From Planoprotostelium fungivorum (taxonomy: Eukaryota > Evosea > Variosea > Cavosteliida > Cavosteliaceae): a DNA stretch of 64,000 nt. The notes beneath the pieces are model-generated. The model searched no databases, was not told where the DNA came from, and saw only the letters and a list, made by a program, of their open reading frames with translations. Made by a program: the position numbers and the translations under genes. Location: positions 1 through 64,000 of the forward strand of contig MDYQ01000099.1 in the NCBI GenBank assembly GCA_003024175.1. Direction: 5' to 3'. This document shows positions 1-64,000 of this stretch, one piece after another; the stretch's first letter is position 1, and each line of letters begins with the position of its first letter.

Positions 1-2372
1 CTCCATTGAAAGTGGGACTCTTCTCTTCCCCCCGCAGAGACGCTTGAGTGGTAGACGCAAGCTCTGATGCCTGCCTTCTGTAATTCGACGGCCACATCTT
101 CACACTCTTTACGAGATAGACAGTAGATGATGCCAGATTCTTTTCCTACGGGGAGGTGAGAGGTTGATGATGAGAGAGACTCACTCCTTCCGTATTTCTT
201 GTTGATGAAAGTGCAGATGTCTTTGGTCACCTGTTCCTTCTTGCTTGACTTTGGTCTGACTTCGTACTGTACGAGGTGAGTCCATCTGGGTGCAAGAATG
301 ACAAGTGTGAATGAGATCCTCACGTATAGATTGGGTCGATTGAATGAAGATCGGAAGAAGACACAGTCGGAGGACAACCCCAAGATCTTCTTCACGTCTG
401 TCAATACCGTCGTCGTTGCCGTGGCCGTGAGGGCCAGAATGGGAACCCTCTCCAACTGTCTTCACAGACTTGAGCCCGAATTCTCTCTACACGTTCTCAC
501 CTCCTCAGTTGTCCCAATTTCATGTAATCGGGTCTGAAATCGTGTCCCCACTGTGAGCAGCAGTGAGCTTCATCGATGGCAATTCGACTGATGAGGGACT
601 TGGCAGCCAATTTCTCCAATTTTGACATGAGGCCTTTACTCTTGGAGATCTTCTCGGGTGTGACGTAGAGGAATTTGATGCGAGGCCTGGGAGACGAGAG
701 ATCGTCCATGATGGCCTTCGCCTTCTGCTTCGATATGGCTGAGGTCAGCATCTCCGCTTCGATCTCCAATGCCTTCAGGCTCATCACTGTCTCCGTCACC
801 AAATTTCATCGAGTTTTCATCGAGTTTTCATCGAGATTCACCTTGATCCTGGATGAGGGAGAGGAGGGGAGAGATGACGAGAGTGATACCCTGTTCGATC
901 AGTCCGGGTAGTTGGTAGCAGAGAGATTTTCCGGCACCCGTGGGCATGATGATGAAGACGTCCTTCTTGCTGAGAGTGGCGTTGATCACCTCCTCTTGAT
1001 AACCTCTCCAGCTGGATATTCCAAACACTCTCTGCCTCACCTCTGCCACCTTCTGACTCCACGAGAAGTTTTTCTGACAGAATTCAGCGACGTTTGATCC
1101 ATGTTCCCCACCTTCCAGTTGTTGCTGTTGGATAAGAGAGGATCCTGAGGTACATTTCTCTTGGGTGGAGGTGAAGTGATGACGGGTGCCTTGTCCAGGA
1201 TGGAGATCTGATGGAATGTCAGAGAAGAAGAGAGGACGAAGAATGACCTCGTCGTCTGAGCCATTCTCTTGATACCGTCGCGCCAGCTCGGCATCTCTCC
1301 GTGTGTCTAGCTGGAGTCTAAAACCAGCGGCAACGCTCTCCAGATCGTCCACCTTTTCTTGTGCCTTCTGCAGCTGATGCGTGTGTCAGAGGACAGATGG
1401 TGATGGTGCATCGTCACACCTCTTTCTTGGCTTCGGCTAATTCCGCCTCCACCTTCTGTAATTCTCTGTACGTGTGATCCGTGAGATCTACGGTTTCAAT
1501 GTCCTCTTCTTCTTTTCCGTGATCGTCTCTGAATGAATGGTCTCCTCCATTTGAGTGCAGGTGATATTCGTCGATCGATGGATCCATCACATGGTCGTAC
1601 TCATCGAAGAGAGATCTGTCTGGTGAATCTGGGCTCTGCGCTGTCCTATTGGGTGGTGGAGAGATGAAGGCCTCAATCTCCTCTGAACTGTCATCATCAG
1701 AGAAGTCCTTCTTCTGCCTCTTCCTAGGTGCTTCTTTCCTGGGTGGCTCGTTCTGGCTGGGTGCTGAATCGTTCGACAATTCGAGATCACCCAAGGAAAA
1801 GGAAGGGACCTCAGCAGCTGACGTTCTCAAAGACCTGATTTCGTCCGAGTCAAACGAATCAAGAGATCTGATGTCTCAATTAATCAAATGAGCTTCGATT
1901 GACATCACAACACAGATACAATGGACCAACGTCTCACCTCTTCACATTCACTTTTGAAGGTGATGGATCTCCAAAATCGAGGGATTTCTTCACTGCAAAC
2001 TTTTTCGAAAACGGTGAAGCCACTGATTCATCGATACGATGGACGTCCATGTTGAGGATACGGCTTGTTGTTGTTGGGGTGAATGTTCCTCGAAAGAGGG
2101 TCTTACCCAAGGTTCGCGGGGAAGTGCTGAAACCACTTTTCACCGTGTTGCTCTGTCTGTGAGCCCATCAGCTCAAACATCACAGCTGATCGACCTCACA
2201 TTGAGGTCGGATTCGTGAAGAAGTGATTGATAGACTTCTTTGGTTTGGACAGAGCGTCTTCATTATCGATATCGTCCGTGAGGTCCACGAGTGACATGTG
2301 ATCCACCTGTCCAGGTCTGTGGTTGAAGGTCGTGACGAAGGCGGGAGGTTTTCCTGGAATTGTGCGTCGCAT
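1..2372 (-). CDS. RecQ-family DNA helicase, 5' part (runs off the left edge)
   Basis: ATP-dependent 3'-5' DNA helicase of the RecQ (BLM-like) family, acting in recombination and replication repair in the nucleus. Read from the ATG at 2372. The first exon carries the basic segment KKSINHFFT, which resembles a PCNA-binding box, followed by a long acidic and Ser-rich low-complexity region and a coiled coil. The helicase core then starts near 1100 with the RecQ zero motif region, motif [14 protein letters not shown] near 930, motif [19 protein letters not shown] near 550, and motif [21 protein letters not shown] near 90-150. The remaining helicase motifs, the RQC domain and any HRDC domain lie outside the window. 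Several short introns interrupt the gene, for example 2159-2200. Family assignment is secure from the motifs; which RecQ paralogue it is cannot be told from this part. Confidence 0.9.
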
Positions 2373-2468
2373 TCGCAGAAGAGAGGAATCCGAGACGTCG
2401 ACATTCAGGAGGAGAACTCAGTTTAGTCAGGTTTTCCCATCATCACACACGAACACCTTCCTACACAC

Positions 2469-3072
2469 ATGGCTTCTTTCGATCTGAGCAACTTTGAACT
2501 GAGACCCTGGGGCTCATTCGGCGACCACAAGGAGTTCGTCCCTCCCAAGGATGCCCAAGAGGCCAGATCTAAGGGCGAGGCCAACCTCAGATACTACAAG
2601 GCGAACTACGCCGTCGTCGCCCTCGCCATCTACGGACTCACTGCGTGAGTTCCTCTTTTTCTTACGTCCCAACGATCGTTGATCATTTTTTGCAGTTGGT
2701 TCAGCACATACTTTACCATCGTCGTTCTGTTGACCGGAGCCGTTGGAGGAGTCCTTTTCTTCCTCAAGGATCTCGTTGTTGGAGGACACAAGGTCAACGA
2801 GACCGAGAAGGCTGGTGCCACCGCTGCCGTCGCTCTCCTCTCCCTCTACCTCCTCGAATCATTCTCCACCCTCATCTACGCCAGCGTCGTCGCCGCTCTC
2901 TGTGAGATGATTATATCTTCTTTCTTCATTTTTTGTGTGCCACAACGATCGTCTATTTTTCTGATGCGAATACACAGTGGTTGTTGCCCACGCCGTTCTC
3001 CGCAAGAACACCCTGAAGAACAAGGCTGCCAACCTGGCCACCGACGTCAAGGAGGATCTGAAGTCCAAGTAA
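2469..3072 (+). CDS. PRA1 family protein (prenylated Rab acceptor)
   Basis: Small membrane protein of the PRA1/YIP3 family, which binds prenylated Rab GTPases and works in ER-Golgi-endosome trafficking. Three exons (introns 2645-2695 and 2902-2977) give about 158 residues. The N-terminus has RPWGSFGDHKEF, followed by the family signature of an NLRYYKANYAVV block and four hydrophobic stretches arranged as two hairpins. The C-terminus is a Lys-rich cytosolic tail ending DVKEDLKSK. Length and topology fit the family. Strong use of C-ending codons suggests high expression. The divergent partner is the RecQ gene, whose start is only about 96 bp away, so the two share a promoter region. Confidence 0.85.
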
Positions 3073-3378
3073 ATCAACACGCACGGTTTACATGAACACA
3101 CGTTCAATACATTTAACGAAGACTCTTTCATCTTCTCATCCTCCATCTTTACGCCTCTGCATGAGATCTACGTCAGTTTCCTCTCACTATATCAGCGAGC
3201 GGATCGCAGAACGTCAACCGTTACACAAGACTGGGGTAGGACAACATGATCGAGGTTGATTCATTCAGAAGAAAGGGTAGAAATAAACCATGTTTTGAGT
3301 GTCGGTCATGGAGGATTTCTCTGTCGATCGTCACTGAAACCCTCAAGACAAATCAAAATCGGAATCTTCTCAACATAC
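3073..3378. other. Intergenic stretch between PRA1 and the F-box-like gene
   Basis: About 300 bp with no recognised gene. It holds the PRA1 3' end and the upstream region of the next gene. I see no repeat or RNA gene in it. Confidence 0.5.
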
Positions 3379-4949
3379 ATGGACATCCTTCATACAGCAC
3401 CCGATGTGCTACGAAAAGTCGTCTCTTATCTATCCCTCGAGGAGACGGTGGCACTGGTGAGTCCTCTTTCGAATCGGACCTGATCAATCTCAGTCAACCA
3501 CACATCCCATCTTACGAAGCATTGTCTTTCCCTTCTACCTCGAGAGAAGATTTCACACTGTTCGACTCGACCGCGATCATCTCTTCGATTGTCTCCTGCG
3601 ACCTCTCTTCTTCCGCTTTACAAAATCTCTGCACATCACCATCTTATACCGAGATCTCCCAACAGAGCTATCCATGCAGCAGCTTGATACGTTGAAAGAC
3701 ATGTTTCCTTCCTTAAATGAACTCAATCTCACCAGTCCAGTGGATGCCAAACAGATCATCAAAGGTCTGGGAGGAAGACATCTTCGCAAATTGTCACTGA
3801 ACCTCACCATTGGTAATCAAGTGAATTGCAGCACAGAGTGAATCCCACGCGCTCCATCTCATCTCACTCGAGCAGGGAGATCCTCGACCTGGTCTCGCAT
3901 CGACTGACACACATCGAGATCGGTGAGGATTCTCATTCAATCAGTCAGAGTGACGATGAGCAGGCGGAAATGGAATACCTGTCAAGATCTCCGAGCTTTT
4001 GGGAGATTGCACGGAGTTGGAAGAGTTATCTGGTATCGACATCTTCAATAGAGTACCTCTACTACAGAACAGGTGACATCATCAACATCATCCAGCATGA
4101 TGGCTGAATGAATGAGGTGGTCTAAGTTGAAGTCATTCCGGATGTCTGGCAGACAAAACGTGGATTCAGAGCAGTTTTTGCAATTTGCCTCCCACCACAC
4201 CAACGTCACTCGACTCGAGTGGTCCCTCAGAGACATTCCACTGGGTGACTTCTTTCCGCATCTAAACACGATCATCATCCAACACGATCGTGTGCTCGAA
4301 AACCTCCTCGTGCCCCTCCATAGTGGTGACGTCTACTTCATGATGCCATCCGTTGACGATCATCCACAGGGGCCATGCGACCCATCGAACACATCACGGT
4401 GGCCTCTGATATTCCCGTTCGAATCCCAGAGAATCTGAGACGCTTGACCCACCTCACCTCTTTCGTGTGAGAAGCATTTATCATCATCACCGCCACGGCT
4501 CAATCTGGTGCAGAGGAGCACCCGAGGACTTGATCCACTTTCCACCCCACGTGAAGGACATCACCTTTGTCAACGCCTACCTCGTCTTTCCCTTACACTG
4601 CTCCACCCACCTCGACAGGGTCACATACCGACCTAACGGCATGTACCGCATGGACTATCTGAGGGCCACCAAGGGTAAACCTCTCACGGGCCGTCTGTGT
4701 CAGATGGTCGTGCAATGGTTTCAACTCGAGAGACCTCCAGAGAGGGTGACCGCCGTGCTGGAGAAATGCACCATCTCCTTTCACAGGGAGGGAAGGATCG
4801 ATTGCGTCTTCGACGAGTACTACCCCATCGAACATGTCTTCTTTCAGATGAGAGGGGGAAAGATGATCTGCACGAAGGAGGCTGTACTGGAGATCGACAC
4901 AGGTGGGAGAATGGCTCGAACGAGTGACAAACATTTGCAGATTATTTGA
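3379..4949 (+). CDS. F-box-like protein with weak leucine-rich repeats
   Basis: Probable F-box-type adaptor, inferred from an N-terminal MDILHTAPDVLRKVVSYL segment followed by SLEETVAL, which matches the helical start of an F-box. A long region with scattered LRR-like lines follows (for example LRKLSLNLTI and VTRLEWSLRDIPLG). F-box proteins recruit substrates to SCF ubiquitin ligases. The start at 3379 was chosen because it opens directly on this motif. The first intron is GTGAGT...CAG near 3458-3494. Splicing around 3810-3930 could not be resolved to a single open frame by eye, so the middle of the model is uncertain. The C-terminal 160 residues (4467-4949) form one clean open frame. No homologue with a known substrate is recognised. 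Confidence 0.6.
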
Positions 4950-5073
4950 GCTTCACGAAGGAGAGGAAATGACGAGAGGGTAAAAGGTGGAAGAGAATGA
5001 TACAGAGAAGAGTGAAGAGAGAGTACAAGAGAGACGAAGATGAAGGAATGTAATGTATGATCATCGATCGAGT

Positions 5074-7200
5074 CTACAACTGGACGGATGGAAAGTTCTT
5101 GCTGATAAATTGCTTGAGCTCCTCTTCCAGCTTAGCGCTCTCACTCTTTCCCTCCGTTGTGATCTACTCCCTTCAGTCTCTTCCTCTCTCTCCTTCACTC
5201 ACCTTCTTGAAACCCGGAAGAGAAGAGATTGGCATCATCAGGTTGAAGCCCTCACTTGTTGGTGCCTTCGACTGTTCTCCCTTCAGTTCTCCACAATCAA
5301 TCATGATCATGGATGTTGATGAGACAGTTCATGAGAGAGTATGTTGATGAGATAGGATGTTGATGAGAGAGTGTATTCATGAGAGAGTATGTTGATGAGA
5401 GAGGATGATCTACGCACGGCTGAGCCATCAGAGACGGAGGAGAGGATCTTTCCAATCTCAGCTGGGGTGAGAGGCTTGGGTCCTCCGATGTTGATGACGT
5501 ACACATTCTCTCCCACTTGCTGTTGCAGCTCCTTGAATCGCTCCATCACCTGTTCCCTTCAGCCTCCCACACACACAAACAGAACAACATACCTCGGATG
5601 GGTTGATGGAGGAATACGTGTTACCAAAGAAGGGAGTGAACTCGGAGCCGTTGTAGCCGGCCAAGAAATATTGCAGAGATTGATTTCTGTTCAATTTGGA
5701 GACGGTGGGGAGGGCTCCCTTCTTGTCTTCCGTCAGAAATACGATGGCTGCGGGCTTCTCTGCTGTGCTCGATGCCTTCACTGGCTGAGTCACCTTCTCT
5801 CCCTCCCTACCATCATCAGTCACATCCACAGGGTGACCTCACTTTTGCTTCTCTACGAGGGAGTAGCCTGCGGGCTGAGCGGTGGAGAGGCGTGTGACAC
5901 CGCTGAGGGCACGAACGATTCCCTTGCTGGTCCAGAAGGTGTTGTGTGGGCTGACTAATTCGAGGCCGTATTCCTTCTATCGTCAACGTCTGTCGAGTGA
6001 GAGGCCTCACCTGCTTGTGGAGCAAGTCGTTGCCGAACACGAGCAAGTTCTTTCCTCCGACGTTGACTGTATCTGCGTTGACCAATAATCCATCCTGTCT
6101 CATCGTCAGCCACCATCATCATTAGAGGACAGATGATGATGAACGATTGATGATGAAGAGAGGTGATGATGAAGAGAGGTGATGATGTCACCTGGGTGTT
6201 CTTCGAGTAAACGGCGGAAGCGGCCTGCATGATGGCCTCTCTGGCGGCTGATGCGGAGACATCACCGACGATCAAGAGACGTCCGTTCTTTGCATCGAAG
6301 ACGGCGTAGCTGTCCTTATCTGATGGATTCACTCGTATATCCTTCGTCTCTCCTCTCACCTCCCAGATGGTTGTTCTTCAGGGCGGTGGCGATGTATACC
6401 AAGAGTTGGATGGGCTGCTCTTTTGGTGTTCTGAGAGGAACGGAGGGGAGGAGGTGGGACAGAGCGAGGTCCAAGCTGGGTGAGTCGGTCATGACTCGCA
6501 GGGGAACCTGAAAGGGGTCAGTCTGAGATGGAAGAATGGTCGATGTCACCTCGGCCCAGTGGTGAGCACCGACGGCTCCATCTCTGGTGAAGAGGTTGGC
6601 TCTTCCGATCTTGAGTCTGGCCTGTTTTGAATCAACATCGATACGTGTGATGTCGATATGGAAATGAGATCACCTCTGGGAAGACCTTCTTGTATTCGGC
6701 CTCCAATTTAGGGTTAGAAGTGCCTGCATTCAAGACGTGGAAGGGAAGAGAATCGACGGCCGGCTCTCTGTGGAGAGTCTTGGTCTTGCTATCTGCATTC
6801 GATCAGACCCGCCTCTTTCTCTCGCTGACTGACCGAATTTATCTGTGGCAAATTGGAGAAGACCTCTGTGGTGCAGATTACGGAATGATTCCTTTCTGGG
6901 GGAGACACGATGGGCAGAGAGGGCCGATTTGAGAGCGAGGTCATTACCGAGACGGTCGGTGGTGTACCAATCGTCACTCTCTACATTCCGTGGTTTCTGT
7001 TTCAGATGAGAATCTTCCAAACAAGGAGGATAGATTAGACTCACGATAGTTGATTTGATCTTCTGTCGTCTTAGGTCTGCGAGAGAGTGATAGCGTCTTG
7101 TGGTCACCTGTAAACTCGATTAGAAGATGAATGAAGAATGTCATATTACCGAATGGAAGGATCCATTAGACAATATCGAAGATGTCTGTCGTCCGAGCAT
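5074..7200 (-). CDS. ATP-PEPCK-like protein lacking the P-loop (probable mitochondrial pseudoenzyme)
   Basis: Homologue of ATP-type phosphoenolpyruvate carboxykinase, about 480 residues against the usual 530-540. About a dozen short introns. The N-terminus MLGRQTSSILSNG...TTRRYHS looks like a mitochondrial targeting peptide. Family landmarks can be followed along its length: an HRVSPRKESF block where the family has GRSPKDK; LFTRDGAVGAHH...PLRVMTD matching LFVVDAFCGA...VRFIT; and AIVFLTEDKKGALPTVSKL matching the VIFLT.D..GVLPPVS.L segment. Between them, where a real enzyme has GLSGTGKTTLS and the metal-binding GDDEHGW, this protein has only NVGGKNLLVFGNDLLHKQ followed by unrelated sequence. 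ATP binding and carboxykinase activity are therefore unlikely. A structural or regulatory role in mitochondria is my inference. Stop at 5074-5076. Confidence 0.75.
5318..5405. repeat. Intronic minisatellite in the PEPCK-like gene
   Basis: Units around ATGAGAGAGTATGTTGATGAG are repeated several times with small changes inside the last but one intron (5289-5417), making it about 129 nt, the longest of the gene. Confidence 0.75.
6121..6191. repeat. Short tandem repeat in an intron of the PEPCK-like gene
   Basis: GATGATGAAGAGAGGT-type units are repeated inside the intron that precedes the exon coding for LLVNADTVNVGG. The intron is about 97 nt because of it. Confidence 0.7.
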
Positions 7201-7279
7201 GGTCTTCTTCTTGAAGATGAAGATGCAACAGATCATCTCACGCGTCTACAAATCGATTTTATTTTTATTTCATTTTCGA

Positions 7280-9154
7280 TCACTTTGTAAGTAGGTCCTT
7301 CCAATACATCGTTCCAGACATCTCATTCAACCTGCTCCTCGTTCGAATGGCCGCAAATTCCTCCGCTTTCCCTCCCTCAAAGATGGCCGCCAGACTCAGC
7401 CCGGCCTTCACGTTGTCCGCGTGCCACACGTTCGATTCTGCGATCTGCCCTCCCTTCAGTCCCTCGTCTCTATTCTCCCTCACCGTCTTCGCCTTCAGAT
7501 TCAACTGATCCTCAGCCAATTCTAACGACTGATCAAACTCCTGCTCTCCCAGCCTTTCGATCTGGAACAAACTGTCCAGAGGTACTTCCATGGTGCAGGC
7601 CACCTTGACCTGTTGGCTATTCAATACGAGGAAAGTGTGGATGTTGCACTGACGTCTCTGAGGTACAGTTGATCGATGAGGGAGATGAATCTCTTCGCTT
7701 GGTCTGACTTTTGGTTCGTGAGCTTCGGTACGTTCAGAATGAAAACGGCCGCAAACTGTTTGGCTATGATGATGTAATCACTGGCACCTGCCTTGTTCAG
7801 TCTCTTCTCTCTCATTCATCTCATCGATCATCCACATCACATCATCCATCATCCACATCATCCAATCACATCATCCATCATCCACATCATCCAATCACTC
7901 TATGAATTGATTGTATCTCACCCAATTTGTTGTTGCACAGATCGTCGAAATCGAACCAAGCAATGTGTCTACCGTCTTTCATGGTGCCCATTCTGGGTAC
8001 AGCCATGGAGAAAGTGGAGAGATCGATCAAGGTGTCCTCTCTCACCATCTCGTACTGGCTCAACTCTTGGAAGAGTCGCTCGATCTGCAGAGGTGAGATG
8101 AATTATGATGGATGACTCACCTGCTTCTGGTTCTCTGTGTTGTTGGGGGAGAAGAAGACTCTGTGCTCTGGCTTCTCCGTTGTAGATAGACCCGTGCGGT
8201 AGTCTTTGCTGTCGAGGGCCACCACTTTTAATTTCTTAGAGAGTACCTTGGATGAGTTAGAGGAAGAGAGGAGAATGAGGAGAGAAAAGAGACTCACGTT
8301 CTTAAAGTCTCCTATGCGGTGAGCGTGCAGACCTGTCGTGGTTCAGATGATGGACGATGAGAGGTGAGAGACCTTTCGAGCATAAGTCTTCGACATTGAG
8401 ATTGGAAGTGGAGACGAGACAGAAGTCTTTCCTGTTCATCATCTCCTCTAAAACTTGTCGCATCAATATGGCGCTCGCTGTCGTCTGTGAGGTGAGGTCA
8501 TCGAGGGGATTGAACTCACCCACATCTTGCATCTGTATCTCATCGAGGCACAATACAGAGTGTTCGTCTGCCATATCACCAGCGATCTGTCTTGCATGAG
8601 CCCAATTTGTGAAGACCATGGGGGAATGAATCACCTTCTTCATCAGTTCTGGACCCTTCAGAGATCTCTGTGAGTCTTTCCTCGATTGCCACATTCTGTT
8701 CTGAATGTCTTCCATAAATTGGTCGTAGTGGACCAGCCTTGAGGGAGCTAACTGCGACCTATTACATCTCGTTGCATGATGAACGTGGGTACCTCCTTGG
8801 CTCTGTTGATAAACATCTTCATCAACATTGTCTTTCCTGTACCAACGGGTCCATAGATGTACAGTCCTTTCTTTGTTCTGCGACTTTTGTTCTTTAATTG
8901 ATCGAGCAGAGTATCTAAACTCTTTGCCACCTATGCAATTCAGCATCACACATGGATCATCAAGGACCAGACCACACCTTCTTCTGAGCTAAGTCTTTCT
9001 CCAATTCACCACCCCACGTAGAGGATAGATCAGTCTGTATGACGCCTGTGCTCTCCTTTCCAGATGCAAAGTGTCGACTCGACAGACAGAGAGAAGTTCT
9101 ATTCCATGATGTGTGAGCAATCACGTTAGGGCGTAGGTTTCTGAGGGAGATCAT
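7280..9154 (-). CDS. AFG1L: AFG1L/ZapE-type mitochondrial AAA+-related ATPase
   Basis: Member of the AFG1 (LACE1) / bacterial ZapE family of mitochondrial ATPases, which act in turnover of respiratory-complex subunits. The start at 9154 gives MISLRNLRPNVIAHT...RHFASG, a typical mitochondrial presequence. Walker A is IYGPVGTGKTMLM near 8830. Walker B is VLCLDEIQMQDVG near 8545. The family segments WFDFDDLCNNKLG, ASDYIIIAKQF, FILNVPKL and AKRFISLIDQLY follow in order. About 470 residues. An unusually long intron of about 125 nt (7796-7920) carries a minisatellite. The PEPCK-like gene, also predicted mitochondrial, starts only about 80 bp downstream on the same strand. Confidence 0.9.
7824..7905. 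repeat. Intronic minisatellite (CATCATCCA family)
   Basis: A unit of about 28 bp built from CATCATCCACATCATCCAATCA is repeated about three times inside an AFG1L intron. Confidence 0.8.
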
Positions 9155-9204
9155 GTTGCCAAAGGTGAGAGGCGATGCCGGGAAATTATTCGCGTTTTTG
9201 GCGT

Positions 9205-9226
9205 GAAACTGCGCCAGCGCAGTTTC
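9205..9226. promoter_or_regulatory. Perfect palindrome in a divergent promoter
   Basis: Arms GAAACTGCGC and GCGCAGTTTC are separated by two bases, lying between the AFG1L start (9154) and the folate-receptor-like start (9320). An E2F-like TTTTTGGCG lies just upstream (9195-9203). A role as a dimeric transcription-factor site or hairpin is inferred only from symmetry and position. Confidence 0.5.
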
Positions 9227-9319
9227 CTGTGGAATCTACATCCATCCCTTGGTCGGGCGCTGTTTCATTGTTTTACCTTGCCCCCTCACGCATTCCACAG
9301 CTGCACACTGACAACTAAC

Positions 9320-10087
9320 ATGAGAGTACGAACCATCGTCCCCCTCTTCTTCGCTCTGGCTGTTCTTGTTTCCGCTCAGGATGATACCAATTCAGAAGCA
9401 GGAACATGCATCAACAAGGTCAGAACACAGGCACCTCGCAGTGTGAGTCTATATCATCTTCCTCTGACGGACACTTACATTATGTAGAACTCAAACTGTG
9501 GATGGTATAACGATTATGCTTGCTGCACCCAATACGATACATTAGGATATGACTACAATAACGTCAGAGACTCTGGATGTGCTGGCCCCATCGACGGAAG
9601 GTAAAACTGTCCCTCAATTTTTCGGCCTCTTAAACGCGTAATCTGTTTGATCGCCGTTTCTTCTCCCAACAGCAACACTCAATCCCCAACAGATGCACCG
9701 ACTACATTATCCTGACAGACTGTGCTCTGGCTTGCTCTCCCAACATCACCAGCACGATGGTTGGTACTACCCCTCAAATTCAAATCTGCTCGAGTCTCGC
9801 CGACACCATCTGGAAGAAATGCAAATGTGAGATTGGTTGTAAAATCATCTTCTTTATTCTGACGATGGGCAGACAGTTCAGTCAAGGAGTGGACCAAAGG
9901 AGTCTGCGTGGCTCTGAACACTGTCTTTGACAACTCCACCGATTTTGTCGAGAACTCTCTCAACATGATCTACTACAATGGAACAGACACAACGCAGTGC
10001 TGGAACGCTGCAGTTCTTGCCGCACCTTCGCTTGTACTCTTATTTGGGGCCTTCTTTGCACTTCTGCCCGTTTTCCTCACTCTTTAA
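9320..10087 (+). CDS. Folate-receptor-like Cys-rich surface protein
   Basis: Secreted or GPI-anchored protein of about 194 residues in four exons (introns about 9442-9486, 9601-9692 and about 9828-9873). The signal peptide is RTIVPLFFALAVLVSAQ. The spaced motifs NCGWYNDYACCT and CTDYIILTDCALACSPNIT match the folate receptor/riboflavin-binding family pattern (W..NACC ... C...CLYECSPN). Further Cys residues follow (QICSSL, KKCKY, GVCVAL, TQCWN). The C-terminus AAVLAAPSLVLLFGAFFAL is a hydrophobic tail fitting a GPI signal or a membrane anchor. The second intron has two possible acceptors: the nearer one gives an early stop, so I use the one at 9692. Ligand binding is not established; the fold assignment rests on the Cys spacing. 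Confidence 0.65.
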
Positions 10088-10613
10088 ATACACCTCTAGT
10101 ACTTTGCCAGACTCGCACATGAAATACCATTCTCTATGCATTGAGTTATGATACAAGTGCACCTGGCGCAGAAAGATAAATATTAACTGACAGAAGAAAC
10201 ATAGCGTAGATGGGAGCTGGTACTGTTCTCATTTGTTCATTTCTTTTTTGTTACACAATCCCAGTTTCAGTTGCCCTGATGACGCTACTCATCACAGCAC
10301 AGATAGAATATCATCACATCACCATCATCAGATCTTATCCTTCGTATGATACCCGACGGGCGGAACCGAAATGTGAGCGAAAGTGGGCCATCTCCAGCCA
10401 ACATAGAAGATATGATCACACAGAATGGAGACGCCTAGAGAAGAAGCTCAGAAGACCTCTTCTTCTGTCACCTCTTCACGATAAAGTCGCAATCTGTCTA
10501 CGTTTCGGAGAGGCGCGTTCCGTTCGCAGATTTTGAAGATCTCATTCTTTGCCACGACCAACAGGCGTCAGCATCTAGAGGCGAAGGTTTTTACCAACAG
10601 ACACATACATTAG
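10088..10613. other. Intergenic region without recognised gene
   Basis: Holds the 3' flank of the folate-receptor-like gene and the 5' flank of the GDP-mannose pyrophosphorylase gene. A 108-codon open frame at 10210-10536 has no recognisable domain and an unnatural composition; I do not call it. Confidence 0.5.
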
Positions 10614-12016
10614 ATGAAGGCTCTCATTCTCGTCGGTGGTTTTGGAACACGTCTGCGTCCTCTGACTTTATCGGTGCCCAAGCCCATCGTGGAGTTTGCT
10701 AACAAACCTTCCATCATTCATCAATTGGAGGCTTTGAAGGAGGTACGATTTTTCTGATTGGTGGCGAGAGATTCGATTGACTCTATTTTCAGGTCGGTGT
10801 CGATGAAGTCGTCCTCGCTGTGAATTACCAGCCCGAACTGATGAGCTCTTGCATGAACGAGTGGTCGAAGAAGGTGAAGAGTAACTCGAGTCCACCTTCT
10901 GACGTCATTCTCAGCTGGACATGAAGATCACCTACTCTCTAGAGACAGAGCCCCTCGGAACCGCTGGCCCACTAGCTCTGGCCGCCGCCTCTCTGTCGAC
11001 CGATCGTGATGGCAATCCCTCTTCCGATCCCTTCTTCGTGCTCAACAGTGACGTCATCTGTCCCTTCCCTTTCCAGAAGTTCCTCGAGTTCCACAGAAAC
11101 CACGGACAAGAGGGTACCATTTTGGTCACTGAGGTCGCCGAGCCTTCTAAATACGGAGTTGTCGTCGCCGATGACAACGGCAAGATCCAGAGATTCGTAG
11201 AGAAGCCTCAGGTGGGGATCGTCACACACATTCTCACGGTCGAAATCTGATGTAATCACCAGGTCTTTGTGGGCAACAAGATCAACGCCGGAATCTACAT
11301 CTTCAACCCTTCTATTCTGAAGAGAATCAAGGTGGAGCCCACCTCCATCGAGAAGCAGATCTTCCCTGCGATGGCCTCGGAGGGTCAACTCTTCTCCATG
11401 GTCCTCGAGGGCTTTTGGATGGACATCGGTCAGCCCAAGGGTGAGTCCTCCTCTCTCTCCTCTCCTCTCTCTCCTCTCCTCTCTCTCCTCTCTCTCCTCT
11501 CCTCATCCTCCCAGATTTCATCCTCGGTACCAAGTTATACCTCAACCACATCAGCGAGGCTAAGCCAGAATTGTTACAGAAGGGACCTGGATTCATCGGC
11601 CCCGTTCTTGTGGTACGTCCAACGACATGTCCTCTACATTCTTCATCATCACATGACGGATGACGATCGAGACAAACGTGATCTGATGAGCCATTCAGGA
11701 TCCATCGGCAAAGATCGGACAGAACTGCACGATTGGACCCCACGTGACGATAGGAAAGGGTGTCGTCATCGGTGATGGTGTTCGCATCAAGTCCTCCGTT
11801 CTGTTGGACAGCTCTAGAGTGGGAGACAACAGCTTCGTGGACGCTGCCATCATCGGTTGGCAGTCTCACCTTGGAAAGTGGTGCAGAACTCAGAACACGA
11901 CGGTCATCGGACAGAACGTCAAGGTCAAGGATGAGGTGCTCATCAATGGAGCTCGTATTCTGCCACACAAGGACATCGACGCATCGATCTATGAGGAAGG
12001 AAGAATTGTCATGTAA
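10614..12016 (+). CDS. GMPPB: GDP-mannose pyrophosphorylase B (mannose-1-phosphate guanylyltransferase)
   Basis: Makes GDP-mannose from GTP and mannose-1-phosphate in the cytosol, feeding N-glycosylation, GPI anchors and other mannosylation. About 360 residues, full length for the family. It starts [20 protein letters not shown], which holds the nucleotidyltransferase signature, followed by [11 protein letters not shown]. Next come [13 protein letters not shown] (metal/nucleotide site), the KYGVVV and VEKPQ blocks, and [11 protein letters not shown]-terminal left-handed beta-helix of hexapeptide repeats ([17 protein letters not shown]-type lines) ends [19 protein letters not shown]. Introns interrupt after LEALKE and VEKPQ. 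The intron after GQPK is a long CT-rich tract. Confidence 0.95.
11446..11512. repeat. CT-rich simple repeat in a GMPPB intron
   Basis: TCTCCTCTCTCTCC-type pyrimidine repeats fill the intron after the GQPK-coding exon. They look like an exaggerated polypyrimidine tract ahead of the acceptor. Confidence 0.75.
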
Positions 12017-12198
12017 AAAGTTGGAGATCACGTGTCTTTGTTGATGATAGTTGTGTTTGGAGAGGGATTGAGATGATTTGAAGGGTAATAGAAGGTTGTG
12101 TGTTCGTGCATGAGGTGTTTGTGATGATGTGAAAGTGGATGAAATGACCGTTTATTTCTACAACACGAAAACTGGTTGCGTTCGCTGCATTCGTCAGG

Positions 12199-13973
12199 AT
12201 GAGTTATCACCAGCAACAGTATCCTCCTCAAGACCAACAGCATTATGACCAAGCTGCCTACCAACAGCATTATGGTGAGGTTCGAACACATCATTCGATC
12301 TGAGCGAATGGCTCTACAGATGCATACGGTCAACCAGCCGACCAAGAAGAGTACGAAGAATACGAAGAGTATGAATACGGACAAGATCAGTACGTAGAGG
12401 TGAAATATTCAAATACCATATGACCTCTGGATGAGCCATCGCGTTTCATCTATCGGCCAATTGGTGACAGACCCGCATTGAACTCATACAGCAACAACAT
12501 TACGAACAAGGAGGCTACGCTCCCCAGCAACAGTACCCACCCCAACAAGGATTCCAGCAGCCCACCTACCAGCAACAAGGATTCCAGCCACCCGTCTTTC
12601 AACAACCACCTCCATCTCAACATCCTTCACAGCCGGGTGCCCCATCTCAACCCACCGCCCAATCACCCAACGGCCCTCGACTTGGTGGAGCTGGCCCAGA
12701 CGTTCGCCCGGCTCTGAGAGGACTGGCCAACCAGAGAGGAGGAGCACAGAACAACCAAGGTCGCCCGAATCCAGTGAGGAAGAAGAAGCAGGGGCTGATC
12801 ACGGGAGCCTTGAACAAGGCCATCGATGGAACGGCCAAGGGAGTCACGCAGATTTCAAAGAACGTCAACACGGCCATGTCTGGAAAGCCAACGGGTGATG
12901 GTCTCACGCGATGGAAGGCGACGCAGGTGATGATCACCGTCACCATCTCATCGTCTCATGGCTTCAGATCCAAGAGCAGCCCAGCTCGGAATATCCCGGA
13001 AAGATGTTGACTGTAGGGAGAGCAGTGCAGGGTGTCCTCATGACATCAGCCTGCTGGTTCGCTTTCCTTCCCGCCCACACTGGGTGAGTCCAACTTGTGC
13101 TCTCATTCGATTGAAACCCACAGCACTCCCTACTTTATCATTCCGTGGCTGGACATCGCCTCCATCGAAGAGAACGTGAAGCAGAAGCAGAAGGGCAATT
13201 ACGCCCCCGTCTTTCTTGATTCAAGGAAGACAGAGAAGCCGGCCAATGCCCTCCTCTTTCACTTGGCCGATGGAAAGACCTTGCAGTTCTACGGGTTCAA
13301 GATGGCCACGAAGAAATGTTCTTCTTCCGTCGTGGGATCCTTCCACACGGCGAGATCGAGGAACTTGAGGCCAACCTCTTATCCTCCCCCCCAGGCCCTC
13401 CCCAATACGAATCCATCCCTTCCTGCCCCTTCTCCACCCACCCTTCCTGCCAAGAGCGTCCCCGCTCTACCACCGAAGGGTGGTGCGCCACATTACGCTC
13501 CCTCTGCCCCTCCCGCCACTTTCTCTCCCCCTCCTCTACCTCAGAAGGCTATTTCTCAGCCACAGGTAAAGTCTCCATCGAGAAGGAACGTCACTGAATT
13601 GAAATAGGGGTACGGTCAGCAGCAGGGATACCAACCACCTCAGCAGCAGTATTCTCAGCAACCGGCTTACCACCAGCCAGCGCAAGGTTATCCTCCTCAA
13701 CAGGCTCAAGGTTATCCTCCTCAACAGCCGCAAGGATATCCTACACAACAGCCGCAAGGATATCCTACACAACAGCCGCAAGGATATCCTACACAACAAG
13801 GCTACGCTCAGCAGCAGGTGTATTCACCACCTCAGCACCCTGCACCTCACGCACAGCAGCAACAATATCCCCAGCCAGGATATCCTCAACCAGGAGCTCA
13901 ATATCACCCACAATCTGGTGGGCCACCACCGCTCCCATCGAAGAACACACCACCTCTCCCACCCAAGAGATGA
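12199..13973 (+). CDS. GRAM-domain protein with Q/Y/P-rich tails
   Basis: Predicted membrane- or phosphoinositide-associated adaptor. The N-terminus [14 protein letters not shown] and the region to about 12700 are rich in Q, Y and P. A basic segment [17 protein letters not shown] follows, then a GRAM-like domain at about 12990-13310 with [17 protein letters not shown] and [14 protein letters not shown] Pro-rich stretch comes next, and then tandem QGYPTQQP-type repeats (13680-13800). The end is [14 protein letters not shown], which looks like SH3-binding motifs. An intron CAG|GTAAAG...AATAG| near 13566-13607 joins the Pro-rich and QYP parts. Around 13310-13400 a second frame ([11 protein letters not shown]) looks like a better GRAM end than the continuous frame, so a missed splice or a sequence slip is possible there. 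The precise function is unknown. Confidence 0.65.
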
Positions 13974-14220
13974 TGATAAAGAGCCCAAGAGAAAACATTT
14001 CGAAACGAGAGGAATCGTTTGGAGAGTGTTGTTATAGAACAGAGAAGTTCTCTTGGAAAACGCTGTCTTGTCCCTCAGAGATGAGAGAGATTTGTTTGTG
14101 CGAATTCGGCATTGAGGAATCTTGGAATTTTCCACCGAATGCGATATCTCGATAATCTTCAGACGAGAGCCCACGCGACAGATCCTCTCGAGCATCAGAA
14201 GAGAAACCCACAGAGAAATC

Positions 14221-15932
14221 ATGAATGCACCACGCAAGGCTGTCAAGGAGGGCTTAAATGCTGAAGATGCAAGAAAGAAGAGAGAGGAGCTTGCCATCTC
14301 GATTCGAAAGAACAAGAAGATGGACAACGTTACAAAGAAGAGAAATTTGACTTCCGTCCCCTTCCCACAAAACAAAGTCGTCGATGAATCCATCCAGCAG
14401 AAGGTAATTCAATCGATTTAGATCTCGCTTGATACTCTTGTCTGATCTCACTTTCAGTTGGAGGAATTGCCAAATCTGATTGCAAAGGTATCGTCCGCCA
14501 ACCCCGTCGAGCAATTGGAGGCCACTACTCAGTTCAGAAAACTGCTCTCCATAGGTGAATGCACCTTCCACGACACGTACACACTGTAGAATCGTAGACT
14601 GACTCGAATTGCAGAGAAGAACCCTCCCATCCAACAAGTTATCGACGCCGGAGTCGTTCCTCGCTTCGTTCAATTCTTGAGCGCTGGTGAGACTCCTCAG
14701 CTCCAATTTGAGGCCGCTTGGGCCTTGACCAACATTGCCTCTGGCTCCTCCGAGCAGACACGTATCGTCATCGATTACGGAGCCGTCCCCATCTTCATCC
14801 GTCTCTTGGACTCACCCAACCACGACGTCAAGGAGCAAGCCGTGTGGGCTCTCGGTGGGTCCACTCAAGTCTCTATCTTTCATGTTGACATATCGCAGGA
14901 AACATCGCCGGAGACAGCCCATCTTGCAGAGATTTTGTCTTACACAACGGAGCCCTGGTACCTCTTCTCAAGCTCCTCCAAGACGCCCAACCCAAGATGT
15001 CCATGCTCCGCAATGCCACATGGACTCTGAGCAACCTCTGCAGAGGAAAGCCCCAGCCACGATTCGATCTGGTCATGGTCGCTCTCAGCACCCTCTCCAA
15101 GCTCCTCCACTCCACCGACGAGGAGGTTCTCACTGACGCCTGCTGGGCCCTCTCTTACCTCTCCGACGGCTCCAACGACAAGATCCAGGCTGTCATCGAG
15201 GCCGGAATCGCCCGAAAGATGGTGGAGCTGCTCATCCACCCCTCCTACTCGGTGCAGACCCCTGCCCTCCGCACCGTCGGCAACATTGTCACCGGTGATG
15301 ACCTCCAGACACAGTGCATCATCAACGTGTCCGCCCTGCCTTACCTCCACTCCCTCCTCCACTCCCCCAAGAAGGGCATCCGCAAGGAGGCCTGCTGGAC
15401 CATCTCCAACATCACTGCCGGAAACAAGCAGCAGATCCAGGAAGTCATCCGCGCTGACATCATCACCCCCCTCATCTCCCTCCTCACCAACGCCGATTTC
15501 GACATCAAGAAGGAAGCCGCGTGGGCGATCTCCAACGCCACATCCGGTGGCTCACCCGAGCAGATCGACTACCTCGTCCAGCAGGGCTGCATCCGACCCC
15601 TCTGTGACCTCCTCGTCTGCCCCGATCCTCGCATCGTCACCGTCGCCTTGGAGGGACTGGAGAACATCCTGAAGGTCGGAGAGAAGGAGGAGATGATTGC
15701 AGAGCACGGAAACAACAAGTACGCCCAGGCCATCGAGGAGGCCGACGGATTAGACAAGATCGAGGCCCTGCAGAAGCTTCCCAACCAGGACATCTACGAG
15801 AGAGCCATGAAGATCCTGGAGAAGTTCTTCCAGGCCGAGGACGAAGAGTCGGAGGCTACCTCCATGGACGCTGCCCAGTCCACGTTCCAATTCCAACCCC
15901 AAGCAGCACCCCAAGGGAACTACCAGTTCTGA
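14221..15932 (+). CDS. Importin subunit alpha (karyopherin alpha)
   Basis: Adaptor that binds nuclear localisation signals and carries cargo with importin beta through nuclear pores. About 525 residues. The N-terminal importin-beta-binding region is basic ([16 protein letters not shown]). Ten armadillo repeats follow, with the Trp/Asn ladder that holds the NLS visible as [47 protein letters not shown] and [12 protein letters not shown]. The acidic C-terminus is [14 protein letters not shown]. Introns are confined to the first half. From about 14920 to the end the gene is one long open exon with strong C-ending codon bias, typical of high expression. Confidence 0.97.
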
Positions 15933-16205
15933 GGGGACTCTGTGGTCGCACAGTTTTGTTCGTCTACGTCATGCCATAGTGATAGGAGAGAGAGATATAG
16001 TATGGATCATAGTATCTCTCTATAGTCATAGGAATAGTTCGGGGACACAGACCCCGATGATAAAAAAGGAATCATAGTCTCTTCGTTGTTTTCCACTGTG
16101 TCTCTGCTTTCAATAAATCTCTTCTTGTTCTCTGTCCTTCTATCCATTCTTCTGTTCGTACACATAACTCCACATCATCACTCTGCCATTCACAGTGCAT
16201 AATCT

Positions 16206-17721
16206 CTACGACGGTTTTATACTTCCTCTTCTGATGTACACCACCGCGTTGGGAACCAACCCAGCTGCCTCCAGAGTCTGGTCCAGATCTGTGAACCCAG
16301 CCGTCTGCAGTGTTGTTCTCAACTCATATTCCTTCCTCGCCCTACGATCCTTCATCATCTGTCTCATCGACTCTCACGTTCTCACCCCTTCAACAATGGA
16401 TCTAGATGGGACCTCAGCGTCTTGATCGTGTCTCCATATCTCAACTTGATGGACACCGTCGTCTCATCGTCCAGTCTCACTCGCAGTGATGTCACTCCCT
16501 CTCGTCCCTCCACACCCGTGTCGATCTCCTTCTTCACCTCCTCTCCTCTCTTCCCTCCCAACCTCCCCGCGAAGCTGTTTCTCATGTCGATGACGTTACC
16601 GTTGGCCGAGATGACCACCTTGGGTAACTTCTCCAAGAATTGTTCTCGTCCCACAGTGGTGGGAGTGGGTTGTCCCACGCCAGCCATGGGCCTTCGATTT
16701 GTGGGAGATGGAGATTGGGAGGTCACGTGACTCTGGTAGGTTACGAGGTGATGATCCACCACATCGAATGGGATGCCATCTGGGTAGGTGTCCTTCAGCT
16801 CGTAAGGGAAATAGCCATCCAATAGATCTCGGATGAAGAGACGATTCGCTTCGTGGTGGAAGGACCGAAAGGAAGAAAGCTGCAGTTGTGTGAGTGATGA
16901 TGTGATGATGTGTGAACGATGACGTTGAGGTGATGGTGAAAGTGAGCTCTTCACCTTCCCCAAGAGAAAACCATCTGTGAATATGGTAATCTTGAGAGGA
17001 TCCACTTTGACCAATCTGGCTTGACTCTTCCTCGGAGTGGTCTGTACGAGCGTCTTTCCCTCTCCAGCAATAGCATTCAATTCTGCCACAGAGGCCAACA
17101 GGTCCTTCCAATCTCTTCCAGTCAATGTCCTATCCCAACCCCACCGATCTGGTTCATCCTACTGGTGATCAGCCGATGTCTCAACAAATCAAGTCCCACT
17201 TTATTGACTGTAGGCTTCTGTGTGGTGTTCGTTGGGGTGTCGTCTTCGTCATCGAGAGAATTTCGATCTGATTGTGATCCCACCCACTCAAGTCCATAGT
17301 CATCCAAGAACTTCTTCATCTGCTTGAGCTCTTCACGCAAATGTCGGTTTTCTTCTTGCAGTTGCGACGCATTCGAACTATTGCTTTGCTTCCTTCTCAG
17401 CGTAAGCAATTCTAATTCCTGAAGTCACATCATCCAGCTGCGTGAGGGATCGTACATTTACCTTATCTGCCAGTAGTTGTGTCTGTTTTCTGTTCTGTTC
17501 TTCCAGTTTAGTCACTCGAGCCGTAAGACTGGATAGAAAAGAACTGTCTGAGACCCTCGGATACGTTTGGACGGCAGATTGCGTCGGCTGCGATGATACA
17601 TCACTCTGTGGCAAAGAGCGTCGCAGGTCGCTGAGTAATCGTTTCTCGAGACGACTGCCAAGGTCCTCATGCTGTATCATTAGAAGAGCTATGTTTCTAA
17701 ATTTACCTTCACTTCCATCAT
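16206..17721 (-). CDS. UBX domain protein, UBXN11-like (SEP + UBX)
   Basis: p97/CDC48 cofactor type protein. The start MMEVKHEDLGSR (ATG at 17721) leads into a coiled coil (LEEQNRKQTQLLADK, then LQEENRHLREELKQMKKFL). A SEP domain follows, with ITIFTDGFLLGK and LLDGYFPYELKDTYPDGIPFDV, and then a UBX ubiquitin-like fold (SLRVRLDDETTVSIKLRYGD ... LVPNAVVYIRR). The order coiled coil-SEP-UBX and the length of about 430 residues match UBXN11 (socius) rather than p47. In animals UBXN11 is tied to Rnd GTPases and ciliated tissue; function here is inferred from homology. It diverges from the phosphatase gene at 17988. Confidence 0.85.
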
Positions 17722-17987
17722 CTGTGATGAAGCGGTTTATTTGTTGGGTTTCATTTGATTTTTATATCCGATGACGACACATCTTCACATCAGTGGAAGA
17801 AGCACCAGCTCACATACCCAAGATATGCTGTATAGTCAGAATCCCAATGACGTGGAGGCACCCACAATCGCTTGCCTTCGATCTCAGATCGGCCGCTGAT
17901 ATATCGAGAAGTGGCGATTCGAATGTTCGTTTGAGCTGTGAGCATTGTTCCGAAGACCTCTTTGGATCATCCAAATGAGCCCAATCA

Positions 17988-19380
17988 ATGGGTCCGGTTG
18001 AAACGATTCTTTCCCGCGCAGACGACATGAGGAGGACGAGATCCTCCGCGCAAAGGGAGACAGAATCAAATCGGATCCTCTATGTAGGCGATTCTTCATC
18101 TCCTGCTGTCTCTCGACAGAATCAAGGTCTTCGTGATGTCACCAATCAATTGCAAAAGAGGTTTGTTGAAATAGAGTCATTCACACTGAGATCATTCAGA
18201 ATCACTGAGAAGAAGGCACTTCCATCCTCGACGGTATGTGTGTCGATGAATCATTCTAAACTAATTAGCTGATTCCCATTGGTGAAGAGAATGTAATTCA
18301 TCAGGTTGGACCTTCACACAAGAGTCCGCCCCGAAAGAAGGTGTATGATGTCGGTGAGTCATCGACAGAGAGTAATGAGAGCAGATCATGGCCATCAAAT
18401 CATCAAAGGATAGCAAGAGGAAAGAGCTTCCCCTTGTAATCCGATCACTGTGGCAAGATCCAACTCCCCAACCGAGAGAGGAGAGCAAAATCATCGTCAA
18501 ACAAGAACCGGATGTCATACGACAAGAAGACATTCAAGACATCTTGGCTGAAAAAGAAGAGAAGAAGCAAACGGTCGAACCACTGAGGGAGGAACCCATT
18601 TATTCGAGAGGTCTGGGCATTCTGGTAGAACACTCATTACATCTGGGTAACAAGAATGATGCCATACCATCCAATCTGTTGTGGTTGAAGGCGAAGAACA
18701 TCAAGCACATCATCCGCATCGATGATCGGAAGACGACCACAACACTGCAGAAGAAGGTAATCACCTACCGATTGATGCTTTTGTAGATTGATCGAATCAA
18801 GGTGCAAAGTGGAGATATCGATGGAGGAGATATCACTTTTCATCAGTGCGTATCTCTTCATCATCTTTCATCAGCATTCGTGATCGACTGCAACATGACG
18901 AGAACCTTTGAAATTGAATTATATACGCAGCTTCAAGTTGGAAGACAATGAGTTTGTAGATGCCAAACACGTGAGGAATGTGATCACATCGGCTGTCCGT
19001 CTCATCGAAGATTGTACATCCAATGGACAACCGACTCTCGTTCATTGTATCGCAGGTGGAATTCACTACATCTCCATCATCACCTTGTGATCGTTATGAT
19101 GATCGTGATGGATGATGTGTTCGATCACATCATGTTGAACCGATGTCAGGGTGCTCACGAAGTGCGAGTGTCATCGTGGCTTACTTATCTAGGAAACACA
19201 AGCTGACCCCCACTGAATCCCTCTTCATGCTGAGAGCAATCATCCATCACCAAGACATCGATCACGTTCTACGACCACGAGCCTTATTCTTGGAGGTGAA
19301 ACTGTCTCTTCTCACCTTCCCCACTCTTCTCACGTGTTCAGGTCATAAGTCAGATCGCTCGCGATGAAGGATGGTATTGA
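17988..19380 (+). CDS. Dual-specificity protein phosphatase
   Basis: Cys-based phosphatase. After an N-terminal extension of about 170 charged, low-complexity residues, the DSP fold begins at ILVEHSLHLGNKNDA. The general-acid region follows, and then the signature HCIAGCSRSAS, which is split by an intron between CIAG and CSRS (about 19053-19148). The HCxxGxxR residues are all present, so the enzyme should be active. The end is VISQIARDEGWY. I place an intron at GTGTATGATG...GCAG near 18340-18386 to keep the frame. The start at 17988 is the first ATG in frame; 18027 is an alternative. Substrates cannot be told from the sequence. Confidence 0.8.
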
Positions 19381-19557
19381 GCATCTTGTAATAAATTCCA
19401 GTTAGATACCCTGTGGTATTGCTCTACACAGATGTCCAAGTGTGTCAGGCGCCCCGAAGGAAAAACATAAGAGACATTTCTGGTATGTGACTGACAGTCT
19501 GTCTGTCACGTTTCTTTGCCCTTTACTCGCATGTCTGGTATTTACAAGAGGACAGAC

Positions 19558-22500
19558 ATGCGATCAGCCGCTGCTCTCGTGCTGCTGTCCGCCTTATCTC
19601 TGGCCATCGCCCAGAGCTGCTCTCTGTCTCCCTCTCACGCCTCCGGTGCTCCTCACTGGTTGGGAGATGCTTCTCTCCGCAACGGAAGGTCACCCTACAA
19701 TGGAGACGGTTCATACTCTGTCTTCAGAAACGTCCTCGATTTTGGCGCTCGAGGTAATGGTGCTTCCGATGATACGGCCGCCATTACCAATGCCTTGAAC
19801 GCTGGTAATCGCTGCGTCTCCGGATGCAACTCAACTACCGTCTACCCCGCTCTTGTCTATTTCCCCTCGGGTACCTACTTGGTCTCTTCTCCCCTCAGAA
19901 TGTGAGTTGTCCGTCACTCCTCTGTTTTGATAGAGTTCCAGACCGTATGATACTCAGATGGTTGGAGATGCAAACAGCCCACCCGTCTTCAAGTTGGCCT
20001 CCAACTTCCCTCAAGGATGGTTCTTAGACGCCGATCCTTATGGAAACGATGGGTGTGTATCTCCATGTGAGACTCAAATCGTCGCTGATCTATCGCTGCA
20101 GAAACGGATGGTTCACGGGACCCAACAACTTTTACAGACAGGTGGCGACAGTCACCTCATACCATTCCCTAACCTCTTTCAGATCCGAAACTTTGTCATC
20201 GATTACACCAGCGTCCCCCCCACGACCAACGTGGCCGGTGTTCACTGGAGAGTCGCTCAGGTCATTCCATCTCTTCCATCATCACGTCTGACTCTCACAG
20301 GCCACCTCCCTCACCAACATCCAATTCATCATGAGCAGCGCAGGTAACACCCAACACCAAGGTGTATGGATGGAGGACGGCTCCGGTGGCTTCTTCTCCG
20401 ACCTCGTCTTCTCTGGTGGAAATTTCGGTGAACATCCTCCCGTCTCGTTGTAGTCTGACATCCCGCAGGTATCTGGGTGGGTAACCAACAGTTCACCTCT
20501 AGAAATCTGACCTTCAGTGGATGCAAGACTGCCATCTTCATGAGTGAGTCTATCTCCTCACACCCTCCTCACCTCTACAGACTGGAACTGGGCATGGACT
20601 TTCAAGTCCGTCAACATCGATAAGTGCCAGATCGGTATCGATCTCTCTTCCTCTCAGCAGAACCAGACGGTGGGATCTCTCGCCCTCTTGGACGTGTCCA
20701 TCAGCAACACACCCGTGGCCATCAAGACCTCCATGACCTCAGCCACATGGCCACCCACCGATGGAACTCTCATCGTGGACAACCTCGTCTTGAACAACGT
20801 CTCCACCTCCGTTCTGGGTGCCAACTCTCCTCTCGTGGAGGTGAGATCCATCTACAACGAGCCAGGGGACTGAGGGTAGTAGGGAGGTACCATGACCATT
20901 GGATCTTGGGGACAGGGTCACATCTACGATAACGCCAGATCTGGATCTTTCTTCGCCGGAAAATTGAACGCACCCCCCAAGAACAGCATCCTCTTGGATT
21001 CCACCACCGGAAGATTCTTCGAGAGACCCAGACCTCAATACTCCGAGTACTCCATCAATGACGTCATCAACGTCAAGAACGAGGGTGAGAAATTCCATTG
21101 ATATTTCGATCTGACGGATGACAGGTGCCATGGGTGACGGAAACACAGACGATACCGCAGCCCTGACGGCAACTCTCAAGAGATGGGCCGGATGCAAGAT
21201 CATCTACTTCCCCTACGGTGATGCATATGAAGGGAAGCCATTCTGATGAGTTGCACAGGAGTCTACTCCATTCGAAGCACTCTGTACGTACCTCCCGGAT
21301 CTCGCATCGTCGGACAGGCCTGGTCTCAGATCAGAGCCGACGGAAGCTTCTTCTCCGACATGAACAACCCCAAGCCCGCCGTACAGGTCAGATGAACATT
21401 CATCTCCCTCCATCTGAAACGGATGCAGGTTGGACTACCCGGTCAGACTGGAGTGGCCGAGATCAGCGACATGATCTTCACCACAGGTGGCAACACTGCA
21501 GGAGCTATCGTAGTCGAGTGGAACATCCGAGGAGACAGTCAGGGATCCGCTGGAATGTGGGACTGCCATTTCCGCATCGGTGGTGCCATCGGTACCAACA
21601 TGGGCCTCAGGGAGTGCCCCGCAGGCTCTTCTCCCTCCTCTCAGTGCATGGGAGCTCACACCCTCCTTCACATGACTTCCACTTCTTCTGCTTACCTCGA
21701 GAACGTGTGGGCTTGGACGGCCGATCACGATCTGGAGATCGGAGATGGACAGTTCATGATCAGGTGAAGAGATGAGAGAGAAAGGATTGAATTGAGACGA
21801 TGCAGTGTCTACAGTGGAAGAGGAATGTTGATCGAGTCACAAGGACCCGTCTGGTTGTATGGTACTGCTTCGGAGCACAACGTTCTGTACCAGTACTCCC
21901 TCATGAACGCCAACAACGTTCTCATGGCCATGATCCAGACTGAGTCTCCTTACTACCAAGGTATTCATCTCACTCCTCTCTTTCACTCACACAAACAGGA
22001 ACACCTCAGGCTCCCGCTCCCTTCTTCAGTGACAGCAGATACAGCGACCCCGTCTTCAACTGCAACGGTAACTACAGATGTGGTTTCGCTTGGGCCGTCA
22101 ACATCGTCAACTCGTACGGAGTGTACCTCTACGGAGCAGGTGACGTTCCTCCTCTCTCTCACCCTCACACCTCTCAGGTCTCTACAGCTGGTACAGCAAC
22201 TACGATCAGACTTGCCTCAACACGAACAACTGCCAGCAGGACATGATCTCCGTCACGAACAACAACAACGGTAACCAGCCCGGTATCTACCTCTACAACG
22301 TCAACACCATCGCTTCGGTCAACATGGTCACCTCTAATGGAAGAGCCACCATCTTCCAGAGAGACCATCAAGCCAACGCGGTCGGTGCCGGTGGTGGTTT
22401 CTGCTCCACCATCTTGGCTGATCTCACCAACGCTGGTTCTGCCATCAACCCCATCACCAACCCTCTCCCCACCTTCGTTCCCACTGTCCCTGTGCCCACC

Positions 22501-22816
22501 TTCAATCCCACTCCCACCACGGCCACACCTGTACCCACAAACAAACCATCTCCACCCCCTCAGCAGTGCCAGCACAGCAACTGTGGAGCTGCGGCTTGCT
22601 GTCCTGACGCCAGAAACGGAGAGCAATGCTACGACGCTAACATGTATAAGTGAGTTTGAGAGATGATCGAGGGTCATCCTGATGAGAAACAGCTGTGCCG
22701 TGGATTCTGGAAATGGAAACACCTACCTGTGTTGGGGTCAGCAGAAGAGCTGCTCCGGTGCATGCTTCGATGGTAACATCTACAAGTGTGTCAACGGCTC
22801 TCTTCAGCCCAAGTGA
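19558..22816 (+). CDS. Secreted GH55-type exo-beta-1,3-glucanase with Cys-rich C-terminus
   Basis: Predicted extracellular beta-1,3-glucan hydrolase, likely acting on fungal cell walls. The signal peptide is MRSAAALVLLSALSLAIAQ. Two right-handed beta-helix halves follow. The first opens with FRNVLDFGARGNGASDDTAA, the second with a second pectate-lyase-3-type DG.TDDTAAL entry (GAMGDGNTDDTAALTATL near 21125). This tandem arrangement is typical of GH55. A Pro/Thr linker (22470-22560) leads to two Cys-rich units ending CYDANMYKC and CFDGNIYKC, a likely carbohydrate-binding module. About 860 residues and many short introns. The intron at 20842-20882 carries the recurrent CATCTACAACGAG motif. An upstream in-frame ATG (19531) would only lengthen the leader. 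Confidence 0.85.
20849..20861 (+). repeat. Recurrent 13-base motif CATCTACAACGAG (representative copy)
   Basis: Exact copies are at 20849-20861, 28402-28414, 38397-38409, 43952-43964, 48356-48368 and 61314-61326, with reverse complements at 49487-49499 and 49635-49647. Near copies lie at 35073, 36780, 40038, 44166 and 34183. Seven of the eight exact copies sit in introns; 38397 is in an apparent exon of VPS18. The reverse complement ends in TAG and serves as a splice acceptor at 48356. Confidence 0.8.
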
Positions 22817-23216
22817 TCATCATGATAAAAATTTGCAGCTTGTTCTTGATGCGGTTATGCTTCACAAATGCGCCCGTTGCGAAGTGTTTATTTTGGCATA
22901 GATACGGTGCTCGCCCTAATCATCTTGACGAGGCTGATCGGATTAGGGAATGCGCTTCAATTTCCAGCTGCTCCTCTCTTTCTGCCAAGTGCTCTACAAC
23001 TCCATCATTTCACAGTATCATGATGTCTCACCGCGAACGAAACTTCAGCACGAGCGCTATAGAAGAAATCTGCAAAGGCGATCGACACAATAGCCACGGA
23101 GTACCCGATGGAGTATTTTATGAATGGATACGTGTTGGACTACCTTCATCATGTCTCTGTTGTCTTTGTTAAGAGAACGAAAAGGCGAGGATGATACGTG
23201 AGGCAATGTGAGGGAT
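22817..23216. other. Region between convergent GH55 and HBS1 genes
   Basis: Intergenic 3' flanks of two convergent genes. No coding, RNA or repeat feature recognised. Confidence 0.5.
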
Positions 23217-25893
23217 TTATAGGATCTCGGTGATTATACCGGCGGCAAACGTCTTTCCATTCTCTCGGAGTGTGAACCTTCCCAACTGCTTGTACTCACT
23301 GTACAACTCCACGCAGATCTTCTTCTGCACCGACTTGCTCAGTTGGATCTCCACCACGGCCGTCGCGTGGTCACCCAGCACCCTGTTCCCATCAGTTCTC
23401 CACTCCCTCTCCATCTCTCACCTCGGATTCTTCTTCTTCACCTCCCCGGTCGTCTTGTCTAATAGGGCGATCAGCTTAGTGATGACGATGGCTTCGTTCA
23501 AGGAGGAATAATGCATCTCGGCCATCTGTCCGTTGAGAATGGGCCGTTGTGGGACGAAGGTGAGGATCTGGGCTTTAAATCGATTGGTGGTACCGATTGG
23601 CTTCTCTGGATCGGACAGTACGTTTCCGCTGCTGTCGGACTGTCAGGGGGGAGATTTCATGAAGATTTCGTTACCTGACGAGTTGAGCGTCGACGCCGGA
23701 TATGCTGATGTCGACGTAATCTCCCGCCGTGGCGTACTCCACGGCTTCTCCGTGGATTCTCACTCGACTGACCGTACAAACTTCGTTCAGTGGACTGATT
23801 AACAGCTGGATGAAATCAATCATCTTTCCATGAAAATGTATCATTGATGTAGATCATTTAATCATTTGATGATGTGTGATGAGATAGATGACGAGTGATG
23901 GGATGTGAGAGAAATTACCTTATCGTCTTTCGAGACCACACCGGCTTCGATCCTTCCTGCGACAGTGAGACCACCCACTTGAGCACGGTACAGATCGGAG
24001 ATGCACAGTCTGAACGGCTTGTTGATATCCCTCACGGCTGGGTCGAAGCTGTCGATCTTCTCCATCAGTGTGGGTCCGTTGTACCATCTATCATCATCAT
24101 CGTCATCATCATCGTCATCATCATCGATTGAGATCTGATGATGAGAAGACTCACGCATTCAGCACATCCGATTTCCTCTGCACAATGTTCTCACCAGCGA
24201 GACCGGACAGCGGAAGGAAAGAGAAGCTCTTATCCCTGAATCCAGAAGCCTTGAGGAAGAGAGACATCTTCCCCACGATGTCATCGTATCGACTCTGTGA
24301 CCACTCTGCCATGTCCAACTTGTTGACCACCACAGCCAGCTGTGAGATACCCAGACTGCGAGCGAGGAGTGCGTGCTCTTTCGTCTGGCCGTCGGCCTCG
24401 AAACCTTTCTCGAAGGCATCGGGGGCTGCATCTACAACGAGGATTCCAACGTCAGCCTGTCACGGTCACTCTCTACAATGCGTCGTTGGAATGCACAGGA
24501 GAAGACGAAATGTGAGACGAATGTCGTTTGAATTAATAAAGATGAAATAGAAGAGGATGAAATACCTGAGCGGCACCAGAGATCATATTGGGAACAAAGT
24601 CTCTGTGTCCCGGAGCATCCAACAGAGTGATCCTGCGATGCTCCGTCTCGAAATTCGTAATTCCCACATCCATCGTCACTCCTCGATTCCTACTCCATCA
24701 GCTCTCTCCTTCTCTCTCCTCTCACCTCTCTTCTTCGCTCTCGTCCAACACCCAGGCGAAAGAGAAGGAGCTCTTACCGATGTTCTTCGACTCCTTCTCG
24801 TACTTGTGCATCGTCTTCTGGTTGACGACACCGTTGAGGTAGAGCAGATGTCCCATGATGGTCGATTTACCCGCGTCGACGTGTCCGATGACCACCAAGT
24901 TCAAGTGTTCCTTCTTACTCGAACCACTGATCATCTTCTCGATCTCTTTCCTTCGATTGGCGCTCATCTGCTTGTGCTGCTTGCTGTTGGTTCTTTGAGT
25001 CGCTGTGATGATGTCGACATTGTGAATCACCTGGCGGGAGATGAAGTGGTCGAGCTGGTGGTGGACGATGCGTTCGAGCCCACTTCCTCTCTCTTGATGG
25101 CGTCGAGTATGGTCTTGGGGCGCTCTTCCGACAGGTTTAAGTTTTCCATCTTGTCTTCCACGGGGATGGTGGTGGATGATGCACCGAGGGTGATGATGGC
25201 TGGTTTCTTCGGTGTCGAGTTGGTCTTCTCTTCTCTCTTGGGGTCTTGGAGGGTCACCTTCTTGGCTTCTTGCTCTCCCTTCTTTCCTTCTGTTGATGTC
25301 ATGACGGAGATGAAGATGAGGATCTTGACACTCACTCGTCTCGATTTCCATGTCGAACTGTTCGTCGGTGGCTGCAAGTGGTGAGAGAGTGGTGAGAGTG
25401 ATAGCCTATCGTTCACCTCGATTGGCACTGTTTTGTTTGTCGTACAAAAAGTTGATGGCGTTGTTGACGTTGTAGTTGTTGACTCTGAGGGCCTGCTTGA
25501 CGTCCTCTACTTCGAAATATTCTCCTTCTTCTCCCAACTCATCGTAGAGTTGGTCCAGATACGCACTGATGAATTCTGATTCCCATCATTATCACGAGGC
25601 GAGAGAGATGATGACACTCACCAGCGTCTTCTTCTCCATCTTCTTGAAGGAAAGTGTCTAAAGTCGGATTGTCTTTACTTCTATCATACAAGTATTGAGA
25701 TGCTACAACGGAAGTCAGAATAAATGAGGCTGATGGGAGAGAACCCCACCTCCAGGGGAGGCAGAGGCAGGTGAGAATCCATATTCGTCTTCATAATAAT
25801 CATCTGTGTGTTGTCAGTAGGGTCTCGTATGGTGATAGATATACCATCGTAATCAGCATAGCTGCTGTTTCTAATATTTCTGTGTCGAGACAT
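23217..25893 (-). CDS. HBS1L: HBS1-like translational GTPase (ribosome rescue)
   Basis: Partner of Dom34/Pelota in no-go and non-stop decay, releasing stalled ribosomes. The N-terminus [17 protein letters not shown] leads to an HBS1_N-type helical domain ([23 protein letters not shown] near 25450-25520) and a charged linker. The EF1A-like GTPase has G1 [14 protein letters not shown]2 RGVTMDVG, G3 DAPGHRDF and G4 VNKLDM. Domains II and III end with [28 protein letters not shown] in place of the eEF1A-type RGITID, plus the HBS1_N domain, separates it from eEF1A and eRF3. About 690 residues. The intron near 24086-24130 is a CATCATCGT microsatellite. Confidence 0.93.
24089..24130. repeat. Microsatellite in an HBS1 intron
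   Basis: (CATCATCATCGT)n-type run of about 40 bp inside an intron. Confidence 0.8.
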
Positions 25894-26280
25894 GATTGGC
25901 GATGATGGTGTTGTGTGGAAAACCGACCGAAATTACTTCGTTGTAGTTGATTCTGGAGATTACCCACCTAATAATCTGGATTAGATTGATTTCCTGGTCT
26001 ATTCTTCTGTACCTACCTACCTTCTTTACGTCATAAATAGAACTGACATCAACGTCTGTGAGTCTTGTTCGTTTTCAGCGAAATTCGGATTAAGATGATG
26101 ATCATGGGATGCCACCAGTGCTGCCAGTGTGGAACAAGGATGTACTACACAATAAGAATGCACGTTGAGGGCTGTTTTGTCGACATTGCACTTGACAGGT
26201 CAGGTAATTCAATTTGTCATCATCACCAGCACATCCGATACGTGATTCACGAGCATCCGAAGGATGAGACATTTGTTTCC
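25894..26280. promoter_or_regulatory. Divergent upstream region of HBS1 and the LRR kinase
   Basis: About 390 bp between two divergent starts. It holds a CRE/TATA-like TTACGTCATAAATAG at 26027-26041 and a partial copy of the recurrent motif (CGTTGTAGTTG near 25940). A short frame at 26065 runs into the kinase gene and could add N-terminal codons. Confidence 0.4.
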
Positions 26281-29200
26281 ATGGCTCATACCTGTATGTT
26301 ATCTTCTTGTCTCGGTTCAATCATTGGATGATCACACCAAAGCAATTCTTCTCAAATTCTATGAATCTACGGGAGGCTCAAGTGGGATAGAAGTCTATTT
26401 TACATTCCACTCATAAACATGAAGATTGGAGGAATAACTGGAATGCAAATCAGGACCCCTGCGGCTGGTATGGAGTCGTCTGTGACGTCAACAGCACGAC
26501 TCTCTTGTCTTTAAACTTGTCAAATAATCTCCTTCACGGTGATATCCATCAGATGTGATCTTCATCTCAGGCTCACACAAAGAAGGAAGTTACATCGGAC
26601 AATTATCGCAACTTTCCACCTTGACATCAGTCGATTTGAGTTTCAATCATCTGAAGGAAGCACCACTGCCAGATCTTACCTCTTTAACCAATCTGGTCTC
26701 TCTGAACTTGTCATCCAGTTTCAACCTACAAACTCTCCCACTCACACTACCAACATCCATCGAGCTCCTCGATGTTTCCGACTGTGGTCTCATTCAGGTC
26801 TACTTGTCACCTTACAAGAGCCTCACATCATTACATCTCGATCACAACTCTCTCCTCCAGATGAGCGACCTGGAGGGCGTCGAGCGACTGCCCCACCTGA
26901 GAGTGTTAGACATCTCATCCAATGCAATGAGAGGAAGTGTCCATCTCAAACTGTTTCGCCTGGACGCCCTCTATTTAGACGAGAACCAGCTGGTGTTAGA
27001 GATTCCACCATTTTGTAATCTGTCCAGGCTCAGCTTCAGGAGAAACGGAAGAGCAGGTGAGCCGATGGCCATCACCTCGCGTGACGTCATCGCAGATCAA
27101 TCTACACCGCGTGTGGATTATTGTGAGAGGCTGGTGTGGTTAGATCTGAGCTCGAATCTGTATTCCACCATTCCTCTTCTCAATGGAACGAAAAACCTAC
27201 AGGTGTGACGATGATCATGATCGTGATCATGCTGACGTCTCAGTATCTGAATCTGTCGTCCAATACGATGAGAGGAGATGTCAAAGATGTCTTCCATTGT
27301 TCATCACTGATCTCAATCGACATCCAAGGTGTGAGTAGATAAAAATGTAGAACTGAAGGAAGAAGGAAATCAACTGAGTGGATCACTACCTGACATCACA
27401 AAGATGTACCAATTATCACACTTGGACGTCAAGAGAAATCACTTTACGGGTGACCTTCTTCTCTCTATTCTCTCTCAACAGAATAGAAGTGTCTCATTGT
27501 AGTGCAGGTGTCATCGATGACATGTTTCACGATAAGGCAGAGTTGAATTACGTCGATCTGTCGTTCAATCACCTGGAAGGATCCTTACCTCCCTCTCTCT
27601 TTCACCTCACTTCCCTTCGTTATCTCTCTCTCAACAGAAACAAGTGGGGTCCCTATTCATCACCCATCTGACAGCACCAGACTCCGTGGTGAAATCTCGA
27701 ACGTGACGCATTTGCTGTCACTGAAGTATTTGGACGTCTCGTTCAACAATTTTTCCGGTTCCGTGAGATTTCCACCGAATCTCGTGACGTTGTACGCCCA
27801 GTACAATCTCCTCGAGGGACAATTGATCATGATGGGTGATCGCTATGACATCATCAACGTCAAATTCAATCGATTCTCTGGGAAATTTCCATCACTGTCC
27901 CACAGGATGTCATTCTTTGATGCCACGTCCAATCAGGTGAGATGTGAGAGAGAGGAGAGCTGAGAGAAACAGTTCAACGGAAGCATCACGAGCCGCATCG
28001 CGGTAGAGAGGATTTTTCTCGATGACAACCAATTGACGGGAGATCTACCCACTATGACGGAAGATGTCGTGTGGTTTTCCGCGGATAACAATGATTTCCG
28101 TGGAACGTTGGATCCATTGCGTACCATATTGCGGCGTTGTGGGTACATTTCCATCAGGAACAACAGCCTGCGGGGTGATTTAGAGGTGAGTTCTCTTCGA
28201 AATCTCACCGACTCATTGGTGTCTCAGATCTTCATGTTACCTTCCAGACAATTGGTGTATCTCGGTGAGAATTCTCAGTACAGATTCAGATCTTGTTTAG
28301 ATACAGATCTGACGTATTATAATAGATCTATCGGACAATTATCTGAGTGGTCCCGTGTTCGGTGACGAGGGGCGAAATCTGGACTGGTACATCAGGTGAT
28401 CCATCTACAACGAGACACGTCTCGATCTCGTCGACATCTGGACTGAACGAGATCAGTCCCGATCGCATGGATAATCTAGTTCACATCGATCTCTCCCACA
28501 ACGAATTCAAATGTCAGATCTTCAACTATCCCGTTTATCGTCACTCTCTCCCACCTCGTCTCATCGATATCATCTTATCTAACAATCGATTCTATGGTAG
28601 ACCCTTCTTGGGTGATTCCATGCAGACTCTCTTCATTGAAACGATCATGTTGGATAACAACAACATATCGGGTGATGCCATCGATACCATGTCACTCGAA
28701 TCGATACGGGTGAGTCGAGCCTTTTTTTTCGTTTGATTCGTTCTCACTTTTCCTCTCAGACGTTGTCTCTGGCCAATAATTCCATAGAAGGAGAGATCAC
28801 CTCTTACATCGGTTATGCCGACCAGCTGACTTATCTCGATCTCAGTGGAAATCGATTGTACGGCAGATTGCCCGATAGTACACTGCAAGGCATGACTTCC
28901 CTGCAGGTGATGTCACGTCGGTTTCATCTCTGAAGGACGACAGAAATTGGATCTCAGTAGAAATCGATTGGAATGTTACGATCTGAAATGGTTGAACGAT
29001 CTCATCCATCTCGAGTATCTAGATCTGTCCCAGAACAAGATCCACGCCAAGTTTCCGTACGTGGGGGACATGAAGAACTTGAAGTTCGTCGACATGTCTC
29101 ACAATCGACTGTACGATGACATCGATCCTTCCTTCTTTCGTCTCGTTTATCTGGACTCCGTATCACTCAGGTGAATTCCTCAAATGTCTCCCTATTGAAT

Positions 29201-31857
29201 ATAAAACTCAGTCACAATGAATTGACTGGGTCCATCAAACGATTCCATGGTGATCCGAGGGTGAGACATCGAAATGGATGAAGATGCGAATGTGATGATC
29301 TGTAGCTACTCGATCTGAGTTGGAACTTGTTGTCGAAAGATCTCAAATTCATCTCGTACATGTCTGCCATCTCGGTCCTTCAATTGAACAACAATCGATT
29401 CAGGTGATGAACATGTCACTTCGTAGACATCGTTATTCTATTCGTCACGATTGTAATTTCATTGATGGATGGTAGTGGAAATATACCTCCCATCAGTGGT
29501 AGAAGATATCTAGAACAATTTGATGCGAGCAACAACAACATCAGCGGAGATCTAGAGAAGTTGGAACAATTACCATCTCTACTGTACATCAATCTCAGCA
29601 ACAATCGCATCAATGGTTCTCTCCCCGGTGACACATCACGATATCATCCTGATGACATATCATCTCATCTCCCAACAGAGATCTCGAATGACATCAACTT
29701 TCGTTACATCGACTTGTCTCGAAACAACATCAGCATCGCCAAACAGGTGAAATCATCCATCAAAATCATCTGACGTCATCAGAGCATACCCTTCCGACCC
29801 TCCACTCTCTGTAGAATGTCAGACAATCCACTTCGCTGTCCCATCGATTGGGACATCATCACACGCTGTGGAGGACAGTGTGAATCGATGGGAAAGAACG
29901 AAGAAGAGACGTTAGTGTACCACATGATGGGAGAAGTGTCTGATTTCATCCCACGTCACTTTGTGGGGAAGTTATCTCATCTGAGTAACATCACACAGAG
30001 GAGAATCGAGGTTCGAGAGACAAGGTGAGATAAAGACATCATCACACATGACATCATCACACATGACATCATCACACATGACATCATCATCATCTCATGA
30101 CATCATCATCTCATGACATCATCATCATCTCACGTGACTTCAGATCTGGTAGTGTCATCGCCACGATTGCCATCAAGCCTCCCAACGACAATGAATTGAA
30201 TCAAGGTTCAGTAGAAGACAGCATCGGCATCCTCAAATCGATCGATCGAGACGCGTACCACCGACAAGGAATCGATCTCATCGACGATCTGGGCTGGGTT
30301 CCCACGGATGCTCCATCCTACCCGGTGGGAAAGATCGTCGGGATCGCCGTCGGTGAGCGTAACGTACGTATCCATCCACTGATTCGCGTCAGGTGGTGTC
30401 GTTCTCCTCCTCGTGATCATCGGTGTGGCCTTCTTCTTCAAATTGAGGAGGATAAGGAGAGATCTCTATATGAGACAGTATGCACTCGTGGACATCTGTC
30501 CCGACGTCAGCAACGCCGCAAAGAAGACGAGAGTCGATTACGAAGAGTTGAAACACATGAAGATGGTGAGATCCATCCAAGGAGTGAACCTGAAGATGAA
30601 AGATCGGCTCCGGAGCGTTCGGTGTGGTGTACAGGGCAAAGTGGAGAGGAACGAAAGTGGCGGTGAGGGAAGAGAGAAGAGAGGATGTTCATCTCTTCAG
30701 GTGAAACAGATCAAAACGGAACAAGTGACGACGAAACAATTCGAAGAGTTTGTTCACGAGGTGGGTGGAGAAGAAGGGTGACATGGATCTCATGTGTTCA
30801 GGTGTGCATCATTCAGAACCTAAAGAGTCATCCCAACATCGTCATGTTCATCGGGATGTCATTTCCACCCCAACCCCTCTCTCTCATCACGGGTGAATCA
30901 CCTCTCTCGATGTCCACTGACCTCCATCAGAGTACTGCGAGGGTGGTAGTCTCTTCATCTACCTGAGGCAGACGATCTGTTGTCTGGAACTGAAGATCAG
31001 ATTCATGCGAGAGATTGCGCTGGGCATGTTGCACTTGCACAAGGAGAAGGTGAAAGAGTGTTAGGAAGGATCGTAACGGTGGGACAGATCATCCACAGAG
31101 ATCTCGCCGTGCGAAACATCCTCCTATCCCAATCACTCCAAGTGAAGGTGAGTCCATTCGAGATCGTGTCGTGTGAACACGTGAAAGGTGGCCGATTTTG
31201 GATTGTCTCGCGAGCAGGGGAATACAGATGGTGCATCACAGACACAATCCACGATCGGACCGGTCAAGGTGGATCTTCACATTTCGATTCATACTCTCAT
31301 CTCATCTTCCCTTCATCACCCTCTCATCTCATCTCCCTTCATCACCCTCTCATCTCATCTTCCCTTCTAAACATCCACAGTGGATGGCACCCGAGGCCAT
31401 CAGGGATCGATTCTATTCGACTAAATCAGACGGTGAGATGAACGTGTAGATGTCCATGACTGACACGGACAGTCTTCTCCTTTGGTGTCGTCATCTGGGA
31501 GATCTTAGAGATCAAAGAACCCTTCGCAGACGATTACAATCTCATCACCCTTGCAGCACAGATCATCCACGGGAGAAGATTAGACATACCAACAGAGTCC
31601 CCCGCACATCTATCCGAACTCATGAGAGGTGGGTGACATCACGCGTGAGTCTCTGACCGTCGATCACAGCCTGCTGGATGGAGGGAGAGGGTGACAGACC
31701 TGACTTTGAGGAGATCGTGGCACACTTCAAGGAGGGTGTGGGAGAAGATTGTAGAGTGGAGAGGACGACACAGGTTCAGTACATGGACATGGAGGTAGAA
31801 GATGTCTACTTCAAAGGGTCTGCAGAGGATGTCTACTTCAAGGGGTCTGAAGATTGA
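26281..31857 (+). CDS. LRR receptor-like protein kinase with tyrosine-kinase-like signatures
   Basis: Large single-pass receptor, about 1,450 residues over more than 20 exons. A short hydrophobic leader (MLSSCLAILLKFYESTGG, split by an intron) opens into an LRRNT-like cap with WRNNWNANQDPCGWYGVVC. About 25-30 plant-type LRRs follow (L..LDLS.N...G). The transmembrane helix is GGVVLLLVIIGVAFFFKLRR, near 30390-30440. The kinase has glycine loop IGSGAFGVVYRAKW, VAVK lysine, HRDLAVRN catalytic loop, ADFGLSRE, and VKWMAPEAI. Both HRDLAVRN and KWMAPEA are tyrosine-kinase-type. All catalytic residues are present. The tail carries YMDM and two EDVYFKGS copies. The exact start and several LRR splice sites are uncertain. 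The ligand is unknown. Confidence 0.85.
30022..30135. repeat. Intronic minisatellite (ACATCATCACACATG family)
   Basis: A tandem ACATCATCACACATG unit, degenerating into CATCATCATCTCATGA, fills an intron just before the membrane-proximal exons of the LRR kinase. Confidence 0.85.
31296..31372. repeat. Intronic tandem repeat in the kinase domain
   Basis: About three copies of a CTCATCTCATCTTCCCTTCA-like unit of about 31 bp form the intron between the activation loop and the WMAPEA exon. Confidence 0.85.
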
Positions 31858-32107
31858 GGGAAGAAATAATGTTCGAGTTGAGCCATACACACGTAGAGCT
31901 GATTCATTGTCTGAAGTTCTTATTGTTACATGCTCTTGATAACATGTACACTCTGTGTGCTGCAGCGATCAGATTCTGCAGTGATATTCGAAGTGCAATT
32001 TCATTAAGTTTCTCTACAACGATACAGATCAAATAATTGCGCCTCTGTGGAATCGAAAAAACAGACATCAAAGATCGGTGGGCCCATCTGCAAGTTCCCC
32101 GGAGGTT

Positions 32108-33225
32108 ATGACCGCTCGCTCCAAAGACACAGAGGCCATGCAAGTTGACAACCAGAGCTCTTCCGTTGGAGATTCCAACCGTCCGACACCGAATACGGAG
32201 GAAGGTCACGAAAATGAGGAGAAGAAGAAGATGGGAGGGCCAGGCACCGACGTGGATAAGATAGAAAGAGAGTTCTCAGATCTCAAAGAGAGATTCTTTG
32301 CAGACAAGATTGAGTCGCTTAAGAAGGAGTTGGATACTCTGAAAAACGGTGAGGAAAGCTCTCGAGAGGGGATCTTCTATCTCGTTGCAGGCATATGTGG
32401 GACCTGATTGGATGTAGGGACACATCAGGGATTCCTTAAAAAGTGCCAAGAGTTAGAAGAACAGCAACGACAGAGGTTGTGGGCCGCTGAGCGATGGAGA
32501 GACTACCAAATCGAGAACATAAACAGTATCTTCGCGGCGGAGAAACAGCAGGGAGAAGATGAATACGACGTAAGAGCTCGTACCATGCAATACCCTCACT
32601 GTCTTCCAGAATGAGAAGAAAAGTCTGCAAGAGAAGATGATCAACACGGTCCAAGAGAAGAAGAAGAAGCTTCTCGACGAGAAGACGACGGCCGAAGAGA
32701 AAAACGTAAACGCTCGCACCAGTCAGAGAAAGAGGTCAGTTACCATGAGACTCCCAATGTCTAACCGTCTTCCAGGAATGGCAAAGAGTTGAAAGATGGA
32801 GGGTCCATCAAGCGGAAGCTCAATCCTCCTCACATCCTGTACACCCTTCGTGAAGATGAGATCAAGGAAGATCTTGCCATCATCCACAAGGGTCATCCCT
32901 ACAAGAACAAGGCCGCCCAGGCTGATGTCTATGCCGAGAGAGGAAAGCTCTTCTTGGAAGGCAACAGTTTCGAGAAGGGACAACACGTCAAGATCGAGTC
33001 ACAGACCGATAACAACGTATGGAAGGGCATCATCACTTTTGTCTCTCCCGCTGAGGTAATCACCATCTCATCATCTCATCATCATCACGTGACACGGACT
33101 CCATGTCTAAAGGGATGCAGATCCATCTGAAGGGAGAGTCGGGCGTGCAGAGTAGATTCACGTTGACGCAGCTGAAGAGCAGGAGGTACGTCATCAGCAC
33201 CAATGGACACGAGCCAAGTAAATAA
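32108..33225 (+). CDS. SDS3/BRMS1-family subunit of the Sin3 histone deacetylase complex
   Basis: Homologue of SUDS3/Sds3, a scaffold of the Sin3-HDAC corepressor in the nucleus. Acidic N-terminus, then the Sds3 coiled coil with EFSDLKERFFADKIESL, LKKELDTLKNG and THQGFLKKCQELEEQQRQR, followed by a second helix EKKSLQEKMINTVQEKKKK. The C-terminal Tudor-like capping domain is GQHVKIESQTDNNVWKGIIT ... FTLTQLKSRRYVIS. About 300 residues. The ATG at 32108 is the first true ATG in frame. The stop codon overlaps an AATAAA hexamer (33221-33226). It is convergent with SARNP. Confidence 0.85.
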
Positions 33226-33339
33226 ACAACTTGATAAAGACGATTTGAAAGTGTCTTCTCTTCTCATGCATCATGCATGACCAACGATCTATCCACACAG
33301 ACACATGAGAGAAATGACTATCCAAACACATCGACTTCA

Positions 33340-34140
33340 TTAATTAGTAGCAGCGAATCTTTCCGCTCTCTTCTTCTTCCTCTCCTCCTCCTCGGCTGAC
33401 AGTGGTGCCCCCCCGGCGGCGCTCGCTTCTCCTCCAAATCTCTCCTTTCTCTTGTTGACCTTCTGCTTCTCTCCCTGTGGTGTTGGGATTCCAAACCTCT
33501 CGGCTCTCTTCTGTCTCTGATCGGCCATCTCGCTCTTATTTGTCCTCTTCACTTCATCCTTAGACTGTCCGCATCAGCATCATGATTCCACGTGATGTGA
33601 ATCACCTTCAGTGGGAGACCAAACTTTTGTGCTCGAACGGCGGCCTTTTGCTTCTCTGCCTCTGTCTCGGTCGTTCCAAACTTGGCTCTTCTGGCGGCCT
33701 TTCTATGTGCATACGTCAGCTTCCACCCAACGTCACAAGATGGTGCGTATCAACGCCATCTTTTTAGATCACCTCTCGTCGAAGGTGGGTTCAGCTGTCG
33801 AGGTAGAGATAGTAGTGGGTGCAGCTGGTGCAGGTGTCTCGGTCTCAGCTTTCTCTTCTGTTTCTTCTGTCCCCTCCAACAGAGCCGAATCGTCCTCTAC
33901 CTCTGCAGATTCTTCGTCTCCACCGGCAGCTTCATCTTTCGAGATCATATTGAGGACCTCATCTTCTAAATCGGCATTATCCTTCTCGTTATCGGCCTCC
34001 TCAGTCGCAACGGCCTTCTTCAACTGTTCTATGAGAACAGCTTTTACACCATTTGTCGGAAGGTTTCTCTCTTTACAAAGTTTCTTCAGGTCTACGACCT
34101 TCAACTCCTCTAGCTTCGTGGGATCGATCTTGCTGGCCAT
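33340..34140 (-). CDS. SARNP: SAP-domain ribonucleoprotein (SARNP/Tho1/CIP29)
   Basis: mRNA export factor of the TREX pathway, nuclear. The N-terminal SAP domain (LEELKVVDLKKLCKERNLPTN) binds nucleic acid. A long acidic Glu/Asp/Thr-rich middle follows. The C-terminal repeated RAERFG-type motifs (KAARRAKFG, AVRAQKFGLP, KRAERFGIP, RKERFGG and KKRAERFA) are the hallmark of Tho1/SARNP RNA-binding regions. Three exons, about 230 residues. The start at 34140 lies 145 bp from the divergent ribosomal protein L35 start, suggesting a shared promoter. Confidence 0.92.
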
Positions 34141-34285
34141 TTCTAAGATCCAATGTAGTTCCCCATTAGAAAGGGACTCGACCGTTGTAGATTCTTCATT
34201 AATTTATTTATTTTCGGGTGAGGCTGGCCTTGTTTCAGATTGAAGTAGCGTCCACCCTTCTCAATCCTTACCCGAATCCATTAAC

Positions 34286-34962
34286 ATGCGTGCGTATCTC
34301 TACTCCTACATCCTCTATCGACATCCCTCATCGATAATCCATCCATAAAATGGCTTCCCTCGATGCATGCATGTTCGAGATGGGATATGGAGATGGATGA
34401 TGTCTGATGGTATGTGCAGCTAAATTAACGGCCCAGACTCTGCGTGAGAAGTCCAAGTCCGATTTGGAGAAGCAGCTGTACGACCTGAAGAAGGAGCTTG
34501 CTGGTCACAGAGTTTCCAAGGTCACCGGTGGATCTGCTTCCCAGCTGTCTCAGATGTGAGTCTATACCACTTTCTTCTAATGTTCCAACGTCGTAATCAT
34601 CGTTCGATCACACGATACAAACATCGCACAACTCCGCTCGTCTGTAGAAAACACCTGAAAACATTGCGAGCGCTCTATATCCCCTCAAAAACACAATTCC
34701 ATCTTCCAATCATCTTCTCATTTTCTCCAGCCGTGTCACCAGAAAGAACATTGCCCGTGTTCTGACTGTCGTCACTGCCAACCAGAGAAGCAACCTGAAG
34801 TCTTACTACGCCAAGAAGAAGTACATGCCCACCGATCTGAGAGCCAAGCGCACTCACGCCATTCGTCAGGCCCTGTCCCACACTCTTGCCACCAAGCAAA
34901 CCGTCAAGCAGACCAAGAAGAACCAGGCCTTCCCCACTCGCAAGTTTGCCCTCAAGGCTTAA
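34286..34962 (+). CDS. RPL35: 60S ribosomal protein L35 (uL29)
   Basis: Large-subunit ribosomal protein near the exit tunnel. The first exon is only ATG plus one base (intron 34290-34419). The second exon begins KLTAQTLREKSKSDLEKQLYDL. The third carries RKNIARVLTVV and KKYMPTDLRAKRTHAIR, and ends FPTRKFALKA. About 123 residues, the family length. Both introns are long for this window (130 nt and about 170 nt), which is common for introns of ribosomal protein genes and may host regulation. Strong codon bias. Confidence 0.97.
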
Positions 34963-35162
34963 GCTTTTCTTCGGATGAATAGATTCGGTAGTAGGAATTC
35001 TCTCTCTTTCATTCTCATCCTATTCATTCTCTTGTGGTGAAAGGAATAGCCTAGTGATGGGTGAGTGAGGGGCGTTGTAGATGGGGTCGTGCGGTGAAGG
35101 TGGGGAGGACCAATGAATTGAAACAAATTTGACGAAGGGTTGAGACGCACACATCGGGGAAC

Positions 35163-38100
35163 ATGTTCGTGGAGGAAGGAGCCATAGGTGAATATGGAGA
35201 AGAGTTCCAAGCGGAACCTGAGGTCACACCCGTCTTCTCTCTGAGAGCGGTCGAGTTCAATCCTGGAGGAAAGATCAAACATATGGTCGTCTGCTCGGAC
35301 ATCCTCGTTATGGCACTCGGTAACAATCAAATCACACGTTTGGACCTCGGTCAACCTAGTAAGATCCAGGACATCAGCATCTCGAAGGGCGACGATCAGA
35401 TACACAAGCTGTTCATGGACCCCTCTGGTCACCATTTGATCATTTCTATGACCAACGAAGACAATTACTACATCTTCCTCAACTGGCAGAAACCTAAACT
35501 TCTCTCCAAGTTAAGAGGGATCAAGATCGAGTCCGTCGCATGGAACAAGAACGGAGATGCCACCAGCACGAAACAGATCCTCATCGGGACATCGAAAGGC
35601 AAGATATACGAGACCGTCATCGAATCGAACGAAAAGGCATTTATGGAGAGACTCGTCAGCGGCGGTGGAAAAGATCAGACCTTCCAGCAAGTCTACACCC
35701 TCAACGAGAACATGCCCATCACCGGTCTACGATTCGAAGCATTTCCAACGGAGAACAGCAAGTACTTTGTCATGGCAGCGACACCGACACGTGTCTATCA
35801 GTTCATCGGAGGTCCCACTTTCGAGCAGCTCTTTGCAAAGTATGAGACGAATGCGGGTTTCTTGGAATTACCTGGAGACCTCGATCATTCGGACTTGGCC
35901 TTCTTCTCAAAGTACAGCCAGGGTCTACCTCAATCTTTCGCTTGGTTGACCGGACCAGGTGTGTCCCATCCTCCTTTCATCGTCTCATCACCGTCACCTC
36001 CACATCACAACATCACACAAGATACGTCATCTTCTTCGCATCAAGACTCATCATCCCATCATCATCTAATGTGTGCGTCAAGGTGTCTACTACGGAGACC
36101 TCATCTTCGGCTCTCAAAACACCGGAGAGTCCGTCATGGTCGATCACTCCCTCGTCCCTTATCCCTCCTTCCCCGGCTCCGAAATGGCCACCACCGTTGT
36201 AGACGGCCGAAACCGAATGCTGTCCATACCCCTCTCCCTCATTCTCACCCAGTACCATTTCGTCCTCCTCTATTACGATCGCATCCAAGCCATATCGAGT
36301 ATCACGCGCGAAGTCGTCTGGGAGGAACAGTTTGGTAAGAGGATCAGGAACATCAGGGGAATGGCTTACGATCAGAATGGGAAGGCCATGAGAACAGCCT
36401 GGTTGTACACCGAGACGCAAGTGTACGAGATATACATCGACAGTGAAGACAGAAACGTGTGGGAGATGTACTTGTCGAGAAATCTTTTCGATGCGGCTTA
36501 TCAACACTGTAAGAATGACAGACAGATGGATAAGGTGAGACCGATCGATATCGAGAGAGTGAAGGAGGACAGGTCTTGACGAGCCAGGCCGAGCACAACT
36601 TTAAGAACAAGGAGTACAAGGTGGCAGCAGCTTGTTACGGAAAGACAAAGAAGAGCTTCGAAGAGATTGCACTCAAGTTTTACTCGATCAACGAACAATC
36701 TGCCCTGAGAAATTATCTTTCACACAAATTGAAGTCCATCAAGCAGAACGAGGTGAGAGGATAGAGTAACGAGATCTGACTCGTTGTAGAACGCCACGCA
36801 GTGTACTCTCATCGCGACGTGGTTGACTGAGATTTATCTGGACAAGTTGAACGAGTGCAGCAGCAACAACAGTGGTCCACAGCAGCAGAAGGAGATCATG
36901 CAAAACCAAGAGGTCATGGAAGAAGAATTCGAGAAATTCCTGCAAGAAAACGAGAAATACCTCGATCAATCTACAACGTACAATCTCATCGCCAGTCACG
37001 GAAGAATCAAGGAATTATTGTTCTACGCCACTCTGAAGAAGGATCACGAGAGGGTCATCCAGTACCACATCCAAAACGGTATTTCATCGAGTTTTCCACC
37101 ACATTTCACCGACGATTCTACAGGCGACTACAAGAAGGCCCTGGGAGTATTGCAGGAAGGAGGTACACCCAAAATGTACTACGAGTTCAGCCCCATCTTC
37201 ATGCATCACATTCCTTACTACACGGTCAATCTGTGGATCAAAAACCACCAACAGTTAGAACCGAGGAAACTCCTACCCTCCATCATGAGATACAACCACG
37301 CCAGCAACATCGAGGACGGTCAGGTACATCTCCACGATATTCCACAGAAATTTCGCGGGAAACTCAATTCGTACAGGTCAACCAGGCGATCCGATATCTC
37401 GAATTCTGCGTCAAGAGATGTCAGAATGAAGACATGGCCATCCACGATTACCTCTTGTCCCTCTACGTCCAACAGAGATCCGAAAAGGAGCTCATCGCTT
37501 TCATCGAGGTGACCGTCTACAACCCGCCAATGCTGACTCGAGCAGCAACGAGACAAGTTTTTCGACATCAAGAATGCACTTCGATTGTGCCTGAAAGAAA
37601 ACAAGACGAAACCCTGTGTGTTGCTGTACAGTGCCATGGGTCAATACGAAGAGGCAGTCGACCTCGCCCTCGAAGTGGATCTGAATCTTGCGAAAGAGAA
37701 TGCGAACAAGCCGGAGGAAGACGAAGGATTGAGGAAGAAACTGTGGCTCAAGATCGCGAGGTTCGTTGTAGAGCAGAAGAAGGATATCCAAGGGGCGATG
37801 GAGCTGCTGAACGAGTGTGATCTACTCAAGATCGAAGACATTCTTCCTTTCTTCCCAGATTTCACTCGTATCGATCAATTCAAGGTCAGAAATTTCTCTC
37901 CATTTTCTTCGAATTTTCTAGGAATCTTCTCCTGACCGGTTCTGTAGAACGAGATCTGTAGTTCGCTGGAAGATTACAATCGACACATTGATCAACTCAA
38001 GACTGAGATGGAGGAGGCCACACGAAGTGCAGATCTCATTCGAAAAGACATCAAAGACATTCGAAACAAGTGAATGCCATTCATCACTATCTATATTAGA

Positions 38101-38662
38101 TTCATCACTATCTATATCAGCCTCCACAATGAATGTCATTGACCTCGTACAGGTACGGATTCATTGGTGTCAGCGAGAACTGCAGCCTGTGCAAGACACC
38201 TGCACTGGCCAGAGAGTTTTATCTCTTTCCTTGCGCTCACGCTTTCCACGAAGATTGTCTGAAGACAAAGGTGATGTGATCATGATGAAGACAGTGTCAT
38301 CATCACGTGATCATGTGTTGATGATGGAGACAGATGATGAAGGGAATCGGAAGTGTAGATATAAAGAGACTGACGAAGCTGACGGAAGAGTTGGGCCATC
38401 TACAACGAGACGAGTTCAAGGAGGTGACGGACTACAACCCGACAGAAAACAGGGAGGACAGAGAGAATTCTGCCATGTACTCAAAGGTGAAGGAGAGAAG
38501 AGAGGAAGGACTGAAGGAGAGATGTAGATGGAGAAGATCAAAGAGGAGATCGACAACTTGGTGGCTGCAGAGTGCCCCTTCTGTGGACAGATGATGATCC
38601 AGTCGATCACGGAGCCGTTCGTCACTGCCAACGATTTGGAGGCTTTGACTTGGCAGATATAA
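35163..38662 (+). CDS. VPS18: VPS18/Pep3 core subunit of HOPS/CORVET
   Basis: Tethering-complex subunit for endosome and lysosome fusion. The N-terminal beta-propeller starts MFVEEGAIGEYGEEF and includes FSLRAVEFNPGGKIKHMVVC and GTSKGKIYETVIE. The alpha-solenoid has clathrin-repeat features (LYSAMGQYEEAVDLALEVDL, ILPFFPDFTRIDQFK). The C-terminal RING-H2 is CSLCKTPALAREFYLFPC.HAFHEDC ... AAECPFCGQMMI, ending EALTWQI. About 1,000 residues. The segment near 38290-38540, between the two RING halves, is longer than usual and includes one exact copy of the recurrent 13-base motif read as HLQRDE. A near copy lies upstream at 35073. Confidence 0.95.
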
Positions 38663-38910
38663 ATAACTTCATCCAACAAATCAAGGTCACTCTCCATATG
38701 ATTCGGTTTTTCCGGTTGGTAGTCAAATGGTGCATTGAGAATGGATCACTTCTCTCCCGACTACTGGAATATGCGCGACAAAAAAATTAGTGATCCAAAT
38801 GCATGGACACCAACCAGAAAAACCAAATCATATCTTCAACGACTATTTGAGAGCACAGACAAATATCAGATCACATCTTTGCATGACGGACTCGATCTCT
38901 CATGTCATCT

Positions 38911-38991
38911 GATAGCGTGGCCGAGTGGTTAAGGCGGCAGACTGCTAATCTGTTACCTTCGGGTGCGAGAGTTCGAATCTCTCCGCTGTCG
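38911..38991 (+). tRNA. tRNA-Ser(GCU)
   Basis: 81-nt class II tRNA. Acceptor arm GATAGCG pairs with CGCTGTC (one G-T), with discriminator G. The anticodon loop CTGCTAA has anticodon GCT, the T-arm is GTTCGAA, and a long variable arm is present. No intron. A run of seven T follows (from 38996) as a Pol III terminator. Identical to the copy at 41183-41263. Confidence 0.96.
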
Positions 38992-39052
38992 TATCTTTTT
39001 TTCACCCCCAAAATTCGAAATTAACTCCTTTCTTTTCCCTAGATCTTGGAGG

Positions 39053-41071
39053 ATGAATGCGCCGACTGCAACATCCATACCCAACAATAGCAACAATCCT
39101 ACGCGTGTGAAGTTCTGTCACACATTTGCCGCCAATCAGACCTGTCGATTTGGAGCCAATTGCAGATACTCCCATCAGATTCCAGCGTCCAACAATGGCT
39201 CGTGAGTGCTTTCACCGTCTTCAGGTGATCAAACTGATCAGATGAAAGATCCCCCATCGACAGAGAAGAGCCATCGAAGAAACCAGAAACAAGGGGAGCA
39301 AAACGGAGCCAACCGCCCGTTACCACAGCACAACATGCGACGAAACGCACACAACCTCCTTTGAAGCCGATACAGTCAACAGTGAAACAGTCACAACCAC
39401 CACAGAAACCACCGCAAGCAATAACAAGACATACTCAACCACCAAAGACACCGAAATCAGATCAGATCCCATCGACGAATGATGCTAATTCCGCTGATGT
39501 GCCAAAGAGGGAACAAGAAGAACAACCGCCAAATCACAAAACATATCTGCAGGTGAAGACGAACGACCGCGGGGAACCGAGTGAGAGCAGCATCCTCGGA
39601 CTATTTGAGGGAAGAGTTTATCAAGTCTGGAAAAGGGAGAACAGAGGCGTTGTGACATACAGATTGATCTTTCCTTCCTTAGAAGAGGTGTGGATGGCAT
39701 CGCATTCATCACCATCCATCTGTCATTCAACAATGTCCACCCGTTCTGATCGATCGAAAGTTTCGTCATGCCTTGATGATGCACGAAGGTCCACTGAGAC
39801 AACAGATCAAGAAGATGGGTACTCAAGCGGAAAAGGTGAGGATGACACGATCATCACGATGGATGACACGATCAGATGCAATTCACAACAAAGACAAAGG
39901 AAGGAAGACATGTGACCTTCAAATTCAATCAAAGCTCCATGTCTGAGCCAATCGAAAAATCAGAGATTGAATCCTTACCTCCAATGAAATTTCCTGGAAA
40001 CATCAAGGTGAGCCAGGTTCACCTCTCGTGTTCTGACCGTTGTAGATGATCGATCGATCGTTCACGATAAGAGAGATGGAGCGATGCATCGATGATCTGA
40101 TTGGGAAGCCTCTATCAGATGTCACAGAGGAGGACGACATTCTATTGGTAAATCACAATGCGTTCATCAACACTCAGCAACCTACGTAGGGCATGGACAT
40201 CGAATGGCGACCGAGTTTTCAAAAGGGACGAGAGAATTTGGCTTCCCTACTACAACTAGCCAATGGCACAGACGCAGTTGTATTCCGTCTATTGGATCTG
40301 GTCGCTCTACAACGCGAAGAAGCCATTCAAGCGGGTGAACGACCCATCTACAGCGATCACGTGACCGTACAACAGGACAGAGGCGTCCACGATTCATACA
40401 GCCCAACGACAGAGGACAAGTGTCGACGAATCTTCTGAAGAGGACCAGTGCACCTCCTTATGATCTACCTCCTTACCTCCTCTCCCTCCTGTCTTCTCCC
40501 CTCATCAAGAAGGCAGGTGTCGGTCTCACATCTGATGCAGAGAAGGTGAGAGGAGTGGATGGAAATGAATCAAAGTGATGTCTGTCAGATGAAGAAGGAC
40601 TTCAGAGCGAAGGTGGAAGGGTTGTGTGATATCTCTCTCCTTCCTGGCGTCCGTCGCTACACTCAGAGTGGATTGAAACCACTCACGGCTCGTTATCTCG
40701 GTTTCAAGATGAATAAGGGGAAGAGCGTTCAGATGTGCAATTGGGAGGGAGACATCACGCAGAAGCAACTCGAATATGCTGCCATGGATGCTTATTGTGG
40801 AAGACAAGTTTATTTAGAGATGATGAAGGTGAGAGCGATGGATCCACGTCAATTCATTGGTTCAGGAGGATTACGTTCCCTTTTTCGATCAATTATTTCC
40901 CGATTTAAAAGATGTAAAAGACGAGCCCATCGTTGCACAAGGTGAAGAATGACGTTAATGCTGGAGTTGACACGTGCAGCTACAAAGAAGAGGGATGAGC
41001 CATCAAGGAGGGGAAAGGGAAATGGAAGGAGAGGCAAGAGTAATGTTGTACAAACTGATGGGATGACATAA
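39053..41071 (+). CDS. CCCH zinc finger protein with DEDDy 3'-5' exonuclease domain
   Basis: Predicted 3'-5' exonuclease. An N-terminal CCCH finger, KFCHTFAANQTCRFGANCRYSH, suggests RNA binding. A disordered Gln/Pro/Lys-rich linker and a region of unknown fold follow. The nuclease domain at 40180-40850 has motif I MDIEWRP (D, E), motif II VGLTSDAEK (D) and motif III YAAMDAYCGRQVY (Y, D), so the DEDDy set is complete. It resembles WRN/EXD2-type exonucleases. An intron near 40942-40979 joins a basic tail (KKRDEPSRRGKGNGRRGKSN) ending at 41071. Without that splice the protein would stop at 40952. The fusion suggests RNA rather than DNA as substrate (inference). Confidence 0.75.
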
Positions 41072-41182
41072 ATACACTTGAACACATGGTTTCTGGTGCT
41101 GCGTTTGGACGACTGATTTTTGTGCATATTTCACTACCAACCGATGAACACCGCGAAGAATAATTTCTGACAAAAAAAGATA

Positions 41183-41263
41183 CGACAGCGGAGAGATTCG
41201 AACTCTCGCACCCGAAGGTAACAGATTAGCAGTCTGCCGCCTTAACCACTCGGCCACGCTATC
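41183..41263 (-). tRNA. tRNA-Ser(GCU), second copy
   Basis: Same 81 nt as 38911-38991, in inverted orientation, again followed on its own strand by GTATC and seven T. Flanks share only a few bases upstream (CATCT) and the terminator. Confidence 0.96.
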
Positions 41264-41505
41264 AGATGTTTGCTCGGTCAAATTCAAAAGCACGTATGTG
41301 CGTCATTGATATGCTTGAATCATTGGTGCTATCTGACTGATCGATCACCTCCTTCATGTCGAGTTGCGAGAAGAATACCGTCACATTGATGTTATATGAG
41401 AAAAGCTCGTTAGTAGAGCGACTCCAGTAGCGAAATTCCGCTATCTTCTCTGTTGAGTCTACAATACATTTTTTCTGTCCGATCATCGAAACATCATCTG
41501 ACGAG

Positions 41506-43419
41506 ATGGGAGGGTCTGTTTCGAAATCGAAGACTATACACATCAATCAACAGCGATATAGAGTCACTCACCAAGTTGGTGAGGGTGGGTTCTCTTTCGT
41601 GTATAAAGTGAGCCGATTATACGTTTCTACTGCTTTCGTTCGCAATCATCCTCTTCAAACCATAGATAGATTCTGATCGGTTTTCAGGTAGAAGATCCGG
41701 CCAATGGAAGGTAGGCTGCATCGGTCGATTTATCATCAGAGCCACAGCTTCTGACAGTCTCACAGATTCCTAGCTCTCAAGAAGACACTCTGCCAGACTC
41801 CGGAACAAATCAAGAGCGCTCAGACAGAGGTGCACATATCTTTGTCAAGACTCGACTCAACTCACAACAGGTCGATACGTTTGGAAAATTTCGTCACGAT
41901 AACATTCTTCCCGCTATTGACGTAGAGAAGAGAGCTTCAGAAAAAGTTCCTGGAGCCACCGAATACCTCATACTCCTTCCCCTCTTCGACGTGAGGGCTC
42001 TTTTCTCTCGAAGAGACTCACGAAAACAGCTCACATTGCAAGACGCATTGGAAGCTAGAAAGTTATCGGAGGCCGATTACTCACAGTATTTTTCGGAGAG
42101 ATACATCCTCACCGCATTCCTCGAGCTGTGTCGTGGTGTCGCCCAATTTCATCACCACAACCCACCTCTGGCACACAATGACATCAAGGTCGATGATTAC
42201 GTACCCCTCCATCGATTACTGATCTTTGCAGCCACACAACATTCTCGTCTCAGACAAGAGGAGACTCGTCTTGTTCGATTTCGGTTCCGTCAGAGAGGCC
42301 AGACACATGATCAGCTCCCGTCGCGATGCATTAGCCATCGAAGAGTGGTCCAACACCAATTGCACACCGTTATACAAGGCTCCTGAATTGTTTCAAGTCC
42401 CTACGAATTCCACCATCGACGAACGCACGGACGTTTGGGTGAGATCATCATCCATCCCGTGTCCATCACACGACCATCATGACTTCATCGTCTTCACAAT
42501 GAATCGAAGTGAATCGACGATCTGAATGAATCAGGCTCTGGGATGCACACTGTACGCCATGGCATACATGGAGAACCCCTTCGAGCAAGATTCAGCCCAG
42601 GGCAGCATCAACTTGGCCGTCACCGGAGGATCTGTCCGATTCCCACCCTCCTCCCAGAAGTGAGAGATCTGTGTAGATCTCACTGAGATCCGTACAGCTA
42701 CTCGACTGAATTCCAGAACATCATCACGTGGATCCTCAACGTGGACCATCAATCTCGCCCCTTCATCGACGATGTCATCCTTCGCATCGAAAAGTTTATC
42801 CCCAGCTTGAGGAGCGATCAGGAGGCAGACAGCACCATGATCGAGAGTGCAAACAAGGCGATGGCAGCACAGGTTAGATTGAACAGACATATTCAAATCG
42901 GCTCGAGTGTCTGTGTCGTGTTGTAATACAAACATCCGTGAAATCTTGTCCCTCGGTGTTGATGTTTGACAGCTGCGGAGCAGTGGGAGGCACATCTTGA
43001 GTCCAAAGTCACCGAAGCCTTCTCATTCGAGATCTTCTTCCACTGCCGGTGAGAGGAGAGACAACGAGTGTCGCTGAGAGAGGCAGGTACGGGTCACACG
43101 AGGTCGAATTCGTCCGTCGGCTCGAAGAAGGGACACTCGAGGAACGCTTCGGAGGTTCTCGGCTTCGGGGGAGGAGACAAGAAGGAGAAGAAGGAGAAGA
43201 GCCACTCGCGAGGTCCTTCTCTATCCATGAAGCACGGCAGGAGCAAGAGGTAAGAACTCCATCGCATGGAGTCTCTGATGATGATGCAGTCGTCAAGTGG
43301 ACGAGGACGACGATTTAGACACGCTGGTGGCCAACTGGAAGATGCAACAACTGGAAGAAGGAGAAGGAACGAGAGACGAACCGACGCTCCCGAGAGTCAT
43401 CATCGACCAGCCCAAATAA
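41506..43419 (+). CDS. STK16/NAK-like Ser/Thr kinase
   Basis: Kinase of the NAK family nearest STK16/MPSK1. The start at 41506 gives MGGSVSKSK, a good N-myristoylation signal like that of STK16. The glycine loop is VGEGGFSFVYK. The VAIK lysine is in FLALKKTL. The catalytic loop is LAHNDIKPHNIL, with HND in place of HRD; the catalytic Asp and Asn are kept. The metal loop is LFDFGSV. The activation segment is TPLYKAPELF, then DVWALGCTLYAM. The C-terminal extension has Ser-rich repeats (KKGHSRNASE) and ends TLVANWKMQQLE...RVIIDQPK. About 480 residues. The stop TAA is inside AATAAA (43415-43420) and lies 19 bp from the convergent CEP70 stop. Confidence 0.85.
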
Positions 43420-43438
43420 AACAAGAGATTCTTTTTAT

Positions 43439-46295
43439 TTATTCTAAAGCTCCTTTCAATGCAACGATCGCTGGAATCAATGCCTCGCGGCTCTCGACAA
43501 AGAGGAGACGACACAATCGATTCAAGAGGTCATCCTCTTCGCTCTCCTCTTCTTCTTCTCTTTGGAGTTGGTGGAGTAAGCTGTCGTGGGTCAGAAGAGG
43601 TTCGTGACATTGGAATACCTCTTGCAGAGGGAAGGGAGTCGAACGTCTTCGACTTGGAAGAGGTGACACAGTTCGATGATGATCTGGTGATGGATGAGAT
43701 CTTCTTCTCTCCTCTCTAAGGGGTGGGATGTCTCTGGACTCTGTCTTCTTGTGTCTAAGAGTCTCTCGATTTCATTCAGACAGCTGTTGAAGGAGCTGTT
43801 CTCGTCTGTTGGGGGTGAGATTTGAAATAAAATGAAATAAAACCTTTTCCCAAGGCAGAGCGGAGAGCCTTCAGTGCATTCTTCGCTTCCGTCCACGATC
43901 GAAAGACCGAACTTAATCCCGGTAAAATCCTATCGATTTCATCAATCGATTCATCTACAACGAGCAGCCTCACCCTTCCACATTCGGAATTCCGAATAAT
44001 TCTTGGACGTGGCGAACCACAACGCGATACATCTCGGCCGGTCCGACATCTTTCATCTGTTGACATTTCAACTCACATTACGTTCTAATGTCCTTCACCT
44101 CTTCTGCTCTCAGCAACATCTCTCCTGACGCAAGGTGTCTGTCTTCTAATTCCACGAGATCTCGAATCTACAACGAGTCAATCTATAGAGGAGGGAGAGG
44201 GTCACCTGCACTCCCATACTCTCTTTAGAATCCTTCTTCCTCTTCTTCAATTCGTGCATGACGTCATCATGTTCCGACTGTAGAGAATAAATGTTCCGTT
44301 CGATATCTCCCCTCACTTTTAAAGATTTCATTTGGGACATGCTGTGAGTCCAACTCCACAGAGTCCGAATTACATCCGGAAGTGCCATCTGTGGTAACAG
44401 ATCGATCGCATCGTACTGTACGATCTATGGATGTCAGTGTCAGTGTCAGATAGACATCTGTGACACCTCTTGCACTTGAGAGAAGAAGGACTCCAACTCG
44501 ATGAATCTCTTTCCCCCGTGGATCAGCTGATCGATTCGGCTGCACAGGACAGTTACGTCGGAGATTCCGAGTTGTACGCACAGGTCCTCCACAATTCCCT
44601 GTCGTAGTGAGATTTCGATGAGATTTCTGCGAGATTTCAACACCTTCCAGACCAGATCGGGTACGGTGTTGGATTTTTGTCTGATCTTGTGTAACAATTT
44701 GTCGTGTTGAATCTTGTCTCTCGTTGTTTGTATCGTCCTCTCTTCTCCTCTTCCATTGATCAACTGTTTCATCGTTAATGTCGACAGCATTTGTGAACGA
44801 GATAACCTTCTTCAATGCCTCTTCTGCTTGTCGACGTTTTTCTTGTTCTTGACGCCACTGAGACAGTGTGGGCAGAGATCTGATCTCTATCTTTAAATTT
44901 TCGTTCTCTTCGATCAACAGTTGGTTCTTTTTCTTACACTCTTCCGTCTGTTTTTCCAAGGCCTACGGAGATATTTGTCATCGATGGGACACATATAAAT
45001 GTGACTCACTGCCACTCTTCCCTTATTCGCCGTATCTTCTTTGTCTTTTGGTGGATTCTTATCGTGTGGGTTGACGAACAACTGTCCGTTTAAATTGGCC
45101 ACTTCCCTCCTGCAGAGGAGGTTAAGACATCACATCGACCGACAAGTGTTACCTTAAGAAAGACAGATCGCTCTCCATCACCCTCCTGTTCTTCTCGTAC
45201 ATAGAGATTATCCTGAGAGTTCTGTTGTCTTGTACGGACTTGTTACCCGTTGTAGATGGCGGTCGCTGCGCTATGTCCATGAAGACCTGCTTCTCGTCAC
45301 GATTTGCATTCCAATCTCCTCACTTGACGATCTTCCGTTGTCTTCTTTTCTGCCTGCTTCACCATGTCGTGCAGACGATCCCTGTAAGAGTCTGCTTCCT
45401 TCTCTTTCGTCTGATATTTATGTGTCCACTGCGTCATCTTGTGTTTCAGCGTGTGATTCACAAACTCCAAGTGGGATATCTTCTCCTTCAAATTCTGTTC
45501 GGAAATGCTTTGAGATTCCTGATCTCGTTCAGATGATCGTGAGATGTGAGGTGTGAGATGATGACGATCACCTTCAGTTGTTGGATTCGATCTTCGGCGT
45601 TCTCGAGAGATCTGCTCACATCTCTGTGCATCGTCTCCACGTTTTCGATTCTGTACGAGTCAGTTCGTGCTGCACATCAGATCGATCATCTCACCGAGTG
45701 TTCAGCAGTTCGATCTGTACATTCTGCGTGTTCACTTTTTCTTTCCATTCTTTACACTCGTTGTCCATCTTCTCATAAGATTCGAGTATTCGACTGATAG
45801 CTTGGACGTAGATATCTGTTGTCTTCAGCTATGCATCTTCACAATCACCTCACCTTGGTTCATGATCTTCTCTGGAAGAGGTTCGAATCCATTTCGTCTT
45901 AATAATTCGTTGGCGTGTTCGTGTCGAAAGTGATCCTTCGTTGTGTATGGTGTGGGTATCACAGACCGATTGGTAATGTCTGAGAGGGGCAGACGTGTAG
46001 AGGACCTTGTTGATCGGTTTCGATCGGACGAGAACGAAGCGTTTTCATCGTTGGTCAGATTCAATTTTCTGGCCAGATTGCCTCTTCTAGCTTCTATTGC
46101 CTCTATCTCGTTCTCGATCTCTCTTATCGATCTTCTGAATGGCTTCTGCGAAGACACTTTGAGGAATTCTGAGATAGGTCGATTGGGCAATGGACTCCCA
46201 TAACAGATGGTGCTGGCATCACCATTGTGAAACGAGATCTCCTCTGCAATATTCACGTTTTCCAGATCTAATGTTATATCATTCGGTGTGTCCAT
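43439..46295 (-). CDS. CEP70-like centrosomal coiled-coil protein
   Basis: Homologue of CEP70, a gamma-tubulin-associated centrosome/basal-body protein. After a Ser-rich N-terminus, the motif HANELLRRNGFEPLPEKI matches the conserved ..LLMMHGLKPL start of CEP70. Long coiled coils follow. The segment LIEENENLKIEIRSLPTLSQ ... RRQAEEALKK matches the LETRPTQ..L..Y..QVKKLEKALKK region. A helical repeat region then leads to a C-terminus SREALIPAIVALKGALE, like the DDLDAIVPAVKKLK end. About 800 residues and many introns. A 44-nt intron at about 43931-43974 contains the recurrent motif. The presence of CEP70 suggests a flagellate stage (inference). Confidence 0.75.
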
Positions 46296-46564
46296 CTGCT
46301 GAGACCTCGACCATCTGTCTCCCGCTTGAATCTCGTTTTTCCCGCCAATACGAGTTGTAAACGCATTTCCATTTCTTTAAAAGAGCCGTTTTAGGAGCCT
46401 GCTGGGAGTTTCACAATCTGAATCACTGATGTATTGCACCACCACCGATTCATTGTCAATATAGAGAGACGATACTACGATCCCATTACACAGAGCTGCA
46501 GATGAAATGACCCAATGACTCATCATCAAACACAAAGATACAGGTGGTGCAATATACAAACTGT

Positions 46565-47615
46565 TTATCTGTTCTTGATGATGAAATAAGCCACAATACC
46601 CAGACCTGCAGCCACGCAAACGAGAATGAGGAGGAGTATACACATCTTGGTTCTCGTCTTCCTCTGGATCTTTCCTGCCTGTCTCAATTCTTCTGTTCCC
46701 GCCGCTACTTGAGTGTCTGTCGTCTCAATGTTGTCTGAGATGAGGTCTGTTGAAGGTCAACAAAGAGGGGCGAAAATAATGAAATAAAACAGAATAAAAC
46801 ATCTTCGTGCTCACCGATCATCTCGCCCTGCTGTGACACAAGATCAGCAACGTCTTTGAAGATCTGGTTGACTTCGACGACTGCAGAATGGATGTCTTGG
46901 ATTTCTCTGTCTCTCTCTGCGATGAAATCGTTTTGAGATTGGATATCAGACTCAAATTCAAAGTCTTGAATGGGTTCCGGTCTCAACTACGGTGCGACAT
47001 CAGCATGATGTCGTCACATCACAGATGAAAGACATATAAATTGATTAATCACCTCAAAGGGATCCAACTCGGTAGATGTGTGCGTGTTGAAGGAAGGAGC
47101 GGGAGCTGGCTTCGAACTGAGAGGATAATTCCTCTCCTTCTCTGCGATGGAGCCGCTGATCTCTGAGAACTGCTCCATCCAAGTTTCGAAATCTCTCATC
47201 AACTTCTGGTTCAGCATCTTCTTTCGCTGAGGCAGACATCAGATGATGGAAAGGGGAGTTGTTACCTTTTTGGATTCCGCGCTTCCATAGTTCAGATCGA
47301 CGCGCTTGAAGTCGGTGGCAGTGCTTTTAATCAAGTTCTTTGTGTTCTCGATCGTCTTGTGTCTGTGAGAGCGTTAAAAATGGATCCCGAGATCTCGCGA
47401 TATACTCACAACTTCTTCCTCAACTCCTTATCGTCTCCTGGCCTTCCAATCTGGCTGAGAATAGTCCTCATCTGGTTCACATTGGATTGAATCTGTCGAA
47501 CACTATCCGAAATGGCTTGAAGGTTGTTGTCATAATCTTCGGGTGACGTGAAGAGAGGTCTCTCAGCAGTGCTGCCCCTGTGTGAAGACACCCAAGATGC
47601 TCTGTGTCCCGACAT
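46565..47615 (-). CDS. Qa-SNARE, syntaxin-7/Pep12-like
   Basis: Endosomal t-SNARE of about 270 residues. The start MSGHRASWVSSHRG is followed by an Habc-type helical N-domain. The SNARE helix is REIQDIHSAVVEVNQIFKDV ... ADLVSQQGEMIDNIETT, with the zero-layer Gln in VSQQG. The C-terminal anchor is MCILLLILVCVAAGLGIVAYF, ending IIKNR. VNQIFKD and the tail place it nearest syntaxin 7/12 and Pep12. In this window it lies near VPS18, a subunit of the complexes that chaperone such SNAREs. Confidence 0.92.
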
Positions 47616-47921
47616 GTGATGTTGCTTTTAAACTGACAGAAACAACAGCCGCACGATTCCGAGGAGAATTCTTTCCTTCTTCCTTTTCAATGAACTCGCG
47701 ACGTTGTAACTCCATGGCGCTCGGATCTCATCGTCTTTACTTCGTTCTTAGTGAGTCTATCTGTTGGTTGTCGGTGGCATTCGTATCCGCTGTCTTTTGT
47801 TCATGCAGTAACATCAGACAATCGTATCCTCGTTCATCTATTTTGATTTTATTTCCTTTCGTCGCCAAGCAAGGACCTTTACGTATCATCCATCATCCAT
47901 CCATCTACATCCATCTGCATC
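47616..47921. other. Intergenic stretch between the syntaxin start and the CLC stop
   Basis: About 305 bp: the CLC 3' flank and syntaxin upstream region. No other feature seen. Confidence 0.5.
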
Positions 47922-50900
47922 TCAAGACGTAAATGTGGAGAACTCCAATTGTTGCTCTGCATTCTTCTCACAACTACCGCTATAGAAGGCCAAGTCCTTT
48001 CTAGTCACCATCCCCACTGGTTGATTCTTCTCATTCACTGCTCTCATGTCATTCTTCTGATGATGGAACACGTGAGGACTCACCAACGGGCAGATGTCTG
48101 AGACCCATGGAACGAAATAGACGATAGGCTCTAGACAAGTTCGTGTTGGGTGTCACCGTGTGTGGATTCGGATTCACATCTGTCCTCCATCAGCTCTACA
48201 TCATGGTGTCTGTCTCCGTCGGGTGACTCACACGGCAAGAGGTTGAGCTTCATGTCTAATTCACTCTCGTCTACTTGTATCTCGTGCAGCTCCGGAAACC
48301 TCGGAAAGTGATACCTGAAGCAGTCCAGGGCCACCTCCGGTACATCTCCATCCTCCATCTACAACGAGTTACTCCCGATCTCCCACCGCCTCTCACCCTC
48401 CCGTAACCCCCCTCGTACAGTATCACGGTCAACTGTGACCTCAATATCTGCCCTCTCAGTCTACCCCCTTCGTCTACAACGGGGAAACCGTTGTGCTCGC
48501 ATTCCTGCAGCGTACGTACAACCTTCTCCACGGTGGGGTGACACGTCAGATTGACAAGTTCTCCCGACATGACATCCGACACACTTTTTCCCGCCATCCA
48601 CTGCGGTGGGTCCCACTGTAACACCGGAAACCTCACCACTCGAAATACCTTTTACGTCAATCTACAACGCGTCGAAGTCACACTCACCGTGTTGTAGATG
48701 CCGTCATCGAATAGATCGCCGATCCATTTTGCCACGATGACAGTGAACATGATGGGGGGTGCGTAAGAGATGTCGTTCGTCGTCTCGATCAATATGGCCG
48801 TCAGCGATCTACAACCGGTCAGCCGGAACATTCTAATTCTCCGGAGGGACTCACATGGGGGTCCGGAACATTCCGGAGAGCATGGCGGCGCATCCTAAGA
48901 GGGAGAATGTTCCGGTGTCGGCATTGATGATCTCCATGTTGGCCTGGAGAATCTGCCCAGCGAGACGGCCGAATGTGGCGCCAAAGAGGAGGGAGGGAAT
49001 GAAGGTACCGGATGGTACTGTGATACCGCTCGTCAGGCAGGCCAAGGGGAGGAAGGTGAAGAGGAAGACGAGGAGGCTGGGGGAGGGTCAGGATTGGCGG
49101 GTTGTAGATCGATGAACCTGATGTTGGAGTAATCTCGAGGAGCGTGGAGGATCTCTGCGACGGCCGTCGTTTCGGGAGTGAAGTACAGTGTGGCCAACTC
49201 GTTGAATTTCCCCTGAAATCTCGTCGGTATTTCATTTTGATGTATACCATCACCTCTGGACAGTAGAAACCATAATGCGTCCAGTTCTCTTCGTTGTCAT
49301 GGATGTCTTTACACTGAGTCAGCTTGGCCGAGATGGTGAAGCAGATGGTGGTGGTCAGAATCGAAACGAAGACGGCTTCGATGATTCTCCACGATCTCTT
49401 CGTTCGGTAAGTGTACCTCAACTTGGCCAATCTCATGTTCACGTGAATGAAAAAGGATCCGAATAATCCTCCTGTGAGACGTGTGACTCGTTGTAGATGG
49501 ATGAAAAGGTACGAGAGATTTCGAAGAAAGATCACCCATCATTCCGATGAGAGCGAAGAAGGGTAAGTGGTAGATGTTGTACTCTGCTTTTTCGATGAAT
49601 TTTCCAAAGTTGACGAGACCTGGGGATGTCACGGCTCGTTGTAGATGGATGACCCACCCGGTTGAGTGAACGAACCCCAACCGTCACCGTTGATCCCCGA
49701 GAGGAGGAAACTCATAGTGAAGGCACAGAGCACAGCTGTGAAGAAGATCCTCCAGATCAATGTCTGCTTCCAGAAGGAGATACTGTCTTCTAATGCAAAC
49801 AACAATCCCCCTGCAGATCTTGAGAATTTTTTTCCACGATTCATACTGTGATGATGATGATCATAATCACGGTGCATTGATGATCATCAGATGATGATGC
49901 GATGATGTCAATGGTGATGACGATCAGTGATCATATCGTTACGTACCAAGCGGAGCTCCATAAGCAGCAGCGATACCCGCAGAGACACCACCAGCCACAA
50001 AGTCTCTCTTCTCTCTATCGTTTCGAAATGACCTCCTCGTGTTATCCCCCTCCCTTCCGAGAAATTTCACCTGAACAATCCCAGAAATTTCCTGTTCTTC
50101 CCTATGGTGAGAATCTGTCCTTGAGAGATACCAGCCGCGATGGTTGCTCCGGCCATGATCAGAGTGGCTGGTTGTAGTTGCCGATAATGCTCGTCACTCA
50201 TGAATTTTACCTGCTTTTCCCAGTATGAGGCCTCCAGATTGAGCCAAGATGAGTCCTAAGACTTTGACGATGATGGTCTTCATGCGAACAATCTTTGGAA
50301 TCCGAATTCCATTCAAGAAGCATTTGAGTTGGGGAACTCCACTTCCTCCCGCAGCTGGCTGCAAGGATGTCACATGATGATGTTCGACTCTTTGATCACC
50401 TCGATGAACTGCACGAGGCAGGACGAGAGTAGAACAGCACCCGCGTTGATGGACAATAGAACGAGATAAGGTATCCAGAAGCATGAACCGCAGTTGTTGA
50501 TGACTTGAATCGGAGTGAGACCGATCGACACACCGTGTATAATCACCTTCTTTGAGGAGGAGGAATTTGACGCCGTATAATTTAGAAGTGATATAAGTCA
50601 TGCCGAAGGCGAGAATACCTGTGAGGACTCCTATGAAACCAAAGATGATCCATTTCCACGCGGCAGCAGCAGACATTCCTCTCTGATCACGTTCAATGTT
50701 GGTACATCAGTGACGAGAAGATGGATACCTTTCCATTGGCGATGATTTCACGAAGATGAAGAGGGCTCTCTATCTCATCGTAATCCAGACTCTATTCGAT
50801 CACGTCAGAAATGCTGTCGGTGGAAAAAATGACACGACCTCTACGTTGGTGATGGGTTTCTCAATCAATCCCGAAGATTGATTCGTGATATTTGAGATCC

Positions 50901-50937
50901 TTGAGCGTCGTAAAGATAGCGTTTCATCCTGGCTCAT
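47922..50937 (-). CDS. CLC-7-like chloride channel/transporter with altered key glutamates
   Basis: Endolysosomal CLC of about 810 residues. The N-terminus [15 protein letters not shown] and [11 protein letters not shown] match the CLC-6/7 LDYD motif. The transmembrane part has [13 protein letters not shown] (Cl- site) and GTFIP (Cl- site). Two CBS domains follow ([30 protein letters not shown]). Where the family has GKEGPMIHSG, the spliced exons read GKAATLIMAG, so the gating glutamate is Ala. Where CLC-7 has FSLEEGASFW, this has [10 protein letters not shown], so the proton glutamate is Asp. Coupled Cl-/H+ exchange would be changed or lost. Many introns; two carry the recurrent motif in reverse orientation. 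Confidence 0.9.
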
Positions 50938-51155
50938 GTTTGATATCGTCACCCGTTTGCATGCCAGCCGGTGTGTCGTTCATCAGAAAAGATTGTCTCA
51001 ATGTAGAAGCACAAAAAGGTCGACGAACGGTGCTTTCTTATCTCCTTTGATCCTTTAAACAGATTGCTTGTATTGGGTCTAAACAGCTGGTCTTGAACTC
51101 TCATCTTCCGAGAGCTGATGAACATCTCAATTGATACGCTCGAGCACCGTTTCTT

Positions 51156-52503
51156 TTATTTCGCCTCTTTGAAAATCTTTCCCATGATCTTCAATGCCTC
51201 TCCGCGTGCCTTCTTCAGTTGTCGATTGTTCGGTGCGTATAATACCTTGTCACACACCGATCGTGTCGTAAATTCGATGTCCAATAGACCCATGAGAAAG
51301 ATCTGATCGGATGTCAGTGTCATCATGATGTGCTAGAGAGCGATCACGTGGTCCATCATCATTCCTGCCAAGAGTTGTTCGTATTCAGCTCTCTCTATTG
51401 TGTCATCCGTCGTTTCTACTCTTCCCTGAAGGGCTTGAGCGTTGGTGCCGCTCTTGATGACGTTCCACAGTGTGCCTGCGAGGTGTTTCTTTGAAGAGAG
51501 ACCGGCGATGAGACCTGAATAGATGTCGATATCGTGAAGACGTTGTTGTGCTCATGTGATCATGGTGGATCATGTGATCACGATGATGCTGGATCACGTG
51601 TGATCGTGTCGTTGGTAGAGTGATGATGGTGATGATCTCACCTCTTGGACCTCTAGACACAGCTTTACCCTTCAGATAATAGACAATACCGATGTCATGC
51701 AGCAGATCCAATCCGTTCGATTCCACTGCAATCTCGTCACCCAAATGTCTCCCTCTCCTCTCACCCTTCAGATCTTCCACCGTAGCTCTCGTCTGCTCTA
51801 TGAATTCTTCTCTTCTTCCGTCTACGAATGGTTGTATCCTAGCGATGAGCAGATCAGCCAGCTCTTTTATCCTCTGAGGTTGTACTTCCATGGCAATCTC
51901 CTGCTCCTCCTCGGGTGTCTGTGGATCGGCCAGCAGCTGAGAGCGTCGCGATCAGCTTCGAGTCGAAATTTCGGTGCGTTTTCGAGGTGTGATTTCGATT
52001 CGAAGAGAGGGAGAATGGTGTACCTTGTACAGAGGAAGCTCTCCGAAGAAGGGCTCGAACTTGGGTCCACCAAAGATCATGCCAAAGACTTCTGTGGGGT
52101 TGACAAAGCCTTGTTCAGGTCGTGCACCTGCCTCTCCGTATTTATCGTATCTCTCTCTCAACTCGGGATCAGATAGAACCTGAAGATGGATGAGGATTGC
52201 GCGGTGGATGGATGACAGACGGATGAATCACTTGATAGGCCTCGCTGATGTCTTTGAACTGAGAAGAGAGTCAGACGAGAAAGAGAGAAGAACTGTCACC
52301 CTCTCTTCTGCCTCCACAGAGTCACCTTTATGTTTGTCTGGATGCCATTGGACGGCCATCTTGTGATATCCTGACGGAATCAGTTCGTCGATCGTGAGAT
52401 GGATTAGGTGATCGATTGGCTAAGTACCCTTCTTAATCTCTTGTGCTGTTGCCGTCGGCGCCACACCCAAAAGGTCGTAATAGCGTGTTTCTTTCGTTGC
52501 CAT
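51156..52503 (-). CDS. DnaJ protein with DnaJ-X domain (Caj1/Djp1-like)
   Basis: Hsp40 co-chaperone. J-domain from MATKETRYYDLLGVAPTATA, with the HPD motif in AVQWHPDKHKGD, followed by EAYQVLSDPELRERYDKYG. No Gly/Phe or zinc region. The C-terminal DnaJ-X domain has RIKELADLLIARIQPFVDG, then HLAGTLWNVIK, and ends ALKIMGKIFKEAK. About 370 residues. In yeast this architecture serves peroxisomal import and other cytosolic roles. The stop codon overlaps AATAAA (51155-51160, minus strand). It is the last gene before the satellite. Confidence 0.9.
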
Positions 52504-53750
52504 GTCCGTCGAATGCGTGTGAAATGGGTTCTGATGTTGGCGTTGGATATCTCTGAGAAAATGCGATTTTCAATGAATTTCATTTTGCTGTTCCCTTGGT
52601 GTCATGAAAGCATGAAGAAGAAAGCACAAAGAAGTGGAAAGACCAATATCTTCATTGTTAATCCTTCACAATTGATATTTCTCAAAAACTACACTTGTGA
52701 CATCCATATCTGTATTAGCGTATAAAGGCCTTTATCTCTGATGGTAATGGTCAGACGGTGGTTTAGTCTACATTTCTGCGTAGTTCTTACGTACATCTAC
52801 CCATGGAACTGAGGAAACTGACCTGGCACCCTCCATAAATGAGATATGACCCCGGAGATTCTCACGTACGCTATTTTTTTAGCGTACATTGTCACTTTTC
52901 TCTGTTATGAAAGTCCGGACGAAAAATCTGAAACCATTTTTGGGTAGCCCATGTGTTTTTCTACCTGGGTGAAGTGTCATCAATGACCTGGTACCCTCCC
53001 TAAGAGGTGATAAGTGCCCACGTGCGTTATTTTTTTTAACGCACGTCATGTGACCCCTACTTTTCTGACCTGTTTCTGACTCAGCAAACTGCGCTGATTC
53101 CAACGGTATATGTCACAGTTCACAAAAATGATGCATATGGTTATGTGCGTTAAAAAAATTAACGCACGCGGGCCTTTATCTCTGATGGTAACGGTTGGAC
53201 GGTGGCTTAGTCTACATTTCCTTGTAATTCTTACGTACCTCACCCCATGGAAATGAGGAAACTGACCTGGCACCCTCCCTAAATGAGATATGACCCCGGA
53301 GATTCTCACCTATGCTATTTTCTTAGCGTACATTGTCACTTTTCTCTGTTATGAAAGTCCGGACGAAAAATCTGAAACCATTTTTGGGTAGCCCATGTGT
53401 TTTTGTACCTGAGTAAAGTGTCATCAATGTCCTGACACCCTCCCCAAGTTGTGATAAGTGCCCATGTGCGTTAATTTTTTTAACGCACGTCATACTTTCT
53501 GACCTGATTCTGAGTCTCTGAGATGCGCTGATTCCAATGGTATGTCACACGGGTCACAAAAACGATGCCCAACTTGAGCAAAGTCCATATTACACTACCA
53601 TTCAGTGTACGTACACTATTATTTAGCGTAATTCTCACTTTACTCTGATGCAAATGTCCGGACGAAAAAATGGATTGCACCAGCGTGTAGGCCATGTGTC
53701 TCTCTACCTTGTCAATGTGTCATTTGTGAGCTGGTACCCTCCCTAAACTA

Positions 53751-53751
53751 N
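53751..53751. other. Assembly gap (single N) in the satellite
   Basis: A single N breaks the repeat phase, as do those at 54903 and 55504. These probably mark joins of unknown size, so the true array length is not known. Confidence 0.85.
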
Positions 53752-54240
53752 TTCACAAAAATGATGCATATGGTTATGTGCGTTAAAAAAATTAACGCAC
53801 GCGGGCCTTTATCTCTGATGGTAACGGTTGGACGGTGGTTTAGTCTACATTTCCTTGTAATTCTTACGTACCTCACCCCATGGAAATGAGGAAACTGACC
53901 TGGCACCCTCCCTAAATGAGATATGACCCCGGAGATTCTCACCTATGCTATTTTCTTAGCGTACATTGTCACTTTTCTCTGTTATGAAAGTCCAGACGAA
54001 AAATTTGAAACCATTTTTGGGTAGCCCATGTGTTTTTCTACCTGGGTAAAGTGTCATCAATGTCCTGACGCCCTCCCCAAGTTGTGATAAGTACCCATGT
54101 GCGTTAATTTTTTTAACGCACGTCATACTTTCTGACCTGATTCTGAGTCTCTGAGATGCGCTGATTCCAATGGTATGTCACATGGGTCACAAAAACGATG
54201 CCCGACTTGAGCAAAGTCCATATTACGCTAACATTTAGTG

Positions 54241-54440
54241 GACATTGTTGTGCCCAACATTTGACATCATTGACTAATTGGAAAACTCGGAGAAAAGTCA
54301 GTGAAAACTCAGCAACCAAGAAACACATTCAATGCATGTTCATTGAAAAGGAACACCTTGGCTTTCTTTGCTTTGAAATCATTCTTTATAAACAGAGACT
54401 CATTGAACTGTTTGGTTCCTATGTGGTGACCATACACCAC
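54241..54440 (-). mobile_element. Truncated TIR element inserted in the satellite
   Basis: About 200 bp interrupts a satellite unit between ..ATTTAGTG and TACATACAC... It is the reverse complement of 56785-56985 with a few changes, and ends in TGACCATACACCAC, the terminal repeat seen at 57296-57309. The other terminal repeat is missing. Confidence 0.8.
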
Positions 54441-56784
54441 ATACATACACTATTATTTAGTGTAATTCTCACTTTACTCTGATGCAAATGTCCGGACGAA
54501 AAAATGGATTGCACCAGCGTGTAGGCCATGTGTCTCTCTACCTTATCAATGTGTCATTTGTGAGCTGGTACCCTCCCTAAACTATGACATGACCTCACGT
54601 GCCTTATTTCCAAATAACGCACGCCATGTGACCACTACTTTTCTGACCTGTTTCTGACTCAGTAAACTGCGCTGATTCCAATGGTATATGTCACAGTTCA
54701 CAAAAATGATGCATATGGTTATGTGCGTTAAAAAAATTAACGCACGCGGGCCTTTATCTCTGATGGTAACGGTTGGACGGTGGCTTAGTCTACATTTCCT
54801 TGTAATTCTTACGTACCTCACCCCATGGAAATGAGGAAACTGACCTGGCACCCTCCCTAAATGAGATATGACCCCGGAGATTCTCACCTATGCTATTTTC
54901 TTNAGTGTCATCAATGTCCTGACGCCCTCCCCAACTTGTGATAAGTGCCCATGTGCGTTAATTTTTTTAACGCACGTCATACTTTCTGACCTGATTCTGA
55001 GTCTCTGAGATGCGCTGATTCCAATGGTATGTCACATGGGTCACAAAAACGATGCCCGACTTGAGCAAAGTCCATATTACGCTAACATTTAGTGTACATA
55101 CACTATTATTTAGTGTAATTCTCACTTTACTCTGATGCAAATGTCCGGACGAAAAAATGGATTGCACCAGCGTGTAGGCCATGTGTCTCTCTACCTTGTC
55201 AATGTGTCATTGTGAGCTGGTACCCTCCCTAAACTATGACATGACCTCACGTGCCTTATTTCCAAATAACGCACGCCATGTGACCACTACTTTTCTGACC
55301 TGTTTCTGACTCAGTAAACTGCGCTGATTCCAATGGTATATGTGCCGATTCACAAAAATGATGCATATGGTTATGTGCGTTAAAAAAATTAACGCACGCG
55401 GGCCTTTATCTCTGATGGTAACGGTTGGACGGTGGCTTAGTCTACATTTCCTTGTAATTCTTACGTACCTCACCCCATGGAAATGAGGAAACTGACCTGG
55501 CACNACGCCATGTGACCACTACTTTTCTGACCTGTTTCTGACTCAGTAAACTGCGCTGATTCCAATGGTATATGTCACAGTTCACAAAAATGATGCATAT
55601 GGTTATGTGCGTTAAAAAAGTTAACGCACGCGGGCCTTTATCTCTGATGGTAACGGTTGGACGGTGGCTTAGTCTACATTTCCTTGTAATTCTTACGTAC
55701 CTCACCCCATGGAAATGAGGAAACTGACCTGGCACCCTCCCTAAATGAGATATGACCCCGGAGATTCTCACCTATGCTATTTTCTTAGCGTACATTGTCA
55801 CTTTTCTCTGTTATGAAAGTCCGGACGAAAAATCTGAAACCATTTTTGGGTAGCCCATGTGTTTTTCTACCTGGGTAGAGTGTCATCAATGTCCTGACGC
55901 CCTCCCCAACTTGTGATAAGTGCCCATGTGCGTTAATTTTTTTAACGCACGTCATACTTTCTGACCTGATTCTGAGTCTCTGAGATGCGCTGATTCCAAT
56001 GGTATGTCACACGGGTCACAAAAACGATGCCCAACTTGAGCAAAGTCCATATTACGCTAACATTTAGTGTACATACACTATTATTTAGTGTAATTCTCAC
56101 TTTACTCTGCTATGTTAGTCCGGACGAAAAAACTGAATACACCACCGTGTAGCCCAGGTAATTCTACACCTGGGTAAACTGTCATCAATGACCTGGCACC
56201 CTCCCTAAATGAGATAAGTGCCCACGTGCGCTATTTTGAAATAACGCACGCCGCATGGCCACTTATTTTCTGACCTGTTTCTGACTCAGCAAACTGCGCT
56301 GATTCCAACGGTATATGTGCCGGTTCACAAAAACTACGCCAGACTTGAACAAAGTTCATATTACCATACCATTCAGTGTACATACACTATTATTTAGCGT
56401 AATTCTCACTTTACTCTGATGCAAATGTCCAGACAAAACAATGGATTGCACCAGCGTGTAAGCCATGTGTCTTTCTACCTTGTTAATGTGCCATTGTGAG
56501 CTGGTACCCTCCCTAAACTATGACATGACCTCACGTGCCTCATTTCCAAATGACGCACGCCATGTGACCACTACTTTTCTGACCTGTTTCTGACTCAGTA
56601 AACTGCGCTGATTCCATTGGTATATGTCACGGTTCACAAAAATGATGCATATAGTTATGTGCATTAAAAAATTAACGCACGCAGGCCTTTATCTCTGATG
56701 GTAACAGTTGGACTGTGGCTTAGTCTACATTTCCTTATAATTCTTATGTACCTCACCCCATGGAAATGAGGAAACTGACCTGGT

Positions 56785-57309
56785 GTGGTGTATGGTCACT
56801 ACATAAGAACCAAACAGTTCAATGAGTCTCTGTTTATAAAGAATGATTTCAAACCAAAGAAAGCCAAGGTGTTCCTTTTCAATGAACATGCATTGAATGT
56901 GTTTCTTGCTTGCTGAGTTTTCACTGACTTTTCTCCAAGTTTTCCAATTAGTCAATGATGTCAAATGTTGGACACAACAGGTCTCTTAACACTATAGGAT
57001 GATGCATTATGCTCTGAAAGTACTCTATGTGCTGTTGGATTGATTTTTTGAAAAGTTTTTTGTACTCTTGGTGATGATTTTTACAAAAAGCTAAACAGCA
57101 GAAGCAATTTAGCTCTGATACTGGGAGTGCTTAAGCAATATTGCTCTGCAGAGGAATCAGATGATCCATACAATATGCACTTATGGTCACAGATTGATCC
57201 CATAGTTGTTGGTAAAGCTAAAGCGATTTAGCTGAAATGATGAATGCGATTTAGCCCAATGTTGCGTATAAACCCTGCCTCTTAGCCACCACCCCTGACC
57301 ATACACCAC
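56785..57309 (+). mobile_element. 525-bp nonautonomous TIR element (MITE-like)
   Basis: Perfect 14-bp terminal inverted repeats GTGGTGTATGGTCA (56785-56798) and TGACCATACACCAC (57296-57309). No coding capacity. Inserted in a satellite unit after GACCTGG. No clear target-site duplication is seen, because the right flank is decayed. The superfamily cannot be named. Confidence 0.75.
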
Positions 57310-57317
57310 AAATAATA

Positions 57318-57480
57318 TATCATTGATGCCATGTATCTCTCATTTATCAATGTGTATTTGTCTCAAGTCTCCTACTAATGAGACAGGACCCGTGTGTGCA
57401 ATTTTTAAATGCACACTATTTGATCTCTTACTTTATGACATATTGCTGTTCTGTGAGATTAGCAGTAGTATGTGTATGAA
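57318..57480. repeat. Decayed, CpG-poor satellite remnant
   Basis: GCCATGTATCTCTC...TCAATGTGT...AATGAGACA...CCGTGTGTGCA can be aligned with intact units, but most CpG sites have become TpG or CpA. The palindrome survives as GTGTGCA...TGCACAC. Confidence 0.65.
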
Positions 57481-58922
57481 TCAATCATGGTTTCAAATAT
57501 TGACAGAGGGACATCTTGCATACACAAGACAGACTTTGTTCCTCTCTCTTGTTTGCTTTGTGTTCTCTCTTTTGTTTGATGGTATTATATGTCTACCCTT
57601 CTGAGAGCTTTATTATACAAGGGCAGATCTCCCACCCTTGACAACTTGCTTCATCTACCTCAGAGCCACAGCACTGCAGAAGAAGGCCCACTGTGAAATT
57701 GCATCAGTCACTAAGACAGTCAGCCAAATCACCCTGACCTCAACCTGCTTCAAATATACTACATTACATGTAGAAGTGTGTAGTTGTTTTGTCCAGAGGG
57801 TTATTCTTTCTCTGAGATGCAATGCATGGTGGAGATCACCTCACGTGATTTGCTGTGAAAGATGAAGGATTTTTTAGTACAAATCTCGATGTTTATGGCT
57901 TTCCAAGTGAGCGATTTGTGATTGATGTCAGAGCGGATATGATTATCATACCCATCTTGATTGTGGTGTATCAAGGGATATAGAGAGGTAGCGGTGGTCT
58001 GATACAGCGAGATTGGCCAACTGGTGAGCTAATGTGATATGACATTTCAAATGTGTGTCTAAAATTGCTCTGGTCGAAGCTCTTCTCCTATGTTCTGAGT
58101 CAAGAAGCAGAAAGCGGAGGGTTTTTCGTAGATCTTGTTGATGGAAGCCGATGATTTCACTGCATATCGTCGTTTTTTTCAAGCTGCCGATCTTATATCG
58201 TCTGAAAGGTCGATCTAATAATGTTTCTATGTCCTTTCTCTCTTTCTTCTATTCTTCTTTCTTTTCTCGTGGTAAAAAAAAGTGGACAGCCCAGGGTCCG
58301 ATCACTGGTGTCACAAGGCCAAACAAGGCGAGTGAGCAACCAGCTCGGCCACTGGAGCTGCCCGACTGCGAACCCAAAACTCGAAGCAAGACCCGAATTA
58401 TAATTTTTGGCGCCAAATTCACGTCCCCAAGAGCGCTGTTCAACAACTTCTCTGTCAGAGGATCGTTCCCTCCTACATCAAGACAAGTCCTTGGATTTCT
58501 GTTGTTGCTCAATCTCAAATTGACGGGATGATTTGGTCAACTCATACCTGAGAAAGACAAGAGGGAGAAACGTTGAGGCAGTAGACTCTACGTCAACTCA
58601 CTGATTGACGCCATTCGGTTGCACGAGCGACTTTTGGATCAAACGCCCATTGTTGATTTTTTCAGCACTTCGCTTTGAGGTGTCACATTTTAGATGGGCA
58701 ATTATGATGTGGAATGGAATAGATGTGCAGCGATCTGCACAGTCACGTCAGAGCTGCAAGAATAAAGGAATTTTAAACAATACAGATTATTTCGTGTCTC
58801 CACTTTGCTAAGTGGAGCAAGTCGAGAGTTGCCCTTGTAATCTGTATCAGAATAATCTCTATGCTTTATTCTATTTCTGACTCTACTATTACGTTTCACG
58901 CTCCAGATATCAAATACCTCCA
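57481..58922. other. Gene-poor region right of the satellite
   Basis: About 1.4 kb without a gene I can support. 57481-57840 is CpG-poor and AT-rich. Beyond about 57900 composition returns to that of the rest of the window. Short frames at 57946-58182 (-), 58151-58531 (+) and 58249-58518 (-) show no recognised domain; decayed coding sequence is possible. Confidence 0.5.
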
Positions 58923-61900
58923 TTAAAACTCAGGGGGAGGAGGTGGGAGAGGTGTATCAGACATGTCGTGTCCATGGCTCTCGTAGGAGAGGGGGACAGG
59001 GGTGTCGTTCCATTCATCGCTCTGTGTCTCCTTTGGTGCAACCCCCATGGACCACGTGGACTCACCCCTGCTCAATACAGGCGTGGGCGTGTGTGACCCT
59101 ACATCCCTCAGACGTGTTTCTTTCATTCTAACCCACCGTGAGATGCAGTGGTGGAGTAGTCGTCTTGAGTGACGTGACCGGAGGACCAAGTCGAGTGAGT
59201 TGTCTCCTGAATCGTTGAATGATGTGTGGTCTCTTGAACGGACGAATGATGAGAGGGTGCCATGGGTGTCCACGTGTGGTGGCTTGGATTGGGTACATAG
59301 TTGGTGGACTCAGGCTCGTACGGCTGTCGAGTCCTTCAGCTTTCATCAACCCATCCGCTCACCTGTTCTTCAAATTCACTGAGAGTCACGGAGGTGGTGA
59401 TGTAGTTGCCTCCCACGGTGGATGGAACTTGAGGTAAGACGGACGTGTGTTCAGGTGTGACGTATCGATGGCTTCGAATGGCCTTGTACTCGTCGTACTG
59501 CTGTGTGTACGTGATCACGTTGGCGTCCAATCTGGATCTCATCTGCATGATCAACTCCAGGATGTGGCCTCTCCTCGATACCTCTGCCCTCGTTCAGCGA
59601 TTGAAGACGGTCGATTCAAACGAGAGAGAGAGGGAGATGGTGGACTCACCCTCTGCACCGAGTATCTTCTCCGTGTCGATGGGGAGTGGCATCTTCAAGA
59701 GAGAAGTGCTGCGTATGACACCGTTCTTGAGGGCAGAGAATCCCACGGGACCGTACTTGTTATCGTCCACGTTGAATTCGTAGAGTTGGGTGTTGCTTCG
59801 AATGAACATGGCAACGTGCATGGCCCCTCGATCTCCCAATTGGTTGTCTGTTCCGTGTCAATCTTCTCATCCGGGAAATAAGTCTTCTCGTTTAGGAGAG
59901 AGAGGATGTGAATACACACGAGAGACGTTGAGCGAGCGTAGGGACAAGTGGAGGGCGTTGATGTGTGCCAATACGGGAAGAATATTTCCCTTTCCCCATC
60001 CTCGGCTCAGATCGAGATCCTACTCTCATCAGTAACCGTCTCTCTTTCGATTTGTTGATGTCGTTCAGGTGATCCTGAGACACACACCTCGAGTGAACGA
60101 CAGTGATCCAATAGATTCTTCAGGGGGATGGAGAGGTGGGGCTCTCTGCTCGTGTTCTTGCTGGTCACGTTGCTGAGGTACAATCCTCTCAGTTCTGTTC
60201 TGACATCAACATACAAATATCGAATGAGAAGATGTGAGGGAGAGAAAGAGGGAGAAGATCACCTTGGAGAGTGACGAGACTGGCGATGAGCTCCGTGATG
60301 ACTTCGTCCTTCATCTTGATGTCACTGAGGGAGATGCTCGTGAACTTGGGAGATGTACATCTGCGCAACGAAGCGGCAAAGTAACGAATCCCTCGACTTC
60401 CCAGCTCGTTTCCTGAGAGGTCCAACTGTCTTCATCAGGCTCCGTCTCATGATCATTACAGATGGAGATGATGCGATCGAGTGATCACCTCCACACGATT
60501 GAGATGAGGGTTACCAACGAGTGCCTCCTGTATGGGCTCCAGGGAGTCGTGGTTGAGAGAGCATCTGCTGAGGACGATGGAAGAGAGTGCGTAGATCTTC
60601 TCGCAGATGTAGGCGATCTGCAGACAAGATACACCCGTGTCCACGTGAATGCCCGACAGATCTAATCGAGTGAGGTGATCCTGGTGGCGGATCGAAGGGG
60701 AGGCAGACAAGAGGAGTCCACTCCTGACGTCGCGTGAGGTTCATCCGAAAGAAAAATTCACCTCGCCACGTTGAAGGTGCGGAGTCTTCCCTCTCTGCGT
60801 AATTGGATCATCCAGTTCTCCAGGGCAACCGTTCCTTCTCTGTCCATGCTGTTTCCCTGTTCGACTCAGTCTCTCTTCTCGTGAATGGAACGAGACACGG
60901 TGGTGTGTGGATGGATGTGGATGTCGTGGTAGAATGAATGGTGACTCACAGACAGATCGAGATGTTCCAAGGAGAGAGACACGGCCCAATTGTGGGCGAG
61001 ACCGGCAAAGAGAGCTGCGACACCTCTGGGAGCGATGGAGCAGTTGGGCAACTCGAGGTGAGTGAGTGAGTGATCGAAGGTGGAGAGGGCCATGGCCAGA
61101 GAGGCCACCGCTCTGCTGGTGAAGGTGCTGTCGGAGATTCTGATCATCGAGATCTGTTCGTGTCATCGAGAGGAGAGAAGAGAGATCACACGTTATTCTT
61201 TGTGTTGGCACCCAGAGATGAGCCGAGTTCGCACCACAGTCTCTCGTCGCCTGCCACTTCTTCCAGGTCGATACGGGTCAGGCAGGTGTTGTTCCTGTTC
61301 TCCGTCAGTTCTTCATCTACAACGAGCCGGGGTGAGGTGTGGAGAGAGGAAGTACCTGAGGACGTCGGCCATGAGGAAGACGAGTTCCTTCCTGGGGTAT
61401 CTGTGTAGTTTGATGCTCTTGAAGTAGGTATCAAAGCGTAGAGCAGCCATGACGGGCCACAAGTTGAGAGCGGCCTCTGATCTGGGATCGATGCCCGGTA
61501 CTTGAGTCAGGTCCATGTCTCTGCTCTCTGTCAGTCTCTTCTTCTCTCGTCTGATTCTCTATCATCGTGTGTGATCGTGTCACCTGTCGCTGTAGTAATA
61601 GAGGGCCTCTAGATAGTACAGGAATTCTGGGTGGGGAGGGAACATGTAATAATTGCACCACGCCCGGTAGATCTTCAGGAAGGCTTGGCTGGGCTCGATG
61701 ACTGTTAACCATTCAGTTCAACGGTTCACGTGATGTTCTATAAAAAGTAATGAGTTGGGTCTTTCTGTTTCTCTCGTTCACCTGGTGGTTCATTGGTGGC
61801 CAGATCACTGAAGACGTTAATCACGAGAAAGATGCAGATGGAGATATGGAGCGACGTACATTCCACCCATGTGGATGCCACAGGCAAATTCGGGAGGGAA

Positions 61901-62593
61901 GTTCATGGAGATGTTCTGGTAGGCATTGATGATGGATGCACAGAGGGGGACGGTCAGACCTGGACCACACTGGAAACTGATGACGTCCACGCTAGTCAAT
62001 GGCTGGAGATCGATCAGTCCTTGTCGGCAGACGCTTGAGATATGACAAGGATGTGACACGATGGTACCTCTTCCTTCTTCTCCTCTTCTTTCGGTCTCTC
62101 TGGGGTCACTGTTGGTTGTCCTTTGGCTGCTGGAGGGGGAGCGATGTTTATGGAGGACATGGAGGTGGCCAACAACCCCATCTTGTAGACGATGCGAGGT
62201 TGTCTCGGTGGTCGAAACTTGACGGTTAAGACAGAACCCTGACTAGACTCTATCTTGAGGATGTCGTAGAGGTGAAAATCTCGAGGCTTTGAAAATCAGT
62301 TTGTGATTTCGAATGAGAATGGAAGAATCACCTGGTTTTGGATGGACTTAGAGGAGCCACCAAAGATGAAGAAACGGAATTGAGTGATGACCAATAATCT
62401 ACGAGAAGCACTGGTTCCAAAGAATCCCTTTTTCTGCTCCATGGCCGAGTGGCACGCTACGTAGGCATCGTTCGGATGATACTTCTGAATGTATCCCTGA
62501 AGAAAGACTGTCCGGAGATGAGAGGAATGTCTACGAGGATGCTGACTCACCTATCTCCTCCTCAGAGGGCGGTTGCAGCTGTGATGCTGTCAT
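58923..62593 (-). CDS. CARMIL-like leucine-rich-repeat protein
   Basis: Homologue of CARMIL actin regulators. The start MTASQLQPPSEEE leads to a PH-like domain (SRRLLVITQFRFFIFGG, then FHLYDILKIESSQGSVLTVKF). An N-linker follows, and then RI-type LRRs, with FDTYFKSIKLHRYPRKELV, NNTCLTRIDLEE, LTHLELPNCSIAPRGVAALF and LDLSGNELGSRGIRYF in the CARMIL order, and the cap-like TSLLKMPLPIDTEKIL. A helical region (ILELIMQMRSRLDANV) follows. The tail is Ser/Thr/His-rich and ends SDTPLPPPPPEF. I do not see the capping-protein-binding CPI motif (LxHxTxxRPK). About 1,000 residues. Confidence 0.75.
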
Positions 62594-62740
62594 GCTCTTC
62601 TCAAATGCGGGTCCTCTACCTCGCCGCGGTCTACACCCGAGATGATTTTTTGTTCCCCTTTTTCGAAGAACAATAGCAAAATGACGAGAAGCACAACCTC
62701 TTTCCCTCTGGATAATGAGAAAACCTTCAGTTCATTCCAT

Positions 62741-63562
62741 TTATTCGTATGGTGCGTAAGCCTTCTTGACGCTCTCCCGTTCAGCCACAGCGGTAGCCCA
62801 TTTTTGTACGTGAGGGTAGGAAGACAAGTCCACCTTTGCAACATGAGCGATCTTGACCCAGGGGTACCATGCAATGTCTGCCAGGGTGAAAGCGTGAGTT
62901 GCCACGAATCCTCCCGTGGTAGCCAATTTCTTCTCCAAGACCTGAAGAGGATCAGCGATGTGACGAGATAGATGGCGATGTGTTGAGGTCGTACCTGGTA
63001 GATTCGGTTCGTCTCCTTGACGTATCTCTCCAGGGCAGCGGGGTTGGTCTGATCGTAGAGGATGAACCAGTTGGCATTACCTGTCAAGAGTTCAGCATCT
63101 TGTGACGCGAAGATGAAGTACCTTGGCTGGGTCCCTGGCCGGAGATCTGGTAGGCGATCCACTGGTTGATGATGGATTGTTCCTCCAACTTGGCGGGCCA
63201 CAGATGGTGCTTCGTGTCGTATTTACCAGCGAGGTAGAGGAGAATGGCTCCAGATTCCCAGACAGTAAAGTCGTTGTTCTGCATTCTGTCAGTGCGATCT
63301 CTCATTCGTTACGTCTTCACATTGGGATCGACGATGGCGGGGATGCGTCCGTTAGGGTTGATGGCCAGGAAATCTGCTGCCTTTACTCCGTTGGGTCCAT
63401 CTCCAAACTCTTTCCAGACGTTCGTGTAGGGGATGCCTAACTCTTCCAGTAAGATGGCCACTTTGTATCCTGTCTCTCGTCAGTATTGATGGTGAGAGAT
63501 TGTCAGTCACCGTTAGGTCCCTTCTTGTGGGAGTAGAGGGTGATGGGCTTCAGTTCAGACAT
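62741..63562 (-). CDS. Glutathione S-transferase, Ure2p-like
   Basis: Cytosolic GST of about 220 residues in four exons. The N-terminal thioredoxin fold starts [20 protein letters not shown]. It has [13 protein letters not shown] (cis-Pro) and [15 protein letters not shown], with the glutathione-binding E-S pair. The all-helical C-terminal domain has [10 protein letters not shown] and ends KKAYAPYE. The pattern matches the Ure2p/nu class ([12 protein letters not shown]...). Likely peroxide or xenobiotic detoxification. The stop codon lies within AATAAA (62740-62745, minus strand). Confidence 0.93.
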
Positions 63563-63734
63563 GTTTGTGTAGTTGTGGTTGAAGTTGTGACACGGTTTCT
63601 GGGTCGAGTGGTTGCCACGTCAATTCTCTCGTTATGGTGTCGTCACTCGAGTTGATACCGCCAGGCTGGTTCATTTGAAATCTCATCAGGCGTGACGTTG
63701 TGGATCTCATTTTACGTAATATTCGAAATTGAAT

Positions 63735-63959
63735 TCAAAATTTTATTCCCAACTTCTTCCCCTTCTTCTCCTCCTTGGCGAGTTTGTTCAGATTCTTCTG
63801 CATGTCCTTCTCTGATAGACCGCTGTACATGTGTTCGTTGAGAAGTGCATCGATGGATGATGCATCTTTGTGTGTAGATTTCTCTTTACTGAGTTTGTTC
63901 TCTTTGTCTTGGCTCATCGCTTCAGAGTACATGTGCTCACTGAGGAGTGTGTTGGACAT
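63735..63959 (-). CDS. Small 74-residue protein with duplicated EHMYS motif
   Basis: Single-exon frame. It has two related blocks, LLSEHMYSEAM near the N-terminus and LLNEHMYSGLS in the middle, each followed by a Lys/Glu-rich helix. The C-terminus is very basic (KEEKKGKKLGIKF). No signal peptide or membrane segment. I do not recognise the family. The internal repeat and clean start and stop argue for a real gene. Confidence 0.6.
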   Translation of the reverse strand: MSNTLLSEHMYSEAMSQDKENKLSKEKSTHKDASSIDALLNEHMYSGLSEKDMQKNLNKLAKEEKKGKKLGIKF

Positions 63960-64000
63960 CGTTCTGCCAACTGTCTCAGTTCAGTGGACTGCTAGGACCA

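Follow-up and report, generated by a model that had tools for sequence, protein, structure and literature searches.

A 13-base motif is abundant in the genome of Planoprotostelium fungivorum, prefers introns in the sample analyzed, is used in both orientations, joins a half-site to one of three right halves, fits around splice signals and clusters gene by gene. It looks like a docking site for a protein, not like a jumping intron. Judging from its letters, we give an even chance to the reading that the 13-mer belongs to a recognition site of 16-17 bp approximating TCCATCTACAACGAGYCA, which would be bound by a dimeric protein and would act on the gene body. A first-pass annotation of the window (the whole stretch of 64,000 nucleotides analyzed here) had taken it for either the end repeat of a tiny introner-like element or a conserved intronic signal. 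We reject an introner as the main reading, and the second proposal is supported by strong intron enrichment, an invariant core and splice-compatible placement.

Searching the window yielded 9 exact copies of the 13-mer, comprising all 8 reported in the first-pass annotation and one that it had overlooked, at 24429 (Table 1). With up to 2 mismatches we found 21 sites, against a mean of 1.53 and a maximum of 5 in 100 shuffles, which bears out the earlier claim of far more copies than expected by chance. The genome-wide count that had been proposed (36.9 Mb) confirmed the enrichment, with 1278 exact 13-mers (652 and 626 on the two strands) compared to 3 (2 and 1) for the reversed word; allowing up to one mismatch gave 4794 and 105 matches respectively. 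In a set of 31 one-mismatch copies, 30 differed only at the four outer positions, leaving an invariant core. A search of the window against Rfam at gathering thresholds returned two tRNAs and nothing else, and literature searches by motif strings or by the topic of amoebozoan intron motifs, judged by the titles listed, retrieved no work on the motif. Two 16-mers matched 13 and 44 viral stretches, at one place each; we read these matches as chance and discarded a viral source.

Table 1. Exact copies, near copies and variants of the motif in the window.
Feature	Position	Strand	Context
Exact motif	20849..20861	+	Gene's strand, 8 nt past donor, 42-nt predicted intron
Exact motif	24429..24441	+	Predicted exon of minus-strand gene; encodes ILVVDA
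Exact motif	28402..28414	+	Gene's strand, 6 nt past donor, 61-nt predicted intron
Near copy, 2 mismatches	36780..36792	-	Plus strand TGACTCGTTGTAG is the 3' end of predicted intron 36753-36789
Variant TCTACAACCCGCC (half-site + CCGCC partner)	37516..37528	+	Within 37-nt predicted intron
Exact motif	38397..38409	+	Within predicted exon
Near copy	40036		Placed mid-intron by the finder; could be acceptor
Exact motif	43952..43964	+	Minus strand GGTGAGGCTGCTCGTTGTAG, donor 4 nt before CTCGTTGTAG core; outside predicted genes
One-mismatch copy	44165..44177	+	Outside predicted genes
One-mismatch copy	45246..45258	-	Outside predicted genes
Exact motif	48356..48368	+	Acceptor of probable 38-nt minus-strand intron 48359-48396 (GTGAG...TAACTCGTTGTAG|ATG); outside predicted genes
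Variant TCTACAACCCGCC	49096..49108	-	41-nt predicted intron, chloride-channel gene
Exact motif	49487..49499	-	Same strand as chloride-channel gene, 64-nt predicted intron
Exact motif	49635..49647	-	Same strand as chloride-channel gene, 38-nt predicted intron
Exact motif	61314..61326	+	Opposite to gene, mid-intron, 19 nt from acceptor, 61-nt predicted intron

Locations were assigned in a sample of 283 kb, using gene models from a self-trained finder run without transcript data. Predicted introns make up 14% of the bases of this sample and hold 18 of its 32 exact copies, 9 in the same orientation as the gene and 9 in the opposite one, as the first-pass annotation had claimed of intronic use in both orientations. 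Predicted exons hold another 9 of the 32 (e.g., 24429), and 34 of the 42 composite sites, defined as the half-site with any right half, are intronic. In the window, five of the nine exact copies fall in predicted introns, and those at 43952 and 48356 are probably intronic too, since each lies at intron distance behind a minus-strand GGTGAG donor; the resulting 5, probably 7, of 9 agrees with the seven of eight reported earlier, with the copies at 38397 and 24429 in predicted exons. The latter is probably a coding coincidence, its translation on the gene's strand being what we take to be a stretch of an EF-1alpha/HBS1-type GTPase. Where the motif falls in a predicted exon or between genes, the finder has probably overlooked an intron in some cases.

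Three different right halves follow the half-site TCTACAAC: GAGYCA, CCGCC and the mirror image of the half-site itself. Genome-wide, the palindrome CTACAACGTTGTAG occurs at 750 places and TCTACAACCCGCC, the half-site followed by CCGCC, at 433 places, each with a control count of 0. In the sample, the half-site was paired 7 times with itself, 27 times with GAGYCA and 8 times with CCGCCA; neither partner half was found joined to its own mirror image, nor the two partners to each other (0 each), where chance expectation is also about 0. The flanks of the copies are unrelated and displayed no clear conservation beyond the site. Palindromic and composite half-sites, freedom of orientation and graded edges are the marks of a site for a dimeric DNA-binding protein, and the half-site grammar is most likely that of such a protein, with a putative factor and effect.

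Placement relative to splice signals was then compared between orientations. The order GGTGAG then CTACAACGAG occurs 283 times, versus 74 in mirrored order. Of the 100 matches listed (of 283), 72 had a gap of 2-9 nt between donor and motif, versus 9 of 74 in mirrored order; the motif follows the donor, as stated earlier, at a variable distance. The companion statement, that the other orientation can supply the acceptor, holds in the window for 36780 (predicted) and 48356 (likely), while the finder called 40036 mid-intron and 44165 lies outside predicted genes. In the 283 kb sample there are 44 core sites on the opposite strand, and for 25 of them the end of the site coincides with the acceptor. 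Among the first 100 of 506 reverse-orientation matches, a few of them non-independent, gaps were bimodal, and an A at the branch-point position was found in 41 of 49 matches with long gaps versus 3 of 50 with short gaps (p=3.5e-16). The opposite-strand TAG would therefore serve as splice acceptor mainly where the motif has this A, whose branch-point role is suggested by position and sequence. A spliceosomal consensus would be strand-specific, fixed in position and present in most introns; the motif uses both strands, and its core was present in 65 of 608 predicted introns.

Carriage is uneven among genes. On C12, marked introns numbered 9/23, 7/17, 5/18 and 5/10 in some genes beside 0/30, 0/15 and 0/12 in others, and 0 of 2000 shuffles were as uneven; in the window the corresponding p value was 0.047. 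Motif content was uncorrelated between neighbouring genes, which speaks against a regional effect. Motif-rich genes, which were picked for their introns, had 47 sites in 7971 intron bases, and the upstream regions of the 10 with a predicted start had 1 site in 4000 bases. The motif was found in 2 of 58 first introns versus 77 of 504 other introns (p=0.009), the reverse of the promoter-proximal carriage looked for under intron-mediated enhancement. Intron GC was 44.1% in 14 motif-rich versus 46.8% in 27 motif-free genes (p=0.009), and GC3, taken as a proxy of expression, did not differ between the same sets (p=0.61).

In the mechanism that we propose, a sequence-specific DNA-binding protein, paired either with itself or with one of two other proteins, would bind the half-site and its right half (mirror, GAGYCA or CCGCC(A)). 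A subset of genes has such sites, for the most part in internal introns and often more than one to a gene, and through them the protein would act on the gene body rather than through promoter elements, by way of chromatin state, elongation or co-transcriptional processing. As many introns measure only some 40 nt, the site would be fitted around the splice signals: just past the donor in the gene's own orientation, and in the opposite one either upstream of the branch point or merged with the 3' splice site (TGAC as branch point, TAG as acceptor). A bolder version, which we put forward tentatively as a possibility, is a gene-body code in which a dimeric factor with interchangeable partners would mark a subset of genes via arrays of orientation-free sites in internal introns and rarely in promoters. 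In minimal introns these sites would have become part of the splice signals, with one base (A or not) deciding whether a site doubles as 3' splice site. The usual view is that a minimal intron offers space for hardly more than its splice signals. If the proposal is true, gene-specific DNA sites overlapping branch point and acceptor are housed in introns of about 40 nt, the most over-represented word found here sits in introns and not in promoters, and a compact genome has one concrete reason to keep many tiny introns.

Parts of this picture have described counterparts. Periodic An/Tn clusters (PATCs) in C. elegans introns are likewise described as a DNA-level signal carried in introns (PMC7725773); these are periodic A/T runs, whereas our motif has the form of a discrete, dimer-like word and its host introns measure about 40 nt. 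The YY1 sites described for intron-mediated enhancement in the human UBC intron (PMC3680475) resemble it as sequence-specific DNA-binding sites within an intron; they do not work when placed upstream of the promoter, and they influence splicing. Theirs is a single 5'-UTR intron, whereas our motif is depleted in first introns and occurs in many internal ones. Over-represented short words in another compact genome, that of Theileria, are described as factor-binding sites (PMC2612703), but these are intergenic, two of them near transcription starts, unlike a motif that is intronic and scarce upstream.

Introners, as described in PMC9860276, are also short intronic sequences repeated in many genes; families bearing terminal inverted repeats exist, and some take one splice site from the target. 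The motif could be such a repeat at the ends of a mobile intron of about 40 nt, as its occurrence in both orientations near intron ends would allow, and some introns do carry a forward and a reverse copy (C12 171814, C12 184476 and, with a CCGCC variant, C16:44332). Repeats at both ends are nonetheless rare, opposed CTACAACGAG...CTCGTTGTAG pairs at most 30 nt apart occurring at 7 places genome-wide when exact GAG-type pairs are counted, and distance to the donor is variable and mismatches avoid the core. We found no target-site duplication above other introns, the best window score being 2.7 for 65 motif introns, 2.2 for the 25 acceptor cases, 2.9 for 65 random others and 3.7 for all 606. The proposed alignment of host introns for longer shared sequence returned the same mild likeness as in motif-free introns: 34 motif intron bodies gave 6 similar pairs (1.4 in shuffles) and 120 non-motif bodies 98 (32 in shuffles), so that the excess is not particular to the motif. 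A G-rich minority of the introns listed does share more than the motif (11 middle pairs scoring at least 8, versus 2 in shuffles), but G-rich introns are also found without the core. Two near-identical introns, 518 and 597, lie in unrelated genes. In the papain-type family, finally, intron positions are common to paralogs with and without the motif; of five introns there with the core, one (C12 187558) has no predicted counterpart in C94 but has one in C173. With only a site of 16-17 bp in common and no shared intron body, the motif differs from the introners described, whose mobile element we consider very improbable here; the recurrence of a word in introns, in both orientations, should not alone be taken as evidence of an introner.

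An RNA-level splicing signal, with TGACTCGTTGTAG as an extended branch-point and acceptor cassette and the donor-near forward copies as a second intronic splicing element, would account for the reverse copies that end at the acceptor, their coupling to the branch-point A, the peak of forward copies near the donor and the scarcity upstream of genes. We consider it unlikely, because an RNA-binding factor is not expected to read alike a sequence that occurs in both orientations and as a perfect palindrome, and because 543 of 608 predicted introns, and whole genes, are without the core. Nor do forward and reverse copies within a gene show balance (p=0.37) or alternation (p=0.24) beyond chance, palindromes left out (p=0.06 in a count that had them), which speaks against pairing between introns of one gene as well. 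As for hairpins, 47 motif introns of 35-60 nt folded 0.54 +/- 0.33 kcal/mol better than shuffles, compared to 0.18 +/- 0.11 for 348 others, with no clear difference. A non-regulatory process at the DNA level (a recombination or replication signal, a modification site, or a mutational drive writing the motif into introns) would fit the freedom of orientation, sharp core and palindromic form. It would also fit fast turnover between gene copies, to which the papain-type gene points: 7 of its 17 introns have the core or the half-site, whereas the core is found in 1 of 13 introns of one paralog and in 0 of 7 of another. Such a process alone leaves unexplained why sites cluster by gene while neighbouring genes are uncorrelated, why they are scarce upstream of genes and in first introns, and why there are three partner halves, and we hold it to be unlikely too. 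The exonic copies could finally recall a coding peptide, or the motif a vector, adaptor or assembly artefact; a common coding peptide and vector or adaptor sequence had been named in the first-pass annotation as what would undo its claim. Exonic copies are read in differing frames, and at least one (C12 65914) lies behind a donor, probably in an intron that the finder missed. The host genes come from unrelated families, the flanks of the copies are unrelated, and three related composites would all need to be artefacts, leaving this explanation next to no probability.

Some observations weigh against the preferred reading of a DNA-binding protein as well. A transcription factor would not usually have its sites all but missing upstream of genes, and the 25 of 44 opposite-strand core sites at the exact acceptor could mean a role at the RNA level. 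In one unselected pair of paralogs (dS 0.38), intronic motif columns were kept in 47 of 56 cases versus 415 of 544 for other intron columns, which is not clearly better, and the second copy has lost an intact core at 4 of the 5 sites in introns and at both of those in exons.

We searched the window and the whole genome (36.86 Mb, 471 contigs) for the 13-nt motif CATCTACAACGAG. The window holds nine exact matches, comprising the eight reported in the first-pass annotation, whose coordinates were all correct, and one that it had overlooked; sites with at most 2 mismatches number 21, against a shuffle mean of 1.53. The genome-wide count that it had suggested yielded 1278 exact matches against 3 for the reversed word used as a control, and 4794 against 105 with at most 1 mismatch. 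A 283 kb sample was assembled from the window, 200 kb of another contig of the same genome (C12) and about 19 kb included because they bear the motif; the 13-mer is denser there than in the genome (24 per 264 kb of window and C12, versus one per 29 kb). The core CTACAACG and its extensions were the top over-represented words of this sample for every word length between 8 and 13, with 159 core sites observed versus 18 expected.

Gene models were predicted from sequence using a simple gene finder self-trained on the sample, which overlooks some genes and introns, resulting in 92 genes; the length mode of their 606 introns is 36-44 nt (234/606), donors being mostly AG^GTGAG and acceptors mostly CAG. 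The models yield plausible proteins: one is Elongator subunit 1, with an alignment to solved structures at E = 4e-148, and Pfam searches on five model proteins returned chloride channel, RCC1/ankyrin/BTB, NDT80/S74, AAA and pectate-lyase-like families. Acceptors formed by the motif are likewise sensibly placed, at ...LALSEQQ^MISC... and ...DYWIIR^NSWGTSWG..., which are papain signatures, and at residue 181 of Elongator within an ungapped alignment stretch. In keeping with the intronic location first proposed for the motif, 18 of the 32 exact sample copies fall in predicted introns, which make up 14% of bases, while 9 are exonic and 5 lie beyond any predicted gene; leaving out the stretches sampled for the motif, the intronic share is 12/24. 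For full composite sites (the half-site plus one right half), it is 34/42. Several copies outside predicted introns follow donors and probably mark missed introns (see table).

Conservation around the copies is limited to CATCTACAACGAG(N)CA with a weak preceding TC or TT. Of the 31 one-mismatch copies, 30 deviate at one of the four outer positions and 1 within the nine core positions, a bias not expected of decaying repeats, in which core and edges should erode at the same rate. The half-site TCTACAAC also takes other right halves, forming a perfect palindrome with its mirror image (CTACAACGTTGTAG, 750 places genome-wide, control 0) and a composite with CCGCC (TCTACAACCCGCC, 433, control 0); the partner halves paired with themselves or each other were absent from the sample, where about none are expected by chance. 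The 18 intronic exact copies are split evenly between the gene's own and the opposite orientation (9 each). The motif is best explained as a site bound by a putative dimeric DNA-binding protein, because it occurs in both directions, takes a palindromic form, combines a constant half with exchangeable partners, keeps its core invariant and shows no homology beyond the site. The palindromic words TGACGTCA, TCACGTGA and GTACGTAC, which resemble well known factor sites, are likewise frequent in the sample, with intronic shares of 28/51, 20/34 and 4/12; the first two are enriched in introns of motif-rich genes at a nominal p of about 0.001-0.003, many words having been compared.

Marked introns are concentrated in certain genes. 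On C12, rich genes (9/23, 7/17, 5/18, 5/10 and 5/12 introns marked) lie beside genes with none (0/30, 0/15 and 0/12), an unevenness matched by 0 of 2000 shuffles, and window genes are also uneven (p = 0.047). Motif-free false gene models would increase this unevenness. No likeness between neighbouring genes in marked introns was found. First introns were marked in 2/58 cases versus 77/504 for later introns (p = 0.009). Motif-rich genes carry 47 sites in 7971 intron bases, a density inflated by selecting these genes by their introns, and 1 site in 4000 bases upstream of ten predicted starts; genes with at least 4 introns carry 7 sites in 22000 upstream bases. Since the sites favour internal introns of a gene subset, the pattern suggests that the putative dimeric protein, bound there, would act on the bodies of these genes. 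The nearest known behaviours, though not the same thing, are those of YY1 sites in an intron of UBC (PMC3680475) and of the PATC-rich introns of C. elegans; the latter reportedly improve expression in the coding region and seem dispensable in promoter and 3'-UTR (PMC7725773).

The strongest rival to a DNA-binding site is a role of the motif in splicing at the RNA level, on which its fit to splice signals bears. In the gene's own orientation, CTACAACGAG lies 2-9 nt after GGTGAG in 72 of the first 100 matches, and donor-then-motif order outnumbers motif-then-donor genome-wide (283 vs 74). In the opposite orientation, 25/44 core sites of the sample end exactly at the acceptor; the remaining 19 all lie at least 14 nt from it. 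GGTGAG followed by CTCGTTGTAG within 30 nt occurs 506 times genome-wide, and the gap is bimodal in the first 100 of these, short in 50 (0-15 nt) and long in 49 (22-30 nt); one at 18 nt was excluded, and a few cases have a donor or a motif in common. An A stands at the branch-point position of TGNCTCGTTGTAG, and from that position we infer it to be the branch point, in 41/49 long-gap versus 3/50 short-gap cases (p = 3.5e-16). The same split holds in introns predicted by a finder without branch-point information, at 17/23 vs 2/21 with AG alone and 16/23 vs 4/21 with a short acceptor matrix. Together these splits indicate that use of the motif's TAG as acceptor is largely set by one base, A or not.

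The first-pass annotation had also offered a reading of the motif as the terminal repeat of a tiny intron-generating (introner-like) element, which is made unlikely by rare opposed pairs, no duplication, no shared body and the introns of paralogs. Single introns with one forward and one reverse copy exist; exact opposed pairs within 30 nt (GAG-type) occur at 7 places only genome-wide. The flanks of motif introns gave no signal of target duplication beyond that of other introns, and the longer common sequence sought in host introns came down to a mild mutual likeness, the same as in other introns (6 similar pairs vs 1.4 in shuffles for motif introns, 98 vs 32 for others). A G-rich subset was seen among motif acceptor introns; six G-rich sample introns lack the core, one of which holds a near copy.

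In a papain-type gene family, core or half-site motifs occur in 7/17 introns of the C12 copy, and the core in 1/13 and 0/7 introns of copies on contigs C94 and C173. Four of the five core-bearing C12 introns are also predicted in C94, and three motif-bearing C12 intron positions (two core, one CCGCC variant) are present motif-free in C173, so the predicted introns of this family do not depend on the motif. Between the C12 and C94 copies (dS 0.38, dN/dS 0.16), 4/5 intronic and both exonic core sites are broken in C94, and identity, gaps left out, is 47/56 in intronic motif columns and 415/544 in other intron columns, a comparison that speaks against strong conservation of the motif. A second gene pair retains its site at 76% overall identity; it was selected because both copies had the site, and this retention proves little.

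Words of the CATCATCA type form a class separate from the motif (2/65 motif introns vs 66/541 others, p = 0.02), and the longer CATCACATCATC stands in the gene's own orientation in 17/19 intronic cases of the sample.

Coordinates of individual motif copies and of further features
Feature	Sequence	Position	Strand	Observation
Exact motif copy	window	24429		ninth copy
Copies following donors	window	43952, 48356		probably missed introns
Copy following donor	C12	65914		probably missed intron
Papain-type core-bearing intron	C12	187558		missing from C94 prediction
tRNA-Ser(gct)	window	38910-38992	+	inverted pair, same score, about 2.2 kb apart
tRNA-Ser(gct)	window	41182-41264	-	
Introns of two unrelated genes	window; L007 (sample sequence)	49077; 726		97% identity across 33 of about 41 nt, TCTACAACCCGCCA variant included
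Repetitive element region	window	52714-54900		query 35100-54900; at least 73 matches elsewhere in genome
~197-bp unit	window	about 54246-54441		96-99% identity; some two dozen full-length copies among matches listed
Palindromic words	window	53036-56680		GTGCGTTAA (9 matches), TTAACGCAC (11 matches); tandem repeats with 232-bp and 309-bp units
Identical motif contexts in inverted order	C65 (contig, same genome)	1493/61947; 2680/60754		suggests large inverted duplication or assembly palindrome
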